Shown here in pieces: positions 1 through 64,000 of a stretch of DNA of 64,000 nt. A model generated the notes under the pieces. The model ran no database searches. It was not told where the DNA came from and was given only the letters and a program-made list of their open reading frames with translations. A program made the translations under genes and the position numbers. Location: positions 1 to 64,000 of the forward strand of contig CANFTW010000012.1 of the NCBI GenBank assembly GCA_947450025.1. The letters are read 5' to 3'. Source of the stretch: Bacteroidota bacterium (GTDB lineage: Bacteria; Bacteroidota; Bacteroidia; B-17B0; Aurantibacillaceae). How positions within the stretch are numbered: position 1 is the stretch's first letter; each line of letters starts with the position of its first letter.

Positions 1-143
1 AATTCTGTGTTCAAGAATTTTCTCTTTCAAACAGACAGAAACGCTCAAGCCTCCGCTTGTCCGAATTTCTCTCCATTTTCAAGAGGTGTAGCGTTGCTTC
101 CGAACTTTGTTGAAAACTTTTGCTGCTTTACATAGGAGCGTGT

Positions 144-607
144 GTTAGCGGTTGCCATTTACATCTAGTTCTATTCGCTATAAATATAAACAGTATTGTT
201 AAGCTTCATATATTTTTGTCCTATTTTTACAGTATCATAGTCCAATGTCATTTGATAATTAGCAGTTGTCGGATATGTGTCTATGCTAAAAGTTTCACTT
301 TTAACTAAAGCACCACCAAATATTAATTGGTCATTTTTAATATACCAATTTTTAGAGTCCTCACGATTCGATACACCGTTTGTCGTTAGGTCGGTGTACC
401 CACTACTAGACGGTCCAATTGATAAGGTCTTTATTTGTTCAATGCTTATTCTATGTTTCCAAGTACCAACAAATTCACTATGATTCTTAGCTACCTTTTT
501 TTTACAAGATAATAGCAAAGAAATGCAGAGTATTAATATTATGAAATGTCTCACTTAGTTCTGTTAGTATTTTTATTTTGTATGTCTGTCAAATGGTTAC
601 CGCTAAC
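144..607. repeat. 17-nt inverted repeat flanking a lipoprotein gene
   Basis: GTTAGCGGTTGCCATTT at 144-160 is repeated in inverted orientation at 591-607 (AAATGGTTACCGCTAAC), with 15 of 17 positions matching. The pair brackets exactly one gene (171-554). This looks like the ends of a mobile cassette-like unit or of a repeat family. No transposase or integrase is present. Confidence 0.6.
171..554 (-). CDS. small lipoprotein of unknown function
   Basis: This is a 127-aa predicted lipoprotein. Residues 1-17 form a signal sequence ending in the lipobox L-L-S-C followed by K-K-K, typical of Bacteroidota outer-membrane lipoproteins. The mature part is short and polar, with E-F-V-G-T-W near its start. 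That resembles the opening of lipocalin-like small lipoproteins, but the similarity is too weak for a family call. The gene stands alone and is flanked by the 17-nt inverted repeats at 144-160 and 591-607. The DNA around it is rich in palindromes and contains no housekeeping genes, so it is probably accessory. Confidence 0.65.
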   Translation of the reverse strand: MRHFIILILCISLLLSCKKKVAKNHSEFVGTWKHRISIEQIKTLSIGPSSSGYTDLTTNGVSNREDSKNWYIKNDQLIFGGALVKSETFSIDTYPTTANYQMTLDYDTVKIGQKYMKLNNTVYIYSE

Positions 608-790
608 GGTTGGCGGCTTTGCCTTGTGCGAATTTTGAAACACTCTCTTGTCTAAACGCCGAAATGTTTGTTTATTGCACAAATGCTGCCTCTTTTTTTG
701 CTTACTTAAAAATACAACTTTCTGCGTAGCAGGCAAAATGTAAGCAAAAAACTTATACTTCCGCTCGCATAAGGCAAAGGTGCTGTTATG
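602..790. repeat. large imperfect palindromic element
   Basis: The outer arms GGCTTTGCCTTGTGCG (about 614-629) and CGCATAAGGCAAAGGTGC (about 765-782) are complementary with few mismatches. An inner pair TTTTTTTGCTTAC / GTAAGCAAAAAAC (about 693-705 and 742-754) is also complementary. The outer edges carry CTAAC and GTTATG. The nested-stem architecture resembles a recombination site or repeat module such as an integron attC-like site, but no integrase is seen. Confidence 0.5.
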
Positions 791-1155
791 TTTCAGTGCG
801 CCCTACTTAGTTAACACACAGGTACGTGTCCGCATATTTTTTTATGAGGTTAGTTGGTCAGTCTGCCGAATGTTTAGTTTGGAACATAGTTTTTAGTTTT
901 TACTGTGCGATAGGGAAGGCAATTTGAAAAATTGCTTGTTCTAATAACCACACAGGCGGGGAGGAAATTTTGAAAGCTTATTTGGCGCAAACTAAAATTA
1001 TTGCCTTTGAAAATAAGCGACCAAATGTGCTTGCAAAATGTGCGGCTGATTACACACAGGTCAATACACTTAGGTCTATGCACACAGGTCAGCAAATTGT
1101 GGCGGTTTAGTGGTCTATGCGGTTAGGTCGATTTACATTTAGGTCGACAGTAGCT
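791..1155. other. non-coding stretch with short repeated words
   Basis: No convincing gene was found here. The stretch contains repeated words such as CACACAGGTC, TTAGGTC and GGTCTATGC, and a short inverted pair GCTTATTT / AAATAAGC (about 977-1020). In composition it resembles the palindromic element just upstream and the one at 9.9 kb. Confidence 0.4.
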
Positions 1156-1357
1156 AGTTTTACTTTTTCACCTCCTAGTTCTATTGTCATACCCGCTAGT
1201 TCTAAAGTCACACCTACGAGTTTTATTATTGTAGTAGCAAGAAATACTTTTACACCTAAGAGTTCTAAGGTTGTACCCACGAGTTCTAAAGTTTTACTAA
1301 TGAGTTCTAATATTGCAGTTGTTGGTTCTAACTTTACACCTTCGAGTTTTAAGAATC
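1156..1357. repeat. 21-bp-period tandem repeat, about 9.5 degenerate units
   Basis: AGTTCTAAAGTxxxACCxxxG-like units begin at 1156, 1177, 1198, 1219, 1240, 1261, 1282, 1303, 1324 and 1345, so the period is exactly 21 bp with no indels. Because 21 is a multiple of three, both strands stay open in one frame. Plus encodes S-S-K-V-x-P-T-like heptads (open from 1117 to 1389). Minus encodes V-G-V-T-L-E-L-like heptads but has no good start codon. I do not call a gene here. Confidence 0.8.
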
Positions 1358-1378
1358 GGGAAGCCTGTTTTGTTTTTA

Positions 1379-1864
1379 TTATTGGTTAAAATAAGTCAAA
1401 AAATTAATGCCTTTTGAAACAAACTCAGAATAAATTAAAATGGGATAAGAAATAGCCCAAACAAAAATTAACAAAAAAACATACCATCCTTTTGATTTGA
1501 TATTTTCAATTTCTTGCTCTATTAAAAATAATGAAAATGATAGTAATATAAACATTAGAATAGCAGGGTATGTGGGCTGAACCAATATTGCAATGCAGAA
1601 TAATATGTATAATGGCCGATGAGCATTTATTAATATTTCATTTTTAAACCAAACTGTTCGAGGTTTATACACATCCATCCAAGCTACTGGATCACCATAT
1701 TGCTGTCTCATTCTTGCATGAGCATCGCATTCTTCAACTAAATGCTTTAAGACCGTCTCGTATCGCTTTTTATCCTTTGACGATTTTAGACTTGCTGCCA
1801 TAAATAAGGATAATAGCCCACTCATGGTCTTTAGTAATGGAATTATAAATAATGAAAAAATCAT
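1379..1864 (-). CDS. integral membrane protein of unknown function
   Basis: This is a 161-aa protein. There is a hydrophobic N-terminal segment (residues 1-24), a central hydrophilic part with many charged residues (about 28-75), then two or three hydrophobic stretches (about 80-115 and 128-152), giving a likely 3-4-pass membrane protein. No family is recognised. Its start overlaps the stop of the upstream gene by 4 nt (ATGA at 1861-1864), so the two are almost certainly co-transcribed and translationally coupled. The pair lies in an accessory region beside the 21-bp repeat. Its role is unknown. Confidence 0.6.
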   Translation of the reverse strand: MIFSLFIIPLLKTMSGLLSLFMAASLKSSKDKKRYETVLKHLVEECDAHARMRQQYGDPVAWMDVYKPRTVWFKNEILINAHRPLYILFCIAILVQPTYPAILMFILLSFSLFLIEQEIENIKSKGWYVFLLIFVWAISYPILIYSEFVSKGINFLTYFNQ

Positions 1865-2550
1865 GGATTGAAATGTCTATTTAAACAGATATGCCTATCA
1901 TTAATAATTTTTTTGTAAAACTCAAATACATTTTGCCTCTTATATATCTCGGTTCTGTAAGTTGGTTTTGTAAACGGAATGAAATAGTTTTTAGTTACCT
2001 TATTTCTCACTGTTATTTGTAATTCAGATAAGAGATTAATGTTTAACAACTCCTTAATTTCATTAATATGAATTAAATGATATTCTTCTTTAATAAGATA
2101 AATATCTTTTAATGTAACCTCTTTGGCTTTTTCAGGCATATCAATAATGAAATCATTAAATAATTTTGGTACGTTACTAGGGTCTTCAAAAAAGGGGTCA
2201 GCAACAATTGAAATAAAATCTTCTGTTAGTATATAATCAAACCAATTAAACGAAATAAATAATGCCTTAATTAAATCAAGTTCTTGAATTGTAGTTGTGT
2301 TTGTCAATTCAAAATTCATTCTATACTTATTCAAAATCGAATTCATTTCATCATAACCACATCCTTTAAGTTCTGAAATTAATTGAAACAAGTTGTATGC
2401 GCTAATATTGTAATTAAACACATCATTAGAAATATTAACATGGGCATTAGTTCGATCTGTACTCCAATTCCCATTTATTTTATATGTTACAAACTTTGGT
2501 ATCGGATTATCCAAACAAAAGTTAGAATTTCCTTTTACTAAAAGTTCCAT
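1861..2550 (-). CDS. cytoplasmic protein of unknown function
   Basis: This is a 229-aa protein without signal peptide or membrane segment, rich in Asn, Ile and Lys. I do not recognise a domain. It is the first gene of a two-gene minus-strand operon and overlaps the membrane-protein gene downstream by 4 nt. A 31-bp perfect palindrome (2627-2657) lies about 80 bp upstream of its start and could be an operator. A gene pair of a soluble and a membrane protein in an accessory region would fit a toxin/immunity or defence pair, but nothing in the sequence proves that. Confidence 0.6.
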   Translation of the reverse strand: MELLVKGNSNFCLDNPIPKFVTYKINGNWSTDRTNAHVNISNDVFNYNISAYNLFQLISELKGCGYDEMNSILNKYRMNFELTNTTTIQELDLIKALFISFNWFDYILTEDFISIVADPFFEDPSNVPKLFNDFIIDMPEKAKEVTLKDIYLIKEEYHLIHINEIKELLNINLLSELQITVRNKVTKNYFIPFTKPTYRTEIYKRQNVFEFYKKIINDRHICLNRHFNP

Positions 2551-2626
2551 AGTTCTGTAATATTTTTAATTTTCGTCATTTTTTAACTCGAAATAAGCAT
2601 TTTTATAATAAAATGATGTATCCTAA

Positions 2627-2657
2627 TTTAAGATAAAAATACAATTTTTATCTTAAA
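2627..2657. promoter_or_regulatory. 31-bp perfect AT-rich palindrome upstream of the 2550-1379 operon
   Basis: TTTAAGATAAAAAT (2627-2640), three nucleotides, then ATTTTTATCTTAAA (2644-2657) form perfect 14-nt complementary arms. It lies between the terminator at 2716-2740 and the start at 2550, in the promoter zone of the minus operon. Operator or hairpin; function unknown. Confidence 0.5.
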
Positions 2658-2715
2658 ATTAAAGCTTATTTTCACTTATTGTGGGATTGACCAACCAACT
2701 GTGTAAACAAAAGAA

Positions 2716-2740
2716 AGGGTAGCCTTTTGGCTACCCTTGT
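2716..2740 (-). terminator. intrinsic terminator of the 254-aa protein gene
   Basis: On the minus strand AAGGGTAGCC, loop AAAA, GGCTACCCTT is followed by a T-rich run. It sits 23 bp beyond the stop at 2763. Confidence 0.85.
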
Positions 2741-2762
2741 CGTTTTTGATGATTTTAAAAAT

Positions 2763-3527
2763 TTATTTCTTAACGACCTTAACAAACTTTATTGAACTTA
2801 CTTGTCCGTACTCTGCGCTTGTTGCTCCAAACTTACCTTTGATATAAGCCTTTACCGCTTTTGCTAATACGATTAACGCATCAGGGTTTTCGTAAAGGAT
2901 TTTGTTTCGGGCAATTCTTGCGTTACTAACTTTAGCGTAACTTGTATAAGCTCCAGTGTTGACAGTTTTTAAGTTGGCTAACATTGTTTGCAATGTTGTA
3001 ACTTTTAACGCTGTTTCTGTTGGGTTATACGCAGGAACCGAAGCTAATAATTTGATAATCTTATCATAGTGTTCAATAAGGTTATCGAAACTTTGTTGAG
3101 ATACCGAAACTGTTTTCTTTACAGGTAAAGTTGTTTTGTTCGCGTTATCTTCACTAGGGTCGGCAACAATTCCTGAATCTGCTTTTGTTAATTTAGAACC
3201 TTGCACTTTAGCGTTAAGTGTTTTGTAATCCTTTATGGTTTGCTCGTTTGCACCAACTGAAACTAAGGTGTTTAATAAACGGGTTGATAAACCTTTTAAG
3301 GGTTCAAAAGCAATCTCTCTGCCGTTTGTTGCATTTTTCCAACCGTTGTATTCATTTTTAACGGTGGTTAATGCACCTTGTGCATTTGTAAGAACGGTTT
3401 GTAAATTGGTAATTGCTAAGTTTGCTGCTGATGGTGTATAGTTTGTACCATACGTTAACAGTAAAGCAATTAAGTGATCGAAATTAGCGGTGTTTTTTGC
3501 GTGACCGCTTTCTATATAAGTTGACAT
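2763..3527 (-). CDS. 254-aa protein of unknown function, possibly helical
   Basis: No signal peptide or membrane segment is visible. The sequence is Ala/Thr/Leu/Lys-rich with two similar halves: residues about 18-105 and about 145-235 share L-x-T-x-L-Q-T-x-L-x-N and Y-x-x-W/Y-x-N-A-R patterns. This suggests an internally duplicated alpha-helical fold. The halves are joined by a Lys/Thr/Ser-rich linker (about 110-143). Proteins of this kind occur in other Bacteroidota as conserved hypotheticals, but I cannot name a family. It is a single-gene transcription unit with its own terminator at 2716-2740. Function unknown. Confidence 0.7.
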   Translation of the reverse strand: MSTYIESGHAKNTANFDHLIALLLTYGTNYTPSAANLAITNLQTVLTNAQGALTTVKNEYNGWKNATNGREIAFEPLKGLSTRLLNTLVSVGANEQTIKDYKTLNAKVQGSKLTKADSGIVADPSEDNANKTTLPVKKTVSVSQQSFDNLIEHYDKIIKLLASVPAYNPTETALKVTTLQTMLANLKTVNTGAYTSYAKVSNARIARNKILYENPDALIVLAKAVKAYIKGKFGATSAEYGQVSSIKFVKVVKK

Positions 3528-3879
3528 GATTTTTAAATTTTAATTGTGAATTTATTTTTATCGGTGTTCTGCTTTACTTTAAGAAAGCGAGCAAGGAAGA
3601 GAAAGAGTTCGGGTGATTCTTTTTTCTTTTTGTGTTTTCAATATATCCGATTTTTAAGATTTAGGATATATAACGAACGATTGTGCCAAACGATATGTTA
3701 GGATTCTAAAGATTTGTTAAAACAAAAAAGCCACTTTGTAAGTGGCTTGATTTGGGAAATAAGTGGTTTAGTGTTTGTTGATATTTAGAAAGTGTATAAA
3801 TAACATTAATTTAATATGTTTTTTTGTAGTGTAGTAAAAATTAGTATAATTTAGTTAAATAAACTACTTAACTTTTTTT
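3528..3879. other. intergenic stretch with a lone hairpin
   Basis: No gene was found. A stem AAGCCACTTTGTAAGTGGCTT (about 3729-3749, 8-bp arms) reads as a terminator on the minus strand, followed there by TTTTTTG, yet no minus-strand gene precedes it. The rest is AT-rich. Confidence 0.5.
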
Positions 3880-3975
3880 ATGAAAAAAATAATCTAAAGT
3901 GCAATATTTATTGTTGGTTCAGTTTTTATTGCAAATGCACAAAACACTATTCCTACAACGACTTGCACAGGAGCC
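3880..3975 (+). pseudogene. signal-peptide segment with an in-frame stop, upstream of the 3976 gene
   Basis: ATG at 3880 begins M-K-K-I-I, then TAA (3895-3897), then continues in the same frame as S-A-I-F-I-V-G-S-V-F-I-A-N-A-Q into the downstream reading frame (3976 is exactly in phase). Together these make a textbook Bacteroidota signal peptide ending A-N-A-Q, interrupted by one stop codon at position 6. Either the gene is inactivated for export, the stop is read through, or it is a sequencing error. Confidence 0.85.
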
Positions 3976-5028
3976 ATGAAAATTAATGACTCTCTAAACG
4001 TGAATAAAGATATTACTGCTTTAGGTGATATTACATCTAAAGGTGAGGTTGTTGCTACTGATACAATGAGAGCTCAGAAAGATATTATAATTGATGGAAA
4101 CGCAAAAGTAGGAGGTGATTTATCTATTACAGGCCAAAGTTTTTTTGAGCAAGAAATAATTTTAAAAAAAGGGCTTTTATTCGATAATTCTAAAGGAATA
4201 AGTTATACGCCTATGAGTGGAACCACTCCTAATAAATTCAGTTATGGAAATAAAGTTTTAGGTATACCTGAGAAAAATTGTGCAGCTGGTCCTCAACCAT
4301 GGGCAAATCATCAATTTGGAGGTATGCTACAAATTTATGATGCAGACCCAAATACAGGAGCTTATATAACAAATAGTGGGCTTTTAAATTTTCAAACTTG
4401 GACAGGGGGCAGTTCAATCGATGCAAGTGTTGGAGCAAATACTTTATGGACAGGGAAATTATTACTTAATTATTTTTGTGGTAATGATGTTTCTATTTGT
4501 CAAGGAACATATGGAGGAATTGTAGGTACAGGAAAAAATGTGGAAATTGGATTTCCAACAACAAATATACAAACAGCTTTAAATATGGGATTGCCTTTAG
4601 GGATAACAAAAGCTATAGATATTTTTAATCCAGTTATAAATAAAGAAGTTTTTCAAATAAAGGCCACTGGCGCCACATATATAGGTTCAGAAAAAGTAAA
4701 TGTCGGACCTCATACAGATGCAATGTTGACTGTTAGTGGGAAGGTAGCTTGTAAAGAAGTTAGAGTCTTTAATAATGCTAGCGGTTATTGGGCAGATTTT
4801 GTCTTTGAAAGAAATTATAAGTTAATGCCTATACTTGATGTTGAAAAGTTTTATCTTAAAAATAAACATTTACCAAATATACCAACGGCGAAACAAATTG
4901 AAGAAAATGGAAATGATTTAGCTAAAACAGATGCATTATTATTACAAAAAATAGAAGAACTTACTTTGTATATTGTGCAACAACAAAAAGAAATTGAAGA
5001 GTTAAAAAATAAAATCATAAAAAAATAA
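3976..5028 (+). CDS. cell-surface tail-fibre-like protein (intact body, broken leader)
   Basis: The body has 350 aa from the first internal ATG; the original protein would have started at 3880. Residues about 1-60 contain repeated D-I-T-S-K-G-E/V-x-x-D-x-x-x-beta-strand-like repeats, as in fibre or adhesin stalks. The C-terminus has K-H-L-P-N-I-P-x-A-K-x-I-E-E-N-G followed by a coiled coil with L-L-x-K-I-E-E-L-T-L-Y-I-x-x-Q-x-K-E-I. This is a signature of a large Bacteroidota surface-protein family related to tail-fibre/S74-type C-terminal regions. Without the leader the protein would stay in the cytoplasm. Four further genes for exported proteins follow on the same strand. Confidence 0.7.
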   Translation: MKINDSLNVNKDITALGDITSKGEVVATDTMRAQKDIIIDGNAKVGGDLSITGQSFFEQEIILKKGLLFDNSKGISYTPMSGTTPNKFSYGNKVLGIPEKNCAAGPQPWANHQFGGMLQIYDADPNTGAYITNSGLLNFQTWTGGSSIDASVGANTLWTGKLLLNYFCGNDVSICQGTYGGIVGTGKNVEIGFPTTNIQTALNMGLPLGITKAIDIFNPVINKEVFQIKATGATYIGSEKVNVGPHTDAMLTVSGKVACKEVRVFNNASGYWADFVFERNYKLMPILDVEKFYLKNKHLPNIPTAKQIEENGNDLAKTDALLLQKIEELTLYIVQQQKEIEELKNKIIKK

Positions 5029-5032
5029 TATT

Positions 5033-5629
5033 TTGAACAATTGTTTTGTTAAGTATTCGATTACATTTTTTTTATTTTCTTTTTTGTGTATTTCATGTAA
5101 GAAATATCCCGAAGATGCAAAATGGAGTAAAAATACTGTTAAGGATCGATTGTTAAATAAATGGGAATTGAAAGAATGTTTGGTTAATAATATTGATTCA
5201 ATTGATGCTATATACACACTTATTCAAGATAATTCATGCGACCTTCAAATTGATACATTGAATTACTCATTGAGAAATATAATACTCGAATTTAAATATT
5301 ATACCACTAAAAACGGTGGACTTAAAGAGGAAAATTATAGCTCAAATTTAAGTAATGCAAATATATTAAGTACAACAGCAAATAATTTATGTATAAACGT
5401 AGGTAATGTTAGTGATTTCGAATTATCAAAAAACAAAAATGCGATTCATTTTAAAAATGAAATATTAGAGTTTCCTTATTTTGTAACAAATTCAAACTAT
5501 AAGACTCGTATTTTATTTAATTTAAAAAATAATGATTGGGATATAAGAAAATTAACAGATAAAGAATTAATACTCGAAACAACTAATTCTTTTAGTGAAA
5601 AAGTAAAATTAAAATTTAATCGATTATGA
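5033..5629 (+). CDS. lipoprotein of unknown function
   Basis: This is a 198-aa protein starting at TTG (5033), 4 nt after the previous stop. A hydrophobic signal sequence ends in F-L-C-I-S-C-K-K, so Cys22 is the predicted lipidated residue. The mature part has the look of lipocalin-like or DUF4923-like small lipoproteins (K-W-E-L-K-E-C near the start, K-E-L-I-L-E-T near the end), but no definite family is assigned. Its stop overlaps the ATG of the next gene by 4 nt (5626-5629), so it is in one operon with the 794-aa T9SS protein. Confidence 0.65.
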   Translation: MNNCFVKYSITFFLFSFLCISCKKYPEDAKWSKNTVKDRLLNKWELKECLVNNIDSIDAIYTLIQDNSCDLQIDTLNYSLRNIILEFKYYTTKNGGLKEENYSSNLSNANILSTTANNLCINVGNVSDFELSKNKNAIHFKNEILEFPYFVTNSNYKTRILFNLKNNDWDIRKLTDKELILETTNSFSEKVKLKFNRL

Positions 5630-8010
5630 AGTATAAATTATTCTATCTATTTGTGTTTTTTGAAATATTGGCTTATAGTCAAGATTATGTAACGCTTCAT
5701 AATAGGTATTGGTATTATAGGACTAGATTGCGAAATGATTTTATGAAAGTTGGATTAACAAATGGTTGTAGTATACCGATGGGGCAAAGAGGGCTAGGAT
5801 ATGAGCCTTATAGTTCTACACCTAATTATTTTTTTACTGATGATCCAAGCAGTGGATCTACTACAAAATGGGGAGATGCTATGGGGGAGTTAGGTTATTA
5901 TATAGGAGTATTAGCAACTGAATATAATTTGTTATCTCGGAATAACCAAGAGACTGATAGTGTTCGTTATGAATTGTATTGTGCACTCCAAGCTTTAAAT
6001 AGAATGGATTATTATGCAGAGCCATACTTCACTCAAGCAATTGCAAATTCAACAAATCCACAAACATTTGGAGCGTCATTTAATGGGTTTATGTTGCGTG
6101 ATGATGTACCTATTGATTTTGTGCAAAATAACATGAAGAGTTTTAATTATTTTGGTAATAGAGGTTTTTGTAGTAAGGTTAAAGTCAATAGTATTTCCAC
6201 AACATCGGGAAATGGCGCCCAACAGCAAGGAGAGACTTATGTGCCACCAGATTGGGTGCATAATAAGCCAGGTTATTGGACAAAAAATTACGCAGGTTCT
6301 TATATAAGTCAAGACAATTGGATTAATTGTATTGTAGGATTAGCATTAGTTAGAAAGTTTATCCCGTCAGGAATAAATTACAAAAACATGTCTTTTATGG
6401 ATGGAAATGGCTCTGATATAAGCCAAGAGGCATTTTCAATTGCATTAAGAGTAATGAATTATTTTAAGCAAGATGCAAATTGGGCCTTAAAATATCCGGC
6501 AGGTAATTTTATAGGGAGTGATTGGGGAGGGATTGGAGCAGGATTGGCTTTTGCTCATGCTGAGGCATTGAATAAAATAGACCAAAAGAAATGGGGGCAT
6601 TATGTACAACCAGATCCATTGTCATTTAATAATTGGTGTGAATATAATGATTGGAGACACGATGGTAATTGGCTTGTTCAATTATATAAAAATACTGTAG
6701 CTATTCCATTGATGTATACTAATTATTTATCTTCATCACACGCATCGGGGAGTTTAGGTAATTTGTATACTCAATTGCCACTTATCGTAAATCCAAACGG
6801 TGAATCAGTTTATAAAGCTAATTTGTATTACGATTCAACAAATCCTGACGTTGCAGTCCAAACTTCTAATTTATCAGCTGTTTGTAATTGTGAATATACA
6901 TTTAGGGGAGTTGATACAAAAGATAAATTACAAATGCACATAAATCATCATCAGATATGGCATCCTGAGTTAATACGAGTTGTTCTACACGGGGAAGGAA
7001 GTTGCCATACTACTCAACTTAATACCAGTTATTACAACGCTGCAATTAGCCTCATTTCTACAGCACCATGTGAAGGACCTTATAATTGGAAATATGAAGA
7101 TACAGGTCCTATTTATGGACCAAATAATCAAAATGAATTTTGGCATACTCAGACACAATTAGATCATCCAGAAAGCAGAGAGAAAAATGGTTGGATTGCC
7201 GAGTTTAATGGAATTGATTATATGTTATATCATAATCTAGTTACTATTATTGATGCCGAAAAATACGGAATGAATAATACAAAACAGATGGTGGATTTAG
7301 GACGAAGGCATATTACAACGCCTTACCCATGGGTAGTGTCTGGAACTACATGGGGAACAACTACTAAACCAGCAGTTGTTAAAGCATATGAATATATAAC
7401 AGCAAATAATACAGTGGGTACGCCATACTTTTTATTTACGAATGTCTCTTATCTTGCAGGAAAGGAAATTACATTAGGAGATGGCTTTTCTGCTACAAAT
7501 CAAGGGTATTTTACCGCTGCTATTCAGCAGTTTGATTGCTCTGAAGTTTTAAGTAATCCTTTAGACCCTTCTGTTAATGCAAGAATTGCAACGAGTAATC
7601 AAAACAATAATGAGGAAACTATCTATCCCGATTTGTTGCCTACTAGTTATACAAAAAATAGTTATATTGAAGAATCAGCTTTAGACGAAATGAATAGTGA
7701 TGTAACATATAGTCCTAAATTAGTAAGCAGTGACTCGTTAAAAATCACTTCTAGTTCAATTTTGGATAAAAATTTGGTAGCTGAATTAGCGCCAAACCCT
7801 TCAAATGGATTAACTAAACTCTATTTATCAAAACCTGAATTAGTTAAAACAATAGAAGTTTTAGATCCATTAGGAAAATTATTATTTACAATTTCTTCAA
7901 TATCATATTCAAACGATATAGAATTTGGTGGAATTAGTAAAGGAATTTACTCAATTGCAATTAGAGGTGTTGAAAATGATGTTTTAGTTAAAAAAATAGT
8001 TATACAATAG
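5626..8010 (+). CDS. T9SS-secreted 794-aa protein of unknown function
   Basis: A short signal peptide (residues about 1-19, ending A-Y-S-Q) is followed by a large Trp/Tyr/Asn-rich globular region (about 20-590). This has many aromatic residues and helical-looking segments (W-G-D-A-M-G-E-L-G-Y-Y-I-G-V-L-A and others) and recalls alpha/alpha-barrel carbohydrate-active proteins, without a recognisable catalytic motif. Residues about 595-640 (T-L-G-D-G-F-S-A) resemble the short beta repeats found before sorting domains. The last roughly 75 residues (L-A-P-N-P-S-N-G ... K-G-I-Y-S-I ... K-K-I-V-I-Q) are a type A T9SS C-terminal domain. It is coupled to the lipoprotein gene upstream (4-nt overlap). 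Confidence 0.75.
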   Translation: MKYKLFYLFVFFEILAYSQDYVTLHNRYWYYRTRLRNDFMKVGLTNGCSIPMGQRGLGYEPYSSTPNYFFTDDPSSGSTTKWGDAMGELGYYIGVLATEYNLLSRNNQETDSVRYELYCALQALNRMDYYAEPYFTQAIANSTNPQTFGASFNGFMLRDDVPIDFVQNNMKSFNYFGNRGFCSKVKVNSISTTSGNGAQQQGETYVPPDWVHNKPGYWTKNYAGSYISQDNWINCIVGLALVRKFIPSGINYKNMSFMDGNGSDISQEAFSIALRVMNYFKQDANWALKYPAGNFIGSDWGGIGAGLAFAHAEALNKIDQKKWGHYVQPDPLSFNNWCEYNDWRHDGNWLVQLYKNTVAIPLMYTNYLSSSHASGSLGNLYTQLPLIVNPNGESVYKANLYYDSTNPDVAVQTSNLSAVCNCEYTFRGVDTKDKLQMHINHHQIWHPELIRVVLHGEGSCHTTQLNTSYYNAAISLISTAPCEGPYNWKYEDTGPIYGPNNQNEFWHTQTQLDHPESREKNGWIAEFNGIDYMLYHNLVTIIDAEKYGMNNTKQMVDLGRRHITTPYPWVVSGTTWGTTTKPAVVKAYEYITANNTVGTPYFLFTNVSYLAGKEITLGDGFSATNQGYFTAAIQQFDCSEVLSNPLDPSVNARIATSNQNNNEETIYPDLLPTSYTKNSYIEESALDEMNSDVTYSPKLVSSDSLKITSSSILDKNLVAELAPNPSNGLTKLYLSKPELVKTIEVLDPLGKLLFTISSISYSNDIEFGGISKGIYSIAIRGVENDVLVKKIVIQ

Positions 8011-8012
8011 TG

Positions 8013-8687
8013 ATGAAAAAAATTAGATACATAGTGTTTTTATTGAGCTTTTCAATATTATTAAAGGCTCAACTTAATCAAGGTGTTGTAAATTATAAGG
8101 TTATTAATATTGATACTATTAATAACCTTATTGTGCCACAAGATAGTATATATTCAAAATTTGTCTTTAAACCGAATAAAACAAAATGGGAAATGGGTTA
8201 TCTTAATTCTAATGAAATTACGAAAACCATTGTAAATAATGAGGATTACTATGTAATTATGGTTCATCTTGATGAAAAAACAGCTTTGCATGGTGAAACA
8301 AAAAATGGAAATTCAATAAATAAATTATTGAATTATGTAGACACATCCTTAATAGTTACGAAAACAAACATTACGAAAACAATTGCAGGTAGGACTTGTA
8401 AAAAAATGTATTTGAAATTTCATCATTCATTACCGCCTATGGTTATATGGTATGATGAATTTATTAATTGTAATTCAATAATACCAGGTGCAGGAAATAA
8501 CGGAAAAAATATTAAAGGCTTAATATTAGAATATGAAATACAAAACTCAATTGGGAAAAGTATCATTACAGCTTATAGCGTAAATTTTGGCAACGTGTCA
8601 AATACAAATTTTAATCCAAATTTATCAGGTTTTCAAATAACTGAATTGGAAAGAGAGGATGGAGGGCAATGCAATGGACACCATTAA
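8013..8687 (+). CDS. GLPGLI-like secreted protein
   Basis: This 224-aa protein carries a signal peptide ending L-L-K-A-Q. The start is taken at ATG 8013; a GTG lies one codon upstream. It has features of the GLPGLI/DUF4412-type family of Bacteroidota: N-terminal G-V-V-N-Y-K-V, central I-A-G-R-T-C-K-K-M-Y-L-K, then W-Y-D-E-F-I, and I-P-G-A-G-N-N-G-K-N-I-K-G-L-I-L-E-Y-E near the site where the family has its G-L-P-G-L-I-L motif. The family is periplasmic or surface-located with unknown function. A 15-bp-arm inverted repeat (8095-8131) lies inside the coding region. It ends with a Cys/His-containing tail. Confidence 0.65.
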   Translation: MKKIRYIVFLLSFSILLKAQLNQGVVNYKVINIDTINNLIVPQDSIYSKFVFKPNKTKWEMGYLNSNEITKTIVNNEDYYVIMVHLDEKTALHGETKNGNSINKLLNYVDTSLIVTKTNITKTIAGRTCKKMYLKFHHSLPPMVIWYDEFINCNSIIPGAGNNGKNIKGLILEYEIQNSIGKSIITAYSVNFGNVSNTNFNPNLSGFQITELEREDGGQCNGHH

Positions 8688-8700
8688 TTTTAAATGTTTT

Positions 8701-9885
8701 ATGAAAAAAATAGTTTATTCATTATTTTTTTTGACGATTATTATTTCTTGTAAAAAGAAAGATAATACTGTAGACAATAACACGAATGTTATTACACCAG
8801 TAATTTCAGAGCTTTCAAACCCAATATTTGAATTTGAGTATGGTAATTGTTATGACTACCAAGATATTGGAAATAATCCATTAACAGTATTGTCAACTAA
8901 TGATTTAATAGTTTCATCAATAGAATACGATGGCAATGTTGATAAATTACAAATTTCAAAATTGAACACAAATGGATTGATAACTTGGCAAAAAAATTTC
9001 ACACAGGGATATAAGTTTATGGCAGGTAACAGTTTTGAAACGAGCACTAATAATTTAATCATTATTGGGACATTAATAAATCAAAGCGATTGGACCAAAT
9101 CTAAAGTGTTTATTGCAAAATTAAATATATTAACAGGTGATACTATTTGGACAAAAGCATACGGACATAATTATATTGATGTTGGAGTTTGTGGTTTTGA
9201 AGATGTAAATAATAATTATTGGATTGTTGATTTTAGTCAACAAAATCATAAGGCAACCTTAATAAATATTTCTTCTAATGGAGATTCACTAACTTCTATT
9301 ATTAATAATGAAACTACTCCGCCAACATATGAAGATGCATTAATTACAAGTAATAAAAACGTTATTATGACTGGTGAATCAGGGAATACAACATCAGGTA
9401 AAACCCCAGTATATATAAGTTCGTATTCTGAGAATGGAATTAAGAATTTTTCTAGTGACATTACACTAACAAATTATGACGAAATTAAAGTAAATGATAT
9501 TTGTGAAATGTCAGATGGCAACTATTGTATAGCTGGGGAATGTTATAATTTTTCGAATACTTCAATACGATATGGATTTTTATTAAAAGTAGATAATAAT
9601 GGAAATAAAATTTGGGAAAAAATACTTACTCAATTTAATGGTTCATCAATATATTCTTGTATTGAAAAACAATCAAATGTATTGTATTTAGGAGTTGGAG
9701 GATCGGGTAACGCGAAGCTATACAAATATGACTTAAGCAGCTTAACGGCAATTAATACTAATTATGCAACTTCATTTAATGATATACAGCTTGTTTTGAG
9801 AAACTCGAAATTATATCGAGCTTTAATAGATATTAAAACTAGCAGTTATGAAACTGTAAAGATTAAAGCTTATACTGTCAATTAA
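8701..9885 (+). CDS. lipoprotein with beta-propeller-like repeats
   Basis: The start chosen is ATG 8701, 14 codons inside the longest frame, because it begins a proper lipoprotein leader (M-K-K-I-V-Y-S-L-F-F-L-T-I-I-I-S-C-K-K-K). About 394 aa remain. The mature part contains repeated blocks of the type K-L-N-T-N-G-x-I-x-W-x-K-x-F/Y, I-I-G-T-L, and L-K-V-D-N-N-G-N-K-I-W-E-K, as seen in delta-60/PQQ-like beta-propeller lipoproteins of Bacteroidota. The function is unknown. It is the last gene of the exported-protein run, after which the base composition shifts to a GC-richer palindromic repeat. Confidence 0.65.
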   Translation: MKKIVYSLFFLTIIISCKKKDNTVDNNTNVITPVISELSNPIFEFEYGNCYDYQDIGNNPLTVLSTNDLIVSSIEYDGNVDKLQISKLNTNGLITWQKNFTQGYKFMAGNSFETSTNNLIIIGTLINQSDWTKSKVFIAKLNILTGDTIWTKAYGHNYIDVGVCGFEDVNNNYWIVDFSQQNHKATLINISSNGDSLTSIINNETTPPTYEDALITSNKNVIMTGESGNTTSGKTPVYISSYSENGIKNFSSDITLTNYDEIKVNDICEMSDGNYCIAGECYNFSNTSIRYGFLLKVDNNGNKIWEKILTQFNGSSIYSCIEKQSNVLYLGVGGSGNAKLYKYDLSSLTAINTNYATSFNDIQLVLRNSKLYRALIDIKTSSYETVKIKAYTVN

Positions 9886-10303
9886 TTGCCGCACGCCCGT
9901 GGCGCGCCTTTTGGTGCGTCAAGCACACGCGCAAACATTGCGAAGCACACCTATTTGGAAAGCGCGGGAATTTAGCTTATTTGTTTTTTGCCTGCCTTTT
10001 GCAAAAAACAAATGTGCTAAATTAGGGATAGCCAAAACGGGTTTTTTAAACCCGCAAAGAGGGGAGGAAAGTAAAAACTAAAACCGTTTCAAGTTCCCTA
10101 AACTGTTTCTATGAAACCCTGTTCTTGTCGGCACGTACTTTTTTGAAACCGAAAAGCTTGTTGTCTAAGGTAAAATTGTCTTTGGAATTGTCACTGGGCG
10201 CATTGAACATAACTAGCTTATATGTATGACTTAGTCATACATATCTACCCAAAATAGAGGTGCTTTGTATGACGAACATCATATTTAAGATAAATATACT
10301 TAT
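9886..10303. repeat. GC-rich palindromic repeat region between the export cluster and ligA
   Basis: No gene is seen. 9971-9991 and 10001-10021 are near-perfect complementary 21-nt arms (one mismatch) around a 9-nt loop. The flanks are GC-rich (GCCGCACGCCCGTGGCGCGCC and similar), in contrast to the AT-rich neighbours. The structure is like the element at 602-790. A separate 25-bp palindrome lies at 10220-10244. Confidence 0.55.
10220..10244. promoter_or_regulatory. 25-bp perfect palindrome
   Basis: ATATGTATGACT, a central T, AGTCATACATAT: 12-bp arms without mismatch. A further TATGAC...TCATA pair follows at about 10268-10283. It lies 60 bp beyond the stop of ligA. There is no T-run, so an operator-like site is more likely than a terminator. 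Confidence 0.45.
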
Positions 10304-12349
<2,046 letters not shown>

Positions 12350-12385
12350 TTAACAAATTTGTTATTTTTGATTAAGAATACATTA

Positions 12386-12393
12386 TAAATTTG
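12386..12393 (+). promoter_or_regulatory. -7 promoter box TAAATTTG
   Basis: This matches the Bacteroidota -7 consensus TAnnTTTG and lies 20 bp upstream of the TTG start at 12414. Confidence 0.5.
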
Positions 12394-12413
12394 TCAGGAG
12401 AAATCAACAGGTT

Positions 12414-12821
12414 TTGAAAAAACGTTTTTCTAAAATATTTATATCTTTTGTAGCAATCATTTATGTATTGTCTACTGTTGGTGTATCTGTGTTTTCGCAT
12501 TATTGTGGAGGAGAATTAGAAAAGGTGACTCTTTTTTCTAAAACAAAATCTTGTTGTGGCGATGAAGAGGAAGTTGCCATGGAAGATGATGGTTGCTGCA
12601 AAGATGAAATAGCACATGTATCTTTTCAAAAAGACTTTACATTTTATACGTTAGTTAAAAGTATCAAAGCTCCTGTAAATGAGTTATTTATTATTCAGTC
12701 TGCTTTTAATTTAGTTTTCTATAAAACACATATTACTAATTTTTTATCGATTGATGAAAAAGTGCATCCACCCAATTTGGTGCAACAACATATTGTTTTC
12801 TGTAGTGTGATTAGAATTTGA
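12414..12821 (+). CDS. HYC_CC_PP-type cysteine-rich exported protein
   Basis: This is a 135-aa protein with TTG start. A hydrophobic leader (about 8-28) is followed by the motif S-H-Y-C-G-G, then K-S-C-C-G-D, then D-G-C-C-K-D, and V-H-P-P-N near the end. These are the H-Y-C, C-C and P-P elements that give the family its name. The clustered cysteines suggest metal handling in the periplasm or membrane. The next genes encode an HMA-domain protein and a TonB-dependent receptor, which is the usual company for this family. A role in copper or other soft-metal homeostasis is inferred from context. Confidence 0.8.
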   Translation: MKKRFSKIFISFVAIIYVLSTVGVSVFSHYCGGELEKVTLFSKTKSCCGDEEEVAMEDDGCCKDEIAHVSFQKDFTFYTLVKSIKAPVNELFIIQSAFNLVFYKTHITNFLSIDEKVHPPNLVQQHIVFCSVIRI

Positions 12822-12965
12822 TTTTTTTAAACGCTAAGACGCTGAGTATTTTCGCAAGGAATTCAGAGGTTTATATTTATTGCTATTCATAATATTTAGA
12901 GCACTTTGTGTCTTCTTATTTTCTTTGCGGTTAAAAAATCAAAAAACTTAATTATACTTTTTTAA
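12822..12965. repeat. dispersed AACGCTAAGACGC-type repeat
   Basis: The intergenic DNA carries AAACGCTAAGACGCTGAG (about 12830-12847) and, facing it, CTTTGTGTCTTC...CTTTGCGGTTAAA (about 12905-12938). Together these resemble short inverted dispersed repeats common between Bacteroidota genes. No gene is present. Confidence 0.4.
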
Positions 12966-13307
12966 ATGAAAACAATTATCATACTAATTATTAGCTTCTT
13001 CTTTTCTCTAAAGATTCAAGCTCAAACAACGGTAACCACCTCTACCATTTCAGTAAAAGGAAATTGTGGTGAATGTAAGGAGCGTATTGAAAACGCCGCT
13101 GATATAAAAGGGGTAAAAAATGCCACATGGAGCGAAAAAACACATGTTTTATCTGTTACTTACGATTCAAAAAAAGTGAGTCTGGAGCAAATTGAGAAAG
13201 CTATTGCTAAGGCTGGTCACGAAACTTCTACTCAAAAGGCAAATGATGTTTCGTATAAAGCATTACCTTCTTGTTGTCAATACAAAACAACCGATTGTAA
13301 AAAATAA
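12966..13307 (+). CDS. periplasmic heavy-metal-associated (HMA) domain protein
   Basis: A signal peptide (residues 1-20, ending I-Q-A-Q) is followed by one ferredoxin-like HMA domain (about 24-85). The metal-binding loop is G-N-C-G-E-C-K-E-R-I, i.e. the C-x-x-C of copper chaperones such as CopZ/Atx1. A C-terminal tail carries P-S-C-C-Q-Y-K-T-T-D-C. The protein probably binds Cu(I) or a similar metal in the periplasm. It lies 5 bp before the TonB receptor gene, so the two are co-transcribed and may deliver metal to or from the receptor. Confidence 0.85.
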   Translation: MKTIIILIISFFFSLKIQAQTTVTTSTISVKGNCGECKERIENAADIKGVKNATWSEKTHVLSVTYDSKKVSLEQIEKAIAKAGHETSTQKANDVSYKALPSCCQYKTTDCKK

Positions 13308-13312
13308 TAACC

Positions 13313-15553
13313 ATGAAAAAGTTATTATTAGCTCTTTTTGGGATTGTTTTGGTAGTACCTAGTTTTGCTCAGGTGAAGGGCAGAGTAGTGGAGATTTCGC
13401 AGAACAAAAAAGATACAGCAGCGCTTCCTGGTGTTACCATATTTTGGTTAAATACCACTATTGGTTCAATTACAGATGAGAATGGTTTATTTTCGATTCC
13501 TGTATCCAATGGAACCAATCGCTTAATCATTACAGCAGTTGGTTATAAAAGTGATACACTGGTGATTAAAGACACCACCAAATTTTTATCAATTCGTTTA
13601 AAAGGGGGAGTCGCATTAAATGAAGTGGAAGTAGTGTATGAAACTTCAGGAACAGAGTTATCATATATGAACGCTATTAAAACGGAAACATTAAATGAAC
13701 GCTCCTTAATGAAAGCCGCTTGTTGTAATTTATCTGAAAGTTTTGAAACCAATCCAAGTATTGATGTTAATTTTTCGGATGCGGTGACTGGAACTAAACA
13801 AATTCAAATGTTAGGTTTGTCGGGGCAGTACGCACAAATTACCAAAGAAAATATGCCTTATATACGAGGCCTTGCCAATGGTTATGGTTTAAGTTTTGTG
13901 CCAGGTACTTGGATACAATCTATTCAATTAAGCAAAGGCGCTGGTTCAGTGATTAATGGCTATGAGAGTTTAACAGGACAAATCAATACCGAATTACAAA
14001 ACCCAGAAACATCTGATAAATTAAATTTCAATACCTACTTAAATCAAAATGCTCGAAACGAATATAATTTGAATCTAAAGCATCGCTTAAATGAGAGATT
14101 GTCGATTGGCTTATTGACGCATGCAAATTTTAATCCTCTCATTCAAGATATGAATCATGATGGATTTGCTGATATTCCTATCGGTAAACAATATAATATC
14201 ATGAATAAATATGCCTTTAATTCAGGTAAAGGTTTTGAAGCACAATTTGGTGGAAGTTATTTAGAAGATAATCGAAGAGGAGGACAGTTTACGAGGACTG
14301 TAAAAACAGATACCATCCCTTTATATCAATTACAAATTAATAATAAAAAGTGGGAACTCTATAGTAAAACAGGTTTTGTGTTTCGTAAGAAACCAGGAAC
14401 TAGTATGGGCTTACAGTTGTCGTATTTAAATCATGAGCAAAATAATTATTACGGTTTAAATAGTTATTACGGACTACAAAAAACGTTTTATGCTAATTAT
14501 ATATTTCAAGGAATTATTAAAACAACAGATAATACGTATAAGTTAGGTGCTAGCTTTATGAATGATCAAGTTGATGAAACATTTAAACTATTTAGATTTA
14601 AACGAGATGAAAGAGTAGGAGGAGCCTTTGCCGAGTTTGCTCATAACCAAGGAGAGCAGTTTAATGTGGTAGCTGGTTTAAGAGCCGATTATCATAATTA
14701 TTATGGATTGTTTTTTACACCACGCTTGCACCTGCGCTATGCACTAAAAGGTAGTAAAACTGTGTTTAGAATTAGTGGTGGACGCGCCTTAAAAACAGCT
14801 AATATCTTAGCAGAGAATACGTCATTAATGGCTAGTTCAAGAGATTGGATGATTACACCAAGTAATTTGAGTATGCCCTATGGTTTAAAACCAGAAACTG
14901 GTTGGAACTATGGATGTAACTTTACCCAAAAATTAAAATTAAATTATAAAGACGCTTATGTGACCGTTGATGTATATCGAACTGATTTTACTCAACAAGT
15001 GGTGGTGGATGTTGATGCTAATTCGCAACAAGTATTGTTTTATAATTTAAAAGGTCCATCGTTTTCAAATACTGCTCAACTGGAATTTGGTTGGGAAATA
15101 CGAAAACGCTTACATATTAAAACAGCCTATCGTTATGTGGACACAAAAGTCAATTATAATTCAGGATTGTTGCAAAAAGCCTTAGTGTCAAAACACCGAG
15201 CTTTTATTAATATTTCATATGAAACCAAAAAGAAACATTGGTTGTTTGATGCCACTTTACAATACAACGGTAAAAAACGTTTACCACAAACCAACACTAA
15301 TCCTTCAGAATACCAACGATTGGCTTATTCGCCTGATTTTTATAATGTGTTAGCACAAGTTACCTATGTGACTAAATTAAATAAAGCTGATTTTAATATT
15401 TACGTAGGTGTTGAAAATGCTTTAGATTATAAGCAAACTAATCCAATTGTGTCTAGTGATGCGCCTTTTAGTAAATACTTTGATGCCAGTATGGTGTGGG
15501 GACCAATTTACGGGCGAATGATGTACATTGGCTTGAGATATAAGATAAAGTAG
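13313..15553 (+). CDS. TonB-dependent outer-membrane receptor, metal-associated
   Basis: This 746-aa protein has a signal peptide (1-19, ending S-F-A-Q). It is followed by a carboxypeptidase-regulatory-like beta-sandwich (about 20-95), a plug domain (about 115-235) with S-I-D-V-N-F-S-D and the N-G-Y-E-S-L-T-G-Q-I-N pattern, and a 22-strand barrel to the C-terminal aromatic strand. The plug region contains the unusual A-A-C-C-N-L-S-E-S-F-E-T-N-P-S-I-D, a signature of Bacteroidota receptors found next to HMA proteins. The substrate is likely a metal or metallophore. It is the last gene of the metal trio. Confidence 0.88.
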   Translation: MKKLLLALFGIVLVVPSFAQVKGRVVEISQNKKDTAALPGVTIFWLNTTIGSITDENGLFSIPVSNGTNRLIITAVGYKSDTLVIKDTTKFLSIRLKGGVALNEVEVVYETSGTELSYMNAIKTETLNERSLMKAACCNLSESFETNPSIDVNFSDAVTGTKQIQMLGLSGQYAQITKENMPYIRGLANGYGLSFVPGTWIQSIQLSKGAGSVINGYESLTGQINTELQNPETSDKLNFNTYLNQNARNEYNLNLKHRLNERLSIGLLTHANFNPLIQDMNHDGFADIPIGKQYNIMNKYAFNSGKGFEAQFGGSYLEDNRRGGQFTRTVKTDTIPLYQLQINNKKWELYSKTGFVFRKKPGTSMGLQLSYLNHEQNNYYGLNSYYGLQKTFYANYIFQGIIKTTDNTYKLGASFMNDQVDETFKLFRFKRDERVGGAFAEFAHNQGEQFNVVAGLRADYHNYYGLFFTPRLHLRYALKGSKTVFRISGGRALKTANILAENTSLMASSRDWMITPSNLSMPYGLKPETGWNYGCNFTQKLKLNYKDAYVTVDVYRTDFTQQVVVDVDANSQQVLFYNLKGPSFSNTAQLEFGWEIRKRLHIKTAYRYVDTKVNYNSGLLQKALVSKHRAFINISYETKKKHWLFDATLQYNGKKRLPQTNTNPSEYQRLAYSPDFYNVLAQVTYVTKLNKADFNIYVGVENALDYKQTNPIVSSDAPFSKYFDASMVWGPIYGRMMYIGLRYKIK

Positions 15554-15610
15554 AAAATTCTTGTCAGGCTGAGCCCTTCGTCGTTGCTCAGAATAAACCC
15601 CTTCGAAAGC
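15554..15610. repeat. TGTCAGGCTGAGC-type dispersed repeat
   Basis: CTTGTCAGGCTGAGCCCTTCG with CCCCTTCGAAAGC follows the receptor gene. This is a fragment of a repeat family often seen between Bacteroidota genes, with partial self-complementarity (GCTGAGC...GCTCAG). Confidence 0.35.
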
Positions 15611-15753
15611 TAATGCTTCTTTTTCTTTTTTGTATGATTAAAGCTAGGGCAGGTATCACACTTGTTTTTACCTCTAAATAAATAGCAACTTGAAAAAAGA
15701 AGGGAGCTACTTAGCACAACAATTAAGAGGTAAATGTATTTGTGTCGAATCAT
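15610..15753 (-). CDS. very small lipoprotein (47 aa)
   Basis: ATG at 15753 opens a 47-codon frame ending at TAG (15610-15612). The sequence starts with a positively charged stretch, has a hydrophobic core (L-L-I-V-V-L-S-S-S-L-L-F) and a lipobox F-S-S-C, then R-G-K-N-K-C-D-T-C-P-S-F-N-H and a lysine/histidine tail. The C-x-x-C-P with basic tail matches a class of tiny conserved Bacteroidota lipoproteins. Too short for standard gene calling, but lipobox and composition make it convincing. Function unknown; it may bind metal through Cys/His, which would suit the neighbouring genes. Confidence 0.7.
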   Translation of the reverse strand: MIRHKYIYLLIVVLSSSLLFSSCYLFRGKNKCDTCPSFNHTKKKKKH

Positions 15754-15875
15754 ATAACGAATTTACGAATTTTAGTTTTAAAAAGTCTCTCTGCTATAAA
15801 AATATCTGCCTGATTTATTGGCTTTTAGATGTTAATATAATTTGACTTTCTAATTTAAAAAAGCCTTAAAAAACT

Positions 15876-15883
15876 TACATTTG
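15876..15883 (+). promoter_or_regulatory. -7 promoter box TACATTTG just before a start codon
   Basis: A perfect TAnnTTTG ends 3 bp before the ATG at 15887. Transcription would begin at or next to the start codon, implying a leaderless or nearly leaderless mRNA. Confidence 0.5.
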
Positions 15884-15886
15884 TAT

Positions 15887-16345
15887 ATGAACTCAAATGA
15901 ACAGTTTTTAAGAGAGGAATATATTCCTTTGTTACAACAATTATCTAACAACGAAGTTGGATTATGGGGGGTGTTATCTCCACAAGGAATGATTGAACAC
16001 ATGACAGATGCTTTTGCAAACGCTTATGGTCGAATTAAGTTACCTGCTCAAACACCTGAAGCTATTTTGCCAAAAGTAAGAGCCTTTGCTTTAAGCGAAA
16101 ATCCGTTTAAAGAAAATACCAAAAATGCATTGATGAGCGAAGAACCAGCGCCATTGAGAAATCAATCGATGACAGAAGCTATTTCAGAGCTTGAAAAAGA
16201 AATTAAAGCGTTTATGAATTTTTATCAATCAAACCCTGATTCTAAAAATTTAAATCCATTTTTCGGTGAGTTTAATTACGAAGAGTGGTTACATTTATTG
16301 AACAAACACGCCAAACATCATTTAAAACACTTCAATTTACTATAA
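15887..16345 (+). CDS. DinB-superfamily DUF1569-like protein
   Basis: A cytoplasmic four-helix-bundle protein of 152 aa from ATG 15887 (a TTG six bases upstream is the alternative). Features: an early helix with W-G-V-L-S-P-Q-G-M-I-E-H-M-T-D-A, which supplies the first conserved His, and the C-terminal W-L-H-L-L-N-K-H-A-K-H-H-L-K-H-F. This His-rich last helix is typical of the DinB/DUF1569 metal-binding fold. Some relatives are thiol-dependent transferases or hydrolases; the substrate here is unknown. It is followed 2 bp later by rlmB. Confidence 0.75.
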   Translation: MNSNEQFLREEYIPLLQQLSNNEVGLWGVLSPQGMIEHMTDAFANAYGRIKLPAQTPEAILPKVRAFALSENPFKENTKNALMSEEPAPLRNQSMTEAISELEKEIKAFMNFYQSNPDSKNLNPFFGEFNYEEWLHLLNKHAKHHLKHFNLL

Positions 16346-16347
16346 GT

Positions 16348-17121
16348 ATGGATCATCACAGAGGAAGAAATAATAGACAGAGTGAAGAGAATTTAGAAAA
16401 TCTAATTTTTGGCACACGAGCTGTCATTGAAGCAATTCACGCAGGTAAGGAAATTGATAAAATTATTATTCAAAAAGGTTTATCGAATCAATTGTATAGC
16501 GAATTACGCAAAGCCATTAAGGATTTAGATATTCCTATTCAAATAGTTCCACCAGAAAAGATTAATCGCATTACCTCTAAAAATCATCAAGGTGTTTTAG
16601 CGTTTGTCTCTCAAATAACCTATTACGAAGTAGAAGATGTATTAACGGATGTATTTGAAAAAGGAAGAGTTCCATTAGTGTTAATTTTAGATAGAGTGAC
16701 CGACGTTCGTAATTTTGGTGCCATTGCTCGTAGCGCTGATTGTGCGGGTGTTGATTTTATGATCATTCCTAGTCGTGGGGCAGCTCAAATTAATGCTGAT
16801 GCGGTGAAGACAAGTGCTGGTGCTTTAAATAGAATGAAAGTTTGTCGCGTAGATAATTTAAAAAACAGTATTGAGTATTTAAAAGAATCTGGTTTACAAA
16901 TTATTGCTTGTCACGAAAAAACAGAAAGCTATCATTTTAATGCTGACTTAACAAAACCAACCGCAATCATTATGGGTTCTGAAGAAAATGGTATTTCTAA
17001 TGAATATTTAAAACGAAGTGATATGCAAGTGAAGATTCCGATGGTTGGTAACATTGCTTCATTAAATGTGTCGGTTGCCACTGGTATTATTTTATTTGAA
17101 GCGGTAAAACAAAGACTTTAA
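16348..17121 (+). CDS. rlmB: 23S rRNA 2'-O-ribose methyltransferase, TrmH/SpoU family
   Basis: The start is taken at ATG 16348 (257 aa), directly after the DUF1569 stop, since upstream extension would overlap that gene. An N-terminal L30e-like substrate-binding domain (about 14-95) has F-G-T-R-A-V-I-E-A-I and N-H-Q-G-V-L-A. It is followed by the trefoil-knot SPOUT catalytic domain with L-D-R-V-T-D-V-R-N-F-G-A-I-A-R (motif 1), I-M-G-S-E-E-N-G-I-S (motif 2) and I-P-M-V-G-N-I-A-S-L-N-V-S-V-A (motif 3). It is expected to methylate G2251-equivalent of 23S rRNA using S-adenosylmethionine. Some group-3 members modify other sites. Confidence 0.93.
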   Translation: MDHHRGRNNRQSEENLENLIFGTRAVIEAIHAGKEIDKIIIQKGLSNQLYSELRKAIKDLDIPIQIVPPEKINRITSKNHQGVLAFVSQITYYEVEDVLTDVFEKGRVPLVLILDRVTDVRNFGAIARSADCAGVDFMIIPSRGAAQINADAVKTSAGALNRMKVCRVDNLKNSIEYLKESGLQIIACHEKTESYHFNADLTKPTAIIMGSEENGISNEYLKRSDMQVKIPMVGNIASLNVSVATGIILFEAVKQRL

Positions 17122-17130
17122 TTTTATTTG

Positions 17131-17150
17131 TCCCCCTCAGGTGGGGGCAG
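17131..17150. repeat. CCCCCT-AGGTGGGGG hairpin repeat
   Basis: CCCCCTCAGGTGGGGGCAGG lies between rlmB and arfB. It is a short GC-rich hairpin of a type often dispersed between Bacteroidota genes and contrasts with the AT-rich surroundings. Confidence 0.4.
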
Positions 17151-17153
17151 GGG

Positions 17154-17576
17154 ATGATTTTGAAAACGATTGAAGACATACAAGAACGAAAACTCCTAAA
17201 AGAGTGTGTGTTTAAAACGGCGCGTTCTGGAGGTGCAGGTGGACAAAACGTCAATAAGGTTGAAACAAAAGTAGCATTGTGGTTTAATATAGCAGAGTCG
17301 GAATTGTTAACGGATGAAGAGAAAAATATTTTACTTCACAAATTACATAAGAAACTAGAAAAAGAAACAACCATACATTTACAAGAGCAAACAGATAGAA
17401 CACAATTAAAAAATAAAGAATTACTTAAAGAGAAATTTTATAAATTAATTCTTTCAGGATTTAAAACTGTTAAGCCTCGTAAACCAACAAAAGTAAGTAA
17501 GGCCATAAAAGCAAAACGATTAGAGAGCAAACGACTTAAAGGAGAAATAAAACAACTACGTAAAAAAATAATATAA
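17154..17576 (+). CDS. arfB: alternative ribosome-rescue peptidyl-tRNA hydrolase
   Basis: This 140-aa protein has the length of ArfB/YaeJ. The release-factor-like catalytic loop R-S-G-G-A-G-G-Q-N-V-N-K-V has the G-G-Q at residues 29-31. The C-terminal tail (about 105-140) is very rich in lysine and arginine, matching the tail that ArfB inserts into the empty mRNA channel of stalled ribosomes. It hydrolyses peptidyl-tRNA on non-stop complexes. The next gene starts 1 bp after the stop. Confidence 0.93.
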   Translation: MILKTIEDIQERKLLKECVFKTARSGGAGGQNVNKVETKVALWFNIAESELLTDEEKNILLHKLHKKLEKETTIHLQEQTDRTQLKNKELLKEKFYKLILSGFKTVKPRKPTKVSKAIKAKRLESKRLKGEIKQLRKKII

Positions 17577-17577
17577 T

Positions 17578-18729
17578 ATGCCAAAGATTTTAATTATTGA
17601 CGACGAAAAAGCAATTCGCAGAACCATAAAAGAAATTTTAGAGTTTGAAAAGTATATAGTTGATGAGGCTGAAGATGGCCAACAGGGCTTGGATATGGCT
17701 TTGAAAGGCAATTATGAAGTGGTATTAAGCGATATAAAAATGCCAAAATTAGATGGGATGGAGTTGCTTTCTAAATTAGTGGCTCATGGTACAGAATCTG
17801 CTTTAATTATGATGAGTGGCCATGGAAATATTGAGACCGCAGTCGATGCTGTTAAAAAAGGGGCGTTTGATTATTTAGCAAAACCAATTGATTTAAACCG
17901 ATTGTTAGTTACCATTAGAAATGCGATGGATAAAACCAAATTAGTTACCGAAACCAAAGTATTGAAAAAGAAAATTGGTAAAAAGTATCAAATGGTGGGT
18001 AACTCGGCCGCATTAGAAAATATTAGAAATTTAATTGAAAAAGTAGCACCAACAGATGCTCGTGTATTGATTACTGGAAATAATGGAACAGGTAAAGAGC
18101 TAGTCGCTCGTGAAATACATAATAAAAGTAGTCGTGCCAATTACCCATTAATTGAAGTAAACTGTGCCGCTATACCAAGTGAGTTAATTGAAAGTGAATT
18201 GTTTGGACACGAAAAGGGTGCATTTACAAGTGCGGTGGCTACTCGTAAAGGTAAATTTGAGTTGGCAGAAGGTGGAACAATTTTCTTGGATGAAATAGGA
18301 GACATGAGTTTATCTGCTCAAGCAAAAGTATTAAGAGCCTTACAAGAAAATAAAATTACTAGGGTTGGTGGAGATAAAGAAATCAAAGTAGATGTCAGAA
18401 TTATTGCTGCAACTAATAAAGATTTGAAAAAGGAAATAGAAAAAGGTGAATTCAGAGAAGATTTATTCCATCGCTTAAGCGTTATTCCTATTCATGTTCC
18501 TTCATTAAATGAGAGAAGAGATGACATTCCTTTATTAACAGAGCATTTTATTAATTTAATTTGCTCAGATTATGGGATGACGATGAAAACAATTACAAAA
18601 GAGGCTATAGAAGAATTACAAAAAAAAGATTGGACAGGCAATATTCGTGAATTTAGAAATGTGATTGAGCGCTTAATTATTTTGTGTGGTAAAGAAATTA
18701 CAGATAAAGACGTGAAACAGTTTGCATAG
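17578..18729 (+). CDS. NtrC-like response regulator, receiver-AAA+, no DNA-binding domain
   Basis: This 383-aa protein has a receiver domain (1-120) with acidic pocket D8/D9, phospho-acceptor Asp52 (L-S-D-I-K-M-P) and Lys102. A sigma54-interaction AAA+ domain (about 138-372) follows, with Walker A G-N-N-G-T-G-K (167-173), L1 loop G-A-F-T-S-A (214-219) instead of G-A-F-T-G-A, Walker B F-L-D-E-I (236-240) and R-finger region. The chain ends at residue 383, right after the AAA+ lid, so the usual Fis-type HTH is absent. It probably acts from solution on sigma54-RNA polymerase, or has another AAA role. It lies in a run with arfB upstream and a DUF6265 lipoprotein downstream. Confidence 0.88.
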
Positions 18730-18740
18730 AAAAAATAAAA

Positions 18741-19250
18741 ATGTTTAGAGCTATCATATTCATTTCTTTTATTGTTCTATGTTTTGCATCATGCCATGAA
18801 GTAAATGAAAGTAAAGAGCTGCGAAAAACTATTGTTTTTGATCTTGATCCAATCAATCAGGCAACGTGGTTTCTTGGTTCTTGGAAAAATTTGACAAAAG
18901 ATGGTTTGTTTACTGAAAATTGGAAATACATGAATGATTCACTTTATAATGGAAAAAGTTATATCATACAAAACGAGGATACGGTATTTTATGAATCGAT
19001 TGATTTAAAGAAACTTAATAATGAATGGTATTATATAGTTAGTGTAAGAAATCAAAATAAAGAATTACCAGTTTCTTTTAAACTCATTTCTTTATCACCT
19101 AATCAATTGGTTTTTGAAAATGCTAAACATGATTTTCCTAATAAAATAACCTATTCAAAGATATTAGAAGATTCTATGGTTGCTTCCATTTCTGGTTTAA
19201 TTGGTGGAAAAGAAAAGATAGAATTATTTCCAATGAAAAAAACAAAATAA
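18741..19250 (+). CDS. DUF6265-like lipoprotein
   Basis: This is a 169-aa lipoprotein with lipobox C-F-A-S-C (Cys18). The mature region has W-F-L-G-S-W, E-N-W-K-Y-M-N-D-S-L-Y-N-G-K-S-Y, N-E-D-T-V-F-Y-E-S-I, V-S-F-K-L, F-E-N-A-K-H-D-F-P-N-K-I-T-Y and I-S-G, a pattern shared by the DUF6265 beta-barrel family, where H-D-F-P is the hallmark. The biochemical role of the family is not known. It sits between the response regulator (12 bp upstream) and murQ (2 bp downstream), so it is probably in an operon with both. Confidence 0.75.
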   Translation: MFRAIIFISFIVLCFASCHEVNESKELRKTIVFDLDPINQATWFLGSWKNLTKDGLFTENWKYMNDSLYNGKSYIIQNEDTVFYESIDLKKLNNEWYYIVSVRNQNKELPVSFKLISLSPNQLVFENAKHDFPNKITYSKILEDSMVASISGLIGGKEKIELFPMKKTK

Positions 19251-19251
19251 G

Positions 19252-20061
19252 ATGCAAAAAACAACTGAAGCGGATTCATACTATAATAATTTGGAGACCA
19301 TGAGTGTTCAAGAATTATTAATGAACATGAATAAAGAAGATCAATCTGTTCCCTTAGCTGTCGAAAAAGCTATCCCTCAAATTGAAAAATTAGTGGATGT
19401 AATTGTGGCTAAAATGCTATTAGGCGGACGTTTATTTTATATGGGCGCAGGCACAAGTGGACGATTAGGAATATTAGATGCAAGTGAATGTCCACCAACA
19501 TATGGTATAGCTCAAGGAATTGTTGTTGGTTTAATTGCAGGTGGTGATACAGCTATACGAAAAGCAGTTGAGTTTGCAGAAGATGATGTGAATCAAGGTT
19601 GGACCGATTTGCAAGAGCATCAAATCAATTCAAATGATGTGGTTGTTGGTATAGCAGCTTCTGGAACAACTCCCTATGTCATAGGCGCATTAGATACTTG
19701 TAATAAAAATAATATTGAAACAGGTTGTATTGTTTGTAATAGTGGTTCGCCAGTTGCTGGTGTTTCTAAATATCCAGTTGAAGTAGTAGTTGGTCCTGAG
19801 TTTGTAACAGGTTCAACCAGAATGAAATCTGGCACTGCACAGAAATTAGTATTGAATATGATTTCTACTTCAGTGATGATTAAGTTAGGAAGAGTGAAAG
19901 GAAATAAAATGGTAGATATGCAATTGAGTAATCATAAATTAGTAGACAGAGGAACCCGAATGGTTATGAAGAACACTGGTTTACAAGATTATGAAGTTGC
20001 TAAAGCCTTATTATTGAAATATGGTAGTGTTAGAAAAGCAACGGATAGTTTGAATAAATAA
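19252..20061 (+). CDS. murQ: N-acetylmuramic acid 6-phosphate etherase
   Basis: A SIS-domain protein of 269 aa. It cleaves the lactyl ether of MurNAc-6-phosphate to give GlcNAc-6-phosphate and D-lactate during peptidoglycan recycling. Characteristic motifs are [24 protein letters not shown] (about 63-86), [15 protein letters not shown] and [16 protein letters not shown]. The catalytic Glu lies in the E-C-P-P segment. It overlaps the next gene by one base (TAATG). Confidence 0.95.
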
Positions 20062-20276
20062 TGACTGAACAAAAAAATAATCCATTACATGGCAAAACTC
20101 TTCAAGTTATTCTTGAAGAGTTATTAGCTCGTTATCGTTGGGAAGGATTAGCCTATCACATCGATATTAATTGTTTTAAAGAAAATCCAAGTATTAATTC
20201 GAGTCTTAAATTTTTAAGAAAAACTCCATGGGCTCGAAAAAAAGTAGAAGATTTATATTTAGCTTTATTCGATTAA
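20061..20276 (+). CDS. VF530-family small DNA-binding-like protein (DUF2132)
   Basis: A 71-aa protein covering the whole VF530 family fold: N-P-L-H-G-K-T-L-Q-x-I-L-E-E-L, Y-x-W-E-G-L-A, I-x-I-N-C-F, P-S-I[21 protein letters not shown]. The family is widespread and the fold suggests nucleic-acid binding, but no function is established. The gene overlaps the murQ stop by one base and ends 22 bp before meaB. Confidence 0.9.
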
Positions 20277-20298
20277 ATTTATTATAATTATATAATTA

Positions 20299-21279
20299 GT
20301 GAAAAAAGAGTTCAACATAAACGAAATGACGGATGGTATTTTATCATCTAATATTTCCTATGTCAGTAAAGCCATAACATTAGTTGAATCTACTAAACAA
20401 GAGCACCAAGAGCAAGCTCAGCAAATCCTTAACACTATTATTAAATACAGTGGCAACTCCTTTAGATTAGGGATTACTGGAGTGCCAGGTGTAGGAAAGA
20501 GCACGTTTATTGAAAGTTTTGGATTAGAGGTTATTAACCGAGGACATAAATTAGCGGTTTTAGCAATTGATCCAAGTAGTCAATTAAGTAAAGGAAGTAT
20601 TTTGGGAGATAAAACACGTATGGAGCAATTATCTATACATCCTAAAGCTTTTATTCGTCCTTCGCCAAGTTCTGGTAGTTTGGGAGGAGTGGCTCGTAAA
20701 ACCAAAGAAAGCATTATTATTTGTGAAGCAGCTGGATTTGATTATGTATTTATTGAAACCGTTGGAGTAGGGCAAAGTGAAACAGCTGTTCATCAGTTAA
20801 CAGATTTCTTTTTATTGTTAATGTTAGCAGGAGCTGGAGATGAATTGCAAGGAATAAAACGAGGTATCATGGAAATGGCTGATGGTATGGTTATTACAAA
20901 AGCTGATGGAATGAATATAGATAAAGCAAAATCTGCCAGAGCAGAATATGCCCGTGCACTTCATTTATTTCCACCAACAGAAAGTCAATGGATTCCAGAA
21001 GTGCTTACTTGTTCTAGTACTGAACATAAAGGTATTTCGGAGGTTTATGATATGATTGATAAATACAAGCGCCATACCGTTTCAAATGGTTTTTTTGAAT
21101 CAAAACGTGCTCATCAAACTAAGCAATGGTTACATCAAACCATCAACGATACATTAATTGAACGATTTTATTCAAATCCAATTATAAAAGAAGAGATTAT
21201 AAAAATTGAGAAACAATTAGAAAAAAACAACATTAATCCATATCAAGCAGCAATGGATTTATTTAAGAAAATTGAATGA
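20299..21279 (+). CDS. meaB: methylmalonyl-CoA mutase-associated G-protein chaperone
   Basis: This is a 326-aa protein with GTG start. The P-loop is G-V-P-G-V-G-K-S-T (61-69). Other landmarks are A-I-D-P-S-S (switch region), G-D-K-T-R-M, R-P-S-P-S-S-G-S-L-G-G-V-A-R-K-T, F-I-E-T-V-G-V-G-Q-S-E, I-T-K-A-D-G and the C-terminal dimerisation helices. MeaB (formerly ArgK) uses GTP to guard B12 cofactor loading of methylmalonyl-CoA mutase. The mutase genes are not in this window. It converges on the REC-PP2C gene at 21286, with only 6 bp between stops. Confidence 0.95.
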   Translation: MKKEFNINEMTDGILSSNISYVSKAITLVESTKQEHQEQAQQILNTIIKYSGNSFRLGITGVPGVGKSTFIESFGLEVINRGHKLAVLAIDPSSQLSKGSILGDKTRMEQLSIHPKAFIRPSPSSGSLGGVARKTKESIIICEAAGFDYVFIETVGVGQSETAVHQLTDFFLLLMLAGAGDELQGIKRGIMEMADGMVITKADGMNIDKAKSARAEYARALHLFPPTESQWIPEVLTCSSTEHKGISEVYDMIDKYKRHTVSNGFFESKRAHQTKQWLHQTINDTLIERFYSNPIIKEEIIKIEKQLEKNNINPYQAAMDLFKKIE

Positions 21280-21285
21280 TTTTTA

Positions 21286-22590
21286 TTAAATAGTTAAGCC
21301 AAATACACTCACATCATCCGTTTGCTCATTATCTTCTTTCCAATCTAAAAATTCTTTAATTAAAAGTTTTTTATGATTTTTATGATGATGATTTGAAATC
21401 AAATTAATAAGCATTTTAAAACGTTTACTTCCAAATTTCTTATTGTTTTTACCTCCAAATTGATCAGTAAATCCATCCGAAGTCATGAAAATACTATCAC
21501 CTGCCATTAATTGAAAACTTTGAATATTACTTTCATTTAACTGTTCTATAATTTCATCTCCAAAAATTAATTTCCCACCTTTTAATTCAATCAGTTCTGA
21601 TTTACGAATGATGTATAAGGTTGTTTTAAATCCACAATATTTTAATTCGAGAGTTTTCCAATCAAGAAAGAAATAACCTAATTCAGCAGAATCTTTATTG
21701 GAGTTATTATTTAATGTTTTTCTGAATTGATTATTAGCAGTGCATATGATTGAGTTTACATCTTCTTTTAACTTGGTTTGTTCAAAAGATTCTCTTAAGG
21801 CCCCAAATGCCAATAATGAAACAAATGCGCCTGGCACTCCATGTCCAGTTGAATCGGCAATACAATAACTTAAATGGTTTTCATCATTATGGTACCAAAA
21901 AAAATCCCCACTTACAATATCCTTCGGTAATATTAAAGTAAATGCATTGGGGATTTCATTAGCAAAATCATTTTCAGATGATAAAACTGATTTTTGAATG
22001 AGTCCTGCATAATGAATACTATCTGTTAATTGTTGGTTTTTATATGCTAATTCATATATTTTTTCTTCAACTAAATTAGATAGATTGGAATTAATATGCT
22101 GTAGCTTTAAATTAACTTCTTTTACTCTTAAGTCTAATTCTAAAGATTCGATAGCCTGTTTAATGGTTAACTGAAAATCTAATTCTTGTATCGGCTTGGT
22201 TAACATTCTGTAGATATTCGCAGAATTAATAGAATGAACAACCGCATCTAAATTAGGGTTTCCTGACATTAATATTTTCTTTGACTCAGGAAAGAACTTC
22301 ATGGATTCTTCAAGAAAGGCATCACCTTGCATTCCTGGCATTGATAAATCGCTGATGATTAATGAAACTTTCACTCCCTCATTTTGCAAAATCTTCATCA
22401 ATTTTAGACCTGTAAATGGGTCGTTTGCTGTTTCTACAATAAAGTCAAATTCAGGAATATTGTATAATTTCTCTTTAATAGAGAGCGTCAAATTATTGTC
22501 ATCATCAATAATTAATATAGTATGCTCAATCGGTTTACTCTCGATTTCGATAATATTAGTTAATGCAGAATTATTTGTCGCTTGAAGCAT
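21286..22590 (-). CDS. response regulator with PP2C/SpoIIE-type phosphatase output
   Basis: The start is taken at ATG 22590 (434 aa), overlapping the kinase gene by 20 nt. The receiver domain (about 20-140) has I-I-D-D-D, Asp in L-I-I-S-D-L-S-M-P-G-M-Q-G, and L-M-S-G-N. A coiled coil links it to a SpoIIE/PP2C phosphatase domain (about 200-434) with L-P-K-D-I-V-S-G-D-F-F-W-Y, C-I-A-D-S-T-G-H-G-V-P-G-A-F-V-S, M-T-S-D-G-F-T-D-Q-F-G-G and T-D-D-V-S-V-F-G. The metal-binding aspartates are present, so it is probably active. Together with the kinase it forms a partner-switch or cyclic output module like the 60.4-63.0 kb pair. Confidence 0.88.
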   Translation of the reverse strand: MLQATNNSALTNIIEIESKPIEHTILIIDDDNNLTLSIKEKLYNIPEFDFIVETANDPFTGLKLMKILQNEGVKVSLIISDLSMPGMQGDAFLEESMKFFPESKKILMSGNPNLDAVVHSINSANIYRMLTKPIQELDFQLTIKQAIESLELDLRVKEVNLKLQHINSNLSNLVEEKIYELAYKNQQLTDSIHYAGLIQKSVLSSENDFANEIPNAFTLILPKDIVSGDFFWYHNDENHLSYCIADSTGHGVPGAFVSLLAFGALRESFEQTKLKEDVNSIICTANNQFRKTLNNNSNKDSAELGYFFLDWKTLELKYCGFKTTLYIIRKSELIELKGGKLIFGDEIIEQLNESNIQSFQLMAGDSIFMTSDGFTDQFGGKNNKKFGSKRFKMLINLISNHHHKNHKKLLIKEFLDWKEDNEQTDDVSVFGLTI

Positions 22591-23821
22591 AATTAGAAAA
22601 TCTAATAGTGAATAAAGTCGATTCCTGATTGGAGACAACTTCTAATTTTGCATGTACAGTATCCAAATATTTTTTACAAGTGATTAATTTGCTAATATTT
22701 TCAGATGAATTGGCGGTGTAATTGGAAGATAATAAATACTGAATATGTTCATCGGTAATAACTTTACCATTATCTTTTAAAGTCACTAATACGTCGTTTT
22801 GTTCGGTAAATACATTTAATAAAATATGACCGGAAGAATCTGTTGATTCTACAGCATGTGACAATAAGTTTATCCAAACATGCGATAATTGCTGAATATC
22901 TCCAGTTAGGAAGCAAGCAGTATCATATTTAAAATCAAATGTTCTTGATCTTAGACTGTGCCCCATCATTAATATGGCAATATCTATAGAAGTTTTTAAA
23001 TCGAAAATTTCAGAACCTGAATTGTTTTTTTTGTTTGTGTAATTTTTTAATGTACTGATTAAATTTCTTGCTCTAGTTTTAGCAGAATCTAAAATTGAGA
23101 ATGATTGACTAATAGAAATCAGAGATACCATTAGTTCAAATAGTTTTTCTCCTTCGGCATGACTAAAAATAGCATGAAGTTGATCGTCAATTTGGTTAAT
23201 TCCTGCAATAACAATATAATCAGCCCCTCTTTGAGTATGTTTAAATTTATAAGGAGCAAGCGCATCTAAAATCATCTTTTTCTTTTCTCTTGTCTCTAAG
23301 CTATTACTCGCCTTAAAATTATGCGAATTAAGAGATTGAGTATAATTTAAAGTAACTAAAGTAGCTTCTCTGGTTTGCTCATTAAATGCTAAAGAGGTTA
23401 ATGCTTTAATTACTTTTTGATAATCGAGCATTAAATTGTCTAAAGAATATTCAAGTAAAACAACAGGTGAAGATAATTCGTGAAGAAAGTCTGGTAATAA
23501 TTTATCTAATGTACCCGACATTTGATTGTTTTGAACTAAGGAATCAAAATGATTTTGTTCAGATATTTTTAGTCGTTCTAATTCAGATTTTAAAAATTTA
23601 ATTTCTTCACTTTGATGTTGAATGTCATTAAATTCGAAAGTGGAAGCCTGCTGTTGTTTGCTTTTGTGAACAATTACATCGTCTTCAATCTCATTATTTT
23701 GAAATTGACTTTTGAAAACATGTGCTCGCTTGTGTTGCAAACTATCAGTTTTAGATGCTTTGTGTCCTTTAGTTAAATCAACTTTAACGGTGCTTTTTAC
23801 AGAATCATCTTGCTTCTTCAT
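22571..23821 (-). CDS. degenerate sensor histidine kinase
   Basis: This 416-aa protein has a charged low-complexity N-terminus (1-60), a coiled coil (about 66-95), a DHp-like helix with L-H-E-L-S-S-P-V-V-L-L (His at about 115), a central helical region and a C-terminal ATPase-like domain (about 290-410). The N-box is recognisable (W-I-N-L-L-S-H-A-V-E-S). The G1 box is reduced to D-N-G-K-V, and no G-x-G-L-G-L G2 box is seen. It may be a pseudokinase, or a kinase scaffold that controls the downstream REC-PP2C protein. No membrane segment is present. Confidence 0.75.
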   Translation of the reverse strand: MKKQDDSVKSTVKVDLTKGHKASKTDSLQHKRAHVFKSQFQNNEIEDDVIVHKSKQQQASTFEFNDIQHQSEEIKFLKSELERLKISEQNHFDSLVQNNQMSGTLDKLLPDFLHELSSPVVLLEYSLDNLMLDYQKVIKALTSLAFNEQTREATLVTLNYTQSLNSHNFKASNSLETREKKKMILDALAPYKFKHTQRGADYIVIAGINQIDDQLHAIFSHAEGEKLFELMVSLISISQSFSILDSAKTRARNLISTLKNYTNKKNNSGSEIFDLKTSIDIAILMMGHSLRSRTFDFKYDTACFLTGDIQQLSHVWINLLSHAVESTDSSGHILLNVFTEQNDVLVTLKDNGKVITDEHIQYLLSSNYTANSSENISKLITCKKYLDTVHAKLEVVSNQESTLFTIRFSNYASSDK

Positions 23822-24076
23822 GTTAATCGATTTATTTACTCTGCAATTTATGGCAATAAATCGCCCTAATAAATCCTGCTTTTATTTTTTATTAACTTTG
23901 TTATTAACAGTAATAGATTGCTTTTATAATTGATATCACACTACATTTTGTTTTAAGAGAAGTGCTAGGATTACCTTATAAAAACTATACGAACTAATTT
24001 TGACAATTTAATTTTATTAAATTTGCTTCAATATTTTTTAGTTCTATTCTGAATCTCATGTTGTTATAATATCTCT

Positions 24077-25198
24077 TTGAAAAAAAAGAAAATAATAGTT
24101 TCTGTTATAAATGACTTGGTGACTGACCAACGTGTCGCCCGAACATGTTCAGTTTTATTTGAGTTACATTATAAAGTACTTCTTGTTGGTCGAGTTCAAA
24201 AATCGTCTAATTCTCTAGAGAAAAGAGACTACGATTGTAAGAGAATGAAACTGTTATTTGAAAGCGGTCCATTGTTTTATTTGTTTTTTAACATCCGCTT
24301 ATTTTTTGTTTTGTTGTTTTCACATGCAGATGTGCTATTGGCAAACGATTTAGATACGTTATTACCTAATTATTTAGTGTCTAAAATCAAGGGTATTCCT
24401 TTAATTTACGATAGTCATGAAATTTTTTGTGAAGTTCCTGAATTACAAAATCATCCGAGTAAAAAACGTATTTGGGAAAAAGTAGAATCTTGGATTGTTC
24501 CTAAATTGAAATATTGCATTACTGTTAATCAAAGCATTTCTGATTACTTTACTAATAAGTATAAAGTGCCATTTATCTTTGTAAGAAATATCCCTAATTA
24601 TACGAAGATTCAAAGTTTAAAATCTCGCTCAGATTTAAATTTACCTATTGGAAAGAAAATTGTTATTCTTCAAGGAGCGGGTATTAATGTTCAGCGTGGA
24701 GCCGAAGAATTAGTTGAGGCGTTTAAGTATTTGGATAATAACTACTTATTATTAATTATCGGAAGTGGAGATGTGATTGGTCAATTAAAAGAAAATGTCA
24801 TTAATTTTCAATTACAAGATAAAATAAAAATTATTGATAAAATTCCAGCTACGGAATTAAGACATTATTCCTCAAACGCTAATTTAGGAGTTACCATTGA
24901 TAAGGATACTAATCTGAATTATCATTATTCATTGCCAAATAAAGTATTTGATTATATGCATGCTGGGATCCCAATTTTAGCAACGAAACTTCCTGAAATT
25001 GAAAGAATTGTGGAGTCTTATCATATCGGGATTTTTATTGAAAATCATGACCCTAAACATATTGCCCATCAAATACAAGAATTTTTGAATAGCAAGGAAT
25101 ATTTAGACTATAAGAGTCATACAGTAATCGCTGCTGTTGCTAATAATTGGAAGACTGAAAAACAAAAGTTAGTTCAGTTAATCAACAGTATTCACTAA
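24077..25198 (+). CDS. GT4-type glycosyltransferase
   Basis: This 373-aa protein starts at TTG. The N-terminal Rossmann domain includes V-I-N-D-L-V-T-D-Q-R-V, a common opening in Bacteroidota GT4 enzymes. The C-terminal domain has I-L-Q-G-A-G-I-N-V-Q-R-G-A-E-E-L-V-E-A, I-G-S-G and S-L-P-N-K-V-F-D-Y-M-H-A-G-I-P-I-L-A-T-K-L-P-E, the nucleotide-sugar binding E-x7-E-type region. It probably transfers a sugar to a surface polysaccharide or lipid precursor. Donor and acceptor are unknown. It stands alone, converging on the ABC exporter gene. Confidence 0.88.
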   Translation: MKKKKIIVSVINDLVTDQRVARTCSVLFELHYKVLLVGRVQKSSNSLEKRDYDCKRMKLLFESGPLFYLFFNIRLFFVLLFSHADVLLANDLDTLLPNYLVSKIKGIPLIYDSHEIFCEVPELQNHPSKKRIWEKVESWIVPKLKYCITVNQSISDYFTNKYKVPFIFVRNIPNYTKIQSLKSRSDLNLPIGKKIVILQGAGINVQRGAEELVEAFKYLDNNYLLLIIGSGDVIGQLKENVINFQLQDKIKIIDKIPATELRHYSSNANLGVTIDKDTNLNYHYSLPNKVFDYMHAGIPILATKLPEIERIVESYHIGIFIENHDPKHIAHQIQEFLNSKEYLDYKSHTVIAAVANNWKTEKQKLVQLINSIH

Positions 25199-25203
25199 GA
25201 TTA

Positions 25204-26952
25204 TTATTTTCTTTCTCCAATTTGTTGGCGCCACATGGCATAGTACAAGCCTTTTTCGTTTAATAAATCTTGATGCTTTCCTTGTTCAATAATCTTACCT
25301 TGCTCTAATACAAATATTTTATCGGCATGCATAATGGTCGATAAACGATGAGCAATTAGAACGGTGATTTGATCTTGTTTTGAAGAAATATTTCTAATCG
25401 TTTGAGTAATTTCTTCTTCTGTTATTGAATCTAAGGCAGATGTTGCTTCATCAAAAATTAATAAACGAGGATTTCGCAATAATGCTCTAGCTATAGATAG
25501 TCGTTGTTTTTCTCCGCCGGATACTTTTATCCCCCCTTCACCAATAGTTGTATTTAATCCATTTTCGGCGCGTCTTAATAAATTACCACAAGCCGCTTTT
25601 CGAAGTACATCATTTATTTCTTCGTCAGTGGCGGTTGGTTTAACAAATAATAAATTGTCTTTGATGGTTCCACTGAATAATTGAGCATCCTGAGTAACAA
25701 ATCCTAATTGACGTCTTAATTCCGTTAAATCAATATCTCTTGCATTTTTTTCGTTATAAAAAATATCACCTTCATTTGGATTGTATAAGCCAACTAACAT
25801 TTTCACTAAGGTTGTTTTTCCACTTCCTGAAGGACCAACAAAAGCAATGGTTTCGCCAGCTTTAGCTTCAAAAGAAATGTCTTTGACAGCATAAGAGTTG
25901 GCTGTTTGATGTTTAAACGTAATATTTGAAAAACGTAAATTATTTATTAATCCAATAGTTTTTGGGTTTTCCGGTGTTGCTTCACTTTTTGATTCCATTA
26001 ACTTATTAAAGTTATCCATGGAGGCTTTTGTTTCATTGTAGGTTGCAATCACATTCCCTAATTCTTGTAAAGGATTAAATAAAAAGAATGAAAAGAACAT
26101 TAAGGTTATTAAATCACCAGGTTTAATAATCTCATGAAATAAAAACATATATAGTGCAAATACTAAACTTGTTCTCATAAAATGAACCGTAGTTCCTTGA
26201 ATAAAACTTAATGAACGAATAAAACGTACTTTTTTTAGTTCTAATCCTAATATCTTAATCGTTGTGGTATTTAATCGATTAACTTCTTGTTCGGTTAATC
26301 CTAAACTTTTCACTAATTCAATGTTTCTTAATGATTCGGTAGTAGCTCCTGCTAGGGCAGTGGTTTCTCCTAAGATTTCTTTCGATACTTTTTTTATCTT
26401 TTTACCCAAGAAGGAGCTGATAAACGCAATCACAGGAACAGTTGACAAAAATATAGGTCCTAATAACCAGTGGATATTGACTGCATAAATCACAACAAAG
26501 GCAATTCCAACTAATGATTGAAAAATCATCGAGATAGAAAACGTGATAAACTTTTCGCAATCAATTTTTACCTTTTGTAATTTTCCTAAGGTTTCTCCAC
26601 TGCGTTGATCTTCAAAATCCTGATATGGTAATTGAAGCGCTTTTTGGATGCCGTCAGTATACATTTGAGCACCAACTCGTTGTATGATAATATTAGTAAA
26701 GTAATCTTGAAAGTTTTTCGCGATTCTCGACATCATAGCAGCGCCAAGTGATAGCGCTAACCAACCAATGACAACTTTAGTAAAATGAGCATAATTATGA
26801 TTAAAATTTGCTAAGCCAACGCCACATTCGTTCATTAATTTACCAGTAATAATTGAGTCGCAAAGTGAAAAACATTGATTAATTGCCGCTAAAAAAAGTG
26901 CTAAAAACAATAAGGGTTTGTGAGCTTTGATATAGGTGTATAAAATTTTCAT
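25204..26952 (-). CDS. ABC exporter, fused permease and ATPase (MsbA-like)
   Basis: This 582-aa half transporter has six transmembrane helices (about 1-310) joined to a nucleotide-binding domain (about 335-575). The latter has Walker A G-P-S-G-S-G-K-T-T, Q-loop V-T-Q-D-A-Q-L-F-S-G, signature V-S-G-G-E-K-Q-R, Walker B L-L-I-F-D-E-A-T-S-A-L-D and H-loop I-A-H-R-L-S-T. It would work as a homodimer and export a lipid, drug or peptide; the substrate cannot be told from sequence. It converges with the glycosyltransferase (6-bp gap) and diverges from the NlpC/P60 gene. Confidence 0.9.
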   Translation of the reverse strand: MKILYTYIKAHKPLLFLALFLAAINQCFSLCDSIITGKLMNECGVGLANFNHNYAHFTKVVIGWLALSLGAAMMSRIAKNFQDYFTNIIIQRVGAQMYTDGIQKALQLPYQDFEDQRSGETLGKLQKVKIDCEKFITFSISMIFQSLVGIAFVVIYAVNIHWLLGPIFLSTVPVIAFISSFLGKKIKKVSKEILGETTALAGATTESLRNIELVKSLGLTEQEVNRLNTTTIKILGLELKKVRFIRSLSFIQGTTVHFMRTSLVFALYMFLFHEIIKPGDLITLMFFSFFLFNPLQELGNVIATYNETKASMDNFNKLMESKSEATPENPKTIGLINNLRFSNITFKHQTANSYAVKDISFEAKAGETIAFVGPSGSGKTTLVKMLVGLYNPNEGDIFYNEKNARDIDLTELRRQLGFVTQDAQLFSGTIKDNLLFVKPTATDEEINDVLRKAACGNLLRRAENGLNTTIGEGGIKVSGGEKQRLSIARALLRNPRLLIFDEATSALDSITEEEITQTIRNISSKQDQITVLIAHRLSTIMHADKIFVLEQGKIIEQGKHQDLLNEKGLYYAMWRQQIGERK

Positions 26953-27061
26953 ATTTTTTGAAATAGCGCGTAAAATTACAACTTAACTTATCAATATCGG
27001 AATTAATAATGCATAGTGAATAACTATTTTGAAAGAGCGTATTTTATAGGAAAAGAGCCAG

Positions 27062-27069
27062 TAATTTTG
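27062..27069 (+). promoter_or_regulatory. -7 promoter box TAATTTTG next to a start codon
   Basis: A perfect TAnnTTTG ends 4 bp before ATG 27074, which again implies a leaderless or nearly leaderless transcript. Confidence 0.45.
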
Positions 27070-27073
27070 TTTT

Positions 27074-27847
27074 ATGAGTTTTGGAATATGTTCTCTTAGT
27101 GTCATTCCTTGCAGAAAGGAACCTTCTAGCACCAGTGAAATGGTGACTCAACTGTTGTTTGGCGAAACATATTCCATCAAGGAGGAAGGGGAAGATTGGA
27201 TACAAATTATTACAACATTTGATAATTATCCATGTTGGATTAGTGCTAAACAACATACTCGGATTACAGATTCAGATTTTAAAACGTTAAAAACAACTAC
27301 CTTAAGTTCTGAGTTAGTGCAAGTAATTAGTAATCTAACCACTAATGCCTTATTTCCATTAACCCTAGGCGCCTCTTTACCAAACTATCATAATGGTAGC
27401 TTAAAAATCGGGAATTCAGATTATTTATTTGAAGGACAAGTTTCTAACGTTAATGTAAAAAAAACGGTAAAGGATTTAAAAGATACGGCGTATTTGTTTT
27501 TAAATGCCCCATATTTATGGGGAGGTAGAAGTCCTTTTGGAATTGATTGTTCTGGATTCACACAGTTAGTTTATAAATTGAATGGTTATGAATTACCAAG
27601 AGATGCGAGTCAGCAAGTAGAGTTAGGATCTGCCTTAAGTTTTGTGGAAGAAGCAGAAGCTGGTGATTTAGCTTTTTTTGATAATGAAGAAGGAAATATC
27701 GTTCATGTAGGTATGGTGCTCGAAAATCAACAAATCATTCATGCTAGTGGTTGTGTGCGTATTGATAAGTTTGATCATTATGGTATATTTCATACGGATA
27801 ATAAAAAATATTCTCACATGCTAAGAGTCATTAAAAAAGTCATTTAA
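27074..27847 (+). CDS. NlpC/P60 (C40) peptidoglycan endopeptidase
   Basis: This 257-aa protein has an N-terminal SH3-like domain (about 1-80), a linker, and the NlpC/P60 domain (about 130-257). The catalytic Cys is in G-I-D-C-S-G-F-T-Q-L-V-Y, the His in I-V-H-V-G-M-V, and there is a downstream polar residue (H-A-S-G-C-V-R). It is predicted to cleave gamma-D-Glu-diaminopimelate bonds of muropeptides. No signal peptide is seen, so either it acts on recycled muropeptides in the cytoplasm or the true start lies elsewhere. Confidence 0.9.
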   Translation: MSFGICSLSVIPCRKEPSSTSEMVTQLLFGETYSIKEEGEDWIQIITTFDNYPCWISAKQHTRITDSDFKTLKTTTLSSELVQVISNLTTNALFPLTLGASLPNYHNGSLKIGNSDYLFEGQVSNVNVKKTVKDLKDTAYLFLNAPYLWGGRSPFGIDCSGFTQLVYKLNGYELPRDASQQVELGSALSFVEEAEAGDLAFFDNEEGNIVHVGMVLENQQIIHASGCVRIDKFDHYGIFHTDNKKYSHMLRVIKKVI

Positions 27848-27903
27848 TTTTATTAAGTTTGAGCCCTCAATAATTTACAACACTTCTAAATTCACAAATT
27901 ATT

Positions 27904-29163
27904 ATGAAAGATATATTCGCAAAAATCGAAAAAAACATGGGACCTATTGGAGAGCATTCAAAAGCATCTCACGGTTATTTTACATTCCCAAAATTGGAAG
28001 GAGAAGTTTCTCCTCATATGGGTTTTAGAGGAAAAAAATTATTAAACTGGAGTTTAAATAACTACTTAGGATTAGCAAATCATCCTGAGGTTAGACAAGC
28101 AGATATAGAAGGCGCTACTAAATTTGGTTTAGCATTACCGATGGGAGCTCGTATGATGAGTGGAAACTCTGATTTACACGAGCAATTAGAGCAAGGTTTA
28201 TCTAAATTATCTAAAAAAGAAGATACTATTCTTTGTAATTTTGGTTATCAAGCAATGGTTTCTGCTATTGATGCATTAGTTGATAGACATGATGTGATTG
28301 TTTACGATGCAGAATCTCACGCGTGTATTTTAGATGGTGTTCGTTTACATATGGGTAAGCGTTTTGTATTTAAACATAATGATATTGAAGATTGCGAAAA
28401 ACAATTAATTCGTGCTCAACGTTTAGCAGAACAAACTGGTGGTGGTATTTTAGTTATTACCGAAGGTGTTTTTGGTATGCGTGGCGACCAAGGAAAATTA
28501 AAGGAGATTGTTGAATTAAAGAAAAAATTCACGTTCCGTTTATTTGTTGATGATGCTCATGGTGTTGGTACATTAGGGCCAAATGGAGGTGGAACAGGTG
28601 AGCAACAAGGTTGTCAAGATGGAATTGATATTTATTTTGGAACATTTGCTAAATCATTTGCTTTAATTGGAGGTTATATTAGCTCAACTAAACAAGTAGT
28701 AACGTATTTACGTTACAATATGCGTTCTCAAATTTTCGCTAAATCATTACCAATGCCTTTGGTTTTTGGTTTATTAAAACGTTTAGAATTAATTAATAAA
28801 CACCCTGAATATCGCACTAAATTATGGGAAATTTCTGCTGCTTTACAAAAAGGTTTAGTAGATGCTGGATTTGATATCGGCGTAACGAATACTCCTGTAA
28901 CACCTGTTTATATGCGTGGTTCAATTCCAGAAGCAACAAACATGGTGATTGATTTACGCGAAAATTTTGGTATTTTTTGTTCAATGGTGGTTTACCCCGT
29001 AATTCCTAAAGGAATGATTATTTTACGTTTAATTCCAACTGCTATGCATACTTTGGAAGATGTGAAATACACCATTGAATGTTTCTCTAAAATTAAAGAT
29101 AAATTATATGGTGGTCAGTATGTTGCTGACGAAATCAGAGAAGGTTTCTCACAAGCATTATAA
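27904..29163 (+). CDS. alpha-oxoamine synthase family enzyme, probable serine palmitoyltransferase
   Basis: This 419-aa PLP-dependent fold-type I enzyme has G-N-S-D-L-H-E-Q-L-E (substrate loop), N-F-G-Y-Q-A-M-V-S-A, Y-D-A-E-S-H-A-C-I-L-D-G, V-D-D-A-H-G-V-G-T-L-G-P-N-G-G-G and the PLP lysine in G-T-F-A-K-S-F-A-L-I-G-G-Y (Lys250). The length and the extra N-terminal stretch match the Bacteroidota enzymes that condense L-serine with acyl-CoA in sphingolipid synthesis. Glycine C-acetyltransferase (Kbl) is the alternative. It is codon-regular and looks highly expressed. Confidence 0.85.
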   Translation: MKDIFAKIEKNMGPIGEHSKASHGYFTFPKLEGEVSPHMGFRGKKLLNWSLNNYLGLANHPEVRQADIEGATKFGLALPMGARMMSGNSDLHEQLEQGLSKLSKKEDTILCNFGYQAMVSAIDALVDRHDVIVYDAESHACILDGVRLHMGKRFVFKHNDIEDCEKQLIRAQRLAEQTGGGILVITEGVFGMRGDQGKLKEIVELKKKFTFRLFVDDAHGVGTLGPNGGGTGEQQGCQDGIDIYFGTFAKSFALIGGYISSTKQVVTYLRYNMRSQIFAKSLPMPLVFGLLKRLELINKHPEYRTKLWEISAALQKGLVDAGFDIGVTNTPVTPVYMRGSIPEATNMVIDLRENFGIFCSMVVYPVIPKGMIILRLIPTAMHTLEDVKYTIECFSKIKDKLYGGQYVADEIREGFSQAL

Positions 29164-29201
29164 TTAAACCCGATGGCTGTGGCTCTCGAAGCCAAAGGTT
29201 T

Positions 29202-29843
29202 ATGATACCATATATTAATTTACATACACACCATTTGTCGAAAGATAATGGTGTGTTTTTGTTTAATAACCGTTTTGGTTTTGATAAAGAGTTTTATATC
29301 AATTCTTTTTTTACAATTGGGATTCATCCATGGGATGCAGATTTACATGTCTCTATGCCTGAACTCGAAAAAATCATTCTGCATCCAAAATGTCTTGCAA
29401 TTGGTGAATGTGGTTTAGATAAATTGAAAGGTCCTGATATCGACATTCAAAAACAAATATTTGTCTCACAATTAGAGTTAGCTGTTACTTATCAGAAACC
29501 AGTGATCATACATTGTGTAAAAGCTTTTGATGAAATGATTGAATTATGCAAGCCGTATTATTCAAAAATATCATTAATCATTCATGGATTTAATAAATCA
29601 CAACAATTACTATTTCAATTGCTGGATAAAGGATTTTATGTATCGCTTCATGCTTCTTTTTTTAATAGAACAGATGTAGATTTTTTGAAAATGCCTAAAG
29701 AAAAAATATTTTTAGAAACAGATGATGATGAGAGGGTTTCTATAGACGTGATTTATAAAAAAGCAGCGGTTTGTTTTCATCAATCAAATGATGATTTAAA
29801 AGAAAAAATTTATACTAATTTCACAACCTTATTTAAATTATAA
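29202..29843 (+). CDS. TatD-family metal-dependent hydrolase
   Basis: This 213-aa TIM-barrel amidohydrolase has N-L-H-T-H-H (first metal histidines), I-G-I-H-P-W-D, A-I-G-E-C-G-L-D-K-L (metal Glu), V-I-I-H-C-V-K-A, I-H-G-F-N-K-S and F-L-E-T-D-D-D (last Asp). It is shorter than the usual roughly 255 aa, as in the small TatD group of Bacteroidota. The family contains 3'-5' DNA/RNA exonucleases. Its stop overlaps the tcdA start by one base, so the two are co-transcribed. Confidence 0.88.
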   Translation: MIPYINLHTHHLSKDNGVFLFNNRFGFDKEFYINSFFTIGIHPWDADLHVSMPELEKIILHPKCLAIGECGLDKLKGPDIDIQKQIFVSQLELAVTYQKPVIIHCVKAFDEMIELCKPYYSKISLIIHGFNKSQQLLFQLLDKGFYVSLHASFFNRTDVDFLKMPKEKIFLETDDDERVSIDVIYKKAAVCFHQSNDDLKEKIYTNFTTLFKL

Positions 29844-30577
29844 TGGAAGATAAACATTGGATGCAGCGTACCCGACTATTAGTTGGTGACGAAGGAATTG
29901 ATCATTTACAAAAAGCACATGTTTTAATAGTAGGTCTTGGAGGTGTAGGGTCATACGCAGCCGAGGCATTGTGCAGAGCAGGAATTGGGGAATTAACGAT
30001 AGTTGATGGTGACGTTGTTGATCCTACAAATAGAAATCGTCAATTACAAGCTTTGTCGACTACTCATGGCATGAGTAAGGCTAAATTAATGGAAGATAGA
30101 ATGTTACAGATAAATCCATCTGTAAAATTAAATGTCATATCTGAGTTTCAAGATCCTGAAAAAATGATTGCCTTATTACAAAAGCCATTTGATTATGTGA
30201 TTGATGCTATTGATAGTATAACTCCTAAAGTCCATTTAATAAAAACAGCCCTAGAAATGGGGCATCAACTAGTTTCCTCCATGGGAGCGGGTGGTAAAAT
30301 GGATCCCACCCAATTAAAGGTACTAGATATATCCAAAACTTGTCATTGTCCTATGGCATATTATTTAAGAAAACGTTTAAAAGAAGTTGGTATTAAAAAA
30401 GGATTTAAGGCAGTATTTTCAACAGAGTTACCAGATAAAAAATCGATTATGCGAACAGATGGTACTAATTTCAAAAAATCGGCCTATGGAACAATTTCCT
30501 ATATTCCAGCTGTATTTGGGATGACCTGTGCCTCTGTAGTGATTAGAGATTTAACAAATTGGAAAGAAATTAAGTAG
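29843..30577 (+). CDS. tcdA: tRNA threonylcarbamoyladenosine dehydratase
   Basis: An E1-like adenylating enzyme of 244 aa that cyclises t6A to ct6A at position 37 of ANN-decoding tRNAs. The glycine-rich ATP motif V-L-I-V-G-L-G-G-V-G-S-Y-A-A-E-A-L-C-R-A-G lies at about 27-47. It is followed by D-G-D-V-V-D-P-T-N-R-N-R-Q-L-Q-A (R-x-x-x-Q) and D-A-I-D-S-I-T-P-K, then the C-terminal C-H-C-P-M-A region. The E. coli relative works with CsdE/CsdA. It is translationally coupled to the TatD gene. Confidence 0.94.
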   Translation: MEDKHWMQRTRLLVGDEGIDHLQKAHVLIVGLGGVGSYAAEALCRAGIGELTIVDGDVVDPTNRNRQLQALSTTHGMSKAKLMEDRMLQINPSVKLNVISEFQDPEKMIALLQKPFDYVIDAIDSITPKVHLIKTALEMGHQLVSSMGAGGKMDPTQLKVLDISKTCHCPMAYYLRKRLKEVGIKKGFKAVFSTELPDKKSIMRTDGTNFKKSAYGTISYIPAVFGMTCASVVIRDLTNWKEIK

Positions 30578-30643
30578 GTAAAAAAAAGGGTATTATAACC
30601 ATATTTTTCTGCAGGAAAATGAACGGTAATTTTTTAACAATAT

Positions 30644-30674
30644 TTTGTATTATTTAAATTAATCGTTAAGTTTG
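30644..30674 (+). promoter_or_regulatory. full Bacteroidota promoter for the M43 protease
   Basis: -33 box TTTG (30644-30647), a 19-bp spacer, and -7 box TAAGTTTG (30667-30674) form the canonical arrangement. It is 46 bp before ATG 30721, so the leader would be about 40 nt. Confidence 0.65.
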
Positions 30675-30720
30675 TGATTATAATAAATCCCCATTTATTT
30701 AAAAATAAATTAATATAAAG

Positions 30721-33618
30721 ATGAAAAAATTATTACTTAGCGCTATAGCTTGTTTTACAATGGCAGCTTCAATTAATGCTCAAGAGATTCAGCCTTGTGG
30801 TACCTATCAAGCTCGCGAAATTTATTTAAAAAATGTACCTGGATATGCCGCAAAATTAAATGCTGCAGAAACAGCTGCTAGAACTGATTACCAAGCTTAT
30901 CTTCAAAAAATTAAGTCTGCAAGAACAACTTCTGTTCAAACAACTTATACTGTTCCTGTGGTATTTCATGTTTTGCATTCTGGAGAAAATGTTGGTACAG
31001 GTGCCAATGTAAGTGATGCTGCTTTAATAGCCGCTTTAGCTCAAGTGAATAAAGATTATGCTAAGCAAAACTCTGATACAACAACCATCGATCCTTTATT
31101 TGCACCTTTATATGAAAATGCTCATATGAAATTTGTGTTAGCAAAAAAAGATCCTCAAGGTAATTGTTCAAATGGGATTGTTCGTCATTATGACCCAAAA
31201 ACAGTTTGGTCTCAATCTGATTTGTTAAATTATCAATACAGTACAATGGCTGCAGGTAATTGGAATCCATCAAAATATTTAAATATTTATATTGTCAGTA
31301 ATATCGTTGCTAGCGGTTCAGTAGTTGGTGGTGGTATTATTGTTGGTTATACTCATTTACCGGGAACATCTCCTGTTTCAGCAGCAGATGCAATTGTTTA
31401 TCGTTACGACTTTTTAGGAGGATTAAATGCACGTTCTTTAAGTCATGAAATTGGTCACTGGTTTGGTTTAAGCCATACATTTGGATCTACTAATGATCCA
31501 GGTTTTGAGTGTGGAAATGATGATATTGGTGATACTCCTTCAACAACAGGTTTCTTTAGTACTTGCCCTAAACCAGGCTCATACACGTCAAGTCCAGTAG
31601 TTGCAACGCCAGTTGATAGTTCAGATATTACTAGGGTTGCTTTTGGAACAATGAAAAGCACAACTCCATTAAATTCATTAAACAGTCGCGTTATTAGACC
31701 TTTAATTACTTTAGTTGCTACAACAGTTACTCCAACAACAGATTCTGCAAATTATACGGCAAAAGGTACTGTTGGTGCTTATTCAGATTTTTCTGATATT
31801 TATGGAAATGATTTTAATGCAGGAACAACTAACTCTATTAGTATCACAAGTATTGCTAAATCTACTGACAATAATTACGTTGGTGTTTACATGGATTATA
31901 ATAGAGATGGTGATTTTTTAGATGGTAATGAAGCTGTTTATATTCCTACGGTTACTGTTGTAAACTATAATATCGTTCCTTTAAATGCAACAGGAAAGTT
32001 TACATTTAATCAATCTAATACTCCGGTTAAAATTAATAAAACCTACACTGTTGCTACAGGTCCAGGTACAATTGTAACGACTTATACAACTACACCAGAT
32101 TCATTTGTTGTTGCTCCAGCTACAGTTGTTATCCCTGGCGGAACATATGGTTTAGTTCGTATGAGAGTAATTACTTCAAGCACTCCAATTACAGGACCAA
32201 CAATGTCTATTACAAGTGGTGAAATCGAAGATTACAACGTGAACATCGGAACAACGCCATCTCCAACAACTGGAATTAATATGACAATGGCAACTTGTGA
32301 TTCAATTCGACCTAATATAGAAAACATTATGGATTATTCATCTTGTCCTAAAATGTTTACTAAGGGTCAAAACACTAAAGTAAGAGCAACTTGTAATTCT
32401 TCCATTTCATTTAGAGATTCTTTGGTAGGAATAGCTAACTTAATTGCCACTGGAATTATAGATGCTTCAGGAAATCCAACAGGCGTTACACCTTGTGCTC
32501 CGATTGCAGATTTTGCATACAACAAAACACAAACTTGTGCAGGACAATCTATTTCATTTAATAGTACTTCTTATAATTCTGTGCCTACTTCATATTTATG
32601 GTCATTTGAAGGGGGAACTCCTTCAACGTCTACATTGTCAACTCAATCTGTGGTGTATTCAACTCCTGGTACGTATTCAGTTTCATTAACTGCAACTAAT
32701 GCTAATGGTAGTAATACTAAAACAGTTATGACTTTAATTACTGCTGATTGGAATGCTAGTACGCATTTACCATATTCAGAAAATTTTGAGAGCGGTCAAT
32801 GGTGGCCTGCAGGTATGGTTGTAGTAAACGAAGATCAAGCTACTCCAACTTGGGAATTATCTAATTACGGTTCAAATTCGTCTAAGTCTTTGATTTTACC
32901 TAATGCTAATTATTCTCAAATGTTCCCTGGATTTGCAGGAAATGTAGATTATATTGAAACACCTCATTTTGATTTTACTAATACAACTAATCTTAGTTTC
33001 TCTTTTGATTATTCGTTTGCTAGAAAATCATCGGTTGTATCTACTGATGAGACTTTTAAATTACAATATAGTATTGATTGTGGTGGATCTTGGACAAGTA
33101 TCGCAACTGCTCCTTCAGCAGCAGTAATGGCTGCTAGTGGTGGAACTGTAAATGCGCCTTATATTCCTTGGAGCTCTTCTAATCCTTCAAAATGGGTTAC
33201 TAAAGTAATTCCTGTAGCTAGTTTAAATACCTTAAACAACAAAAGAGATGTAAGATTCCGTTTTTGGTTCCAAAATGATGTAACCGGTGGAGAATCACAA
33301 AACTTATATATTGATAATATCAATATATCAGGAACAGTTGGAATGAACGAGTTTGAAAATTCTTTAGATTTAGCTATTTATCCTAACCCTACCAGTTCTT
33401 CATCAGTAGTTGAATTCACTTCCCCTTCTTCATCTAAAGCAACTATTAATGTTTTTGATGTAACAGGAAGATTAGTAGAATCAGGAAGCTTAAATGCGAT
33501 TACTGGAATGAAATCTAATTATACCGTTAATTCTTCAAGTCAATTAAATTCAGGTATTTATTTTATCTCAATAAATATTGATGGTAAAAAAGTAACTAAA
33601 AAATTAATTATTGAATAA
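30721..33618 (+). CDS. T9SS-secreted M43 (pappalysin-like) metalloprotease with GEVED and PKD domains
   Basis: This 965-aa protein has a signal peptide (1-20, ending I-N-A-Q). The M43 catalytic region starts at about 78 (V-P-V-V-F-H-V-L-H) and carries the zinc motif H-E-I-G-H-W-F-G-L-S-H (242-252). A GEVED domain (about 335-515, with V-Y-M-D-Y-N-R-D-G-D-F and S-G-E-I-E-D-Y) follows. The Met-turn N-I-M-D-Y-S (535-540) comes only after that, so GEVED is inserted into the protease fold. Then come a PKD domain (about 600-675), a jelly-roll/MAM-like domain (about 680-870) and a type A sorting domain (about 885-965, Y-P-N-P-T). It is probably a cell-surface protease. Confidence 0.9.
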   Translation: MKKLLLSAIACFTMAASINAQEIQPCGTYQAREIYLKNVPGYAAKLNAAETAARTDYQAYLQKIKSARTTSVQTTYTVPVVFHVLHSGENVGTGANVSDAALIAALAQVNKDYAKQNSDTTTIDPLFAPLYENAHMKFVLAKKDPQGNCSNGIVRHYDPKTVWSQSDLLNYQYSTMAAGNWNPSKYLNIYIVSNIVASGSVVGGGIIVGYTHLPGTSPVSAADAIVYRYDFLGGLNARSLSHEIGHWFGLSHTFGSTNDPGFECGNDDIGDTPSTTGFFSTCPKPGSYTSSPVVATPVDSSDITRVAFGTMKSTTPLNSLNSRVIRPLITLVATTVTPTTDSANYTAKGTVGAYSDFSDIYGNDFNAGTTNSISITSIAKSTDNNYVGVYMDYNRDGDFLDGNEAVYIPTVTVVNYNIVPLNATGKFTFNQSNTPVKINKTYTVATGPGTIVTTYTTTPDSFVVAPATVVIPGGTYGLVRMRVITSSTPITGPTMSITSGEIEDYNVNIGTTPSPTTGINMTMATCDSIRPNIENIMDYSSCPKMFTKGQNTKVRATCNSSISFRDSLVGIANLIATGIIDASGNPTGVTPCAPIADFAYNKTQTCAGQSISFNSTSYNSVPTSYLWSFEGGTPSTSTLSTQSVVYSTPGTYSVSLTATNANGSNTKTVMTLITADWNASTHLPYSENFESGQWWPAGMVVVNEDQATPTWELSNYGSNSSKSLILPNANYSQMFPGFAGNVDYIETPHFDFTNTTNLSFSFDYSFARKSSVVSTDETFKLQYSIDCGGSWTSIATAPSAAVMAASGGTVNAPYIPWSSSNPSKWVTKVIPVASLNTLNNKRDVRFRFWFQNDVTGGESQNLYIDNINISGTVGMNEFENSLDLAIYPNPTSSSSVVEFTSPSSSKATINVFDVTGRLVESGSLNAITGMKSNYTVNSSSQLNSGIYFISINIDGKKVTKKLIIE

Positions 33619-33640
33619 TTTTAATTAATAAATTGAAAAA

Positions 33641-33673
33641 AGCCTTTCTAAATACTAGAAAGGCTTTTTTTTT
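33641..33673 (+). terminator. intrinsic terminator after the M43 protease gene
   Basis: AGCCTTTCTA, loop AATAC, TAGAAAGGCT, then a run of nine T. The stem is perfect with 10 bp. Confidence 0.9.
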
Positions 33674-33710
33674 GAGGCATGAAAAAAACTCAACATCAAT
33701 AAAAATTAGT

Positions 33711-33718
33711 TATCTTTG
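33711..33718 (+). promoter_or_regulatory. -7 promoter box TATCTTTG
   Basis: TAnnTTTG-type box 41 bp before ATG 33760. Confidence 0.5.
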
Positions 33719-33759
33719 CGCCCGCAATCATCCATTTTTAAAGATCAAAAAGACTTACT

Positions 33760-34413
33760 ATGAAATTTTTACGTTTTTACATTTTATATAGATTAGAAAT
33801 AATTATAGCACTAGTTATTTTAGGAATATTATCTCATTTTTATTTAGATGCTGTTACTGAATGGATTTGTTATTCATTAGCCTTAATTTCTTTAGTGTTT
33901 TATTTTGGGATGGGGACGATGCGTATTGTGCAAGAAGCTGTTTCGGATGGGGATGTTGATAGAGCAATGATGTACCTTAATAAAATAAAATTCCCAAGAT
34001 TATTGTATAAACCAATTCGTTCTGGGTATTATATGTTACAAAGTAATTTGTCAATGGCATCAAATGATTTAGATAAAGCAGAAGCTAATATTAGAAAAAG
34101 TTTGAAAATTAAATCTAAAATTGTTGGTGATATGGAAGGTTCTAATTTGATGCAATTAGGATTTATTGAGCTTAAAAAGGGAAATACCAAACAAGCACGT
34201 ATTCATTTATTAGAAGCTGTAAAAGCGGGTATTCCTGATAAAGAAAGTTTAGCAGCCGCTCATTTGCAGTTATGTAATATTGAAGCTCAGCGCATGCAGT
34301 ATAAAATAGCCAAACAACATTTTAAAAAGGCAAAAGACTTAAAACCTAAAAATGAAGAAATTGCTTCTCAATTAAAATCAATGGAAAAGCAAATAAGTAG
34401 AATGCCAGGATAA
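33760..34413 (+). CDS. membrane-anchored TPR protein
   Basis: This 217-aa protein has two transmembrane helices near the N-terminus (about 10-28 and 34-52), then an alpha-helical region with tetratricopeptide-like repeats (about 60-210, e.g. A-M-M-Y-L-N-K-I, A-E-A-N-I-R-K-S-L-K-I, A-R-I-H-L-L-E-A-V, A-K-Q-H-F-K-K-A). It has the form of a small scaffold protein at the inner membrane facing the cytoplasm. No specific partner is evident. It has its own promoter and a terminator shared with the converging HD gene. Confidence 0.75.
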   Translation: MKFLRFYILYRLEIIIALVILGILSHFYLDAVTEWICYSLALISLVFYFGMGTMRIVQEAVSDGDVDRAMMYLNKIKFPRLLYKPIRSGYYMLQSNLSMASNDLDKAEANIRKSLKIKSKIVGDMEGSNLMQLGFIELKKGNTKQARIHLLEAVKAGIPDKESLAAAHLQLCNIEAQRMQYKIAKQHFKKAKDLKPKNEEIASQLKSMEKQISRMPG

Positions 34414-34421
34414 TAAATTTA

Positions 34422-34451
34422 AAAAGGCTGAATGTAAATTCAGCCTTTTTT
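34422..34451. terminator. bidirectional intrinsic terminator
   Basis: AAAAGGCTGAAT, loop GTAA, ATTCAGCCTTTT with T-runs on both sides. It serves the TPR gene (plus) and the HD gene (minus), whose stops face each other. Confidence 0.88.
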
Positions 34452-34462
34452 TATGATATTAT

Positions 34463-35692
34463 TTAAAGTCCTTTTGGATAACAAATAAAGTATTTAGTTA
34501 CTTTTTTACTTAGCATTTTAATGTTAAGTTGATCAGAAGCCTTTGCCACGTCGATAAGTTGTCCATTTTTATGTAAGATGTTAATTTGAACTTTGGATGA
34601 ATTATAAGCACTATTGTTTACGCTTTCAGCAAACACAAAATACTCTGAATCTTTTTTAGAGAGCTTATATTTCTTCATCACTTTTTCTTGAATTTGATTT
34701 TTATAAGATGGTGTGAAGTTTTTATTTTGAAGTTCTATTTTACTGAGGTTACGATCAATTAAATTTTTACATAATAACGAAAGAACAACATCTTTATGAT
34801 TCATCCATACTTTTACAGAGGCCATGATATCATAATCGTCTAATAACACAAACTGCTGTAATAATTCAGGTTTGTTATTAAAATCTTTTTTACTAAAGTT
34901 GTTTTTTAAAAATAATGATAATGTGGGAGTGGCAAATAAATCCTCACCAGCTAAAGACAATTCTTTAGCACGCTTCAATACATTGACTAGTAATTTTTCA
35001 GCACTTAAAACGGTTTTATGAAGGTAAACTTGCCAGTACATTAATCTTCTGGCAATTAAAAAACTTTCAACACTATAAATACCCTTAGCTTCAACAACTA
35101 AATTACCCTCTTTGACATTGAGCATTTTAATAATTCTATCACTACTAACAACCCCTTCTGAAACGCCAGTAAAAAAACTATCACGGTTAAGGTAATCTAA
35201 ACGATCCATGTCTAATTGACTCGATACAAGTTGGTGTAAAAATTTCTTAGGATGTTGATCTTTAAAAATTTTGATAGCAAGACTTAATTTTCCTTTAAAC
35301 ACTTTATTTAATTCATCCATTAACATGGCTGAAATATCTTCGTGATGAACGCCTTTTACGATAGTATGTTCTAAAGCGTGCGAAAAAGGCCCATGCCCAA
35401 TATCGTGCAATAAAATCGCAACGATAGCCGCTTGCGACTCATCATCAGTAATTTTAACATCTTTTGATTTTAAAACTTGTATGGCTTCGGTCATCAAATA
35501 CATGGCTCCTATGGCATGATGAAAACGAGTATGTAATGCCCCAGGATAAACTAAATTGGTTAATCCTAGTTGTTTGATTCGTCTTAAACGTTGAAAAATA
35601 GGATGATTAATTAAATCATACACTAAATCATCTGGTAAAGTCACAAAACCGTAAATAGGGTCGTTTATTATTTTTCTTTTATTAGAAATCAT
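34463..35692 (-). CDS. HD-domain phosphohydrolase (dNTPase-like)
   Basis: The start is taken at ATG 35692 (409 aa), which gives the typical beginning K-I-I-N-D-P-I-Y-G-F-V. The HD motifs are P-G-A-L-H-T-R-F-H-H (His), L-L-H-D-I-G-H-G-P-F-S-H-A-L-E-H (H-D and following His) and L-D-M-D-R-L-D-Y-L (Asp). This matches the SAMHD1/YpgQ-type family, whose characterised members hydrolyse dNTPs or related phosphoesters with a metal ion. The C-terminal third is more variable. The precise substrate is not deducible. Confidence 0.9.
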   Translation of the reverse strand: MISNKRKIINDPIYGFVTLPDDLVYDLINHPIFQRLRRIKQLGLTNLVYPGALHTRFHHAIGAMYLMTEAIQVLKSKDVKITDDESQAAIVAILLHDIGHGPFSHALEHTIVKGVHHEDISAMLMDELNKVFKGKLSLAIKIFKDQHPKKFLHQLVSSQLDMDRLDYLNRDSFFTGVSEGVVSSDRIIKMLNVKEGNLVVEAKGIYSVESFLIARRLMYWQVYLHKTVLSAEKLLVNVLKRAKELSLAGEDLFATPTLSLFLKNNFSKKDFNNKPELLQQFVLLDDYDIMASVKVWMNHKDVVLSLLCKNLIDRNLSKIELQNKNFTPSYKNQIQEKVMKKYKLSKKDSEYFVFAESVNNSAYNSSKVQINILHKNGQLIDVAKASDQLNIKMLSKKVTKYFICYPKGL

Positions 35693-35792
35693 GCGTTTTG
35701 GTGTTATAAATTGATTTAACAACATCAACAAATTTACTATTTTAAACTGCTTTTTATGCTAAAAATAGTAGTATAAATAACTCATAAATGTT

Positions 35793-35800
35793 TATTTTTG
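35793..35800 (+). promoter_or_regulatory. -7 promoter box TATTTTTG
   Basis: TAnnTTTG-type box ending 22 bp before ATG 35823. Confidence 0.5.
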
Positions 35801-35822
35801 CTGCACAAAATAAAACACACTT

Positions 35823-37022
35823 ATGCCAAAAATATCAGTAAAGGCTATTGAAATGCCTTCTTCGCCAATTCGAAAATTAGTGCCATTTGCAGAAGCTGCC
35901 AAAAAACGTGGTACTAAAATATATCATTTAAATATTGGACAACCTGATATTGAAACCCCTGAATCTTTCTTAAATGCTGTAAAAACGGCTGATTTTAAAG
36001 TTTTAGAATATAGTCATAGTGCAGGAAATGAAAGTTATCGTAAAAAATTGTGTAAATACTATCAATCATATAACATTAATATTGATGCAAGTGAAGTCAT
36101 CATTACATGTGGCGGGTCGGAAGCGATTGAAATTACAATGAAAACGTGTTTTAATGAAGGTGATGAAGTGATTATACCTGAACCTTTTTATGCAAATTAT
36201 AATGGTTTTTCTACAGCAGCCGGGGTAAAAGTTGTTCCTGTTAGAAGTTATATCGAGAATGGGTTTGCATTACCTCCAATTAGTGATTTTGAAAAGGTAA
36301 TTACTCCAAAAACAAAGGGGATTATGATTTGTAATCCTGGTAATCCAACTGGTTATTTATATTCTAAAGCAGAGTTAGAGGCATTACGTGATTTAGTTAA
36401 AAAATACGATTTATATTTATTAAGTGACGAGGTTTACCGTGAGTTTTGTTATGATGGGAAAGAATATGTTTCTGTAATGCATTTAGAGGGAATTGAAAAC
36501 AATGTTGTGTTATTAGATTCAATTTCTAAACGTTATAGCGCTTGTGGTGCTCGTATTGGCGCCATGATTAGTAAAAATAAAGAAGTGATGGCAGCGGCGA
36601 TGAAATTTGCTCAAGCTCGTTTATCACCTCCAAGTTACGGACAAATAGGAGCAGAGGCTGCTTTAGATACACCTCAATCTTATTTTGATGGAGTAAAAAC
36701 AGAGTACATCGCCCGCAGAGATTATGTAATTGAGGAAATTAATAAAATTGATGGCGTATTTTGTCCTAAACCAAGCGGCGCATTTTATTGCATCGCTCGT
36801 TTACCAATCGACAATTCAGATAAATTTTGTCAATGGTTATTAGAAGAATTTTCTCATGAAGGACAAACAGTGATGATGGCCCCAGCTTCTGGATTTTATT
36901 CGACGGAAGGTGCTGGAACTGATGAAGTACGTTTAGCGTATGTATTAAATAAAGAAGATTTAAAAAATGCGATTACATGTTTAAAGGAAGCTTTAAAAGT
37001 ATATCCTGGAAAAACAAACTAA
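35823..37022 (+). CDS. aspartate-aminotransferase-like class I PLP enzyme
   Basis: This 399-aa enzyme has H-L-N-I-G-Q-P-D-I-E-T-P, Y-S-H-S-A-G-N, C-G-G-S-E-A-I-E, I-I-P-E-P-F-Y-A-N-Y, I-C-N-P-G-N-P-T-G (Asn of the PLP pocket), S-D-E-V-Y-R-E-F (Asp) and the PLP lysine in L-D-S-I-S-K-R-Y-S-A-C-G-A-R (Lys236). The C-terminal R-L-A-Y-V supplies the carboxylate-binding Arg. It is likely an aspartate or broad-specificity amino-acid aminotransferase in amino-acid metabolism. It has its own -7 box (35793-35800) and terminator. Confidence 0.9.
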   Translation: MPKISVKAIEMPSSPIRKLVPFAEAAKKRGTKIYHLNIGQPDIETPESFLNAVKTADFKVLEYSHSAGNESYRKKLCKYYQSYNINIDASEVIITCGGSEAIEITMKTCFNEGDEVIIPEPFYANYNGFSTAAGVKVVPVRSYIENGFALPPISDFEKVITPKTKGIMICNPGNPTGYLYSKAELEALRDLVKKYDLYLLSDEVYREFCYDGKEYVSVMHLEGIENNVVLLDSISKRYSACGARIGAMISKNKEVMAAAMKFAQARLSPPSYGQIGAEAALDTPQSYFDGVKTEYIARRDYVIEEINKIDGVFCPKPSGAFYCIARLPIDNSDKFCQWLLEEFSHEGQTVMMAPASGFYSTEGAGTDEVRLAYVLNKEDLKNAITCLKEALKVYPGKTN

Positions 37023-37050
37023 TTGCTTACTGTATCCTTTAATAAGTCAA

Positions 37051-37078
37051 AACCACCTCCATTGAGGTGGTTTTTTTT
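37051..37078 (+). terminator. intrinsic terminator after the aminotransferase gene
   Basis: AACCACCTC, loop CATT, GAGGTGGTT followed by T8. Confidence 0.9.
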
Positions 37079-37138
37079 GTTTTATTAATGACAGGATGAC
37101 TTACAAAACATGGCTTTGTCAGTCTTTTTTGTGATGGT

Positions 37139-37933
37139 ATGTTTTTAGAGCGTATGAAATCAATGAGAAGTTTTCCTTTCAAAGAATTATTATCTGTTAT
37201 CAAATACCCAATGCTGTTTTTGATAATTATTTGGCTCATATTTTTGGCAGATAAATCATGGAATCTTGATTTGTATTTATATGGAGTGAATCCTCGCAAA
37301 CTATTAGGACTAAAAGGTATTTTGTTTTCCCCTTTCATTCATGCAGACTTTAATCATATCTTAAATAATAGTTTACCAGTTTTGATTTTAGGATCTATGA
37401 TTTTTTATTTTTATAAACCTATAGCTTGGCCTAGTATCATTTGGATTTATTTGATCAGTGGTATATGGTTATGGATAGGAGGGAGGAATAATGAGTTGAT
37501 TCCAAATTATCATTTTGGAGCAAGTACCTTAATTTATGGTTTTTCTACTTTTTTGTTTTTTAGTGGAGTATTTAGGAAGCATAAACAATTAATGATGGTT
37601 TCTGCTTTTGTGGTGTTTACTTATGGAAGCATTACTTGGGGAATTTTTCCGATCGATAGAACAATGTCGTGGGAAGGGCATTTATTTGGCTCTATTTCTG
37701 GTATTTTAGTCGCTTATAGTTATCGTAAAGAGGGGCCACAACCTTTAGAATATCAATGGCCAGAAGAAGAAATTGACCTAGAAGCAATTGCGAATCAGGA
37801 GTTACTGGAAGAGCAAAATCGTATTCAAATGGAATTAGAAATCCAAAATGACAAGCCTTCCTTAGATCCTTTTCAAATTGTCTATCATTATAAAGTTTCT
37901 GAGGATTCTAAACCTACAGACACAAAAGATTAA
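37139..37933 (+). CDS. rhomboid-family intramembrane serine protease
   Basis: This 264-aa protein has about six transmembrane segments between residues 22 and 195. The catalytic serine lies in H-F-G-A-S-T-L-I-Y-G (Ser129) and the histidine in E-G-H-L-F-G-S-I-S-G (His181), at the right spacing for the Ser-His dyad. H-A-D-F-N-H-I-L-N-N (about 68-77) corresponds to the conserved H-x4-H-x2-N of TM2. A charged C-terminal cytoplasmic tail of about 65 residues is Glu-rich. Start uncertain: 37139, 37154 or 37163 are all possible. Substrates are unknown. Confidence 0.88.
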   Translation: MFLERMKSMRSFPFKELLSVIKYPMLFLIIIWLIFLADKSWNLDLYLYGVNPRKLLGLKGILFSPFIHADFNHILNNSLPVLILGSMIFYFYKPIAWPSIIWIYLISGIWLWIGGRNNELIPNYHFGASTLIYGFSTFLFFSGVFRKHKQLMMVSAFVVFTYGSITWGIFPIDRTMSWEGHLFGSISGILVAYSYRKEGPQPLEYQWPEEEIDLEAIANQELLEEQNRIQMELEIQNDKPSLDPFQIVYHYKVSEDSKPTDTKD

Positions 37934-37970
37934 GCATTTAATTTCTGTTTTTTAAACCATAATTTTTTTG

Positions 37971-37978
37971 TACATTTG
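37971..37978 (+). promoter_or_regulatory. -7 promoter box TACATTTG of guaB
   Basis: TAnnTTTG-type box, 30 bp before ATG 38009. It gives a leader of about 25 nt. Confidence 0.6.
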
Positions 37979-37990
37979 CCCGAATTTTAA

Positions 37991-39484
<1,494 letters not shown>

Positions 39485-39613
39485 GGAAGAGACAAAAGAG
39501 ATTGAAGGGACGAAAGAGACAAATGTGAAAAGAGTATAATCTTTTTAATCTCTTAAGTCTAATAGTCTTTTAAGTCTTAAAAATAAAATATTGAATTTAA
39601 AATAAAATAAGGA

Positions 39614-40213
39614 ATGGTATTACCAATAGTTGTTTACGGCGATCCGGTTTTAAGAAAAAAATGTGTTGATATCGATAAGGACTATCCAAATTTAGGACAG
39701 TTAATTAAGGATATGTACGAAACGATGTACGAAGCAAATGGTGTTGGTTTAGCAGCCCCTCAAATTAATAAAGCTATTCGTTTATTTGTGATTGATGCTT
39801 CTCCATTTGCAGAAGTTGACGAAGATGAGGAACCTGAATTTACTGCTGAAGAAATGAAGCAAATGGATGGGTTCAAAAAAACATTTATTAATGCCCAAAT
39901 ACTTGAAGAAACAGGAGAAGAGTGGAAGTTCAGTGAGGGATGTTTGAGTATACCAAAAATCAGAGAAGATGTTTTACGTAAACCAAAATTAACGATTGAG
40001 TATTTTGACGAGAACTTTAAAAAACATACTGAAACATACGATGGTGTTATTGCACGCGTTATTCAGCATGAATATGATCATATTGAAGGGGTTTTATTTA
40101 CAGATAAAATTAATCCTTTCAAACGTAAATTAATCAGTGGTAAATTAACGGATATTTCTAAAGGTAAATATAGAGCAGATTATAAAACTAGAGTTTTTCA
40201 GCCCAAAAAATAA
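39614..40213 (+). CDS. def: peptide deformylase
   Basis: A metalloenzyme of 199 aa that removes the formyl group from nascent N-terminal methionine. The three family motifs are G-V-G-L-A-A-P-Q (motif 1), E-G-C-L-S-I-P (motif 2, metal Cys) and Q-H-E-Y-D-H (motif 3, His152/Glu153/His156). There is an acidic insertion between motifs 1 and 2 (D-E-D-E-E-P-E-F-T), usual in Bacteroidota. It overlaps the next start by one base. Confidence 0.96.
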   Translation: MVLPIVVYGDPVLRKKCVDIDKDYPNLGQLIKDMYETMYEANGVGLAAPQINKAIRLFVIDASPFAEVDEDEEPEFTAEEMKQMDGFKKTFINAQILEETGEEWKFSEGCLSIPKIREDVLRKPKLTIEYFDENFKKHTETYDGVIARVIQHEYDHIEGVLFTDKINPFKRKLISGKLTDISKGKYRADYKTRVFQPKK

Positions 40214-40791
40214 TGATGTTATTGAGATTTGTTTTATTATTCACTAGTAGTTTGTGTTTTTTTTCATGCAATAGTAATTCAATTGCAGAAAAAAAACAAG
40301 ATGAGAAAAAAGATACCATTCCAGTTGTAGAGTTAGATGAATGTTCTAAGCGATTTAATGAAGCAAAACGTTTAGATAATATTTTATTAAAAGCTACTGT
40401 GGTAAATAATGATATTGCTGAACAGGCAATTGAAGCATTTCATAAATTTTCCTCAAATTGTAAAACCGATACGCTTGCTCCAGTTTTTTTAATCAAAGCA
40501 GGGCAAGTAGCCCAATCAATTAGAAAATATACACAAGCACAAGCTTTTTTTACTAAATGCATTGATGATTTTCCAAAGTTTAAAAGTCGAGGAGCCGCAT
40601 TTTTTTTGTTAGCTCAATTATATGACGACGCTTCTATTTTAAATAATGAGTCGGAAGCTAGAACTATTTATCATCAAATCATTAGAGAATATCCGACAAG
40701 TTCATATGCCAATGATGCGAAGGCATGTTTGCAAAACCTTGGTAAAACCGATGAAGAGCTTGTTAAGGATTTCTTAAACAAAAACAAATAG
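40213..40791 (+). CDS. TPR lipoprotein
   Basis: This 192-aa lipoprotein has lipobox F-F-S-C at its N-terminus (Cys19) and a tetratricopeptide-like region (about 55-185), e.g. A-P-V-F-L-I-K-A-G-Q-V-A-Q-S-I-R-K-Y-T and D-A-S-I-L-N-N-E-S-E-A-R-T-I-Y. This recalls YbgF/BamD-type helper lipoproteins. It is coupled to def (stop of def overlaps its start by one base). Likely an envelope scaffold; its partner is unknown. The tandem small-RNA-like array begins just downstream. Confidence 0.78.
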   Translation: MMLLRFVLLFTSSLCFFSCNSNSIAEKKQDEKKDTIPVVELDECSKRFNEAKRLDNILLKATVVNNDIAEQAIEAFHKFSSNCKTDTLAPVFLIKAGQVAQSIRKYTQAQAFFTKCIDDFPKFKSRGAAFFLLAQLYDDASILNNESEARTIYHQIIREYPTSSYANDAKACLQNLGKTDEELVKDFLNKNK

Positions 40792-40822
40792 CTTCTTTTT
40801 TGTTTTTATCCTAATTAGGTGT

Positions 40823-40837
40823 TTCCAATAAATGGAA
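40823..40837. promoter_or_regulatory. TTCCA-N5-TGGAA palindrome, site 1
   Basis: TTCCAATAAATGGAA; perfect 5-bp arms. Its end is 40 bp before the -7 box TAATCTTG (40877-40884). Confidence 0.7.
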
Positions 40838-40888
40838 TTTTTTTTTAATTAATTGAATAGTAGTATAAAAAAGTACTAATCTTGTATA

Positions 40889-40966
40889 GGATGTGTTAAC
40901 ACAACGGTTTAGTGATTGATTGTGTTTATTTAGAAAGAGTCATATATATGGCTCTTTCTTTCTTTC
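40889..40966 (+). ncRNA. predicted small RNA unit 1 of tandem array
   Basis: -7 box TAATCTTG (40877-40884) without a -33 TTTG, and site 1 upstream. The transcript would start near 40889, shortly before the palindrome TGTGTTAACACA (40892-40903). It ends at a terminator: GAAAGAGTCAT (40933-40943) pairs with ATGGCTCTTTC (40948-40958) with one G-U, then T-rich. About 78 nt. Confidence 0.5.
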
Positions 40967-40995
40967 TTTATCTTTTTTCTTCCGATTCCCTGTTT

Positions 40996-41010
40996 TTCCA
41001 ATTAGTGGAA
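40996..41010. promoter_or_regulatory. TTCCA-N5-TGGAA palindrome, site 2
   Basis: TTCCAATTAGTGGAA; perfect arms. Its end is 39 bp before the -7 box TATATTTG (41049-41056). Confidence 0.7.
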
Positions 41011-41060
41011 AAAAATAGAATTTAATTATTTTTTTTTTACATCTCGTCTATATTTGTTAT

Positions 41061-41145
41061 ACGTTCTTTTTATAAAGTCTTAATAGAGGGGGCTCTTGAC
41101 TTTTGAAACATAGTTTATTATATAATAATGACTATGTTTTTTTTT
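41061..41145 (+). ncRNA. predicted small RNA unit 2 of tandem array
   Basis: -7 box TATATTTG (41049-41056). The transcript of about 85 nt contains a small AGAG-GGGG-CTCT hairpin (41083-41094 region). It ends at a long hairpin, AAACATAGT (41106-41114) with ACTATGTTT (41131-41139), running into nine T. The body differs from units 3-5, although ACGTTCTTTTT near the 5' end is shared. Confidence 0.5.
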
Positions 41146-41231
41146 GCCATTAACTTTCAAAACATCCATCTAAAGTGTTTGGCATTTCTTTATTTTTTTA
41201 GACTATATGATTTTAGTATAAAAAACTAAAA

Positions 41232-41246
41232 TTCCATTTTAAGGAA
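41232..41246. promoter_or_regulatory. TTCCA-N5-(A/T)GGAA palindrome, site 3
   Basis: TTCCATTTTAAGGAA; one arm mismatch. Its end is 40 bp before the -7 box TATATTTG (41286-41293). Confidence 0.65.
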
Positions 41247-41297
41247 AATTTCATGATTGAATATTTTTTTTTATGAATAATGAAATATATTTGAGAA

Positions 41298-41369
41298 CGT
41301 TCTTTTTTCATATATGGTTTAACAATGCGTAAGTTAAAAAAAGAGTCATTGTTATGACTCTTTTTTTTT
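41298..41369 (+). ncRNA. predicted small RNA unit 3 (repeat copy 1)
   Basis: -7 box TATATTTG at 41286-41293. A transcript of about 72 nt starts next to the palindrome AGAACGTTCT. It ends at AAAGAGTCAT (41340-41349), loop TGTT, ATGACTCTTT, T9. A mini-frame M-R-K-L-K-K-E-S-L-L (ATG 41326, stop in the terminator) is an alternative product. Confidence 0.55.
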
Positions 41370-41423
41370 GCTTTTAATTCATGTAGTTTGAACACTGAAT
41401 ACTTTTATCATAAAAAACTAAAA

Positions 41424-41438
41424 TTCCATTTTAAGGAA
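41424..41438. promoter_or_regulatory. TTCCA-N5-(A/T)GGAA palindrome, site 4
   Basis: TTCCATTTTAAGGAA; its end is 39 bp before the -7 box TACATTTG (41477-41484). Confidence 0.65.
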
Positions 41439-41488
41439 AATTTCATGATTGAATATTTTTTTTATGAATAATGAAATACATTTGAGAA

Positions 41489-41560
41489 CGTTCTTTTTTC
41501 ATATATGGTTTAACAATGCGTAAGTTAAAAAAAGAGTCATATTTATGACTCTTTTTTTTT
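41489..41560 (+). ncRNA. predicted small RNA unit 4 (repeat copy 2)
   Basis: -7 box TACATTTG at 41477-41484. The body is nearly identical to unit 3. The terminator is AAAGAGTCAT (41531-41540), loop ATTT, ATGACTCTTT, T9. The mini-frame would be M-R-K-L-K-K-E-S-Y-L. Confidence 0.55.
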
Positions 41561-41614
41561 GCTTTTAATTCATGTAGTTTGAACACTGAATGCTTTTATT
41601 ATAAAAAACTAAAA

Positions 41615-41629
41615 TTCCATTTTAAGGAA
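41615..41629. promoter_or_regulatory. TTCCA-N5-(A/T)GGAA palindrome, site 5
   Basis: TTCCATTTTAAGGAA; its end is 39 bp before the -7 box TACATTTG (41668-41675). Confidence 0.65.
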
Positions 41630-41679
41630 AATTTCATGATTGAATATTTTTTTTATGAATAATGAAATACATTTGAGAA

Positions 41680-41752
41680 CGTTCTTTTTTCATATATGGT
41701 TTAACAATGCGTAAGTTTAAAAAAGGAGTCATAATTTTATGACTCCTTTTTT
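41680..41752 (+). ncRNA. predicted small RNA unit 5 (repeat copy 3)
   Basis: -7 box TACATTTG at 41668-41675. The terminator stem is AAAAGGAGTCAT / ATGACTCCTTTT, with one extra G-C pair relative to units 3 and 4. Inserted G and C on opposite arms keep the stem paired. The mini-frame becomes M-R-K-F-K-K-G-V-I-I-L and stays open. Confidence 0.55.
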
Positions 41753-41795
41753 CATTTACATATGTTGTTATATTTATGAAATATATTTTTGTTGA

Positions 41796-41898
41796 TATAG
41801 AATGTAAGGCCTTTAAAAATATAGTTGAAGATGTATTTTATATCAGACCTAAGGTTCATTTCAAATAAATAAAAAGAGCCGTAACAAAGGGCTTTTTT
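41796..41898 (+). ncRNA. possible sixth, palindrome-less transcript unit
   Basis: -7-like box TATTTTTG (41784-41791), then about 100 nt, then an imperfect terminator AAAAAGAGCC (41871-41880) / GGGCTTTTTT (41889-41898). No TTCCA palindrome lies at the expected distance. Weak. Confidence 0.25.
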
Positions 41899-41950
41899 GT
41901 TTGTGTTCTTGGATAGTAACATTGATATTTTTTTATTCATACATAATATT

Positions 41951-41965
41951 TTCCATTTTATGGAA
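41951..41965. promoter_or_regulatory. TTCCA-N5-TGGAA palindrome, site 6 (FIST operon)
   Basis: TTCCATTTTATGGAA; perfect arms. The nearest good -7 box, TATATTTG, is at 42031-42038, 66 bp beyond its end. The spacing therefore differs from the other sites. Confidence 0.6.
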
Positions 41966-42030
41966 AAAATATCACTCTATTTATGACAAATGTTATCCTA
42001 TATGTCACCAATGATTAGGTTTGGAATACT

Positions 42031-42038
42031 TATATTTG
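42031..42038 (+). promoter_or_regulatory. -7 promoter box TATATTTG of the FIST operon
   Basis: A perfect TAnnTTTG, about 100 bp upstream of the preferred ATG at 42137. Confidence 0.5.
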
Positions 42039-42136
42039 TTATGTAGATAGATGAAACTTACTTCTGCTTAATCCATTTGGTTATCATGTCGTATTTTGAC
42101 TCATCTTTTTTGATTATTATTTTAATTTTTAAAATT

Positions 42137-43330
42137 ATGTTGAGTTTTCATTCTTCAAGTGCCAGAGTTATTAATACCAAGAGAGGTGTTATAGAGTGTA
42201 TGGAAATTGCTTTAGGAAATTCATATTCAGATTGTGATTTAATTATTTTGCATGCGTCTATTGGGCATGATTTTAAAGAAATGATCCAGCAAGCTAAAGA
42301 AATGGCTCCAAATGCTCGTATTGTGGCCTCCTCTTGCTGTGGGGTTGTTGGACGAGAAGGTGTTAGTGAATCCATGAAAGACATTGCTTTAATGGCAATA
42401 AAAGGTTCTGAATTTGCTGTATCGCATGTGGATGAAATTTATGGTCATAATTCATATGAAAAAGCTTTAGAAATGGCTCATTCATTAAAAAGTCAATCTC
42501 CTAATATTACCATGATTTATTTTCTGGCATCAGGAATTGATATTGCGAATGATTTATGTATTAAAGCTTTTGAATCGGTATTTGGAACAGAGGTAACCAT
42601 TTTTGGAGCAACCTCTTCAGATAATATGAAAGGATTTATTAGCTATCAAGCAGTGGATGATCAGGTTTTTGAACATGGCGCATATGCTGTTGGGTTTTCA
42701 GATCCAACCCTTTCTATTGATACTCAGGCTACTCATGGATTTGTTGCTGTTGGAGAGCCTCTCGTTGTCACAAAATCAAAAGGTCATATTATTGAAGAGT
42801 TAAATGGGAAACCAGCTTGGAAAGAATATACAAGATGTTTAGGCATTCCAGAAGACTCAACGTGTGAAACCTCCATTCCTATAGGTGCATTAGGAGAAAA
42901 ATTATCTTCTGAATTAGCTAAAGAATATGGAAATGAACATATACTAAGAGTAGTTACAAAGCATGATGGCGATAAAATGTATTATGCTACCCAATGTCCA
43001 GTTGGCACTTCATTATGGTTAACTAAAAGAGATGAGGAGTTAATATTTAGTGAAATGGATAGAATGGTGGTTGATATGAAATTACGCTCTAAATGGAAAG
43101 TTCCAGTAGCGGTTTTTCATGCAGATTGTTTAGCCCGGGGTCGATTCTTATTTGATAGGGTCATCAAGGAAGAACTCGTGAGTAAAATGCAACATCCTTT
43201 TTATACTAATGGGATATGTCCTCCTTGGTTAGGAATGTATGGATTTGGTGAATTTGCTCGTTTAGGTGGAAAAAATGAATATCATAATTACACAACATCT
43301 TTATATGTTTTATATAGAGAATCAAAATAG
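42137..43330 (+). CDS. FIST-domain sensory protein
   Basis: The start is taken at ATG 42137 (397 aa) because M-L-S-F-H-S-S-S matches the usual FIST beginning; upstream codons (from TTG 42077) look like an AT-rich leader. The FIST N domain (about 1-205) has C-D-L-I-I-L-H-A-S, A-R-I-V-A-S-S-C-C-G-V-V-G and I-F-G-A-T-S-S-D-N-M. The FIST C domain (about 215-370) has the carbohydrate/amino-acid-sensing-like fold with F-H-A-D-C-L-A-R-G-R and the final G-F-G-E-F-A-R-L-G-G-K-N-E-Y-H-N. FIST proteins are thought to sense small ligands and feed kinases or cyclases. The histidine kinase gene follows 22 bp later. Confidence 0.9.
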   Translation: MLSFHSSSARVINTKRGVIECMEIALGNSYSDCDLIILHASIGHDFKEMIQQAKEMAPNARIVASSCCGVVGREGVSESMKDIALMAIKGSEFAVSHVDEIYGHNSYEKALEMAHSLKSQSPNITMIYFLASGIDIANDLCIKAFESVFGTEVTIFGATSSDNMKGFISYQAVDDQVFEHGAYAVGFSDPTLSIDTQATHGFVAVGEPLVVTKSKGHIIEELNGKPAWKEYTRCLGIPEDSTCETSIPIGALGEKLSSELAKEYGNEHILRVVTKHDGDKMYYATQCPVGTSLWLTKRDEELIFSEMDRMVVDMKLRSKWKVPVAVFHADCLARGRFLFDRVIKEELVSKMQHPFYTNGICPPWLGMYGFGEFARLGGKNEYHNYTTSLYVLYRESK

Positions 43331-43352
43331 AAGATAGCTTTTTGCTAAACTC

Positions 43353-46300
43353 ATGGACGGTTCGGAAGAATATAATAAATTATTAAAAGCCTATCAGGAT
43401 TTACAGTTACGTGTAACTCAGTTTTCTTTTATTGAGCAAAAATTAATTAATACTCAGGATAAATTAGATTATGAGTTATTGCTTTATAAACGTTTACAGA
43501 ATTTCAATTCCGCTGCTTTAAAAGATTTATCTATGCATGATTTTGTAAGGTTAGTTGCAGAGTCAGTGATAGATGTCTTAGAGTTGGAATCAGCGGTTGT
43601 TTTATTTAAAAATGAAACGGATGATGTGGAATTATTTTTGGAAGGATTTCCAAAACAAGATATTTCTACAACGCAATATATTGATGATACAATATTATTA
43701 GCTAATGATTTAGAGGAAGGAAAAGCATGTATCCTAAATCCTAATCATTTTTATAATATTCCTTCTTTTATTCAATTTTATAGTGGTTTGTTTTTTCAAT
43801 TTACAGAAAAGGAGTTGGGGTATTCTTTTGTTATTATTGGTTTTATTTCTATTAAAAAGGCTCCAATTTATCAGCTTCTTCAAGCTCGCCATGAAACGAT
43901 CTTTAGCGTGTTTGCTCAGCAGGCTCAATCTTTATTAGCTAACAAAATTAAAAATGATAAAATCAAAAATCAAATTGAAAAGATATCATCCTCTGAAATT
44001 GAATTAAAAAAATTATCACTCATTGCAACTAAAACCAATAATAGTGTCATTATTTCAGACGCGGAAGGTAGAATAGAATGGGTAAATGAAGCGTTTACAA
44101 AGGCTTCTGGATATACATTGGAGGAATCCAAGGGTAAAAAACCTAAAGAGTTTTTACAGGGGCGGAATACAGACAAAGCTGAATTAAAAAAATTATCTGA
44201 AGCCATTTATAAAAAAGAAAATATACAAGTCACTTTAATTAATTATACAAAAGAAGGTGCACCTTATTATAATCAGATTGAAGTGACGCCTGTTTTTGAT
44301 GAACAAGGAAATCATTTAAATTATATTTCACTTCAAAAAGATATTACTCAGGAATTAATTAATCAGCGAGAGATTTTACGGATTAATTCGCGATTTGAAT
44401 TAATTACCAGTAAATCAAACATTGGTATTTGGGAATGGGAAGCATCTACAAATAAAGTGGTTTGGAATGATACTTTATTATTACAATATGGGGTTGATAA
44501 GGATAATTATGATAAAATGGATTTTGTCAATTTCTGGAACAATTCTGTGCATCCTGATGACAGTGAGCGTGTGGAGTTTAATACAAATTATTTAATGACT
44601 TCAGATCAGGAAGTATTAGAACAGGAGTATAAAATCATAAAATATAATGATAAAGAAGTTCGAATTGTTAGAGATGTCACCATTGCTGAAAGAGATGAAA
44701 AAGGAACGTTATTGAGATTAATTGGTAGTACGCTGGATATCACAGAAGAACGCAAAAATGAGTTGGAATTACAGCATAATTTAAGACAACAGGAATTGTT
44801 ATCAGAACTAGCTTTAGGATTAAATAACGTGAGTGATTTTGATTCAAGGATTAATTTAGCAATTGAACAAGTTGGATTACATACACAGGTGAGTCGAGTG
44901 TATATTTTTCAAGATGCTGAAAATTCTAAGGTATCTAATAATACTTTTGAATGGTGTAATAAAAATATTAGTTCACAAAAAAATGAATTACAAGGCTTGT
45001 CTTACGAGTCTATTCCTTCACTAAAATCTATTTTATTAGACAAAGGATTATTATACGCTGAAGATATTTCAGTTTTACCAAATGACTTAGTACCTGTCTT
45101 GCAATCACATGATATTAAATCAATCATTATATACCCTTTGTATGTAAAAGGAGTTTATTTTGGATTTATCGGCTTTGATGAATGTTTAATTCATAAAAAA
45201 TGGCTTAAGTCTGAACTCGAATTGCTGCGCACCATTTCTGGTATTATTTCAAATGCTTTTGAACGTGACCTTTCTGAAAAAACTTTGTTAGCGAGTGAAG
45301 AAAAATATAGAAGTATCATTGAAAATATTAATATTGGCCTTCTCGAGTCTAATGTTAACGGTGAAATTGTGTTTCAAAATAAGAAATTTTTTGAATTAAC
45401 ATTGCTTGACAATGCTTCCTTATTAGTCATAAGAAAGGATGCGGAAGCTGATTTGAAAGAGAAAGTGCTAAATGGAAATATTTTATCATACACTAAAATT
45501 GATCAATCGGTTTATGAAATTGAGATTAATCGTTTAGATCATAAATTAATTACTTTATTAGTTAGTTGTGCTCCATCTATCAATCAAGAAGGTGAAGTTT
45601 CAGGATACATCAACGCATACCTTGATATAACAGATATCAAACAAATTGAAAAGGCCGTTTTAAAAAAGAATGATGAATTAAAGAAAATTAATACAGAACT
45701 TGATAATTTTGTATACAGTGTTTCGCATGATCTAAGATCCCCATTGCTTTCCATTAGAGGTATTTTAGATTTAATATCGAAAACTGCATTATTAGATGAC
45801 AAAACGCTACAGTATTTGAATTTAGCTGAAACCAGTGCAAAAAGATTAGATGGAACAATCCAAGAAATTTTAGAATATTCTAAAAATGCTCGTTTTGATA
45901 TTGAGTTAGAAGAATTTAATATCGTTGATATGTTGAATTTGATTTTTGAAGATCTTAAATTTACAAGTAACAATGAGGTTTCTTTGCTGATTGAAATAGA
46001 CGGCCCTCCAATGATATGCTCCGATAAATCAAGAATGAATACCTTATTAAAAAATTTAATTGGTAATTCAGTTAAATATAAAAGGAAGTCAGACACTGAT
46101 TCATACGTAAAGTTTAAATTACACCGTCTTTCAGATCATTTATTAATGGAAGTGGAGGATAATGGAATGGGTATTTCCGAGAAAAGTATTGATAAGGTGT
46201 TTGATATGTTTTATAGAGGAACTAAATCTAGTGTTGGAACTGGTTTAGGTCTTTATATTTGTAAAGAAATTGTCAATAAACTTGGAGGAAGTATTTCAGT

Positions 46301-46367
46301 AAAATCTGAATTAGGAATAGGTACAAGCATGAGTATAAGTATACCAAATAATATTAACTACAAATAA
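43353..46367 (+). CDS. multi-PAS/GAF sensor histidine kinase
   Basis: This soluble kinase has 1004 aa. In order: coiled coil (about 5-55), GAF-like domain (about 50-200), PAS (about 225-340, LOV-like E-F-L-Q-G-R-N-T-D but without the photoactive Cys), PAS_3 with PAC (about 345-465), GAF (about 480-640), PAS (about 645-765), HisKA with S-V-S-H-D-L-R-S-P (His792), and HATPase (about 885-1000) with N-L-I-G-N-S, D-N-G-M-G-I and G-T-G-L-G-L. No transmembrane helix is seen. It lies in an operon between the FIST protein, probably its input, and a single-domain receiver. Confidence 0.92.
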   Translation: MDGSEEYNKLLKAYQDLQLRVTQFSFIEQKLINTQDKLDYELLLYKRLQNFNSAALKDLSMHDFVRLVAESVIDVLELESAVVLFKNETDDVELFLEGFPKQDISTTQYIDDTILLANDLEEGKACILNPNHFYNIPSFIQFYSGLFFQFTEKELGYSFVIIGFISIKKAPIYQLLQARHETIFSVFAQQAQSLLANKIKNDKIKNQIEKISSSEIELKKLSLIATKTNNSVIISDAEGRIEWVNEAFTKASGYTLEESKGKKPKEFLQGRNTDKAELKKLSEAIYKKENIQVTLINYTKEGAPYYNQIEVTPVFDEQGNHLNYISLQKDITQELINQREILRINSRFELITSKSNIGIWEWEASTNKVVWNDTLLLQYGVDKDNYDKMDFVNFWNNSVHPDDSERVEFNTNYLMTSDQEVLEQEYKIIKYNDKEVRIVRDVTIAERDEKGTLLRLIGSTLDITEERKNELELQHNLRQQELLSELALGLNNVSDFDSRINLAIEQVGLHTQVSRVYIFQDAENSKVSNNTFEWCNKNISSQKNELQGLSYESIPSLKSILLDKGLLYAEDISVLPNDLVPVLQSHDIKSIIIYPLYVKGVYFGFIGFDECLIHKKWLKSELELLRTISGIISNAFERDLSEKTLLASEEKYRSIIENINIGLLESNVNGEIVFQNKKFFELTLLDNASLLVIRKDAEADLKEKVLNGNILSYTKIDQSVYEIEINRLDHKLITLLVSCAPSINQEGEVSGYINAYLDITDIKQIEKAVLKKNDELKKINTELDNFVYSVSHDLRSPLLSIRGILDLISKTALLDDKTLQYLNLAETSAKRLDGTIQEILEYSKNARFDIELEEFNIVDMLNLIFEDLKFTSNNEVSLLIEIDGPPMICSDKSRMNTLLKNLIGNSVKYKRKSDTDSYVKFKLHRLSDHLLMEVEDNGMGISEKSIDKVFDMFYRGTKSSVGTGLGLYICKEIVNKLGGSISVKSELGIGTSMSISIPNNINYK

Positions 46368-46372
46368 TACAT

Positions 46373-46750
46373 ATGAAAAAATATCTTTTAATTGACGACG
46401 ATGACATTTTCAACTTTCTTCACTCAGAGGTTATTAAACAAGTTGAGAAATCTCCTGAAATAACAATTCATAGTTCAAGTATTGATGCTTTAGACTTTAT
46501 CAAAGAATGTGTTGAACAAAAGATAAATTTGCCCGATTATATTTTTGTAGATATTAGGATGCCAGAAATGAATGGTTTTGAGCTCATGGATGAATTAATG
46601 AAACTCCCTTTAGAATTATTTGATCAAACAAAAATTTATTTTGTGACATCATCTCTCGATCAGCGAGACCGAATAAAAGCTAAGGATTATCCTATTGTGA
46701 CAGGTTTTAAAGAAAAGACCATTACCTCAGAATTATTAAAGGATATGTAG
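46373..46750 (+). CDS. stand-alone response regulator receiver (CheY-like)
   Basis: This single receiver domain of 125 aa has the acidic pocket L-I-D-D-D-D, phospho-acceptor Asp in Y-I-F-V-D-I-R-M-P-E-M-N-G, Thr/Ser in F-V-T-S-S-L and a Lys in G-F-K-E-K-T. It starts 6 bp after the kinase stop. It probably receives phosphate from that kinase and passes it on, possibly to the Hpt protein encoded convergently just downstream (46751-47074). Confidence 0.92.
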   Translation: MKKYLLIDDDDIFNFLHSEVIKQVEKSPEITIHSSSIDALDFIKECVEQKINLPDYIFVDIRMPEMNGFELMDELMKLPLELFDQTKIYFVTSSLDQRDRIKAKDYPIVTGFKEKTITSELLKDM

Positions 46751-47074
46751 TTATTTAATCACTTTCTCAATTTCTAATATAATTTTTTGAGTGTAAGCTA
46801 TAAATTTCTTTTCACTAAGGGTAATGTCTTTTTTACCCAATTCATTCATCTCAAGTTCTATATGGTCAAGCGACATGATATGAGTGGATAATTTCATTTT
46901 ATGACAAAGCTCAGCAATTTTTTGAAATTCTTTTTTCACTAAATGCTTCTTCACTTTTTCTAAATCTTTAGTGATATTTTTTAGTAATAGTTTAACTGAT
47001 TCTAACACTAATTCATCACTCTTAACCATTTGTTTTAAGCGTGTGGTATTTATTTTGTCAAAATTTGATTTCAT
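46751..47074 (-). CDS. histidine phosphotransfer (Hpt) protein
   Basis: A helical protein of 107 aa with an Hpt-like helix A-E-L-C-H-K-M-K-L-S-T-H-I-M-S-L, where H-K-M-K-L-S stands for the canonical H-x-x-K-G-x-S. Helical segments on both sides complete a four-helix bundle. Its start overlaps the stop of the hybrid kinase upstream by 4 nt, so it is the likely relay partner of that kinase. Its 3' end abuts the receiver gene on the other strand (stops 0-1 bp apart). Confidence 0.82.
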   Translation of the reverse strand: MKSNFDKINTTRLKQMVKSDELVLESVKLLLKNITKDLEKVKKHLVKKEFQKIAELCHKMKLSTHIMSLDHIELEMNELGKKDITLSEKKFIAYTQKIILEIEKVIK

Positions 47075-49686
47075 TTTGTTTTGTGTTTTTGAATGGTTGA
47101 CTTTATTTTAGAAAATAATTGAACTGGGTTATATGGTTTCTTCACTACACCATTCATCCCTGCTTTTATACAGTCGTTATAAACTTTTCGCTGGGTATGA
47201 GCTGTAATTGCCAAGATAGGGGTGGTATGATGTAAAATATTTCTGATTTGCTCAGTGGCTTTAAATCCATCCATTTTTGGCATACTTAAGTCCATTAAAA
47301 TTAAATCATACTTGTTTTTTTTAATCATCGTAATGGCCTGTAATCCGTTTCCTACAGCATCTACTTGCAATTTTTTATCTTTTAAAAGACTGGTTAAGAA
47401 AAAACGATTAAATTCATGATCCTCTGCTACTAAAATTCTTTCGCCATTAAATTGTTTACTAATGCTTAATTTTTTAAGTGATTCCTGAGTTTCTTTTTGT
47501 TTAACAATTACTTTTTTGGTTGGTATCTTAATGGTAAAAGCAGTTCCTTTTCCTAATTCACTTTGAACGGTAATACTTCCTTTTAAAAGTTCTACCAAAC
47601 GCATCGAAATATTTAGACCTAAGCCTGCGCCTTCATTAGGGTTTGTGATTCTATTTTTAGTAACAATCCCATTAAAAATTTTATCTAATCTATTTTTTTC
47701 AATACCAATACCTGTATCTTTAATCGTAATTTCTAGTTCTGTATCTGTTTTGGTTAATTTGCTATATACCTCAATTTTACCTTTTGGTGTAAATTTCATG
47801 GAATTACCAATGATATTAAACAGCACTTGTCTTAATCTTACCTCGTCAGTAACAATATGGATAGAATCTGGAATTTTAGAAATGTGATCAATTGTAATTC
47901 TTTTTCGTTTAGCTTCTACCGAAAAGGTTGAAATGGTATCATGAATTAATTGATTAATATTTAGTTTATTATTAATGATTTTGATTTTACCAGTTTTAAT
48001 TTTAGATAAATCTAAAATATCATTCAATAAACCTAATAAATGGCTCGAAGAGTTTTTGATGGTTGCAATATAAGAGAGTAGGGTGGTATCAGTTGTATTA
48101 TCTTCCAATAAGTGTAAAGCCCCTGCAATCGAATTTAAAGGCGTTCTTATTTCATGACTCATGTTAAATAAGAATTGCTCTTTCATTTTCATCGCCTCTT
48201 CGGCATTAATTTTTGCTTGAAGGAGTTTGAAATTGAGTTCTAATAGTTTAGTAATGTTTCTTCCTAATATTAAAATACTACTGAGTTTATTGTTTGAATC
48301 CTTAATGGGAGTAAGGTGGTATTCAATTTTGATATTCGACTCAGCATGAATGTTTTGGAAGGAAACAGAGGTTTCTTTTGTTTTTTTAGATTTTAGTTTT
48401 TGAAAATAGTTTAACCATATTTCTTTTTCTTCAAGAGGAATATAATTAAAAAATGAATGTTGATCGATGGAGTTTATTTTTTGAAATGTTTTATGAAATG
48501 CCGAATTAGAACTTAGAATATTGTAATTGGTATCTATTGAAAAAATAATATCATCCGAATAATTGATAATGGCTTCTAAAAACGACTTATTGTTATGTAA
48601 GATTTTATCTTTTTCAACAATACTAGTTGTGTTTCTGACCGAAACAACCACTTTTTTTTCAGGATGGTTGAGTGTTTGTTTAATAAGTGAAATCCGAGAT
48701 TGGAAATAGACTTCTTTACTGGGATGCTTATAGTCAATGGTCTTAATTTCTCCCGTTTCAATCACCTCTTTAATACTATGTTCAAATTGTTTACCGAGTT
48801 TCCCTAAAACAATATTGAGGCGTTTACCAATAAAATTATGTTTAGGAATAATAAAATTAGAATCGTTTGAAGCCCATGCATTGGTAAAGATATAACGGTC
48901 GTTAATTTCAAATACCACATCTTCTATGGAACTTAAAATAGAGGTAATATTTTCTTTAAAAATATTTTCGGCTGTAACATTATTAGAAAATCCCAGGTAA
49001 TTGGTAATTTTTCCTTTTGAATTAAACACAGGAAAAATATTTTTTTTCGTATACATCATGGAGCCATCGGCCAATTTATTTTGCTCAATAAATTCTACGG
49101 GTGCTTTCGTTTGTTTGGCTTGTAAAATTAGTTTTGTTCTTGAGCGGCCAATGGCAATATTTTTTTGATAGTGTTTACAGTACTCAATGTCTGTTTTTCC
49201 AATAATCCATTGCCTTACTTCAGGATTTTTAATGGCGCTTGAACTAACATTAAAATAGCGCAATTTGTCGTCATAAATAGCAATATCAAAAGGTATTTTA
49301 TCAAATATTTGATCAAACATCCAATTAATATGCTGCTTACTTGTTTCTGTATTACTTTTTTCAGAAACTCTTTTAGAAAGATTTAAAATACACTGTTGAT
49401 GTTGGTCATCAAACAATAGCTGAATGCTATAATCAATGTTTTTAATGGGTATTTTAAAAAAAGTGGTTTCTTCTTTTTGAAGAGAAACTTGAATTCTTTT
49501 TTCTATTTGGGCTTGAATTAACTCACTAACCAGCTCTAATTCGGCATCTGTTTTAAACCAAGGTTTAAACTCCAGTAATTTTTTTTTAAAGGGTTTGTGA
49601 TAAGGATGTTTAATAAAAATAGGCTTTAACAAAACATCTTCTTTGTTAAGTGAGTAGGTTTTATGTGGTTTATTTGAATTCATCAT
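47071..49686 (-). CDS. hybrid sensor histidine kinase (PAS-HisKA-HATPase-REC)
   Basis: This is an 871-aa protein without membrane segments. The N-terminal 110 residues are unassigned. Three PAS-like domains follow (about 112-235, 240-360, 365-480), then HisKA with F-N-M-S-H-E-I-R-T-P-L-N-S. The HATPase (about 605-720) has N-I-I-G-N-S-M-K-F-T, D-T-G-I-G-I and G-L-G-L. A C-terminal receiver (about 745-865) has phospho-acceptor in I-L-M-D-L-S-M-P-K-M-D-G. A phosphorelay kinase, co-transcribed with the Hpt gene downstream. Confidence 0.92.
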   Translation of the reverse strand: MMNSNKPHKTYSLNKEDVLLKPIFIKHPYHKPFKKKLLEFKPWFKTDAELELVSELIQAQIEKRIQVSLQKEETTFFKIPIKNIDYSIQLLFDDQHQQCILNLSKRVSEKSNTETSKQHINWMFDQIFDKIPFDIAIYDDKLRYFNVSSSAIKNPEVRQWIIGKTDIEYCKHYQKNIAIGRSRTKLILQAKQTKAPVEFIEQNKLADGSMMYTKKNIFPVFNSKGKITNYLGFSNNVTAENIFKENITSILSSIEDVVFEINDRYIFTNAWASNDSNFIIPKHNFIGKRLNIVLGKLGKQFEHSIKEVIETGEIKTIDYKHPSKEVYFQSRISLIKQTLNHPEKKVVVSVRNTTSIVEKDKILHNNKSFLEAIINYSDDIIFSIDTNYNILSSNSAFHKTFQKINSIDQHSFFNYIPLEEKEIWLNYFQKLKSKKTKETSVSFQNIHAESNIKIEYHLTPIKDSNNKLSSILILGRNITKLLELNFKLLQAKINAEEAMKMKEQFLFNMSHEIRTPLNSIAGALHLLEDNTTDTTLLSYIATIKNSSSHLLGLLNDILDLSKIKTGKIKIINNKLNINQLIHDTISTFSVEAKRKRITIDHISKIPDSIHIVTDEVRLRQVLFNIIGNSMKFTPKGKIEVYSKLTKTDTELEITIKDTGIGIEKNRLDKIFNGIVTKNRITNPNEGAGLGLNISMRLVELLKGSITVQSELGKGTAFTIKIPTKKVIVKQKETQESLKKLSISKQFNGERILVAEDHEFNRFFLTSLLKDKKLQVDAVGNGLQAITMIKKNKYDLILMDLSMPKMDGFKATEQIRNILHHTTPILAITAHTQRKVYNDCIKAGMNGVVKKPYNPVQLFSKIKSTIQKHKTK

Positions 49687-49762
49687 TCAATACGTTGAAT
49701 CTGATGAAGAGTTAATTAAATCAGTACATAAATATACTCAATGTTTGCTATGTAAAAGTGGT

Positions 49763-51106
49763 TTAGTTTGTTTTTTTGGTGTCATCAAAACTACCATCAT
49801 TTAGCATTTTGTATATTTTACTTTTGCTAATCCCTAAAACATTGGCTGTTTTTACAACCTGAAAATCATTACGTTTTAAATAATTAAAAATATAACGTGC
49901 CGTGAAATCTTTTAAAGTTGTATTATTTAAATCATAGGATGATTGTAAGTTTGAATTAAATACAATTTCATCCTCAGTAATTGCTGTACCTTCCGATAAT
50001 ACACATGCTAATTCAATAATGGCTCTTAATTCTTTTACGTTGCCAGGATAATTATACCTTAATAATTTCTTTTTTGCACCGTTCGATAATTTTTTATCAA
50101 TGGTATTGTTGCTTCGGCAAAATTCATTCTTAAATTCTTCAGCAATATAGGCTATATCTTCCGTTCGGTCTCTTAATGGTGGTAATTCTATTTTTAAACC
50201 TAAGGTTTCAAAATAGAGTTCTTCGTTTAATTTCTTCTTTTTAAGTAAATCATGCATGTTAAATTTACTTCCTATAATTAATCGATGATTGGTGCCAGCT
50301 GTATATTCTTTTTGTTGCTCATTGTTTTTTATTTTTTTCAGAAACAACATCAACTTGGTTTGCACTGTTAAATTTAAATCTCCAATTTCCTCAATAAAAT
50401 AGGTGCCATTTTTATAGATGGCTAAGTTTTCTGGGATTTTAGTAATGTTATTGATTGCTAAATCAAGATACTTTTCAAAACTTTCAATATCGTGTGAGCT
50501 AATTTCATTTAATGGTAAATGCGATAGTTTAGATGACATATGAATCACCTTTGCTACATAACGTTTACCTGTTCCATTTTCTCCCACAATAGCAATGTTT
50601 AAAGCTGATTGAGAGGCTTTGATAATCAGTTTTTTAATATTACTAATAGCATTACTATGTCCTATTAAAAAGGTATCTAGCTGAATGAAATTTTGAAACT
50701 GATTTTTTAACGAACTGTTTTCTTCAACTAATTTTTTTTCTTTGATATAGGTTTTAATGATTTTATTGGCGTGTTCAAGAGAATGCTCATCTTTAATGAT
50801 ATAATCATCAGCCCCCATTTTAATTAGGCTCGTCGCTACCTTAATATCGGTTTGAGAGGAAACTATCACAATTTTGATGGTAGGATTATATGACTTGTAT
50901 TTTTCAATAATCTCGTTGGCCAACAAATCAGGTAGGCGATAATCTAAAATTATAAAATCTGGATTTTGGTTAATCTTTTTTAGGACCGATTTGCCATTAA
51001 AATAAGATTCACATTTTAATTGTTTATTTTCCGACAGAGAATCTAATAATAGTTTATTATAAAATTCATCATCTTCAACTATAAATGTTTTATAAATGCC
51101 TTCCAT
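49763..51106 (-). CDS. response regulator with degenerate sigma54-type AAA+ and Fis HTH
   Basis: This 447-aa protein has a receiver (1-120, Asp55 in F-I-I-L-D-Y-R-L-P) and an AAA+ domain (about 145-385) with Walker A G-E-N-G-T-G-K (175-181) and a changed Walker B Y-F-I-E-E-I-G-D (236-243). The stretch between them is shortened and lacks the G-A-F-T-G-A loop and the usual E-L-F-G-H segment. The Fis-type HTH (about 395-440) has F-Q-V-V-K-T-A-N-V-L-G-I-S-K-S-K-I-Y-K-M-L. It therefore should bind DNA but not remodel sigma54 polymerase. It is the best local candidate to bind the TTCCA-N5-TGGAA palindromes (inference). Confidence 0.88.
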   Translation of the reverse strand: MEGIYKTFIVEDDEFYNKLLLDSLSENKQLKCESYFNGKSVLKKINQNPDFIILDYRLPDLLANEIIEKYKSYNPTIKIVIVSSQTDIKVATSLIKMGADDYIIKDEHSLEHANKIIKTYIKEKKLVEENSSLKNQFQNFIQLDTFLIGHSNAISNIKKLIIKASQSALNIAIVGENGTGKRYVAKVIHMSSKLSHLPLNEISSHDIESFEKYLDLAINNITKIPENLAIYKNGTYFIEEIGDLNLTVQTKLMLFLKKIKNNEQQKEYTAGTNHRLIIGSKFNMHDLLKKKKLNEELYFETLGLKIELPPLRDRTEDIAYIAEEFKNEFCRSNNTIDKKLSNGAKKKLLRYNYPGNVKELRAIIELACVLSEGTAITEDEIVFNSNLQSSYDLNNTTLKDFTARYIFNYLKRNDFQVVKTANVLGISKSKIYKMLNDGSFDDTKKTN

Positions 51107-51212
51107 AAATTACGTTTCGTCTTTAATATAATACTTTCAATACTGGTTTAAATCAATTTAATAAATATACAGTTTTTTTTATGGAAAATAAAAAACTTAA
51201 AATAAATTTAAT

Positions 51213-52895
51213 TTAATGAATAGCAATGTTTAAATGCTGGATAATTTTATCCCTTAAATGAGCCGAGTTAAAAGGTTTAGTCACATAATCATTCATGCCC
51301 GATTGTAAGCACCTCTCTTTATCTTCCTTTAAGGCATTAGCTGTTAAGCCAATAATTGGAGTAGGGAGTTTAAATTGATCTCTAATGGTTTTTGTGGCGG
51401 TTAATCCATCCATCACGGGCATTTGCAAATCCATAATAATCAAATCAAAGGCATGTTTTTTAATCATTTCTAAGGCCTTTTTACCATTATTAGCTGTTTT
51501 AAACTCAAAATGCCATGAACCTAAAAGTTTGGTTATTAAAAACAGATTAAACTCATCGTCCTCCACTACTAAAATCATGGGTTTAGATTTTAAGGTCGAT
51601 AGTTTGGCTACTTTTTTGGAGCGAATGGCTTTGTCTTTTGTAAGGTGTTTTGGTAATTCTAATTCTACCTTAAAGCTAGATCCTTTGTGTTTATTACTTT
51701 TTACGGTAATGATTCCTCCTAACAAACGAACTAATTCTTTAGTTAAATTTAATCCAAGGCCTGTGCCGCCATATAAGCGGGTTGTTGAATTATCGGCTTG
51801 ATGAAAAGGTTCAAATATTCTATCTAATTTCTTTTTAGCTATGCCAATACCTGTATCTGATACTTCAATGGCTATGTGCTGAGAAGTTGGTTTATTTTTT
51901 AAAATTTTTACTTCAATTTTTATCAAGCCTTTTGGAGTAAATTTAACGGCGTTGGATAATAGATTTAAAATAATTTGATTAATTCGTGTTCTATCCGAAT
52001 CATAAGAGGAAATACCTTTATCATAATGCGCCTCGATGGTAATGCCTTTTTCAGCAATTTTTTCTTTAAAGGAATAAACGGCATTATCAACCAATTCTTT
52101 GATGGAAAAGGTTGTTTTTTCTAGGATAATTTCGTTGGCTTCAATTTTCGAATAATCTAAAATGTCATTGATTAACCCTTTTAAATTATCGGAAGAGATT
52201 GATAATATTTTAATGAGTTCCTGCTCCTCTTTTAATAATTTTTTTTGTTTGATAATATCGGTTACCCCAATAATGGTATTAAGCGGGGTTCTAATTTCGT
52301 GACTGAGATTATTTAAAAAGCGTTCGCGTAATTCCTTACTTTTCTTGATTTCATCAATAGAGGCAAGAAGCTTTAATCGAATCTCTTCTTGTTCTTTTTT
52401 ATGATTTAAGTTCAAATACACATTACCAAATAAATGCGCCACAAAATTTAAGATAGCTAAATGAAAATCATTAAAATGGTAGGCGTTTTTGCTTGATAAA
52501 CCAATGGTGCCAATACATTTATCTTGAGCAATAATGGGCACAAATGCGCGTGAGCGTGTAATAAAACGGCGTTTACTATCTTTGTTATTATAATTTTTTT
52601 CTTGCGTGGCATCATTAATCAAAATTGATTTTTGATTTTGAAACACCCAACCTGGGTGACGTTTCATGGCGGTGCTCTCAGATAAAATTCTTTCGGCTTT
52701 AGTAAAACCACGATGGGTCATTAATAAAAGGTTGTTTTTTTCTTCGTTATACAAAAACAAACCTGCTACTTCCACTTTTATAATGGATTCAATAATGGAT
52801 TGGGCGTTTTGTCCTAATTCTTCAATCGTTTCGGATGAAGAGATGGCGATGGCAATTTTCTCGAGGCGTTTGGCGTATTTGATGGTAAGTGACAT
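51213..52895 (-). CDS. GAF-containing hybrid histidine kinase
   Basis: This soluble protein has 560 aa. The GAF domain spans about 15-165 (V-A-G-L-F-L-Y-N-E-E, G-W-V-F-Q-N-Q, R-A-F-V-P-I-I-A). HisKA (about 185-250) has N-N-L-S-H-E-I-R-T-P-L-N-T. The HATPase (about 295-410) has N-L-L-S-N-A-V-K-F-T, D-T-G-I-G-I and G-G-T-G-L-G-L. The receiver (about 435-555) has D-L-I-I-M-D-L-Q-M-P-V-M-D-G. It lacks an Hpt domain, so it probably feeds the separate Hpt protein at 46.8 kb. About 105 bp separate it from the AAA+ regulator gene downstream. Confidence 0.92.
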   Translation of the reverse strand: MSLTIKYAKRLEKIAIAISSSETIEELGQNAQSIIESIIKVEVAGLFLYNEEKNNLLLMTHRGFTKAERILSESTAMKRHPGWVFQNQKSILINDATQEKNYNNKDSKRRFITRSRAFVPIIAQDKCIGTIGLSSKNAYHFNDFHLAILNFVAHLFGNVYLNLNHKKEQEEIRLKLLASIDEIKKSKELRERFLNNLSHEIRTPLNTIIGVTDIIKQKKLLKEEQELIKILSISSDNLKGLINDILDYSKIEANEIILEKTTFSIKELVDNAVYSFKEKIAEKGITIEAHYDKGISSYDSDRTRINQIILNLLSNAVKFTPKGLIKIEVKILKNKPTSQHIAIEVSDTGIGIAKKKLDRIFEPFHQADNSTTRLYGGTGLGLNLTKELVRLLGGIITVKSNKHKGSSFKVELELPKHLTKDKAIRSKKVAKLSTLKSKPMILVVEDDEFNLFLITKLLGSWHFEFKTANNGKKALEMIKKHAFDLIIMDLQMPVMDGLTATKTIRDQFKLPTPIIGLTANALKEDKERCLQSGMNDYVTKPFNSAHLRDKIIQHLNIAIH

Positions 52896-52979
52896 ACGGC
52901 AGCAAAATTAACCAAATTTTGAAATTATACTAGCTTTTTAAACACAGCTTAATATATGATTTTTGTTAGGTTTAAAAAC

Positions 52980-53011
52980 AAAAAAGGCTAATGTAAAACA
53001 TTAGCCTTTTT
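52980..53011 (-). terminator. intrinsic terminator of the 1.85-kb-residue T9SS protein gene
   Basis: AAAAAGGCTAATG, loop TAAAA, CATTAGCCTTTTT: a 13-bp stem with T-runs on both strands, 22 bp beyond the stop at 53034. Confidence 0.9.
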
Positions 53012-53033
53012 TGAGAGGGGGTATGTAATAGCC

Positions 53034-56000
53034 TTAATTAATAGCTACTTTTTTAGTGGTATTGATTCCATTTTGTTTTACCGTAATGTAGTATATACCA
53101 GTTGAGAATTTAGTTAAATCAACACTAGTTTGCTCAGCAGTAGTAATGGTTTGTAAAATTACTTTACCAACAATATCCGTTACTATTAATTCTGCACCAG
53201 CCGATGTTCCGTTTACCACAAAGCTTCCTTTATTAGGGTTAGGGTAAATAGAGATATCATTTGATTTATCGCAAGATACTGACTCAATACGGAAGGTTTT
53301 ACTTGTACCATTAAAATCTGTTTGTTTTAAACGGTAGTAAGAAATACCACTTAATGGCGCTTCATCAATATACGAATAATGATTAGCAGAAACTGTGGTT
53401 CCGTGTCCGTTAACATAAGTAATTGGCTCAAAATGAACGCCATCACCTGAGCGCTCTAAAGTATAGTATTGGTTATTTAACTCAGTAGCAGTATTCCAAT
53501 TCACATATACCTTGCTGTTTGAGCAAGTAGCTGTAAAATCCGTTAACTCAATTGGTAATGGATTGTTGCGGCTTAAAGATGCTAATGCAAAAGGACTAAA
53601 TGAATTAACGTTGTTAAGCGTTGTCACATCACCATTTGTTGTCGAACCAGTTGTGCCTCCGTTACCAAGATCTTGCCAAGTGCTTGTTCCAGCATCCCAA
53701 TGAGATACCAATAAATCGGGCATGAAAGTTACACCACAACTACGTGTGCTACCCCAACTTAAAGTTACTTTTGGTGATGAATTTCCGTTGGTACGATCAA
53801 TCATCCAATATTCGCAATAACTAATATGATCAATTGTTGGGTCACGAGTTAAATTACTATACCCACTTAAATCAGGATCAGCAGCAAAGTATTCAGCCGT
53901 AAATTTGTCTGTATTAGTGCTTGGTGCAGTGATACTTGCTGGAGCATATTCAACTCCTTTACCAATTGGGAAGGTAAAGGCTTGCGTACCAATTTTCTGA
54001 ACTGGACCATTAACAAAACTTCTTGAATTGGCTCCAATAGCTGTTGCTCCATCTCTAAAAATATAGAGGTTAGTAGCCGTTGAATTAATGAGCCCATTAG
54101 TAAAGGTTGTACTATTAATAATTTCTACAGGATTATTAATAGTAATTGCGCCTGCAGATTTAGAGACTTCAACATCATAAAACACTTCGGTGGCTGTACC
54201 ATTATTTCTAACGATATTTTGGCTCCCACTTCCATTAAACACGACTTTACCAGTTGAAGGTGTAAAGCTACCATTATTAAACCATTGACCAGCTACGTTA
54301 AATACACCTGCTCCCATGGTAAGGGTAGCACCCGTTTCGATACTTATTTTTTTAGCGGCTACGGTATTGGTACCTGTATTTGGTTGATTGATGATACAGT
54401 TTTGAGTAACAGGGATGACAATATTATTAGCACTTGTAGGAGCAGCAGCAGCATTGGTATAAGTGGTTCCACTATAACCATACCAGTTATTTAAATTGGT
54501 ATAATCAGTGCTTACGCGGCCGTTCCATACTAAATCTCCACTAGCCATGGTTGTAGCAATAGTTGGTGTATTAAGTGTTACCGATACAGTAGAAGTTGTG
54601 TTACATCCCAAACTATTTGCGGTAGCTGTATAAGTTTGTGAACTTGGTGGGCTGCTATATACCGTATATGTATTGGTGCCAGTATAGGCAGTAGTAGCCG
54701 CATTATCTGTATATAAACCTGTTGTAGCTGCCCATGTAACCGTTGGAGTAACAGGAGCTGTTAATACCACATCATCAATGTACCAACCATTCAAGCCATA
54801 GGTCATACCATCTACAATAAATGCTAAATAGAATGTACTAGAACCTACATTGGCATTACTTATACTCATAGTGGTAGTGTTAGCAGTAATATTTGCTGCT
54901 GGATTAACTGAGGACCAAACTGTTGGTGCGCCAGCACCCCAACCAGTAGCATTATTCCCTGTTTTTACAGCAATGGTATATGGGTATGTTCCTGCACAGC
55001 ATGTACTTAAGTATTGTTTAAAACTTAAGTTTAATGAGGTATAACCCGTGGTATTGATAGGTCCATAATATAAGACGCATCTATTGGTTGCTGTTGAGCC
55101 ATTATAATAAAACATTACTTCATTAGCAGCCCCACCAGCGTTGGCAGAGGCATTAATAGTAATTGGATTAGTAGCACTTGTCCAGGCAGATCCTGTTGTG
55201 GTTACACTCCAACCTGGAGCTGAACTTCCAGAAAAACTCTCACTTAAAAATGTTTTAGTGATGGTAGGCACCGTAGCTGTTAATGGTGTAGTTAAGGCTA
55301 TACAAACAGACGTATTAGTAGGTGCTGTAATGGTTGGATAACTATTGATGCTTATTGCAGGTGAGGTATATTTGACATTACCGGGGCCTCCGCCGTTTAT
55401 ATTATCTGCAAACCAAAAGTTCTGTTCGCTTACAAGATCCACTATTAAATTATTTAAACCTACACTTAAAGGTGTTGTGTAAGCAGGCCCATTGGTTGCA
55501 TTAGATGCTGTTATAACTAAAGAGTAGGTACCAATAGCACCCGGTGCCAAACCATTAGCATCTGTTCTTACATAATAATCTGCCCAGTTGGTACCATTTG
55601 TATTCCATTTAATTCCTATATTAATATCTGGTGCAGCATTGGTCCAAGTTTGAACCCCATTATTTTTAACAGTTACCGTTACAGTTCTTGTTTCTCCAGC
55701 ACACCAATCACTTGAACCAAAGTTAACCGATTGTATTTGCGCTAAATAGTTAATTGGTGGTGGTGGGCAACTGGTACATGTTATAACACTAGTACCTGCT
55801 GAAGACGCTGTGCCACAAGCAGGGTAAGCAGTGGTATTATAATGCACATAATATGTGCCAGCTACAGTTGCGGTCCATGTTAATGGCGTTGCTCCATAGG
55901 CAATAATTGGACCAGCCGGTGTACCTTGATGCACGGTAATATAACCCCCTAAACTATAAGATGATACATATACATTACCTGCTACCACACTATTAATAGT

Positions 56001-58589
56001 GGAGTATTCAATTTGATATTGAAGCGTAGAAATTGTTAATGGTGTGTTATCGGTTGGTGCAGTTACGGTAGCATATGCACTAGCGTTAGCACAGCCAGCT
56101 TGCGCTGTAGTAAAAGACCATACACTACAACCACTTGCTGAACCTAATGAATTTGATGGGATTACTTGCCAATAATAAGCAGTGCTGTTTAATAAAGTTG
56201 CAGGCACATACGTTAAACCTGTTTGGTTAACCGATACAGTTGTTGTAGGAGGGTTAGTTGTGCCAAATAATACAGTATAACCAGTTGTAATTGTATTAGT
56301 TGCCCATGATAAAGTTGGGGTAATACTAATACCCGTTGCTCCATTGGTAGGCGCTGTTGGTGCTGCAATACAAGGTGGCGGTGTAGTAATTACTGGATCT
56401 GGTATAACGGTAAAGGTATAATCTTCATACTCTCCATAAGTTGCGGGTCCGCATTGTGTTATGGCTCCAATATAACTATTGGCAACACGCATACGATAGT
56501 TACCATTTGCAGTACTAGCAGGAATAGTTATAACTCCCGTGTAACTTGCAGAATAGGTTGTTGTAGCAAAAATAGTTTCATTGGCATCTAAAAAGTCTAA
56601 ATCATTATTCCAATCTATCCAACAATAAAAGTAGTCTGTTGTAATTGCTGGTGTTAATGTAATATTAGTTGCGGCGTAAGTGTAATTTGAACAACTAATA
56701 GAAGCACTATAGTTACTATAGCCTCCTGCACCTGCCCCCGTAGCATTAGAGATATTAGTAACCCCATTTGCAGTGACAACATTAGACATATAATAGGTAG
56801 TTGAACCTACAGGTTGACAATAGCCAGTATAAAAGGATAAAACGGAGGTCCATGCACTGGTATTACCACTACCACAATTTGATCTTACCCAAATATAATA
56901 AGTAGTATTAGCTGTTAAACCAGTTAAAGCCACTGAGGTGGTACCCGCTGCCGTAGAGCCAGTAGGTATAGTTGCTCCGTTTGGTGCCGTATTAGTAGTA
57001 GATAAATAATATTGGTATCCCGAGGTTGGAGCTGGAGATGCAGCAGTCCAAGAGATGTTTGCACTTGAGGCCGTTATTGAACTAGATGTTAAAGCAGTTG
57101 GTGCTACACATGAAGGAGCAGAAACTACAGTAAAGGTATAATCTTCAAATTCTCCATTTGTTGCTGGGCCACATGACGATGCAATAACACCTGAAAAACT
57201 ATTAGCCACACGCATTATGTAATTTCCATTTGGTGTTGCAGCAGGAATATTTATAACACCTGTATAACTTGCAGAATACGTTGTTGTAGCAAATATGGTT
57301 TCATTGGCATCTAAAAAGTCTAAATCATTATTCCAATCTATCCAACAATAAAAGTAGTCTGTTGTGATTGCTGGTGTTAATGTAATATTAGTAGGATTTG
57401 TAAGGTAATTGGAGCAGCTAATAGTAGCACTATAGTTACTATAGCCTCCTGCACCTGCCCCCGTAGCATTAGATATATTAGTAACCCCATTGGTAGTGAC
57501 AACATTACTTAGGTAATAAGTTGTACTACCTGTTGGCACACAATAACCAGTTGTAAATACTAAAACAGAGGACCAACCACTTTGAGTTCCACCACAATTT
57601 GATCTTACCCAAATATAATAAGTAGTATTGGCTGTTAAACCAGTTAAAGCCACTGAGGTTACCCCTGCTGCCGTAGAGCCGGTAGGTGTAGTTGCGCCGT
57701 TTGGTGCCGTATTAACAGTTGATAAATAATATTGATAGCCAGAGGTTGGTGCTGGCGAAGCAGCAGTCCACGAAACGTTAGCAGAGGTTAAGGTAATACC
57801 AGAAGCTGTTAAACCACCAGGTGCTATACAAGAAGGAGGAGTCCAGCGGTAAATTTGCCCACTTGCTGGCTTTGTAGCAACACTCGTTGAACCATAAAAA
57901 CAGGTTGCCGTATTGGCTCCACCTGCAGTAGAAGCAGCCCAACTACCACCAGTTGCTACTGTTCTGTTATTAAAGTCAGTAACAACCGATCCCCTTAACC
58001 CTACTTGAGGATAAACCGTACTTACTAACACTGCATTTGTGAAAGCACCATAAATTACTTCAACCACATTAGTAGTTTGGTATAATTTAATTTGATAAAA
58101 TAAACGCTCTGCAGTTGTAGCTGTAGTATATCTTTTAGCATCAGACCATTGAACAGTAAACACACCGCCTGTTGATGAATATTGAACGTTACCTAAAGGC
58201 GCTGTAGCTTGTGCATTTTGATCTCTAGCAAAAGCCGCTACAACTCCAGAACCATTTATTGTTGAAATTGGAGTATAAATAGCATTTAATCCAGCAGTTC
58301 CAAAAATAATATAACCATTACTATTAACAGTTACACTTGAGTAAGCAGTACCATTAAAGGTAAAACTAAACCCAATAGGTACTAGTGTCGCTGCATCATC
58401 CCAAGCGCTTCCTGCGTTCATATTAGTAACAGCTGTACCTGTAATAGCAGTATATGTACCTGCTAATTGAGAGAAACTGTAGGCACTTACTTGGGCTTTT
58501 AGGTTTGTTTGCGCGGCTATTAAAACAAAAAGTAAACAGGTTGTTTTAATAGTTGCACTCAGCCGTTGTTTTAGGGTTTTAAGCGTCAT
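53034..58589 (-). CDS. giant T9SS-secreted surface protein with FN3 and GEVED domains
   Basis: About 1851 aa from ATG 58589; an upstream in-frame ATG at 58649 would add 20 residues before the signal peptide (hydrophobic core T-C-L-L-F-V-L-I-A-A). Order: an N-terminal Nidogen-like beta domain, then FN3 and GEVED, repeated (FN3-GEVED-FN3-GEVED) as two near-identical units of about 241 residues. Further FN3/Ig-like regions, a jelly-roll MAM-like region (E-S-F-S-G-S-S-A-P-G-W) and a final L-P-I-E-L-T-D-F-T-A-T block follow. The type A sorting domain ends the protein (I-Y-P-N-P-N-K-G ... G-I-Y-Y-I-T-V-K). It is probably an adhesin or gliding-related surface protein. Confidence 0.88.
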   Translation of the reverse strand: MTLKTLKQRLSATIKTTCLLFVLIAAQTNLKAQVSAYSFSQLAGTYTAITGTAVTNMNAGSAWDDAATLVPIGFSFTFNGTAYSSVTVNSNGYIIFGTAGLNAIYTPISTINGSGVVAAFARDQNAQATAPLGNVQYSSTGGVFTVQWSDAKRYTTATTAERLFYQIKLYQTTNVVEVIYGAFTNAVLVSTVYPQVGLRGSVVTDFNNRTVATGGSWAASTAGGANTATCFYGSTSVATKPASGQIYRWTPPSCIAPGGLTASGITLTSANVSWTAASPAPTSGYQYYLSTVNTAPNGATTPTGSTAAGVTSVALTGLTANTTYYIWVRSNCGGTQSGWSSVLVFTTGYCVPTGSTTYYLSNVVTTNGVTNISNATGAGAGGYSNYSATISCSNYLTNPTNITLTPAITTDYFYCWIDWNNDLDFLDANETIFATTTYSASYTGVINIPAATPNGNYIMRVANSFSGVIASSCGPATNGEFEDYTFTVVSAPSCVAPTALTSSSITASSANISWTAASPAPTSGYQYYLSTTNTAPNGATIPTGSTAAGTTSVALTGLTANTTYYIWVRSNCGSGNTSAWTSVLSFYTGYCQPVGSTTYYMSNVVTANGVTNISNATGAGAGGYSNYSASISCSNYTYAATNITLTPAITTDYFYCWIDWNNDLDFLDANETIFATTTYSASYTGVITIPASTANGNYRMRVANSYIGAITQCGPATYGEYEDYTFTVIPDPVITTPPPCIAAPTAPTNGATGISITPTLSWATNTITTGYTVLFGTTNPPTTTVSVNQTGLTYVPATLLNSTAYYWQVIPSNSLGSASGCSVWSFTTAQAGCANASAYATVTAPTDNTPLTISTLQYQIEYSTINSVVAGNVYVSSYSLGGYITVHQGTPAGPIIAYGATPLTWTATVAGTYYVHYNTTAYPACGTASSAGTSVITCTSCPPPPINYLAQIQSVNFGSSDWCAGETRTVTVTVKNNGVQTWTNAAPDINIGIKWNTNGTNWADYYVRTDANGLAPGAIGTYSLVITASNATNGPAYTTPLSVGLNNLIVDLVSEQNFWFADNINGGGPGNVKYTSPAISINSYPTITAPTNTSVCIALTTPLTATVPTITKTFLSESFSGSSAPGWSVTTTGSAWTSATNPITINASANAGGAANEVMFYYNGSTATNRCVLYYGPINTTGYTSLNLSFKQYLSTCCAGTYPYTIAVKTGNNATGWGAGAPTVWSSVNPAANITANTTTMSISNANVGSSTFYLAFIVDGMTYGLNGWYIDDVVLTAPVTPTVTWAATTGLYTDNAATTAYTGTNTYTVYSSPPSSQTYTATANSLGCNTTSTVSVTLNTPTIATTMASGDLVWNGRVSTDYTNLNNWYGYSGTTYTNAAAAPTSANNIVIPVTQNCIINQPNTGTNTVAAKKISIETGATLTMGAGVFNVAGQWFNNGSFTPSTGKVVFNGSGSQNIVRNNGTATEVFYDVEVSKSAGAITINNPVEIINSTTFTNGLINSTATNLYIFRDGATAIGANSRSFVNGPVQKIGTQAFTFPIGKGVEYAPASITAPSTNTDKFTAEYFAADPDLSGYSNLTRDPTIDHISYCEYWMIDRTNGNSSPKVTLSWGSTRSCGVTFMPDLLVSHWDAGTSTWQDLGNGGTTGSTTNGDVTTLNNVNSFSPFALASLSRNNPLPIELTDFTATCSNSKVYVNWNTATELNNQYYTLERSGDGVHFEPITYVNGHGTTVSANHYSYIDEAPLSGISYYRLKQTDFNGTSKTFRIESVSCDKSNDISIYPNPNKGSFVVNGTSAGAELIVTDIVGKVILQTITTAEQTSVDLTKFSTGIYYITVKQNGINTTKKVAIN
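56398..57840 (-). repeat. internal tandem duplication, period about 723 bp
   Basis: The stretch around 56577-56640 recurs almost identically around 57300-57363, and the GATCTTACCCAAATATAATA word at 56880 recurs at 57600. The duplicated unit encodes one FN3 plus one GEVED domain (about 241 residues). High nucleotide identity suggests a recent duplication or gene conversion. Confidence 0.85.
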
Positions 58590-58751
58590 AGGTGTATGTT
58601 GTTTAGTGAAAGAAAAACAATGAAAAGATTTTTGGATGTGCGTTTTCATGGTAGTGATATTATCAAATTGTAAATACTAAATTATTGATGTGTTACTAAT
58701 GTTATAAATTTCATTAATTCTATAATGATATTAATACTGTTTGTATTTTTT

Positions 58752-58766
58752 TTCCATTTTTTGGAA
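58752..58766. promoter_or_regulatory. TTCCA-N5-TGGAA palindrome, site 7
   Basis: TTCCATTTTTTGGAA; perfect arms, in the divergent intergenic region between the giant T9SS gene and the 58949 gene. No good -7 box lies at 39 bp on either side. Confidence 0.6.
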
Positions 58767-58843
58767 TACGGCAAAATATCTATTTAGGTGTTTCATTTAA
58801 ATATAAAATCTAAACATGACAATTATCAGCCTCTAATCCTATT

Positions 58844-58858
58844 TTCCATAAAATGGAA
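58844..58858. promoter_or_regulatory. TTCCA-N5-TGGAA palindrome, site 8
   Basis: TTCCATAAAATGGAA; perfect arms. On the minus strand a TATATTTA box (58798-58805) begins exactly 39 bp away, facing the giant T9SS gene. On the plus strand AATTTTTG (58885-58892) begins 27 bp away, facing the 58949 gene. Confidence 0.65.
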
Positions 58859-58948
58859 AATATTTTTAATAAATGAGCCTTCCCAATTTTTGGTACGAAA
58901 TTTATGGCATGGTATATGTTAATATATTATAAACTAAAAAAAACTGTT

Positions 58949-60337
58949 ATGAAAACAATAACTACAACAAAAAAAATAATGGCCGTAGCAACAATGTTAT
59001 GCGCTATGAATGCAAATGCTCAGTCAGTGATTTGGACTGAAGATTTTGGAACATGCAACACAGAGGGTAGTAAAAACCAATCAGTGGCTAATTATAATGG
59101 CGCTAATGGCGCATGGACTATTGATGCTCAAGGCGACAATGGTGCTTCTCCAAACAAATGGTACGTGAGTGCTATGGAAATTGGATCAACCTCAGGTGTT
59201 TGTCAAAAACAATTTTCACTTGGTCAAGGTGCCCAAAGTAATTGTTTGCATATAGGCGAAAATATGGTAAGAAGTTTTCATCAAGGAGTGAAAACTTCGG
59301 TAGGTGATGCGGGAGCTTCTTATAATATCAGTAATATTAGTCAAACAAACGTAACGGCAGTTTCTCCAGCAATTAACTGTACTAATTTTGAAAGTTTACG
59401 TTTAAGTTTCGATTATTTTTCTGGAGCTCGTCCTGGTGCTGATGTTTTATTAACTGCCTTTAATGGAAGTGAGTGGGTACTATTAGATAAAATTCGTTCA
59501 ACTAAAAGTGGTGCTTGTGATACTTATGGTAAAATGCAATGGAATTCTTCCGATGTATACACCTTGCCAGCATCTTTCAATAATATTGAAAAATTAAAAA
59601 TTGGATTTCAATGGGTAAATGATTCAATTGCATATCCTGATGCCGATGGTGATGCTATGAATCCAGGGTTAATTGGAAAATTTATTTCCGTAGCTATTGA
59701 TAATATTAAGATATCTGGTTCTGATATAAGTAATGTTGGTGGTGGAGTAGGTAACGCTAGAACAGCTAACTCAAAAATGATTACTGCTACTGCAAGTTCA
59801 AAACAAAATGAGTCAAGCATTAGTTTTACTACTAATTATGAAAAAGCACCTGCACAAGATTTAATTATTGAGCGCAGTACAGATGGTACTACTTTTGTGG
59901 ATATTGATAAAGTAGTGAGTAAAGCAGTGAAAGGAAAAGTAAATACTTTATCTTATACTTACAATGATGCTACAGCAAAAGAAGGCGCTAACTATTACCG
60001 CGTGAAACAAGTGGTTGAAAAAAATGTAGTGGCTAAATCTAAAGTGGTATCTACTAACTTTATTAAAGAAAAAAATGTAAAATTCACTGTGTATCCAAAC
60101 CCTAACAGCGGCCAGTTTACCATTGATTTTTCAGGGATTGAAAATAACCACGAAGTACAAATCTTTTTAAATGATATGAATGATGGGCACGAAGTGTATA
60201 CAACTTCTTTCATGTCAAACTCAATTGATTCAAACAAAATGGACATTAACCCTCCAGGAAAAATTACTCCAGGCAGATACATTTGTTCATTAGTATGCGA
60301 AGGCATTAAAATGAGTTTAATTGTTGTGATTCAATAA
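58949..60337 (+). CDS. T9SS-secreted surface protein, MAM-like
   Basis: The start is taken at ATG 58949 (462 aa), where a clean signal peptide begins (M-K-T-I-T-T-T-K-K-I-M ... A-N-A-Q). An earlier ATG at 58904 would add 15 residues. The mature part starts I-W-T-E-D-F-G-T-C and folds as a jelly-roll MAM/CUB-like domain to about residue 230. It is followed by an FN3-like region (L-I-I-E-R-S-T-D-G-T-T-F) and a type A sorting domain (V-Y-P-N-P-N-S-G-Q-F). No enzyme motif is visible. Two TTCCA palindromes lie upstream, so it may belong to the proposed regulon. Confidence 0.82.
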   Translation: MKTITTTKKIMAVATMLCAMNANAQSVIWTEDFGTCNTEGSKNQSVANYNGANGAWTIDAQGDNGASPNKWYVSAMEIGSTSGVCQKQFSLGQGAQSNCLHIGENMVRSFHQGVKTSVGDAGASYNISNISQTNVTAVSPAINCTNFESLRLSFDYFSGARPGADVLLTAFNGSEWVLLDKIRSTKSGACDTYGKMQWNSSDVYTLPASFNNIEKLKIGFQWVNDSIAYPDADGDAMNPGLIGKFISVAIDNIKISGSDISNVGGGVGNARTANSKMITATASSKQNESSISFTTNYEKAPAQDLIIERSTDGTTFVDIDKVVSKAVKGKVNTLSYTYNDATAKEGANYYRVKQVVEKNVVAKSKVVSTNFIKEKNVKFTVYPNPNSGQFTIDFSGIENNHEVQIFLNDMNDGHEVYTTSFMSNSIDSNKMDINPPGKITPGRYICSLVCEGIKMSLIVVIQ

Positions 60338-60357
60338 CAGTTTATAATCGTTAACAA

Positions 60358-60389
60358 AAAAGAGTCCTCATTGAGGACTCTTTTTTTTG
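60358..60389 (+). terminator. intrinsic terminator after the 58949 gene
   Basis: AAAAGAGTCCTC, short loop ATT, GAGGACTCTTTT and further T. A perfect stem. Confidence 0.9.
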
Positions 60390-60431
60390 TTATAAATTTT
60401 GAAAATAAAAAAAATAAAATTAGTTGTTTTC

Positions 60432-61622
60432 TTAATGTGGTGTGGTTACTTCAATGTTTGTCACATGCTCTTCGTTAGCAGGATTGGAATACCTCACGTT
60501 TACCTGCGATGGAGATATTCCCATAAAAATCATATCATCGGTTTGTTCTAAACTACCTTGCCATTTTCTTAAAAAAATATCTAATTCAATTTCTCTTTTT
60601 AAAGGCGGCATGGTTGATAAATTATTTAAACATTCCAATAAGCCTTTTTTCATTAATTTTCTGGATTGTGGCCCACCAAACTGATCGGTAATACCATCCG
60701 AGAAAAAATAAAAATAATCGTCTTCGCCATAAGGCAAGGTATAAAACGGAATGTCATCTAAACTATGAATGGGCGCACCAATACTAGCGCCTTTTAAACT
60801 ATAGTATTGCATGGTTTTTTCTTTAGCGCTATAGTGTATAAACGGTCGTTTAATTCCTGAGATTTCAATTTTAGATTCGCTAGGAACGATGCGGAACATA
60901 ATTAAATCTAATCCATCGGAGATGCCATCATCTTTTCCTAAACGAGATAAGTTTCGGATGATGCTATTATTTAAACGATTAATGACCGTTTTTAAATCTT
61001 TATTTTTTCGGATGTTACTCGTAATAATTTCGTGACTTAATACAGAGAGTAATGCCGCGGGAATGCCATGCCCAGTGCAATCGCCAATACCACCAACAAT
61101 ATCGCCATGTCTTTTGCGTGGTACCATGAATGAGAAATCACCACTGATAATATCTTTAGGACGGCAAATGTATAAACTGTTGGCAAAGTTTTTATGAATT
61201 TCTTGTCGCTGCGGAAAAATTGCTTTTTGAATTCTTTCGGCGTATAAAATAGAATCGGTTAATACATTAATGGAATCAATTACTTTTTCTAATTCATCAG
61301 GTGCTAAGGGTTTTGATAAAAACCCTTTCATATTGGTGTTTAACGCTCTTTTGTAATTGGAATCTTCCGTGTTTCCTGAAATATACACAACGGGTATTGA
61401 TCTAATTTCCTGAATACGTTTCATGGTTTCAATTCCATCTAAGGAATCTTCCAATCTAATATCCATCATAATTAAATCAGCGGTATTGTCTTTAAAAAAA
61501 TCAATCACATCGCTGCCTCTTTCAAAACAGGCTACCACATTATGTCCTAAATTTTCAACATAATGCCTGTGTAATTCTTGAATAATAAAATCGTCTTCTA
61601 CGATAACTATGTTTTTTTTCAT
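60432..61622 (-). CDS. response regulator with PP2C/SpoIIE-type phosphatase output
   Basis: This 396-aa protein has a receiver domain (1-120) with V-E-D-D, phospho-acceptor Asp in L-I-M-M-D-I-R-L-E-D-S-L-D-G and Lys in F-L-S-K-P-L. The phosphatase domain (about 130-375) has R-P-K-D-I-I-S-G-D-F-S-F, G-I-G-D-C-T-G-H-G-I-P-A-A-L-L-S, F-S-D-G-I-T-D-Q-F-G-G and Q-T-D-D-M-I-F-M-G. The metal aspartates are in place. It is 5 bp from the kinase stop and in one operon with it. Targets would be anti-anti-sigma-type or other Ser/Thr phosphoproteins, none of which is encoded nearby. Confidence 0.9.
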   Translation of the reverse strand: MKKNIVIVEDDFIIQELHRHYVENLGHNVVACFERGSDVIDFFKDNTADLIMMDIRLEDSLDGIETMKRIQEIRSIPVVYISGNTEDSNYKRALNTNMKGFLSKPLAPDELEKVIDSINVLTDSILYAERIQKAIFPQRQEIHKNFANSLYICRPKDIISGDFSFMVPRKRHGDIVGGIGDCTGHGIPAALLSVLSHEIITSNIRKNKDLKTVINRLNNSIIRNLSRLGKDDGISDGLDLIMFRIVPSESKIEISGIKRPFIHYSAKEKTMQYYSLKGASIGAPIHSLDDIPFYTLPYGEDDYFYFFSDGITDQFGGPQSRKLMKKGLLECLNNLSTMPPLKREIELDIFLRKWQGSLEQTDDMIFMGISPSQVNVRYSNPANEEHVTNIEVTTPH

Positions 61623-61627
61623 ATTCT

Positions 61628-63028
61628 TTATAAAGTAAATTCCATTTCAAATAAAAAATTATTGGATATTGGAAATTTGTAAGTTCCTTTTAGTTGTTTC
61701 ACTAAGTTGCTCATCATTTTTAAACCAAATCCGCCACTATTTAAATCGGTCACATTTTCTGGTAATCCTAAACCAGAATCTTGATATTTTAAAAGTACTG
61801 TTGTGTCTTTTACAGTAATATCAAAGCTTATGTGTAATACATTATTAATTAAAGCATATTTGCAGCTATTTGAAATAAGCTCACTTACTAATAATCCAAG
61901 CGGGATGGCATGAGCAACATTGATATTTAGATGAGTTGGAATTTCGTTACTAAACATAATGTTTTTAACGCCATCTGCATTATACAAACTTTTAAAATGT
62001 TTGGTTAATTCAATGATATAGTCAGCAATATTCACAAAATTAAAATTCCCACTTTGATATAATTTTTGATGAACCAAAGCAATACTTCTAATCCGCACTT
62101 GGATATCGGTAATGTTTTCAATTAAGACCGCATCTTTAATTCGTGCTTTTTTTAAACCCAAAAGACCATCTATAATCGCTAAATTATTTTTAACACGATG
62201 GTGCACTTCTCCCATTAATACGGTACTTTCAACCACCGAAGCCTCAAGTAATTTAATCGTATCTTCAAGATGTTTAATTTTATCTAAAGATTCTTTTTCT
62301 TCAGTAATATCATTAAAAAAACTATGAGCAGAGGTTACTTTACCATTTTCAATAATGGGCACCACATTTCCTTTTAATAATATTCGGTGACCAGATTTGG
62401 TGATAAATTTTACTTTTACATCCTGAATTTTTCTGCCGCCTATAACTTGTTTAAATAAAATTCGACAAGCCTCTCTATACTCTTCATCAATTAAATCAAA
62501 TAAATTAATGTCAATCGCATCAAAAGGGGTGTATTCAAATTTATCGTACCAAGCTTGGTTGCAAAATATGAGTTTTCCTTTGGTATCAAATCGCTGAATG
62601 ATTTCTAGGCCATGTTCGTATAAATCTTGATATTTTAATTCATTAGAAATAAATTCTTTTTCTTTAAGTACTAATTGAGTTTGGTCAATCACCGAACCGA
62701 AAATATAGGTTACATGATTTGGATTTGAAATGATTCTGGAGTTCATAATCACATGAAACTCAGTACCATCTTTTCTTAAACCAATGCCCGTATATTCTTT
62801 TAAGAATTTTTCTTGCTTTAATCTTTCAAGAAAAATGTCACGAGCTCCTTTATCTTTATAAAAATTGACCGCAGGGATCTTTAAAAATTCAGCTTTATCG
62901 GTATAACCAAATATTTTCAACATTTCCTCATTGCAATCCAGCATTTGTCCTTCTGGCGAACTAATGTATATCCCGCAATTTAAATCGGTAAATAAGTAGT
63001 CTAGGATTTCGGGATAATTTATTTTCAT
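61628..63028 (-). CDS. PAS-containing HisKA_2-type histidine kinase
   Basis: The start is taken at ATG 63028 (466 aa), because the -7 box TAACTTTA (63040-63047) and palindrome site 9 lie just upstream. A longer frame from 63118 would include them. Two PAS domains (about 5-120 and 130-250, with PAC) are followed by HisKA_2 with M-G-E-V-H-H-R-V-K-N-N-L-A-I-I-D. The HATPase has L-V-S-E-L-I-S-N-S-C-K-Y-A, D-S-G-L-G-L and G-G-F-G-L-K. No membrane helix is present. Its partner is the REC-PP2C protein encoded 5 bp downstream. Confidence 0.9.
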   Translation of the reverse strand: MKINYPEILDYLFTDLNCGIYISSPEGQMLDCNEEMLKIFGYTDKAEFLKIPAVNFYKDKGARDIFLERLKQEKFLKEYTGIGLRKDGTEFHVIMNSRIISNPNHVTYIFGSVIDQTQLVLKEKEFISNELKYQDLYEHGLEIIQRFDTKGKLIFCNQAWYDKFEYTPFDAIDINLFDLIDEEYREACRILFKQVIGGRKIQDVKVKFITKSGHRILLKGNVVPIIENGKVTSAHSFFNDITEEKESLDKIKHLEDTIKLLEASVVESTVLMGEVHHRVKNNLAIIDGLLGLKKARIKDAVLIENITDIQVRIRSIALVHQKLYQSGNFNFVNIADYIIELTKHFKSLYNADGVKNIMFSNEIPTHLNINVAHAIPLGLLVSELISNSCKYALINNVLHISFDITVKDTTVLLKYQDSGLGLPENVTDLNSGGFGLKMMSNLVKQLKGTYKFPISNNFLFEMEFTL

Positions 63029-63039
63029 TTTATTGATCT

Positions 63040-63047
63040 TAAAGTTA
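63040..63047 (-). promoter_or_regulatory. -7 box TAACTTTA of the HisKA_2 kinase operon
   Basis: TAnnTTT(A) box on the minus strand, 12 bp before the ATG and exactly 40 bp from the near end of palindrome site 9. Confidence 0.5.
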
Positions 63048-63086
63048 ATTAATCCCGTAAATTTGTCGGGTGATTTTATAAGTTTT

Positions 63087-63101
63087 TCCAAAAAATGGAA
63101 A
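63087..63101. promoter_or_regulatory. TTCCA-N5-TGGAA palindrome, site 9
   Basis: TTCCAAAAAATGGAA; perfect arms. It serves the minus-strand kinase promoter at a 40-bp offset. Confidence 0.7.
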
Positions 63102-63113
63102 AATTCAATAAAT

Positions 63114-63128
63114 TCCATTTTTTGGAAT
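63114..63128. promoter_or_regulatory. TTCCA-N5-TGGAA palindrome, site 10
   Basis: TTCCATTTTTTGGAA; perfect arms, between sites 9 and 11 in the divergent region. Centres of sites 9 and 10 are 27 bp apart and of 10 and 11 are 26 bp apart. Confidence 0.65.
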
Positions 63129-63139
63129 AAATAGCTTTT

Positions 63140-63154
63140 TCCAATTCACGGAAT
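63140..63154. promoter_or_regulatory. TTCCA-N5-(C/T)GGAA palindrome, site 11
   Basis: TTCCAATTCACGGAA; one mismatch. Its end is 38 bp before the plus-strand -7 box TAATTTTG (63192-63199). Confidence 0.65.
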
Positions 63155-63191
63155 ATTTTAAATGATTTTATTTAAATAGGAAGTATAAGGG

Positions 63192-63199
63192 TAATTTTG
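63192..63199 (+). promoter_or_regulatory. -7 box TAATTTTG of the 63224 operon
   Basis: A perfect TAnnTTTG, 25 bp before ATG 63224. No -33 TTTG is at the usual distance. Confidence 0.6.
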
Positions 63200-63223
63200 G
63201 TATGAATTATCAAATTTAGTCCG

Positions 63224-63724
63224 ATGAAGTGTATTATTTTAGCTATAATTACTTTGCTTTTTATAAGTTGCAAATTAAATCATGTGGCTATAAAATCTTT
63301 GGAGCCTTCATCCTACACAAATCATAACTCTGTTCATACTTATTTGCTATCTAATAAAAATGACAGTGTCTTTGTGAGTGTATTTCAGGGAATTAACCTT
63401 AATGGAGGATCGTATTTGAGCTGGACTTATCGATCAACAGCCGATAGCATTGCTTTTATTGTGGAGAAGGCTTCTGAGGATATGAACTTTAAGGCCGTTT
63501 ACATTAAAAATAAAACCATAAAGCCGGCTTATGTTTTTTTAACCGAGTGTTATAAAGATAATCAAGTGACCTCTCAATTCGCACAATTCTATCGATTAAA
63601 AGTGGTTAGTACAAAGTTGATGAATCCCATTCATAAAGAGTTATTAAATCAGTCAGTATCAGCTACTATCAAAGTAGAAACTAATCAAAAAAACGTTCCA
63701 TATTCCTTAATTAGTAATCCTTAA
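63224..63724 (+). CDS. lipoprotein of unknown function
   Basis: This is a 166-aa lipoprotein with lipobox L-F-I-S-C-K (Cys16). The mature domain looks like an all-beta fold (V-H-T-Y-L-L-S-N-K-N-D-S-V-F-V-S-V-F, K-P-A-Y-V-F-L-T-E-C-Y-K-D). No family is recognised. It is the first gene of a plus-strand operon that continues with a 31-aa membrane protein and an apparent FIST gene. The operon is preceded by palindrome site 11 and a -7 box, so it is a candidate member of the same regulon as the kinase operon opposite. Confidence 0.7.
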   Translation: MKCIILAIITLLFISCKLNHVAIKSLEPSSYTNHNSVHTYLLSNKNDSVFVSVFQGINLNGGSYLSWTYRSTADSIAFIVEKASEDMNFKAVYIKNKTIKPAYVFLTECYKDNQVTSQFAQFYRLKVVSTKLMNPIHKELLNQSVSATIKVETNQKNVPYSLISNP

Positions 63725-63735
63725 AATAAAGTGTT

Positions 63736-63831
63736 ATGAAATTTAATAAAACATACAAATACGATTTAAATCAATTGGCGTGGTTTGGATTTATATTCCT
63801 ATTTATTGCCATTGTCATTTCTTCAAAATAA
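63736..63831 (+). CDS. 31-aa single-pass membrane peptide
   Basis: ATG 63736 opens a 31-codon frame ending TAA 63829-63831. It has a charged/polar N-terminal part (K-F-N-K-T-Y-K-Y-D-L-N-Q) followed by one hydrophobic helix (L-A-W-F-G-F-I-F-L-F-I-A-I-V-I). The gaps to its neighbours are 11 and 14 bp, which favours a real gene. Function unknown. Confidence 0.55.
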   Translation: MKFNKTYKYDLNQLAWFGFIFLFIAIVISSK

Positions 63832-63845
63832 TTAAACTAAATCAT

Positions 63846-64000
63846 ATGAAAATCAATCAAGTTGTTTTTAAATCTAAGGATGAATTTTTAAATAAAATTC
63901 ATGATATTGATTTTGCTGGTTTTGATGTTCATTTTTTATTTGCTGATAAATTATATCTAGCAGATTTAGATATACAGCAGGTGATTGACTTAAAGTTTAA
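63846..64000 (+). CDS. start of a gene running off the window, possible second FIST protein (partial)
   Basis: ATG 63846 opens a frame to the window end (51 full codons). The order helix, then D-V-H-F-L-F-A-D, then I-Q-Q-V-I-D-L resembles the beginning of FIST N domains (the D-L-V-x-x-F-x-S strand). It is the third gene of the 63224 operon. If correct, both FIST loci of this region share the TTCCA palindrome. Too short for a firm call. Confidence 0.5.
   Translation, partial: MKINQVVFKSKDEFLNKIHDIDFAGFDVHFLFADKLYLADLDIQQVIDLKF

Follow-up and report, generated by a model that had tools for sequence, protein, structure and literature searches.

A fixed-distance palindrome, TTCCA-N5-TGGAA, as the probable operator of a sigma54-independent NtrC-family regulator in Bacteroidota

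The palindrome TTCCA-N5-TGGAA defines a real regulon, as indicated by its enrichment in the 64-kb stretch of DNA from an uncultured Bacteroidota bacterium analyzed here (the window), by its spacing from promoter boxes in the congeneric genome G014 and by its orthologous target operons. Sequence comparisons suggest that the palindrome is probably the operator of a sigma54-independent NtrC-family regulator encoded at 49763-51106 on the minus strand, which would recruit sigma-A polymerase. The site position and the rigid spacing suggest that the target promoters are activated rather than repressed.

Results

Eleven palindromes, about nine of them independent, lie upstream of genes in the window

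All eleven palindromes of the preliminary description were located, seven exact (40823, 40996, 41951, 58752, 58844, 63086, and 63113) and four with one mismatch (41232, 41424, 41615, and 63139); eight of its coordinates were correct and the last three were one base too high. Shuffling gave an expectation of 0.04 exact sites per 64 kb, and 0 of 100 shuffles reached seven. The extended form of the operator is TTTTCCA-w5-TGGAAAA. One tandem repeat of ~191 bp accounts for the sites at 41232, 41424, and 41615, so that about nine of the eleven copies are independent, a reduction of the original count. The claim that all sites are intergenic holds when the kinase gene is started at the internal ATG 63028, but not with the first ATG of the kinase ORF (61628-63118, minus strand), which falls within a palindrome.

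The palindromes stand at a fixed distance from TAnnTTTR boxes

Spacing was measured from the palindrome end to the box start. A perfect TAnnTTTR box was found at 38 or 39 bp in 7 of the 11 sites, compared with 1.9% of positions across the intergenic regions concerned, and when one box mismatch was allowed the figures were 10 of 11 and 14.4%. The fixed distance proposed previously was thus retained, while its range of 38-40 bp was narrowed to 38 or 39. TAnnTTTG is the flavobacterial sigma-A box at -12 to -5 (PMC9723704), which together with this spacing places the dyad centre at -58/-59, refining the earlier value of about -60 and keeping the activator-type position. The preliminary description had also pointed to the lack of an evident -33 TTTG, but this has no diagnostic value, since in Flavobacterium johnsoniae, too, no -33 motif was found (PMC7366714). 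The boxes resemble those of Flavobacterium psychrophilum sigma-A promoters, TAnnTTTG at -12 to -5, but end in either A or G (13 A and 10 G in 23 sites), and expression would depend on the upstream dyad. Comparison of the target promoters revealed no further conserved element in the spacer between palindrome and box. A role of the palindrome as an RNA terminator or attenuator hairpin was rejected, as the sites fall 5' of the predicted transcription starts; one palindrome match in genome G003 is a terminator-like hairpin and was set aside.

Five sites precede sRNA-like units

Five operators on the plus strand precede a row of small-RNA-like units. The first, TTCCAATAAATGGAA (40823..40837), is followed by the box TAATCTTG (40877-40884, spacing 39) and unit 1 (40889..40959), with a hairpin and an intrinsic terminator at 40932-40959 and a fold z of -4.06. 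The second, TTCCAATTAGTGGAA (40996..41010), with the box TATATTTG (41049-41056, spacing 38), precedes unit 2 (41060..41143), which has the 5' end UACGUUCUUU, a terminal hairpin with a U-run and a fold z of -2.78. Unit 3 (41298..41367), starting with CGUUCUUU and ending in the terminator GAGUCAU-loop-AUGACUC, has a homologue in G014; its operator TTCCATTTTAAGGAA (41232..41246) carries one mismatch and is followed by the box TATATTTG at 41286-41293 (spacing 39). The tandem-copy operators 41424..41438 and 41615..41629 both have the box TACATTTG at a spacing of 38 (41477-41484 and 41668-41675, respectively) and precede unit 4 (41489..41558), a tandem copy with fold and terminator, and unit 5 (41680..41751), in which an A-U pair of the terminator stem is replaced by G-C in a compensatory change.

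The 5' end GAGnACGTTCTTT is common to units 3-5 and the G014 unit, as is a terminator of the form GAGTCAT-loop-ATGACTC showing that compensatory change, and this pattern was found only in the window's own genome (G000) and G014 among the 87 genomes of the family set. A search of Rfam gave no sRNA family above the gathering score, the three sub-threshold matches being at chance level. The five predicted sRNAs are presumably expressed.

The remaining sites accompany signalling and surface-protein genes

The operator TTCCATTTTATGGAA (41951..41965, plus strand) lies 5' of a FIST operon encoding a FIST-domain sensor protein (42077..43330), a PAS/GAF histidine kinase (43353..46367), and a single-domain response regulator (46373..46750), all on the plus strand; it lacks a convincing box at 38/39. 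No open-licence paper was found on a FIST domain together with a histidine kinase in Bacteroidetes.

Two sites lie near a large secreted GEVED/fn3 protein with a T9SS sorting tail (53034..58649, minus strand), a target, and a T9SS-sorted secreted protein (58904..60337, plus strand). One, TTCCATTTTTTGGAA (58752..58766), stands between the two genes, with no strand assigned and without a convincing box at 38/39. The other, again TTCCATTTTATGGAA (58844..58858, minus strand), faces the GEVED-kinase-regulator genes and has the box TATATTTA at 58798-58805; the minus-strand box proposed for it was recovered, at a spacing of 38 rather than 39.

The last three sites share a divergent region. On the minus strand, the operator 63086..63100 with the box TAACTTTA (63040-63047, spacing 38) serves the kinase/PP2C operon, comprising a PAS/HisKA_2 kinase (61628..63028), whose internal ATG lies ~7 nt downstream of the predicted transcription start, and a response regulator with SpoIIE/PP2C phosphatase output (60432..61622), a target that is 70% identical in G014. 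On the plus strand, the one-mismatch operator TTCCAATTCACGGAA (63139..63153) with the box TAATTTTG (63192-63199, spacing 38) serves a lipoprotein/FIST/kinase/RR/LytTR operon, which starts with a small lipoprotein gene (63224..63724) and extends to ~67750 of the contig. Between them lies TTCCATTTTTTGGAA (63113..63127), with no strand assigned and without a convincing box at 38/39.

The same spacing and the same targets recur in related genomes

The preliminary description had suggested genome-wide, shuffled and sister-species comparisons. The palindrome matched exactly 17 times in G000 (3.2 Mb) compared with 3 times for the reversed pattern; 7 of the 17 lie in the window and several others are intragenic. 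About three further real-looking sites are present outside the window, C1:164991 (one mismatch), C1:165045, and C8:125467, the last of which has a plus-strand box at 23 bp, not 38/39, while the motif model favours its minus strand.

The 87 family genomes, among them G014, G004, G015, and G009, were searched for the palindrome followed by TAnnTTT at 38-39 bp. This gave 13 spaced sites in G014 and 3 exact ones in G000; 17 were found in the four genomes with the candidate regulator versus 6 in the other 83, and the reversed control gave 6 over all 87. When spacings of 24 to 54 were allowed in G014, 13 of 27 boxes fell at 38/39, where ~1 was expected (P = 4 × 10−11), and box position 8 was a purine in 13/13 G014 sites, though the search had left this position free.

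Corresponding sites occur in four settings: in the divergent region between the kinase/PP2C and lipoprotein-FIST-kinase-RR-LytTR operons (G000 and G014); 5' of the FIST-kinase-RR operon (G000, G014, and G004); beside the kinase/NtrC-like genes and their T9SS-secreted neighbours (G000, G014, and G004); and before an sRNA-like unit (G000 and G014). In G014 and G004 the FIST operon starts with an FKBP-type gene and a lipoprotein gene, and its site has a box spacing of 38 and 37, respectively, whereas none was assigned in G000 (41951). Other G014 targets include a universal-stress protein, a SprB-repeat surface protein, and an FKBP-type protein. The regulon is considered real because 13 sites in G014 stand at exactly 38/39 before orthologous operons, and the earlier proposal of an undescribed regulon with a palindrome at an activator position is borne out by this spacing, by the purine at box position 8, and by the conserved targets.

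An NtrC-family protein with a degenerate motor is the candidate regulator

The preliminary description named no regulator. The window itself encodes a strong candidate at 49763-51106 (minus strand), an NtrC-family response regulator with a receiver, a degenerate AAA+ domain, and a Fis-type HTH. The receiver scored 1.8e-14 for Response_reg and D55 is kept in 4/4 orthologues; the central domain scored 7e-18 for Sigma54_activ_2 and 3e-16 for AAA_lid, and the best solved relative is the NtrC-family chain 4l4u (full-length match, 1e-45). The Pfam score of the HTH itself for HTH_8 is only 0.03-0.16, but the region is colinear with homologues scoring 5e-7 (full-length L066), and its sequence QVVKTANxLG[IV]SKSKIY is near-identical in 4/4 orthologues. 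The recognition helix ends in SKSKIY throughout the clade versus GKSTIY in most homologues. An AF2 model from four sequences had a pLDDT of 58, too poor to use.

Motif losses were compared between the 4 clade members and 23 other aligned homologues, mostly from Bacteroidota. The GAFTGA loop is deleted in 4/4 orthologues and present in 21/23 other homologues, while in 23/23 of the latter the Arg fingers (294 and 300) are R/R, the Walker-B residue is D, and the sensor-II residue is R; in the clade these are N/I and E, E/N, and K, respectively. With these features lost, the regulator should be unable to drive sigma54 polymerase, and sigma-A-type boxes at the targets are as expected of such a protein. 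Sigma54 promoters were rejected for the targets, despite the presence of rpoN (sigma54), since the regulator lacks GAFTGA and no -24/-12 elements are conserved at the targets, which carry the fixed-spacing TAnnTTTR boxes.

Orthologues of the regulator were found in 4 of the 87 family genomes, G000, G014, G004, and G015 (1e-207 or better; next best 1e-89), and when ~85,000 species genomes were scanned, the only close relatives apart from the protein of the window itself were the three other family orthologues. Both genomes with at least 3 spaced sites are among the four, and G004 and G015 have few sites though regulator-positive. In a held-out test, a site model from G000 and G014 gave as its two best matches in G004 (3.7 Mb) C12:14991 (1.3e-4) and C12:32303 (0.006), which flank the G004 regulator gene (C12:21869-23197). 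Among regulator-negative congeners, 1 of 16 (G009) had a single motif-model match (2.4e-4). The best G015 site overlaps the start codon of the regulator, with the conserved coding start ATGGAA making up one half of the site, so it was counted weakly and may be partly coincidental. Degenerate half-matching sites also occur ~55-85 bp 5' of the regulator gene in G000, G014, and G004.

Putative phosphorelay components are encoded beside the regulator

Neighbouring minus-strand genes encode two hybrid histidine kinases, PAS-HisKA-HATPase-REC (47071..49686) and GAF-HisKA-HATPase-REC (51213..52895), and an HPt-like phosphotransfer protein of 107 aa (46751..47074) with His58 in an invariant ELCHKMK. 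The Pfam Hpt score of the latter is only 0.13; Foldseek with its AF2 model placed HPt domains among the top matches (BarA and ArcB; probability 1.00, best E 0.035).

Discussion

The data point to the following putative circuit. The regulator would be phosphorylated at Asp55, probably via the hybrid kinases and the HPt protein encoded nearby, and a dimer of its Fis-type HTH would bind the dyad centred at -58/-59. From this fixed spacing the phosphorylated regulator would act in a class I-like manner, recruiting housekeeping sigma-A RNA polymerase to the TAnnTTTR -7 box without ATP-driven remodelling. The predicted targets are the five tandem sRNAs, two FIST/kinase/RR operons, the kinase/PP2C operon, and large T9SS-secreted surface proteins, and feedback is suggested because they include the cluster that appears to hold the regulator's own gene. 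The chances are about even that this whole scheme is right, namely a Bacteroidota phosphorelay whose NtrC-family output has turned pseudo-ATPase and, from a -58 dyad, drives an sRNA array of a new family together with surface-protein and signalling operons.

The form of the palindrome is consistent with a Fis-type HTH. The Fis operator is GnnYAwwwwwTRnnC and that of NtrC is GCACC-N5-GGTGC, and the C/YA-w5-TG/R of the palindrome over 15 bp fits both: it shares the 15-17 bp dyad with a YA-N5-TR core, and the AT-rich centre of Fis sites, but differs in its outer bases TTC/GAA. LysR/MetR-type proteins also use 15-bp N5 dyads, which counts for the alternative that a factor encoded outside the cluster, for instance of the LysR, Crp/Fnr, or TetR type, binds the palindrome and the cluster is merely a target; a centre at -58/-59 is moreover a generic activator position. 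We consider this unlikely, as the gene of such a factor would have to be distributed as rarely as the motif, a 23-kb stretch around the NtrC-like gene contains 7 of the 17 exact G000 sites, and the best G004 sites flank that gene.

The main rival to the NtrC-like regulator, though quite unlikely itself, is the stand-alone LytTR protein of 118 aa with which the 63224+ operon ends (C12:67393-67749), to which the signal would be relayed via the adjacent receiver and whose own promoter carries a site. Its DNA-binding domain scored 2.7e-14, its operon is itself a target in G000 and G014, and its orthologue occurs only in these two motif-rich genomes, so that co-occurrence alone cannot choose between it and the NtrC-like regulator. 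Against it, the LytTR proteins of G000 and G014 are only 41-44% identical while the operator is unchanged, and G004, which lacks a LytTR orthologue, nevertheless has exact palindromes in the promoters that correspond. The LytTR sites known so far consist of direct repeats and differ in this from the compact dyad of 15 bp seen here.

It is similarly improbable that the NtrC-like regulator binds the palindrome but represses or anti-activates from -58. The GAFTGA-less NtrC of Caulobacter both represses and activates (PMC10274813), but a rigid 38/39 spacing at -58 and the lack of sites in the core promoter are typical of activation. A chance or repeat artefact of AT-rich tandem repeats and palindromic terminators, as the three tandem-copy sites and the G003 hairpin might suggest, is practically ruled out by the shuffles (0.04 sites expected in the window) and by the same spacing in the independent genome G014 (P = 4 × 10−11).

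The preferred regulator, the NtrC-like protein, has partial precedents. GAFTGA-less NtrC proteins working at sigma70 promoters are established in Proteobacteria (PMC10274813). Like the candidate, the NtrC proteins of Rhodobacter capsulatus and Caulobacter have receiver, AAA+, and Fis HTH domains without the L1/GAFTGA loop and act at housekeeping-type promoters with a dyad operator. They belong to another phylum and differ in operator and targets, and here the site is fixed at -58 and no nitrogen genes were seen; in addition, Caulobacter NtrC still binds and hydrolyses ATP, and these activities are important to it, whereas here the Walker-B Asp, both Arg fingers, and the sensor-II Arg are lost. 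VpsR of Vibrio cholerae is likewise a GAFTGA-less bEBP working with sigma70, but has other targets and another signal, which is c-di-GMP, and shows no close sequence kinship.

The layout, an HPt fold beside an NtrC-type regulator and five predicted sRNA-like units, recalls the Vibrio LuxU-LuxO-Qrr system, which likewise consists of hybrid kinases, an HPt protein, and a regulator of the NtrC family that acts on several sRNA genes. LuxO, however, needs sigma54 and has sites ~100 bp upstream, in contrast to the sigma-A-type promoters and -58 sites here, and the Qrr RNAs have no sequence kinship with these units. The likeness to LuxQ-LuxU-LuxO-Qrr is a functional analogy, convergent at most, not kinship.

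In open-licence full text, no description of a sigma54-independent NtrC-family regulator in Bacteroidota was found, the one match being a survey of the sigma54 regulon, and the palindrome motif string was not found in the literature. GAFTGA-less NtrC at sigma70 promoters being already known, the novelty lies in the phylum, the added ATPase loss, the operator with its fixed position at -58, and the sRNA array. If the proposed circuit is true, the pseudo-ATPase relay would be an equivalent of LuxU-LuxO-Qrr that works without sigma54. For Bacteroidota, few transcription-factor operators have been described, and this case supplies a candidate operator with its promoter geometry, a putative regulator with traceable motor loss, conserved targets, and a candidate sRNA family; the system would let the shift from an ATP-driven enhancer activator to a simple polymerase recruiter be tested directly.

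Regulon genes and candidate targets

As called from its first ATG, the kinase gene of the PP2C operon (window 61628-63118, minus strand) spans two palindromes and the promoter. The true start of the gene is likely the internal ATG at 63028, which lies about 7 nt downstream of the predicted transcription start.

Units 2-5 of the sRNA-like array (window 40889-41751) share the 5' end ACGUUCUUU, which is unpaired in units 3-5 and could serve as a pairing seed. In the motif-rich sister genome G014, dispersed GC-rich repeats (TGTCACACTGAGC...) are clustered immediately 3' of the sRNA unit (contig C32, L024:2040-2340).

A stand-alone LytTR DNA-binding protein is encoded within a FIST/kinase operon (contig C12:67393-67749, equivalent to L030:3393-3749), and together with the adjoining single-domain receiver it is a split response regulator. 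Two other Bacteroidota NtrC homologues, L120 and L133, showed no match to the GAFTGA pattern and retained intact catalytic residues, possibly carrying variant loops in its place.

In G015, the fourth species with an orthologue of the candidate regulator, two near-palindromes located 41 bp apart (contig C30, L224:1547-1602) lie in the interval that separates a lipoprotein gene from a T9SS-sorted esterase-like gene, and this locus is a possible target in that species.

Follow-up and report, generated by a model that had tools for sequence, protein, structure and literature searches.

Among the described systems closest to the locus reported here is the Qrr system of Vibrio, in which LuxN, LuxQ, and VpsS act through LuxU and LuxO on the sibling small RNAs (sRNAs) Qrr1–5, with NosP as an input (PMC6769237, PMC4211561). 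In V. cholerae, the NO-binding protein NosP is described as inhibiting the kinase VpsS, which signals through LuxU and LuxO to the Qrr RNAs (PMC6769237). Adjacent paralogous sRNAs are also found in PrrF1/2, OmrA/B, and AbcR1/2, but these are pairs from other phyla with other regulators (PMC4211561). Within the Bacteroidota, the FopS/GibS sRNAs of Bacteroides are likewise multicopy, share a conserved seed at the 5′ end, and have promoters of the primary-sigma type; FopS differs in having 14 paralogs bound by RbpB, and its published description, by which we set it apart, mentions neither a tandem operator array nor a phosphorelay neighbour in the parts available (PMC11697453). Finally, the GAFTGA-less bEBPs NtrC of Rhodobacter capsulatus, NtrC of Caulobacter, and VspR of V. 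cholerae carry the same loop deletion as the candidate regulator described below and act on primary-sigma promoters (PMC10274813), whereas the present protein belongs to the Bacteroidota, its nearest genus relatives keep GAFTGA or GSFTGA, and its predicted output is an sRNA array.

The locus was found in the 3.2-Mb genome of a freshwater Bacteroidota, in a 64-kb stretch (contig C12), the whole of which was analyzed and is called the window below. Five consecutive units lie at 40823–41752, between an ORF (40213–40791) and a FIST gene (Table 1). We read them, with a probability of about 60%, as five tandem activator-dependent genes for trans-acting sRNAs, with sigmaA-type promoters and their own terminators, which would form the RNA branch of a regulon defined by its operator. 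The likeness to the Vibrio system, with its four to five sibling sRNAs, extends to a receiver-AAA+-HTH activator, hybrid kinases, a probable HPt protein, and a FIST protein operonic with a kinase. The differences are that the promoters here are of the sigmaA type, with −7 boxes and an operator at −58, and not of the sigma54 type, that the regulator lacks GAFTGA, and that the genes are in tandem rather than scattered, in another phylum, and without an Rfam sequence match. Qrr is a family present in Rfam; a search of the window returned no Rfam family at the gathering score, and the sigma54 −24/−12 motif TGG[CT]AC[GA]N4TTG was not found in it. Membership in Qrr was thus rejected on the Rfam result, the missing −24/−12 promoter, and the lack of GAFTGA in the regulator. 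The first-pass annotation had proposed a Qrr-like logic in sequences unrelated to Qrr; the lack of an Rfam match to Qrr agrees with this, and the Qrr-like logic is plausible.

Table 1. Coordinates of the array, its signalling neighbours, and other operator sites in the window.
Feature	Position	Strand	Sequence or remark	Basis
Unit 1 operator	40823..40837	+	TTCCAATAAATGGAA	Palindrome search
Unit 1 −7 box	40877..40884	+	TAATCTTG, gap 39, one mismatch to TAnnTTTG	
Predicted sRNA 1	40889..40961	+	Terminator hairpin about 40932–40959	Fold z −4.9
Unit 2 operator	40996..41010	+	TTCCAATTAGTGGAA	Palindrome search
Unit 2 −7 box	41049..41056	+	TATATTTG, gap 38	
Predicted sRNA 2	41061..41146	+	5′ end ACGUUCUUU, terminator hairpin about 41105–41140	Fold z −3.0
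Unit 3 operator	41232..41246	+	TTCCATTTTAAGGAA	Palindrome search
Unit 3 −7 box	41286..41293	+	TATATTTG, gap 39	
Predicted sRNA 3	41298..41367	+	5′ end CGUUCUUU, terminator 41336–41367	Fold z −3.3
Unit 4 operator	41424..41438	+	TTCCATTTTAAGGAA	Palindrome search
Unit 4 −7 box	41477..41484	+	TACATTTG, gap 38	
Predicted sRNA 4	41489..41558	+	5′ end CGUUCUUU, terminator 41527–41558	Fold z −3.6
Unit 5 operator	41615..41629	+	TTCCATTTTAAGGAA	Palindrome search
Unit 5 −7 box	41668..41675	+	TACATTTG, gap 38	
Predicted sRNA 5	41680..41752	+	5′ end CGUUCUUU, terminator 41719–41752	Fold z −4.8
FIST operon operator	41951..41965	+	TTCCATTTTATGGAA	−7 candidate TAGGTTTG at 42016, gap 50
FIST protein	42077..43330	+		Pfam FIST 4.5e-28, FIST_C 2.7e-9
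PAS histidine kinase	43353..46367	+		
Single-domain receiver	46373..46750	+		
Probable HPt phosphotransfer protein	46751..47074	-		Pfam Hpt E 0.13, fold matches, alignment
Hybrid histidine kinase	47071..49686	-		
Candidate activator	49763..51106	-	Receiver-AAA+-HTH, without GAFTGA loop	Pfam Response_reg, Sigma54_activ_2, AAA_lid
GAF hybrid histidine kinase	51213..52895	-		
Operator	58844..58858	-	Gap 38 to TATATTTA, towards secreted GEVED/fn3 protein gene 53034–58649	
Operator	63086..63100	-	Gap 38 to TAACTTTA, towards HisKA_2 kinase 61628–63118 and receiver-SpoIIE 60432–61622	
Operator	63139..63153	+	Gap 38 to TAATTTTG, towards gene 63224–63724	

All five units show the same order, namely an operator TTCC-N7-GGAA, 38–39 bp, a Bacteroidota −7 box, 70–86 nt, and an intrinsic terminator, with a hairpin and a T-run closing each of them. 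Transcript starts were set by the −7 box rule, the flavobacterium box TAnnTTTG being reported to span −12 to −5 (PMC9723704), which puts the operator centres at −58 or −59 relative to these predicted starts. The predicted transcripts folded better than shuffled sequences in every case (z −3.0 to −4.9). Units 3–5 stem from a recent tandem duplication of 191 bp (97% for its first two copies), units 1 and 2 being old or unrelated copies of the same design. A 5′ ACGTTCTTT is common to unit 2 and units 3–5, and (A)CGUUCUUU is the predicted transcript start in units 2–5. Palindrome counts, boxes, and folds thus confirm the five modules with palindrome, −7 box, and terminator that had been described in the first-pass annotation, and the sequence comparison bears out its statement that units 1 and 2 diverge from units 3–5 yet keep the layout. 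Its transcript length of about 70–85 nt is close to the predicted 70–86 nt, and the fixed spacing held, but the distance of 39–40 bp from palindrome to −7 box was counted as 38 or 39 bp. Its general description of small RNA units bounded by promoter and terminator, with an activator-like site upstream and signalling genes alongside, is in line with the sequence, by which the sRNA reading of the units is well supported.

Two further operator-driven, terminator-bounded units were detected on contig C32 of G013, one of the relatives, whose genomes are Bacteroidia metagenome-assembled genomes. One of these units contains the operator, a 38-bp gap, the −7 box, and the terminator. Of the 12 positions that follow its −7 box, 11 carry the base found in units 3–5 (AGTACGTTCTTT vs. 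AGAACGTTCTTT), and it shares with them a 5′ AGnACGTTCTTT and the predicted 5′ end CGUUCUUU, as well as the terminator core GAGTCATA/TATGACTC, the middle having diverged; the alignment gave z values of 6.0–7.5 against shuffles. Units 1, 2, and the second G013 unit showed little sequence conservation. The covariance search in related genomes that had been suggested was run on 87 family genomes with a model (R1) built from units 3–5 and the G013 unit. It recovered the training units, followed by scattered terminator-like matches (best 3.9e-5, in G018), and no operator was found beside any of the eight non-training loci checked. The score of the G013 unit (3.1e-9) is circular in this search, and a second model (R2, 56 sources) was therefore built from units 3–5 only; with R2, the G013 unit (36.1 bits) could not be told apart from unrelated terminators, a G018 site scoring 38.4. 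The case for homology is consequently built on four features together: the operator, the gap of exactly 38 bp, the terminator core, and the 5′ end. Homologous repeats that had lost promoter or terminator, named beforehand as evidence against the design, were not encountered, the one homologous unit found having kept all elements. Downstream of the G013 unit (L097:2040-2340), a cluster of GAGCTGTCACACTGAGC-like repeats adjoins a DUF4143 ATPase gene.

The operator TTCC-N7-GGAA occurs 12 times in the window, where 0.74 occurrences are expected (100 dinucleotide shuffles, shuffle maximum 3), and 11 of the 12 sites are in or at intergenic regions, the twelfth (27985) being inside a gene. Besides the five units and the FIST operator, whose gap of 50 bp speaks against our reading, six further sites are present in the window. 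Those at 58752 and 58844 lie between two secreted-protein genes, one of which is the GEVED/fn3 gene, and those at 63086, 63113, and 63139 share the gap before the HisKA_2 kinase and a small gene. Site 63086 is inside the kinase ORF when this is read at its longest, but the true start would lie downstream of the site. By its placement, the operator defines a regulon made up of the sRNA units, the FIST-histidine kinase-receiver operon, the HisKA_2 kinase, and secreted-protein genes. The HisKA_2 kinase and the receiver-SpoIIE phosphatase that follows it (60432–63118, minus strand), with three operators upstream, are a possible partner-switch module of this regulon. Elsewhere in the genome, two operators 54 bp apart (L098:3492 and L098:3546) lie between divergent small genes, and AAAAGAACGT, the complement of the predicted seed, occurs 85 nt inside the left one.

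Regarding the signalling neighbours, the FIST protein contains FIST_N and FIST_C domains, scores 43.7 bits with the NosP model NF041558 (below the cut-off of 450), and more likely starts, by homology, at ATG 42137 than at 42077. The product of 46751–47074 is probably, though not certainly, an HPt protein, as suggested by its structural model (pLDDT 68, medium confidence), by the HPt entries that lead the Foldseek list (best E 0.035), and by His58, conserved in all three orthologs. HPt also led in VIA-align (Z 10.8, 3.0 Å, 102 aligned), a Z value that is common among helical bundles.

The operator–promoter geometry was analyzed in 20 genus genomes with the pattern TTCCA-N5-TGGAA, 24–54 bp, TAnnTTT. 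All 69 matches were used as rows; because a single palindrome may contribute several of these, on both strands, their independence is not complete. A gap of 38 or 39 bp, that is, 2 of the 31 possible gaps, was found in 16 of the 35 rows from this genome (G000) and G013, involving 16 different operators, as opposed to 2 of the 27 rows from 16 genomes in which the candidate regulator has no ortholog (Fisher p 8e-4) and 1 of 7 rows from G009 and G014, both of which bear the ortholog. The strict operator TTCCAWWWWWTGGAA was counted 9 times in G000, 10 in G013, 2 in G014, 1 in G009, and 0–3 times in the 16 other genomes. Among 19 operator promoters, which had been chosen by gap, only one had a TTG (−33 element) at a spacing of 17–23 bp upstream of the −7 box, in keeping with promoters that depend on an activator. 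The G013 genes with an operator at 38/39 bp comprise an FKBP-WG-FIST operon, a second FIST gene, a divergent HisKA_2 kinase, a universal stress protein, and secreted proteins, and FIST and HisKA_2 genes are thus regulon members common to the two species. In G014, a sigma54-like promoter TGGTACGAACTTTGTA is located just downstream of an operator (L083:976, minus strand), and in the window a poorer match, TGGTACGAAATTTA, comes after operator 58844 (58844–58920, plus strand); some operators may therefore also adjoin sigma54 promoters.

The candidate activator, encoded 8 kb from the array, matches 4l4u over nearly its full length (residues 7–437) and LuxO 5ep0 with an E value of 2.9e-30. NtrC-family proteins and LuxO are among its best matches of known structure, and it is an NtrC-type protein of the LuxO family. 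A 13-residue segment with the sigma54-contact GAFTGA loop is missing in all four regulator orthologs, while GAFTGA or GSFTGA is kept in all six genus relatives at about 35% (five full-length, one cut by a contig end), and a distant paralog in the window (17578–18729) carries GAFTSA; sigma54 is encoded in the host genome. GAFTGA-less NtrC-type proteins have been reported to regulate sigma70 promoters (PMC10274813), and the loss of the loop thus fits the sigmaA-type −7 promoters. An operator at a fixed distance from TAnnTTT is also consistent with a regulator that activates primary-sigma promoters.

It is likely that 49763–51106 encodes the activator that would bind the operator. The units may also be regulated sRNA genes whose operator is bound by another transcription factor, the GAFTGA-less regulator controlling other genes; we consider this unlikely, but it is the alternative that fares best. 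The ortholog was found in 4 of the 87 family genomes (G000, G013, G009, and G014; the order-level search covered the same 87 genomes), and operators are abundant in just two of these four. The FIST operon of L032 (apparently G009, to judge from coordinates and scores that are identical), which has a 59% regulator ortholog, showed no operator upstream, and the pairing of regulator and operator is inferred. The sole strict operator in G009 (L085:16775; G009:C17:16775-16789) overlaps the start codon of the regulator ortholog, which may be due to chance or autoregulation. G014 has few operators, none at 38/39 bp and one at 37 bp before its FIST operon (L033), the only one of 14 FIST loci with an operator upstream of the operon; few other operator matches were seen in those loci. 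Since the G009 FIST operon is operator-free and G014 operators are few, the count of operators does not cleanly follow the presence of the regulator, and the link across genomes is suggestive. Against another factor, most operators of G000, G013, and G014 gather about the cluster that encodes the regulator, in the latter two near regulator-linked genes; the spacing of the sigmaA type agrees with an NtrC-type protein that lacks GAFTGA, and a dyad of 15 bp is well suited to a dimer with a Fis-type HTH.

If the regulator is the activator, the cluster kinases would phosphorylate it, probably via the HPt protein. It would bind TTCCA-N5-TGGAA centred at about −58 at each operator and, working like a class-I activator, recruit sigmaA RNA polymerase, activating rather than repressing the five units, which would be switched on together so that the array multiplies sRNA output. 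The sRNAs would then act in trans by base-pairing through their 5′-terminal CGUUCUUU. Bacteroidota mRNAs are described as being without Shine-Dalgarno sequences (PMC6847099), and the U-rich seed could match A-rich start regions of mRNAs. The seed complement AAAAGAACGT was not enriched over its reversed control in G000 (24 matches against 32) or G013 (24 against 34), the 30 of these 48 sites that were placed relative to genes showed no pattern, and a duplex scan of unit 3 against 45 translation starts of the window gave no signal (best z −2.06).

These target searches, which returned no candidate, would be explained if the repeated operators served as a decoy or buffer that titrates the regulator, the short terminated RNAs being functionless by-products. 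The clustering of six operators within 1.15 kb and the little-conserved sequence of units 1, 2, and the second G013 unit are also in favor of such a role, but every unit operator keeps its 38–39 bp to a −7 box and is followed by a strong terminator, and the 5′ end CGUUCUUU has been preserved both among the copies and from one species to the other, which makes titration quite improbable. Micropeptides had been named as an alternative by the first-pass annotation. That the array encodes regulated micropeptides of about 10 aa, instead of or besides trans-acting RNAs, was rejected as very improbable: units 3–5 share an ATG frame (MRKLKKESLL, MRKLKKESYL, and MRKFKKGVIIL), but these three copies are recent duplicates, the frame enters the terminator hairpin, no ATG frame of at least 6 aa exists in units 1, 2, or the G013 unit, and the features common to more than the duplicates are the 5′ end and the terminator.

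Taken as tandem sRNA genes, the units can be placed, tentatively and at somewhat less than even odds, in a convergent Qrr-like circuit of the Bacteroidota, in which FIST-linked and hybrid kinases would signal through HPt to a sigma54-independent LuxO-like regulator, which in turn would switch on five tandem sRNAs, secreted surface proteins, and the operon that provides its input, all by way of a single operator set at a constant distance from sigmaA promoters. No such locus was found described in one literature library, searched by titles and abstract starts, nor was the operator string. To our knowledge, little has been mapped of how transcription factors control sRNAs in Bacteroidota. This one locus combines several sRNA copies and promoters of fixed geometry with a defined operator and a candidate activator, which makes an activator-dependent class of sigmaA promoters and a signal-driven multi-sRNA output directly testable. 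If the circuit is confirmed, the multi-sRNA phosphorelay design would have arisen at least twice, with different sigma factors. These results suggest that one signalling pathway turns on several sRNAs at once, as in Vibrio quorum sensing, using different parts.
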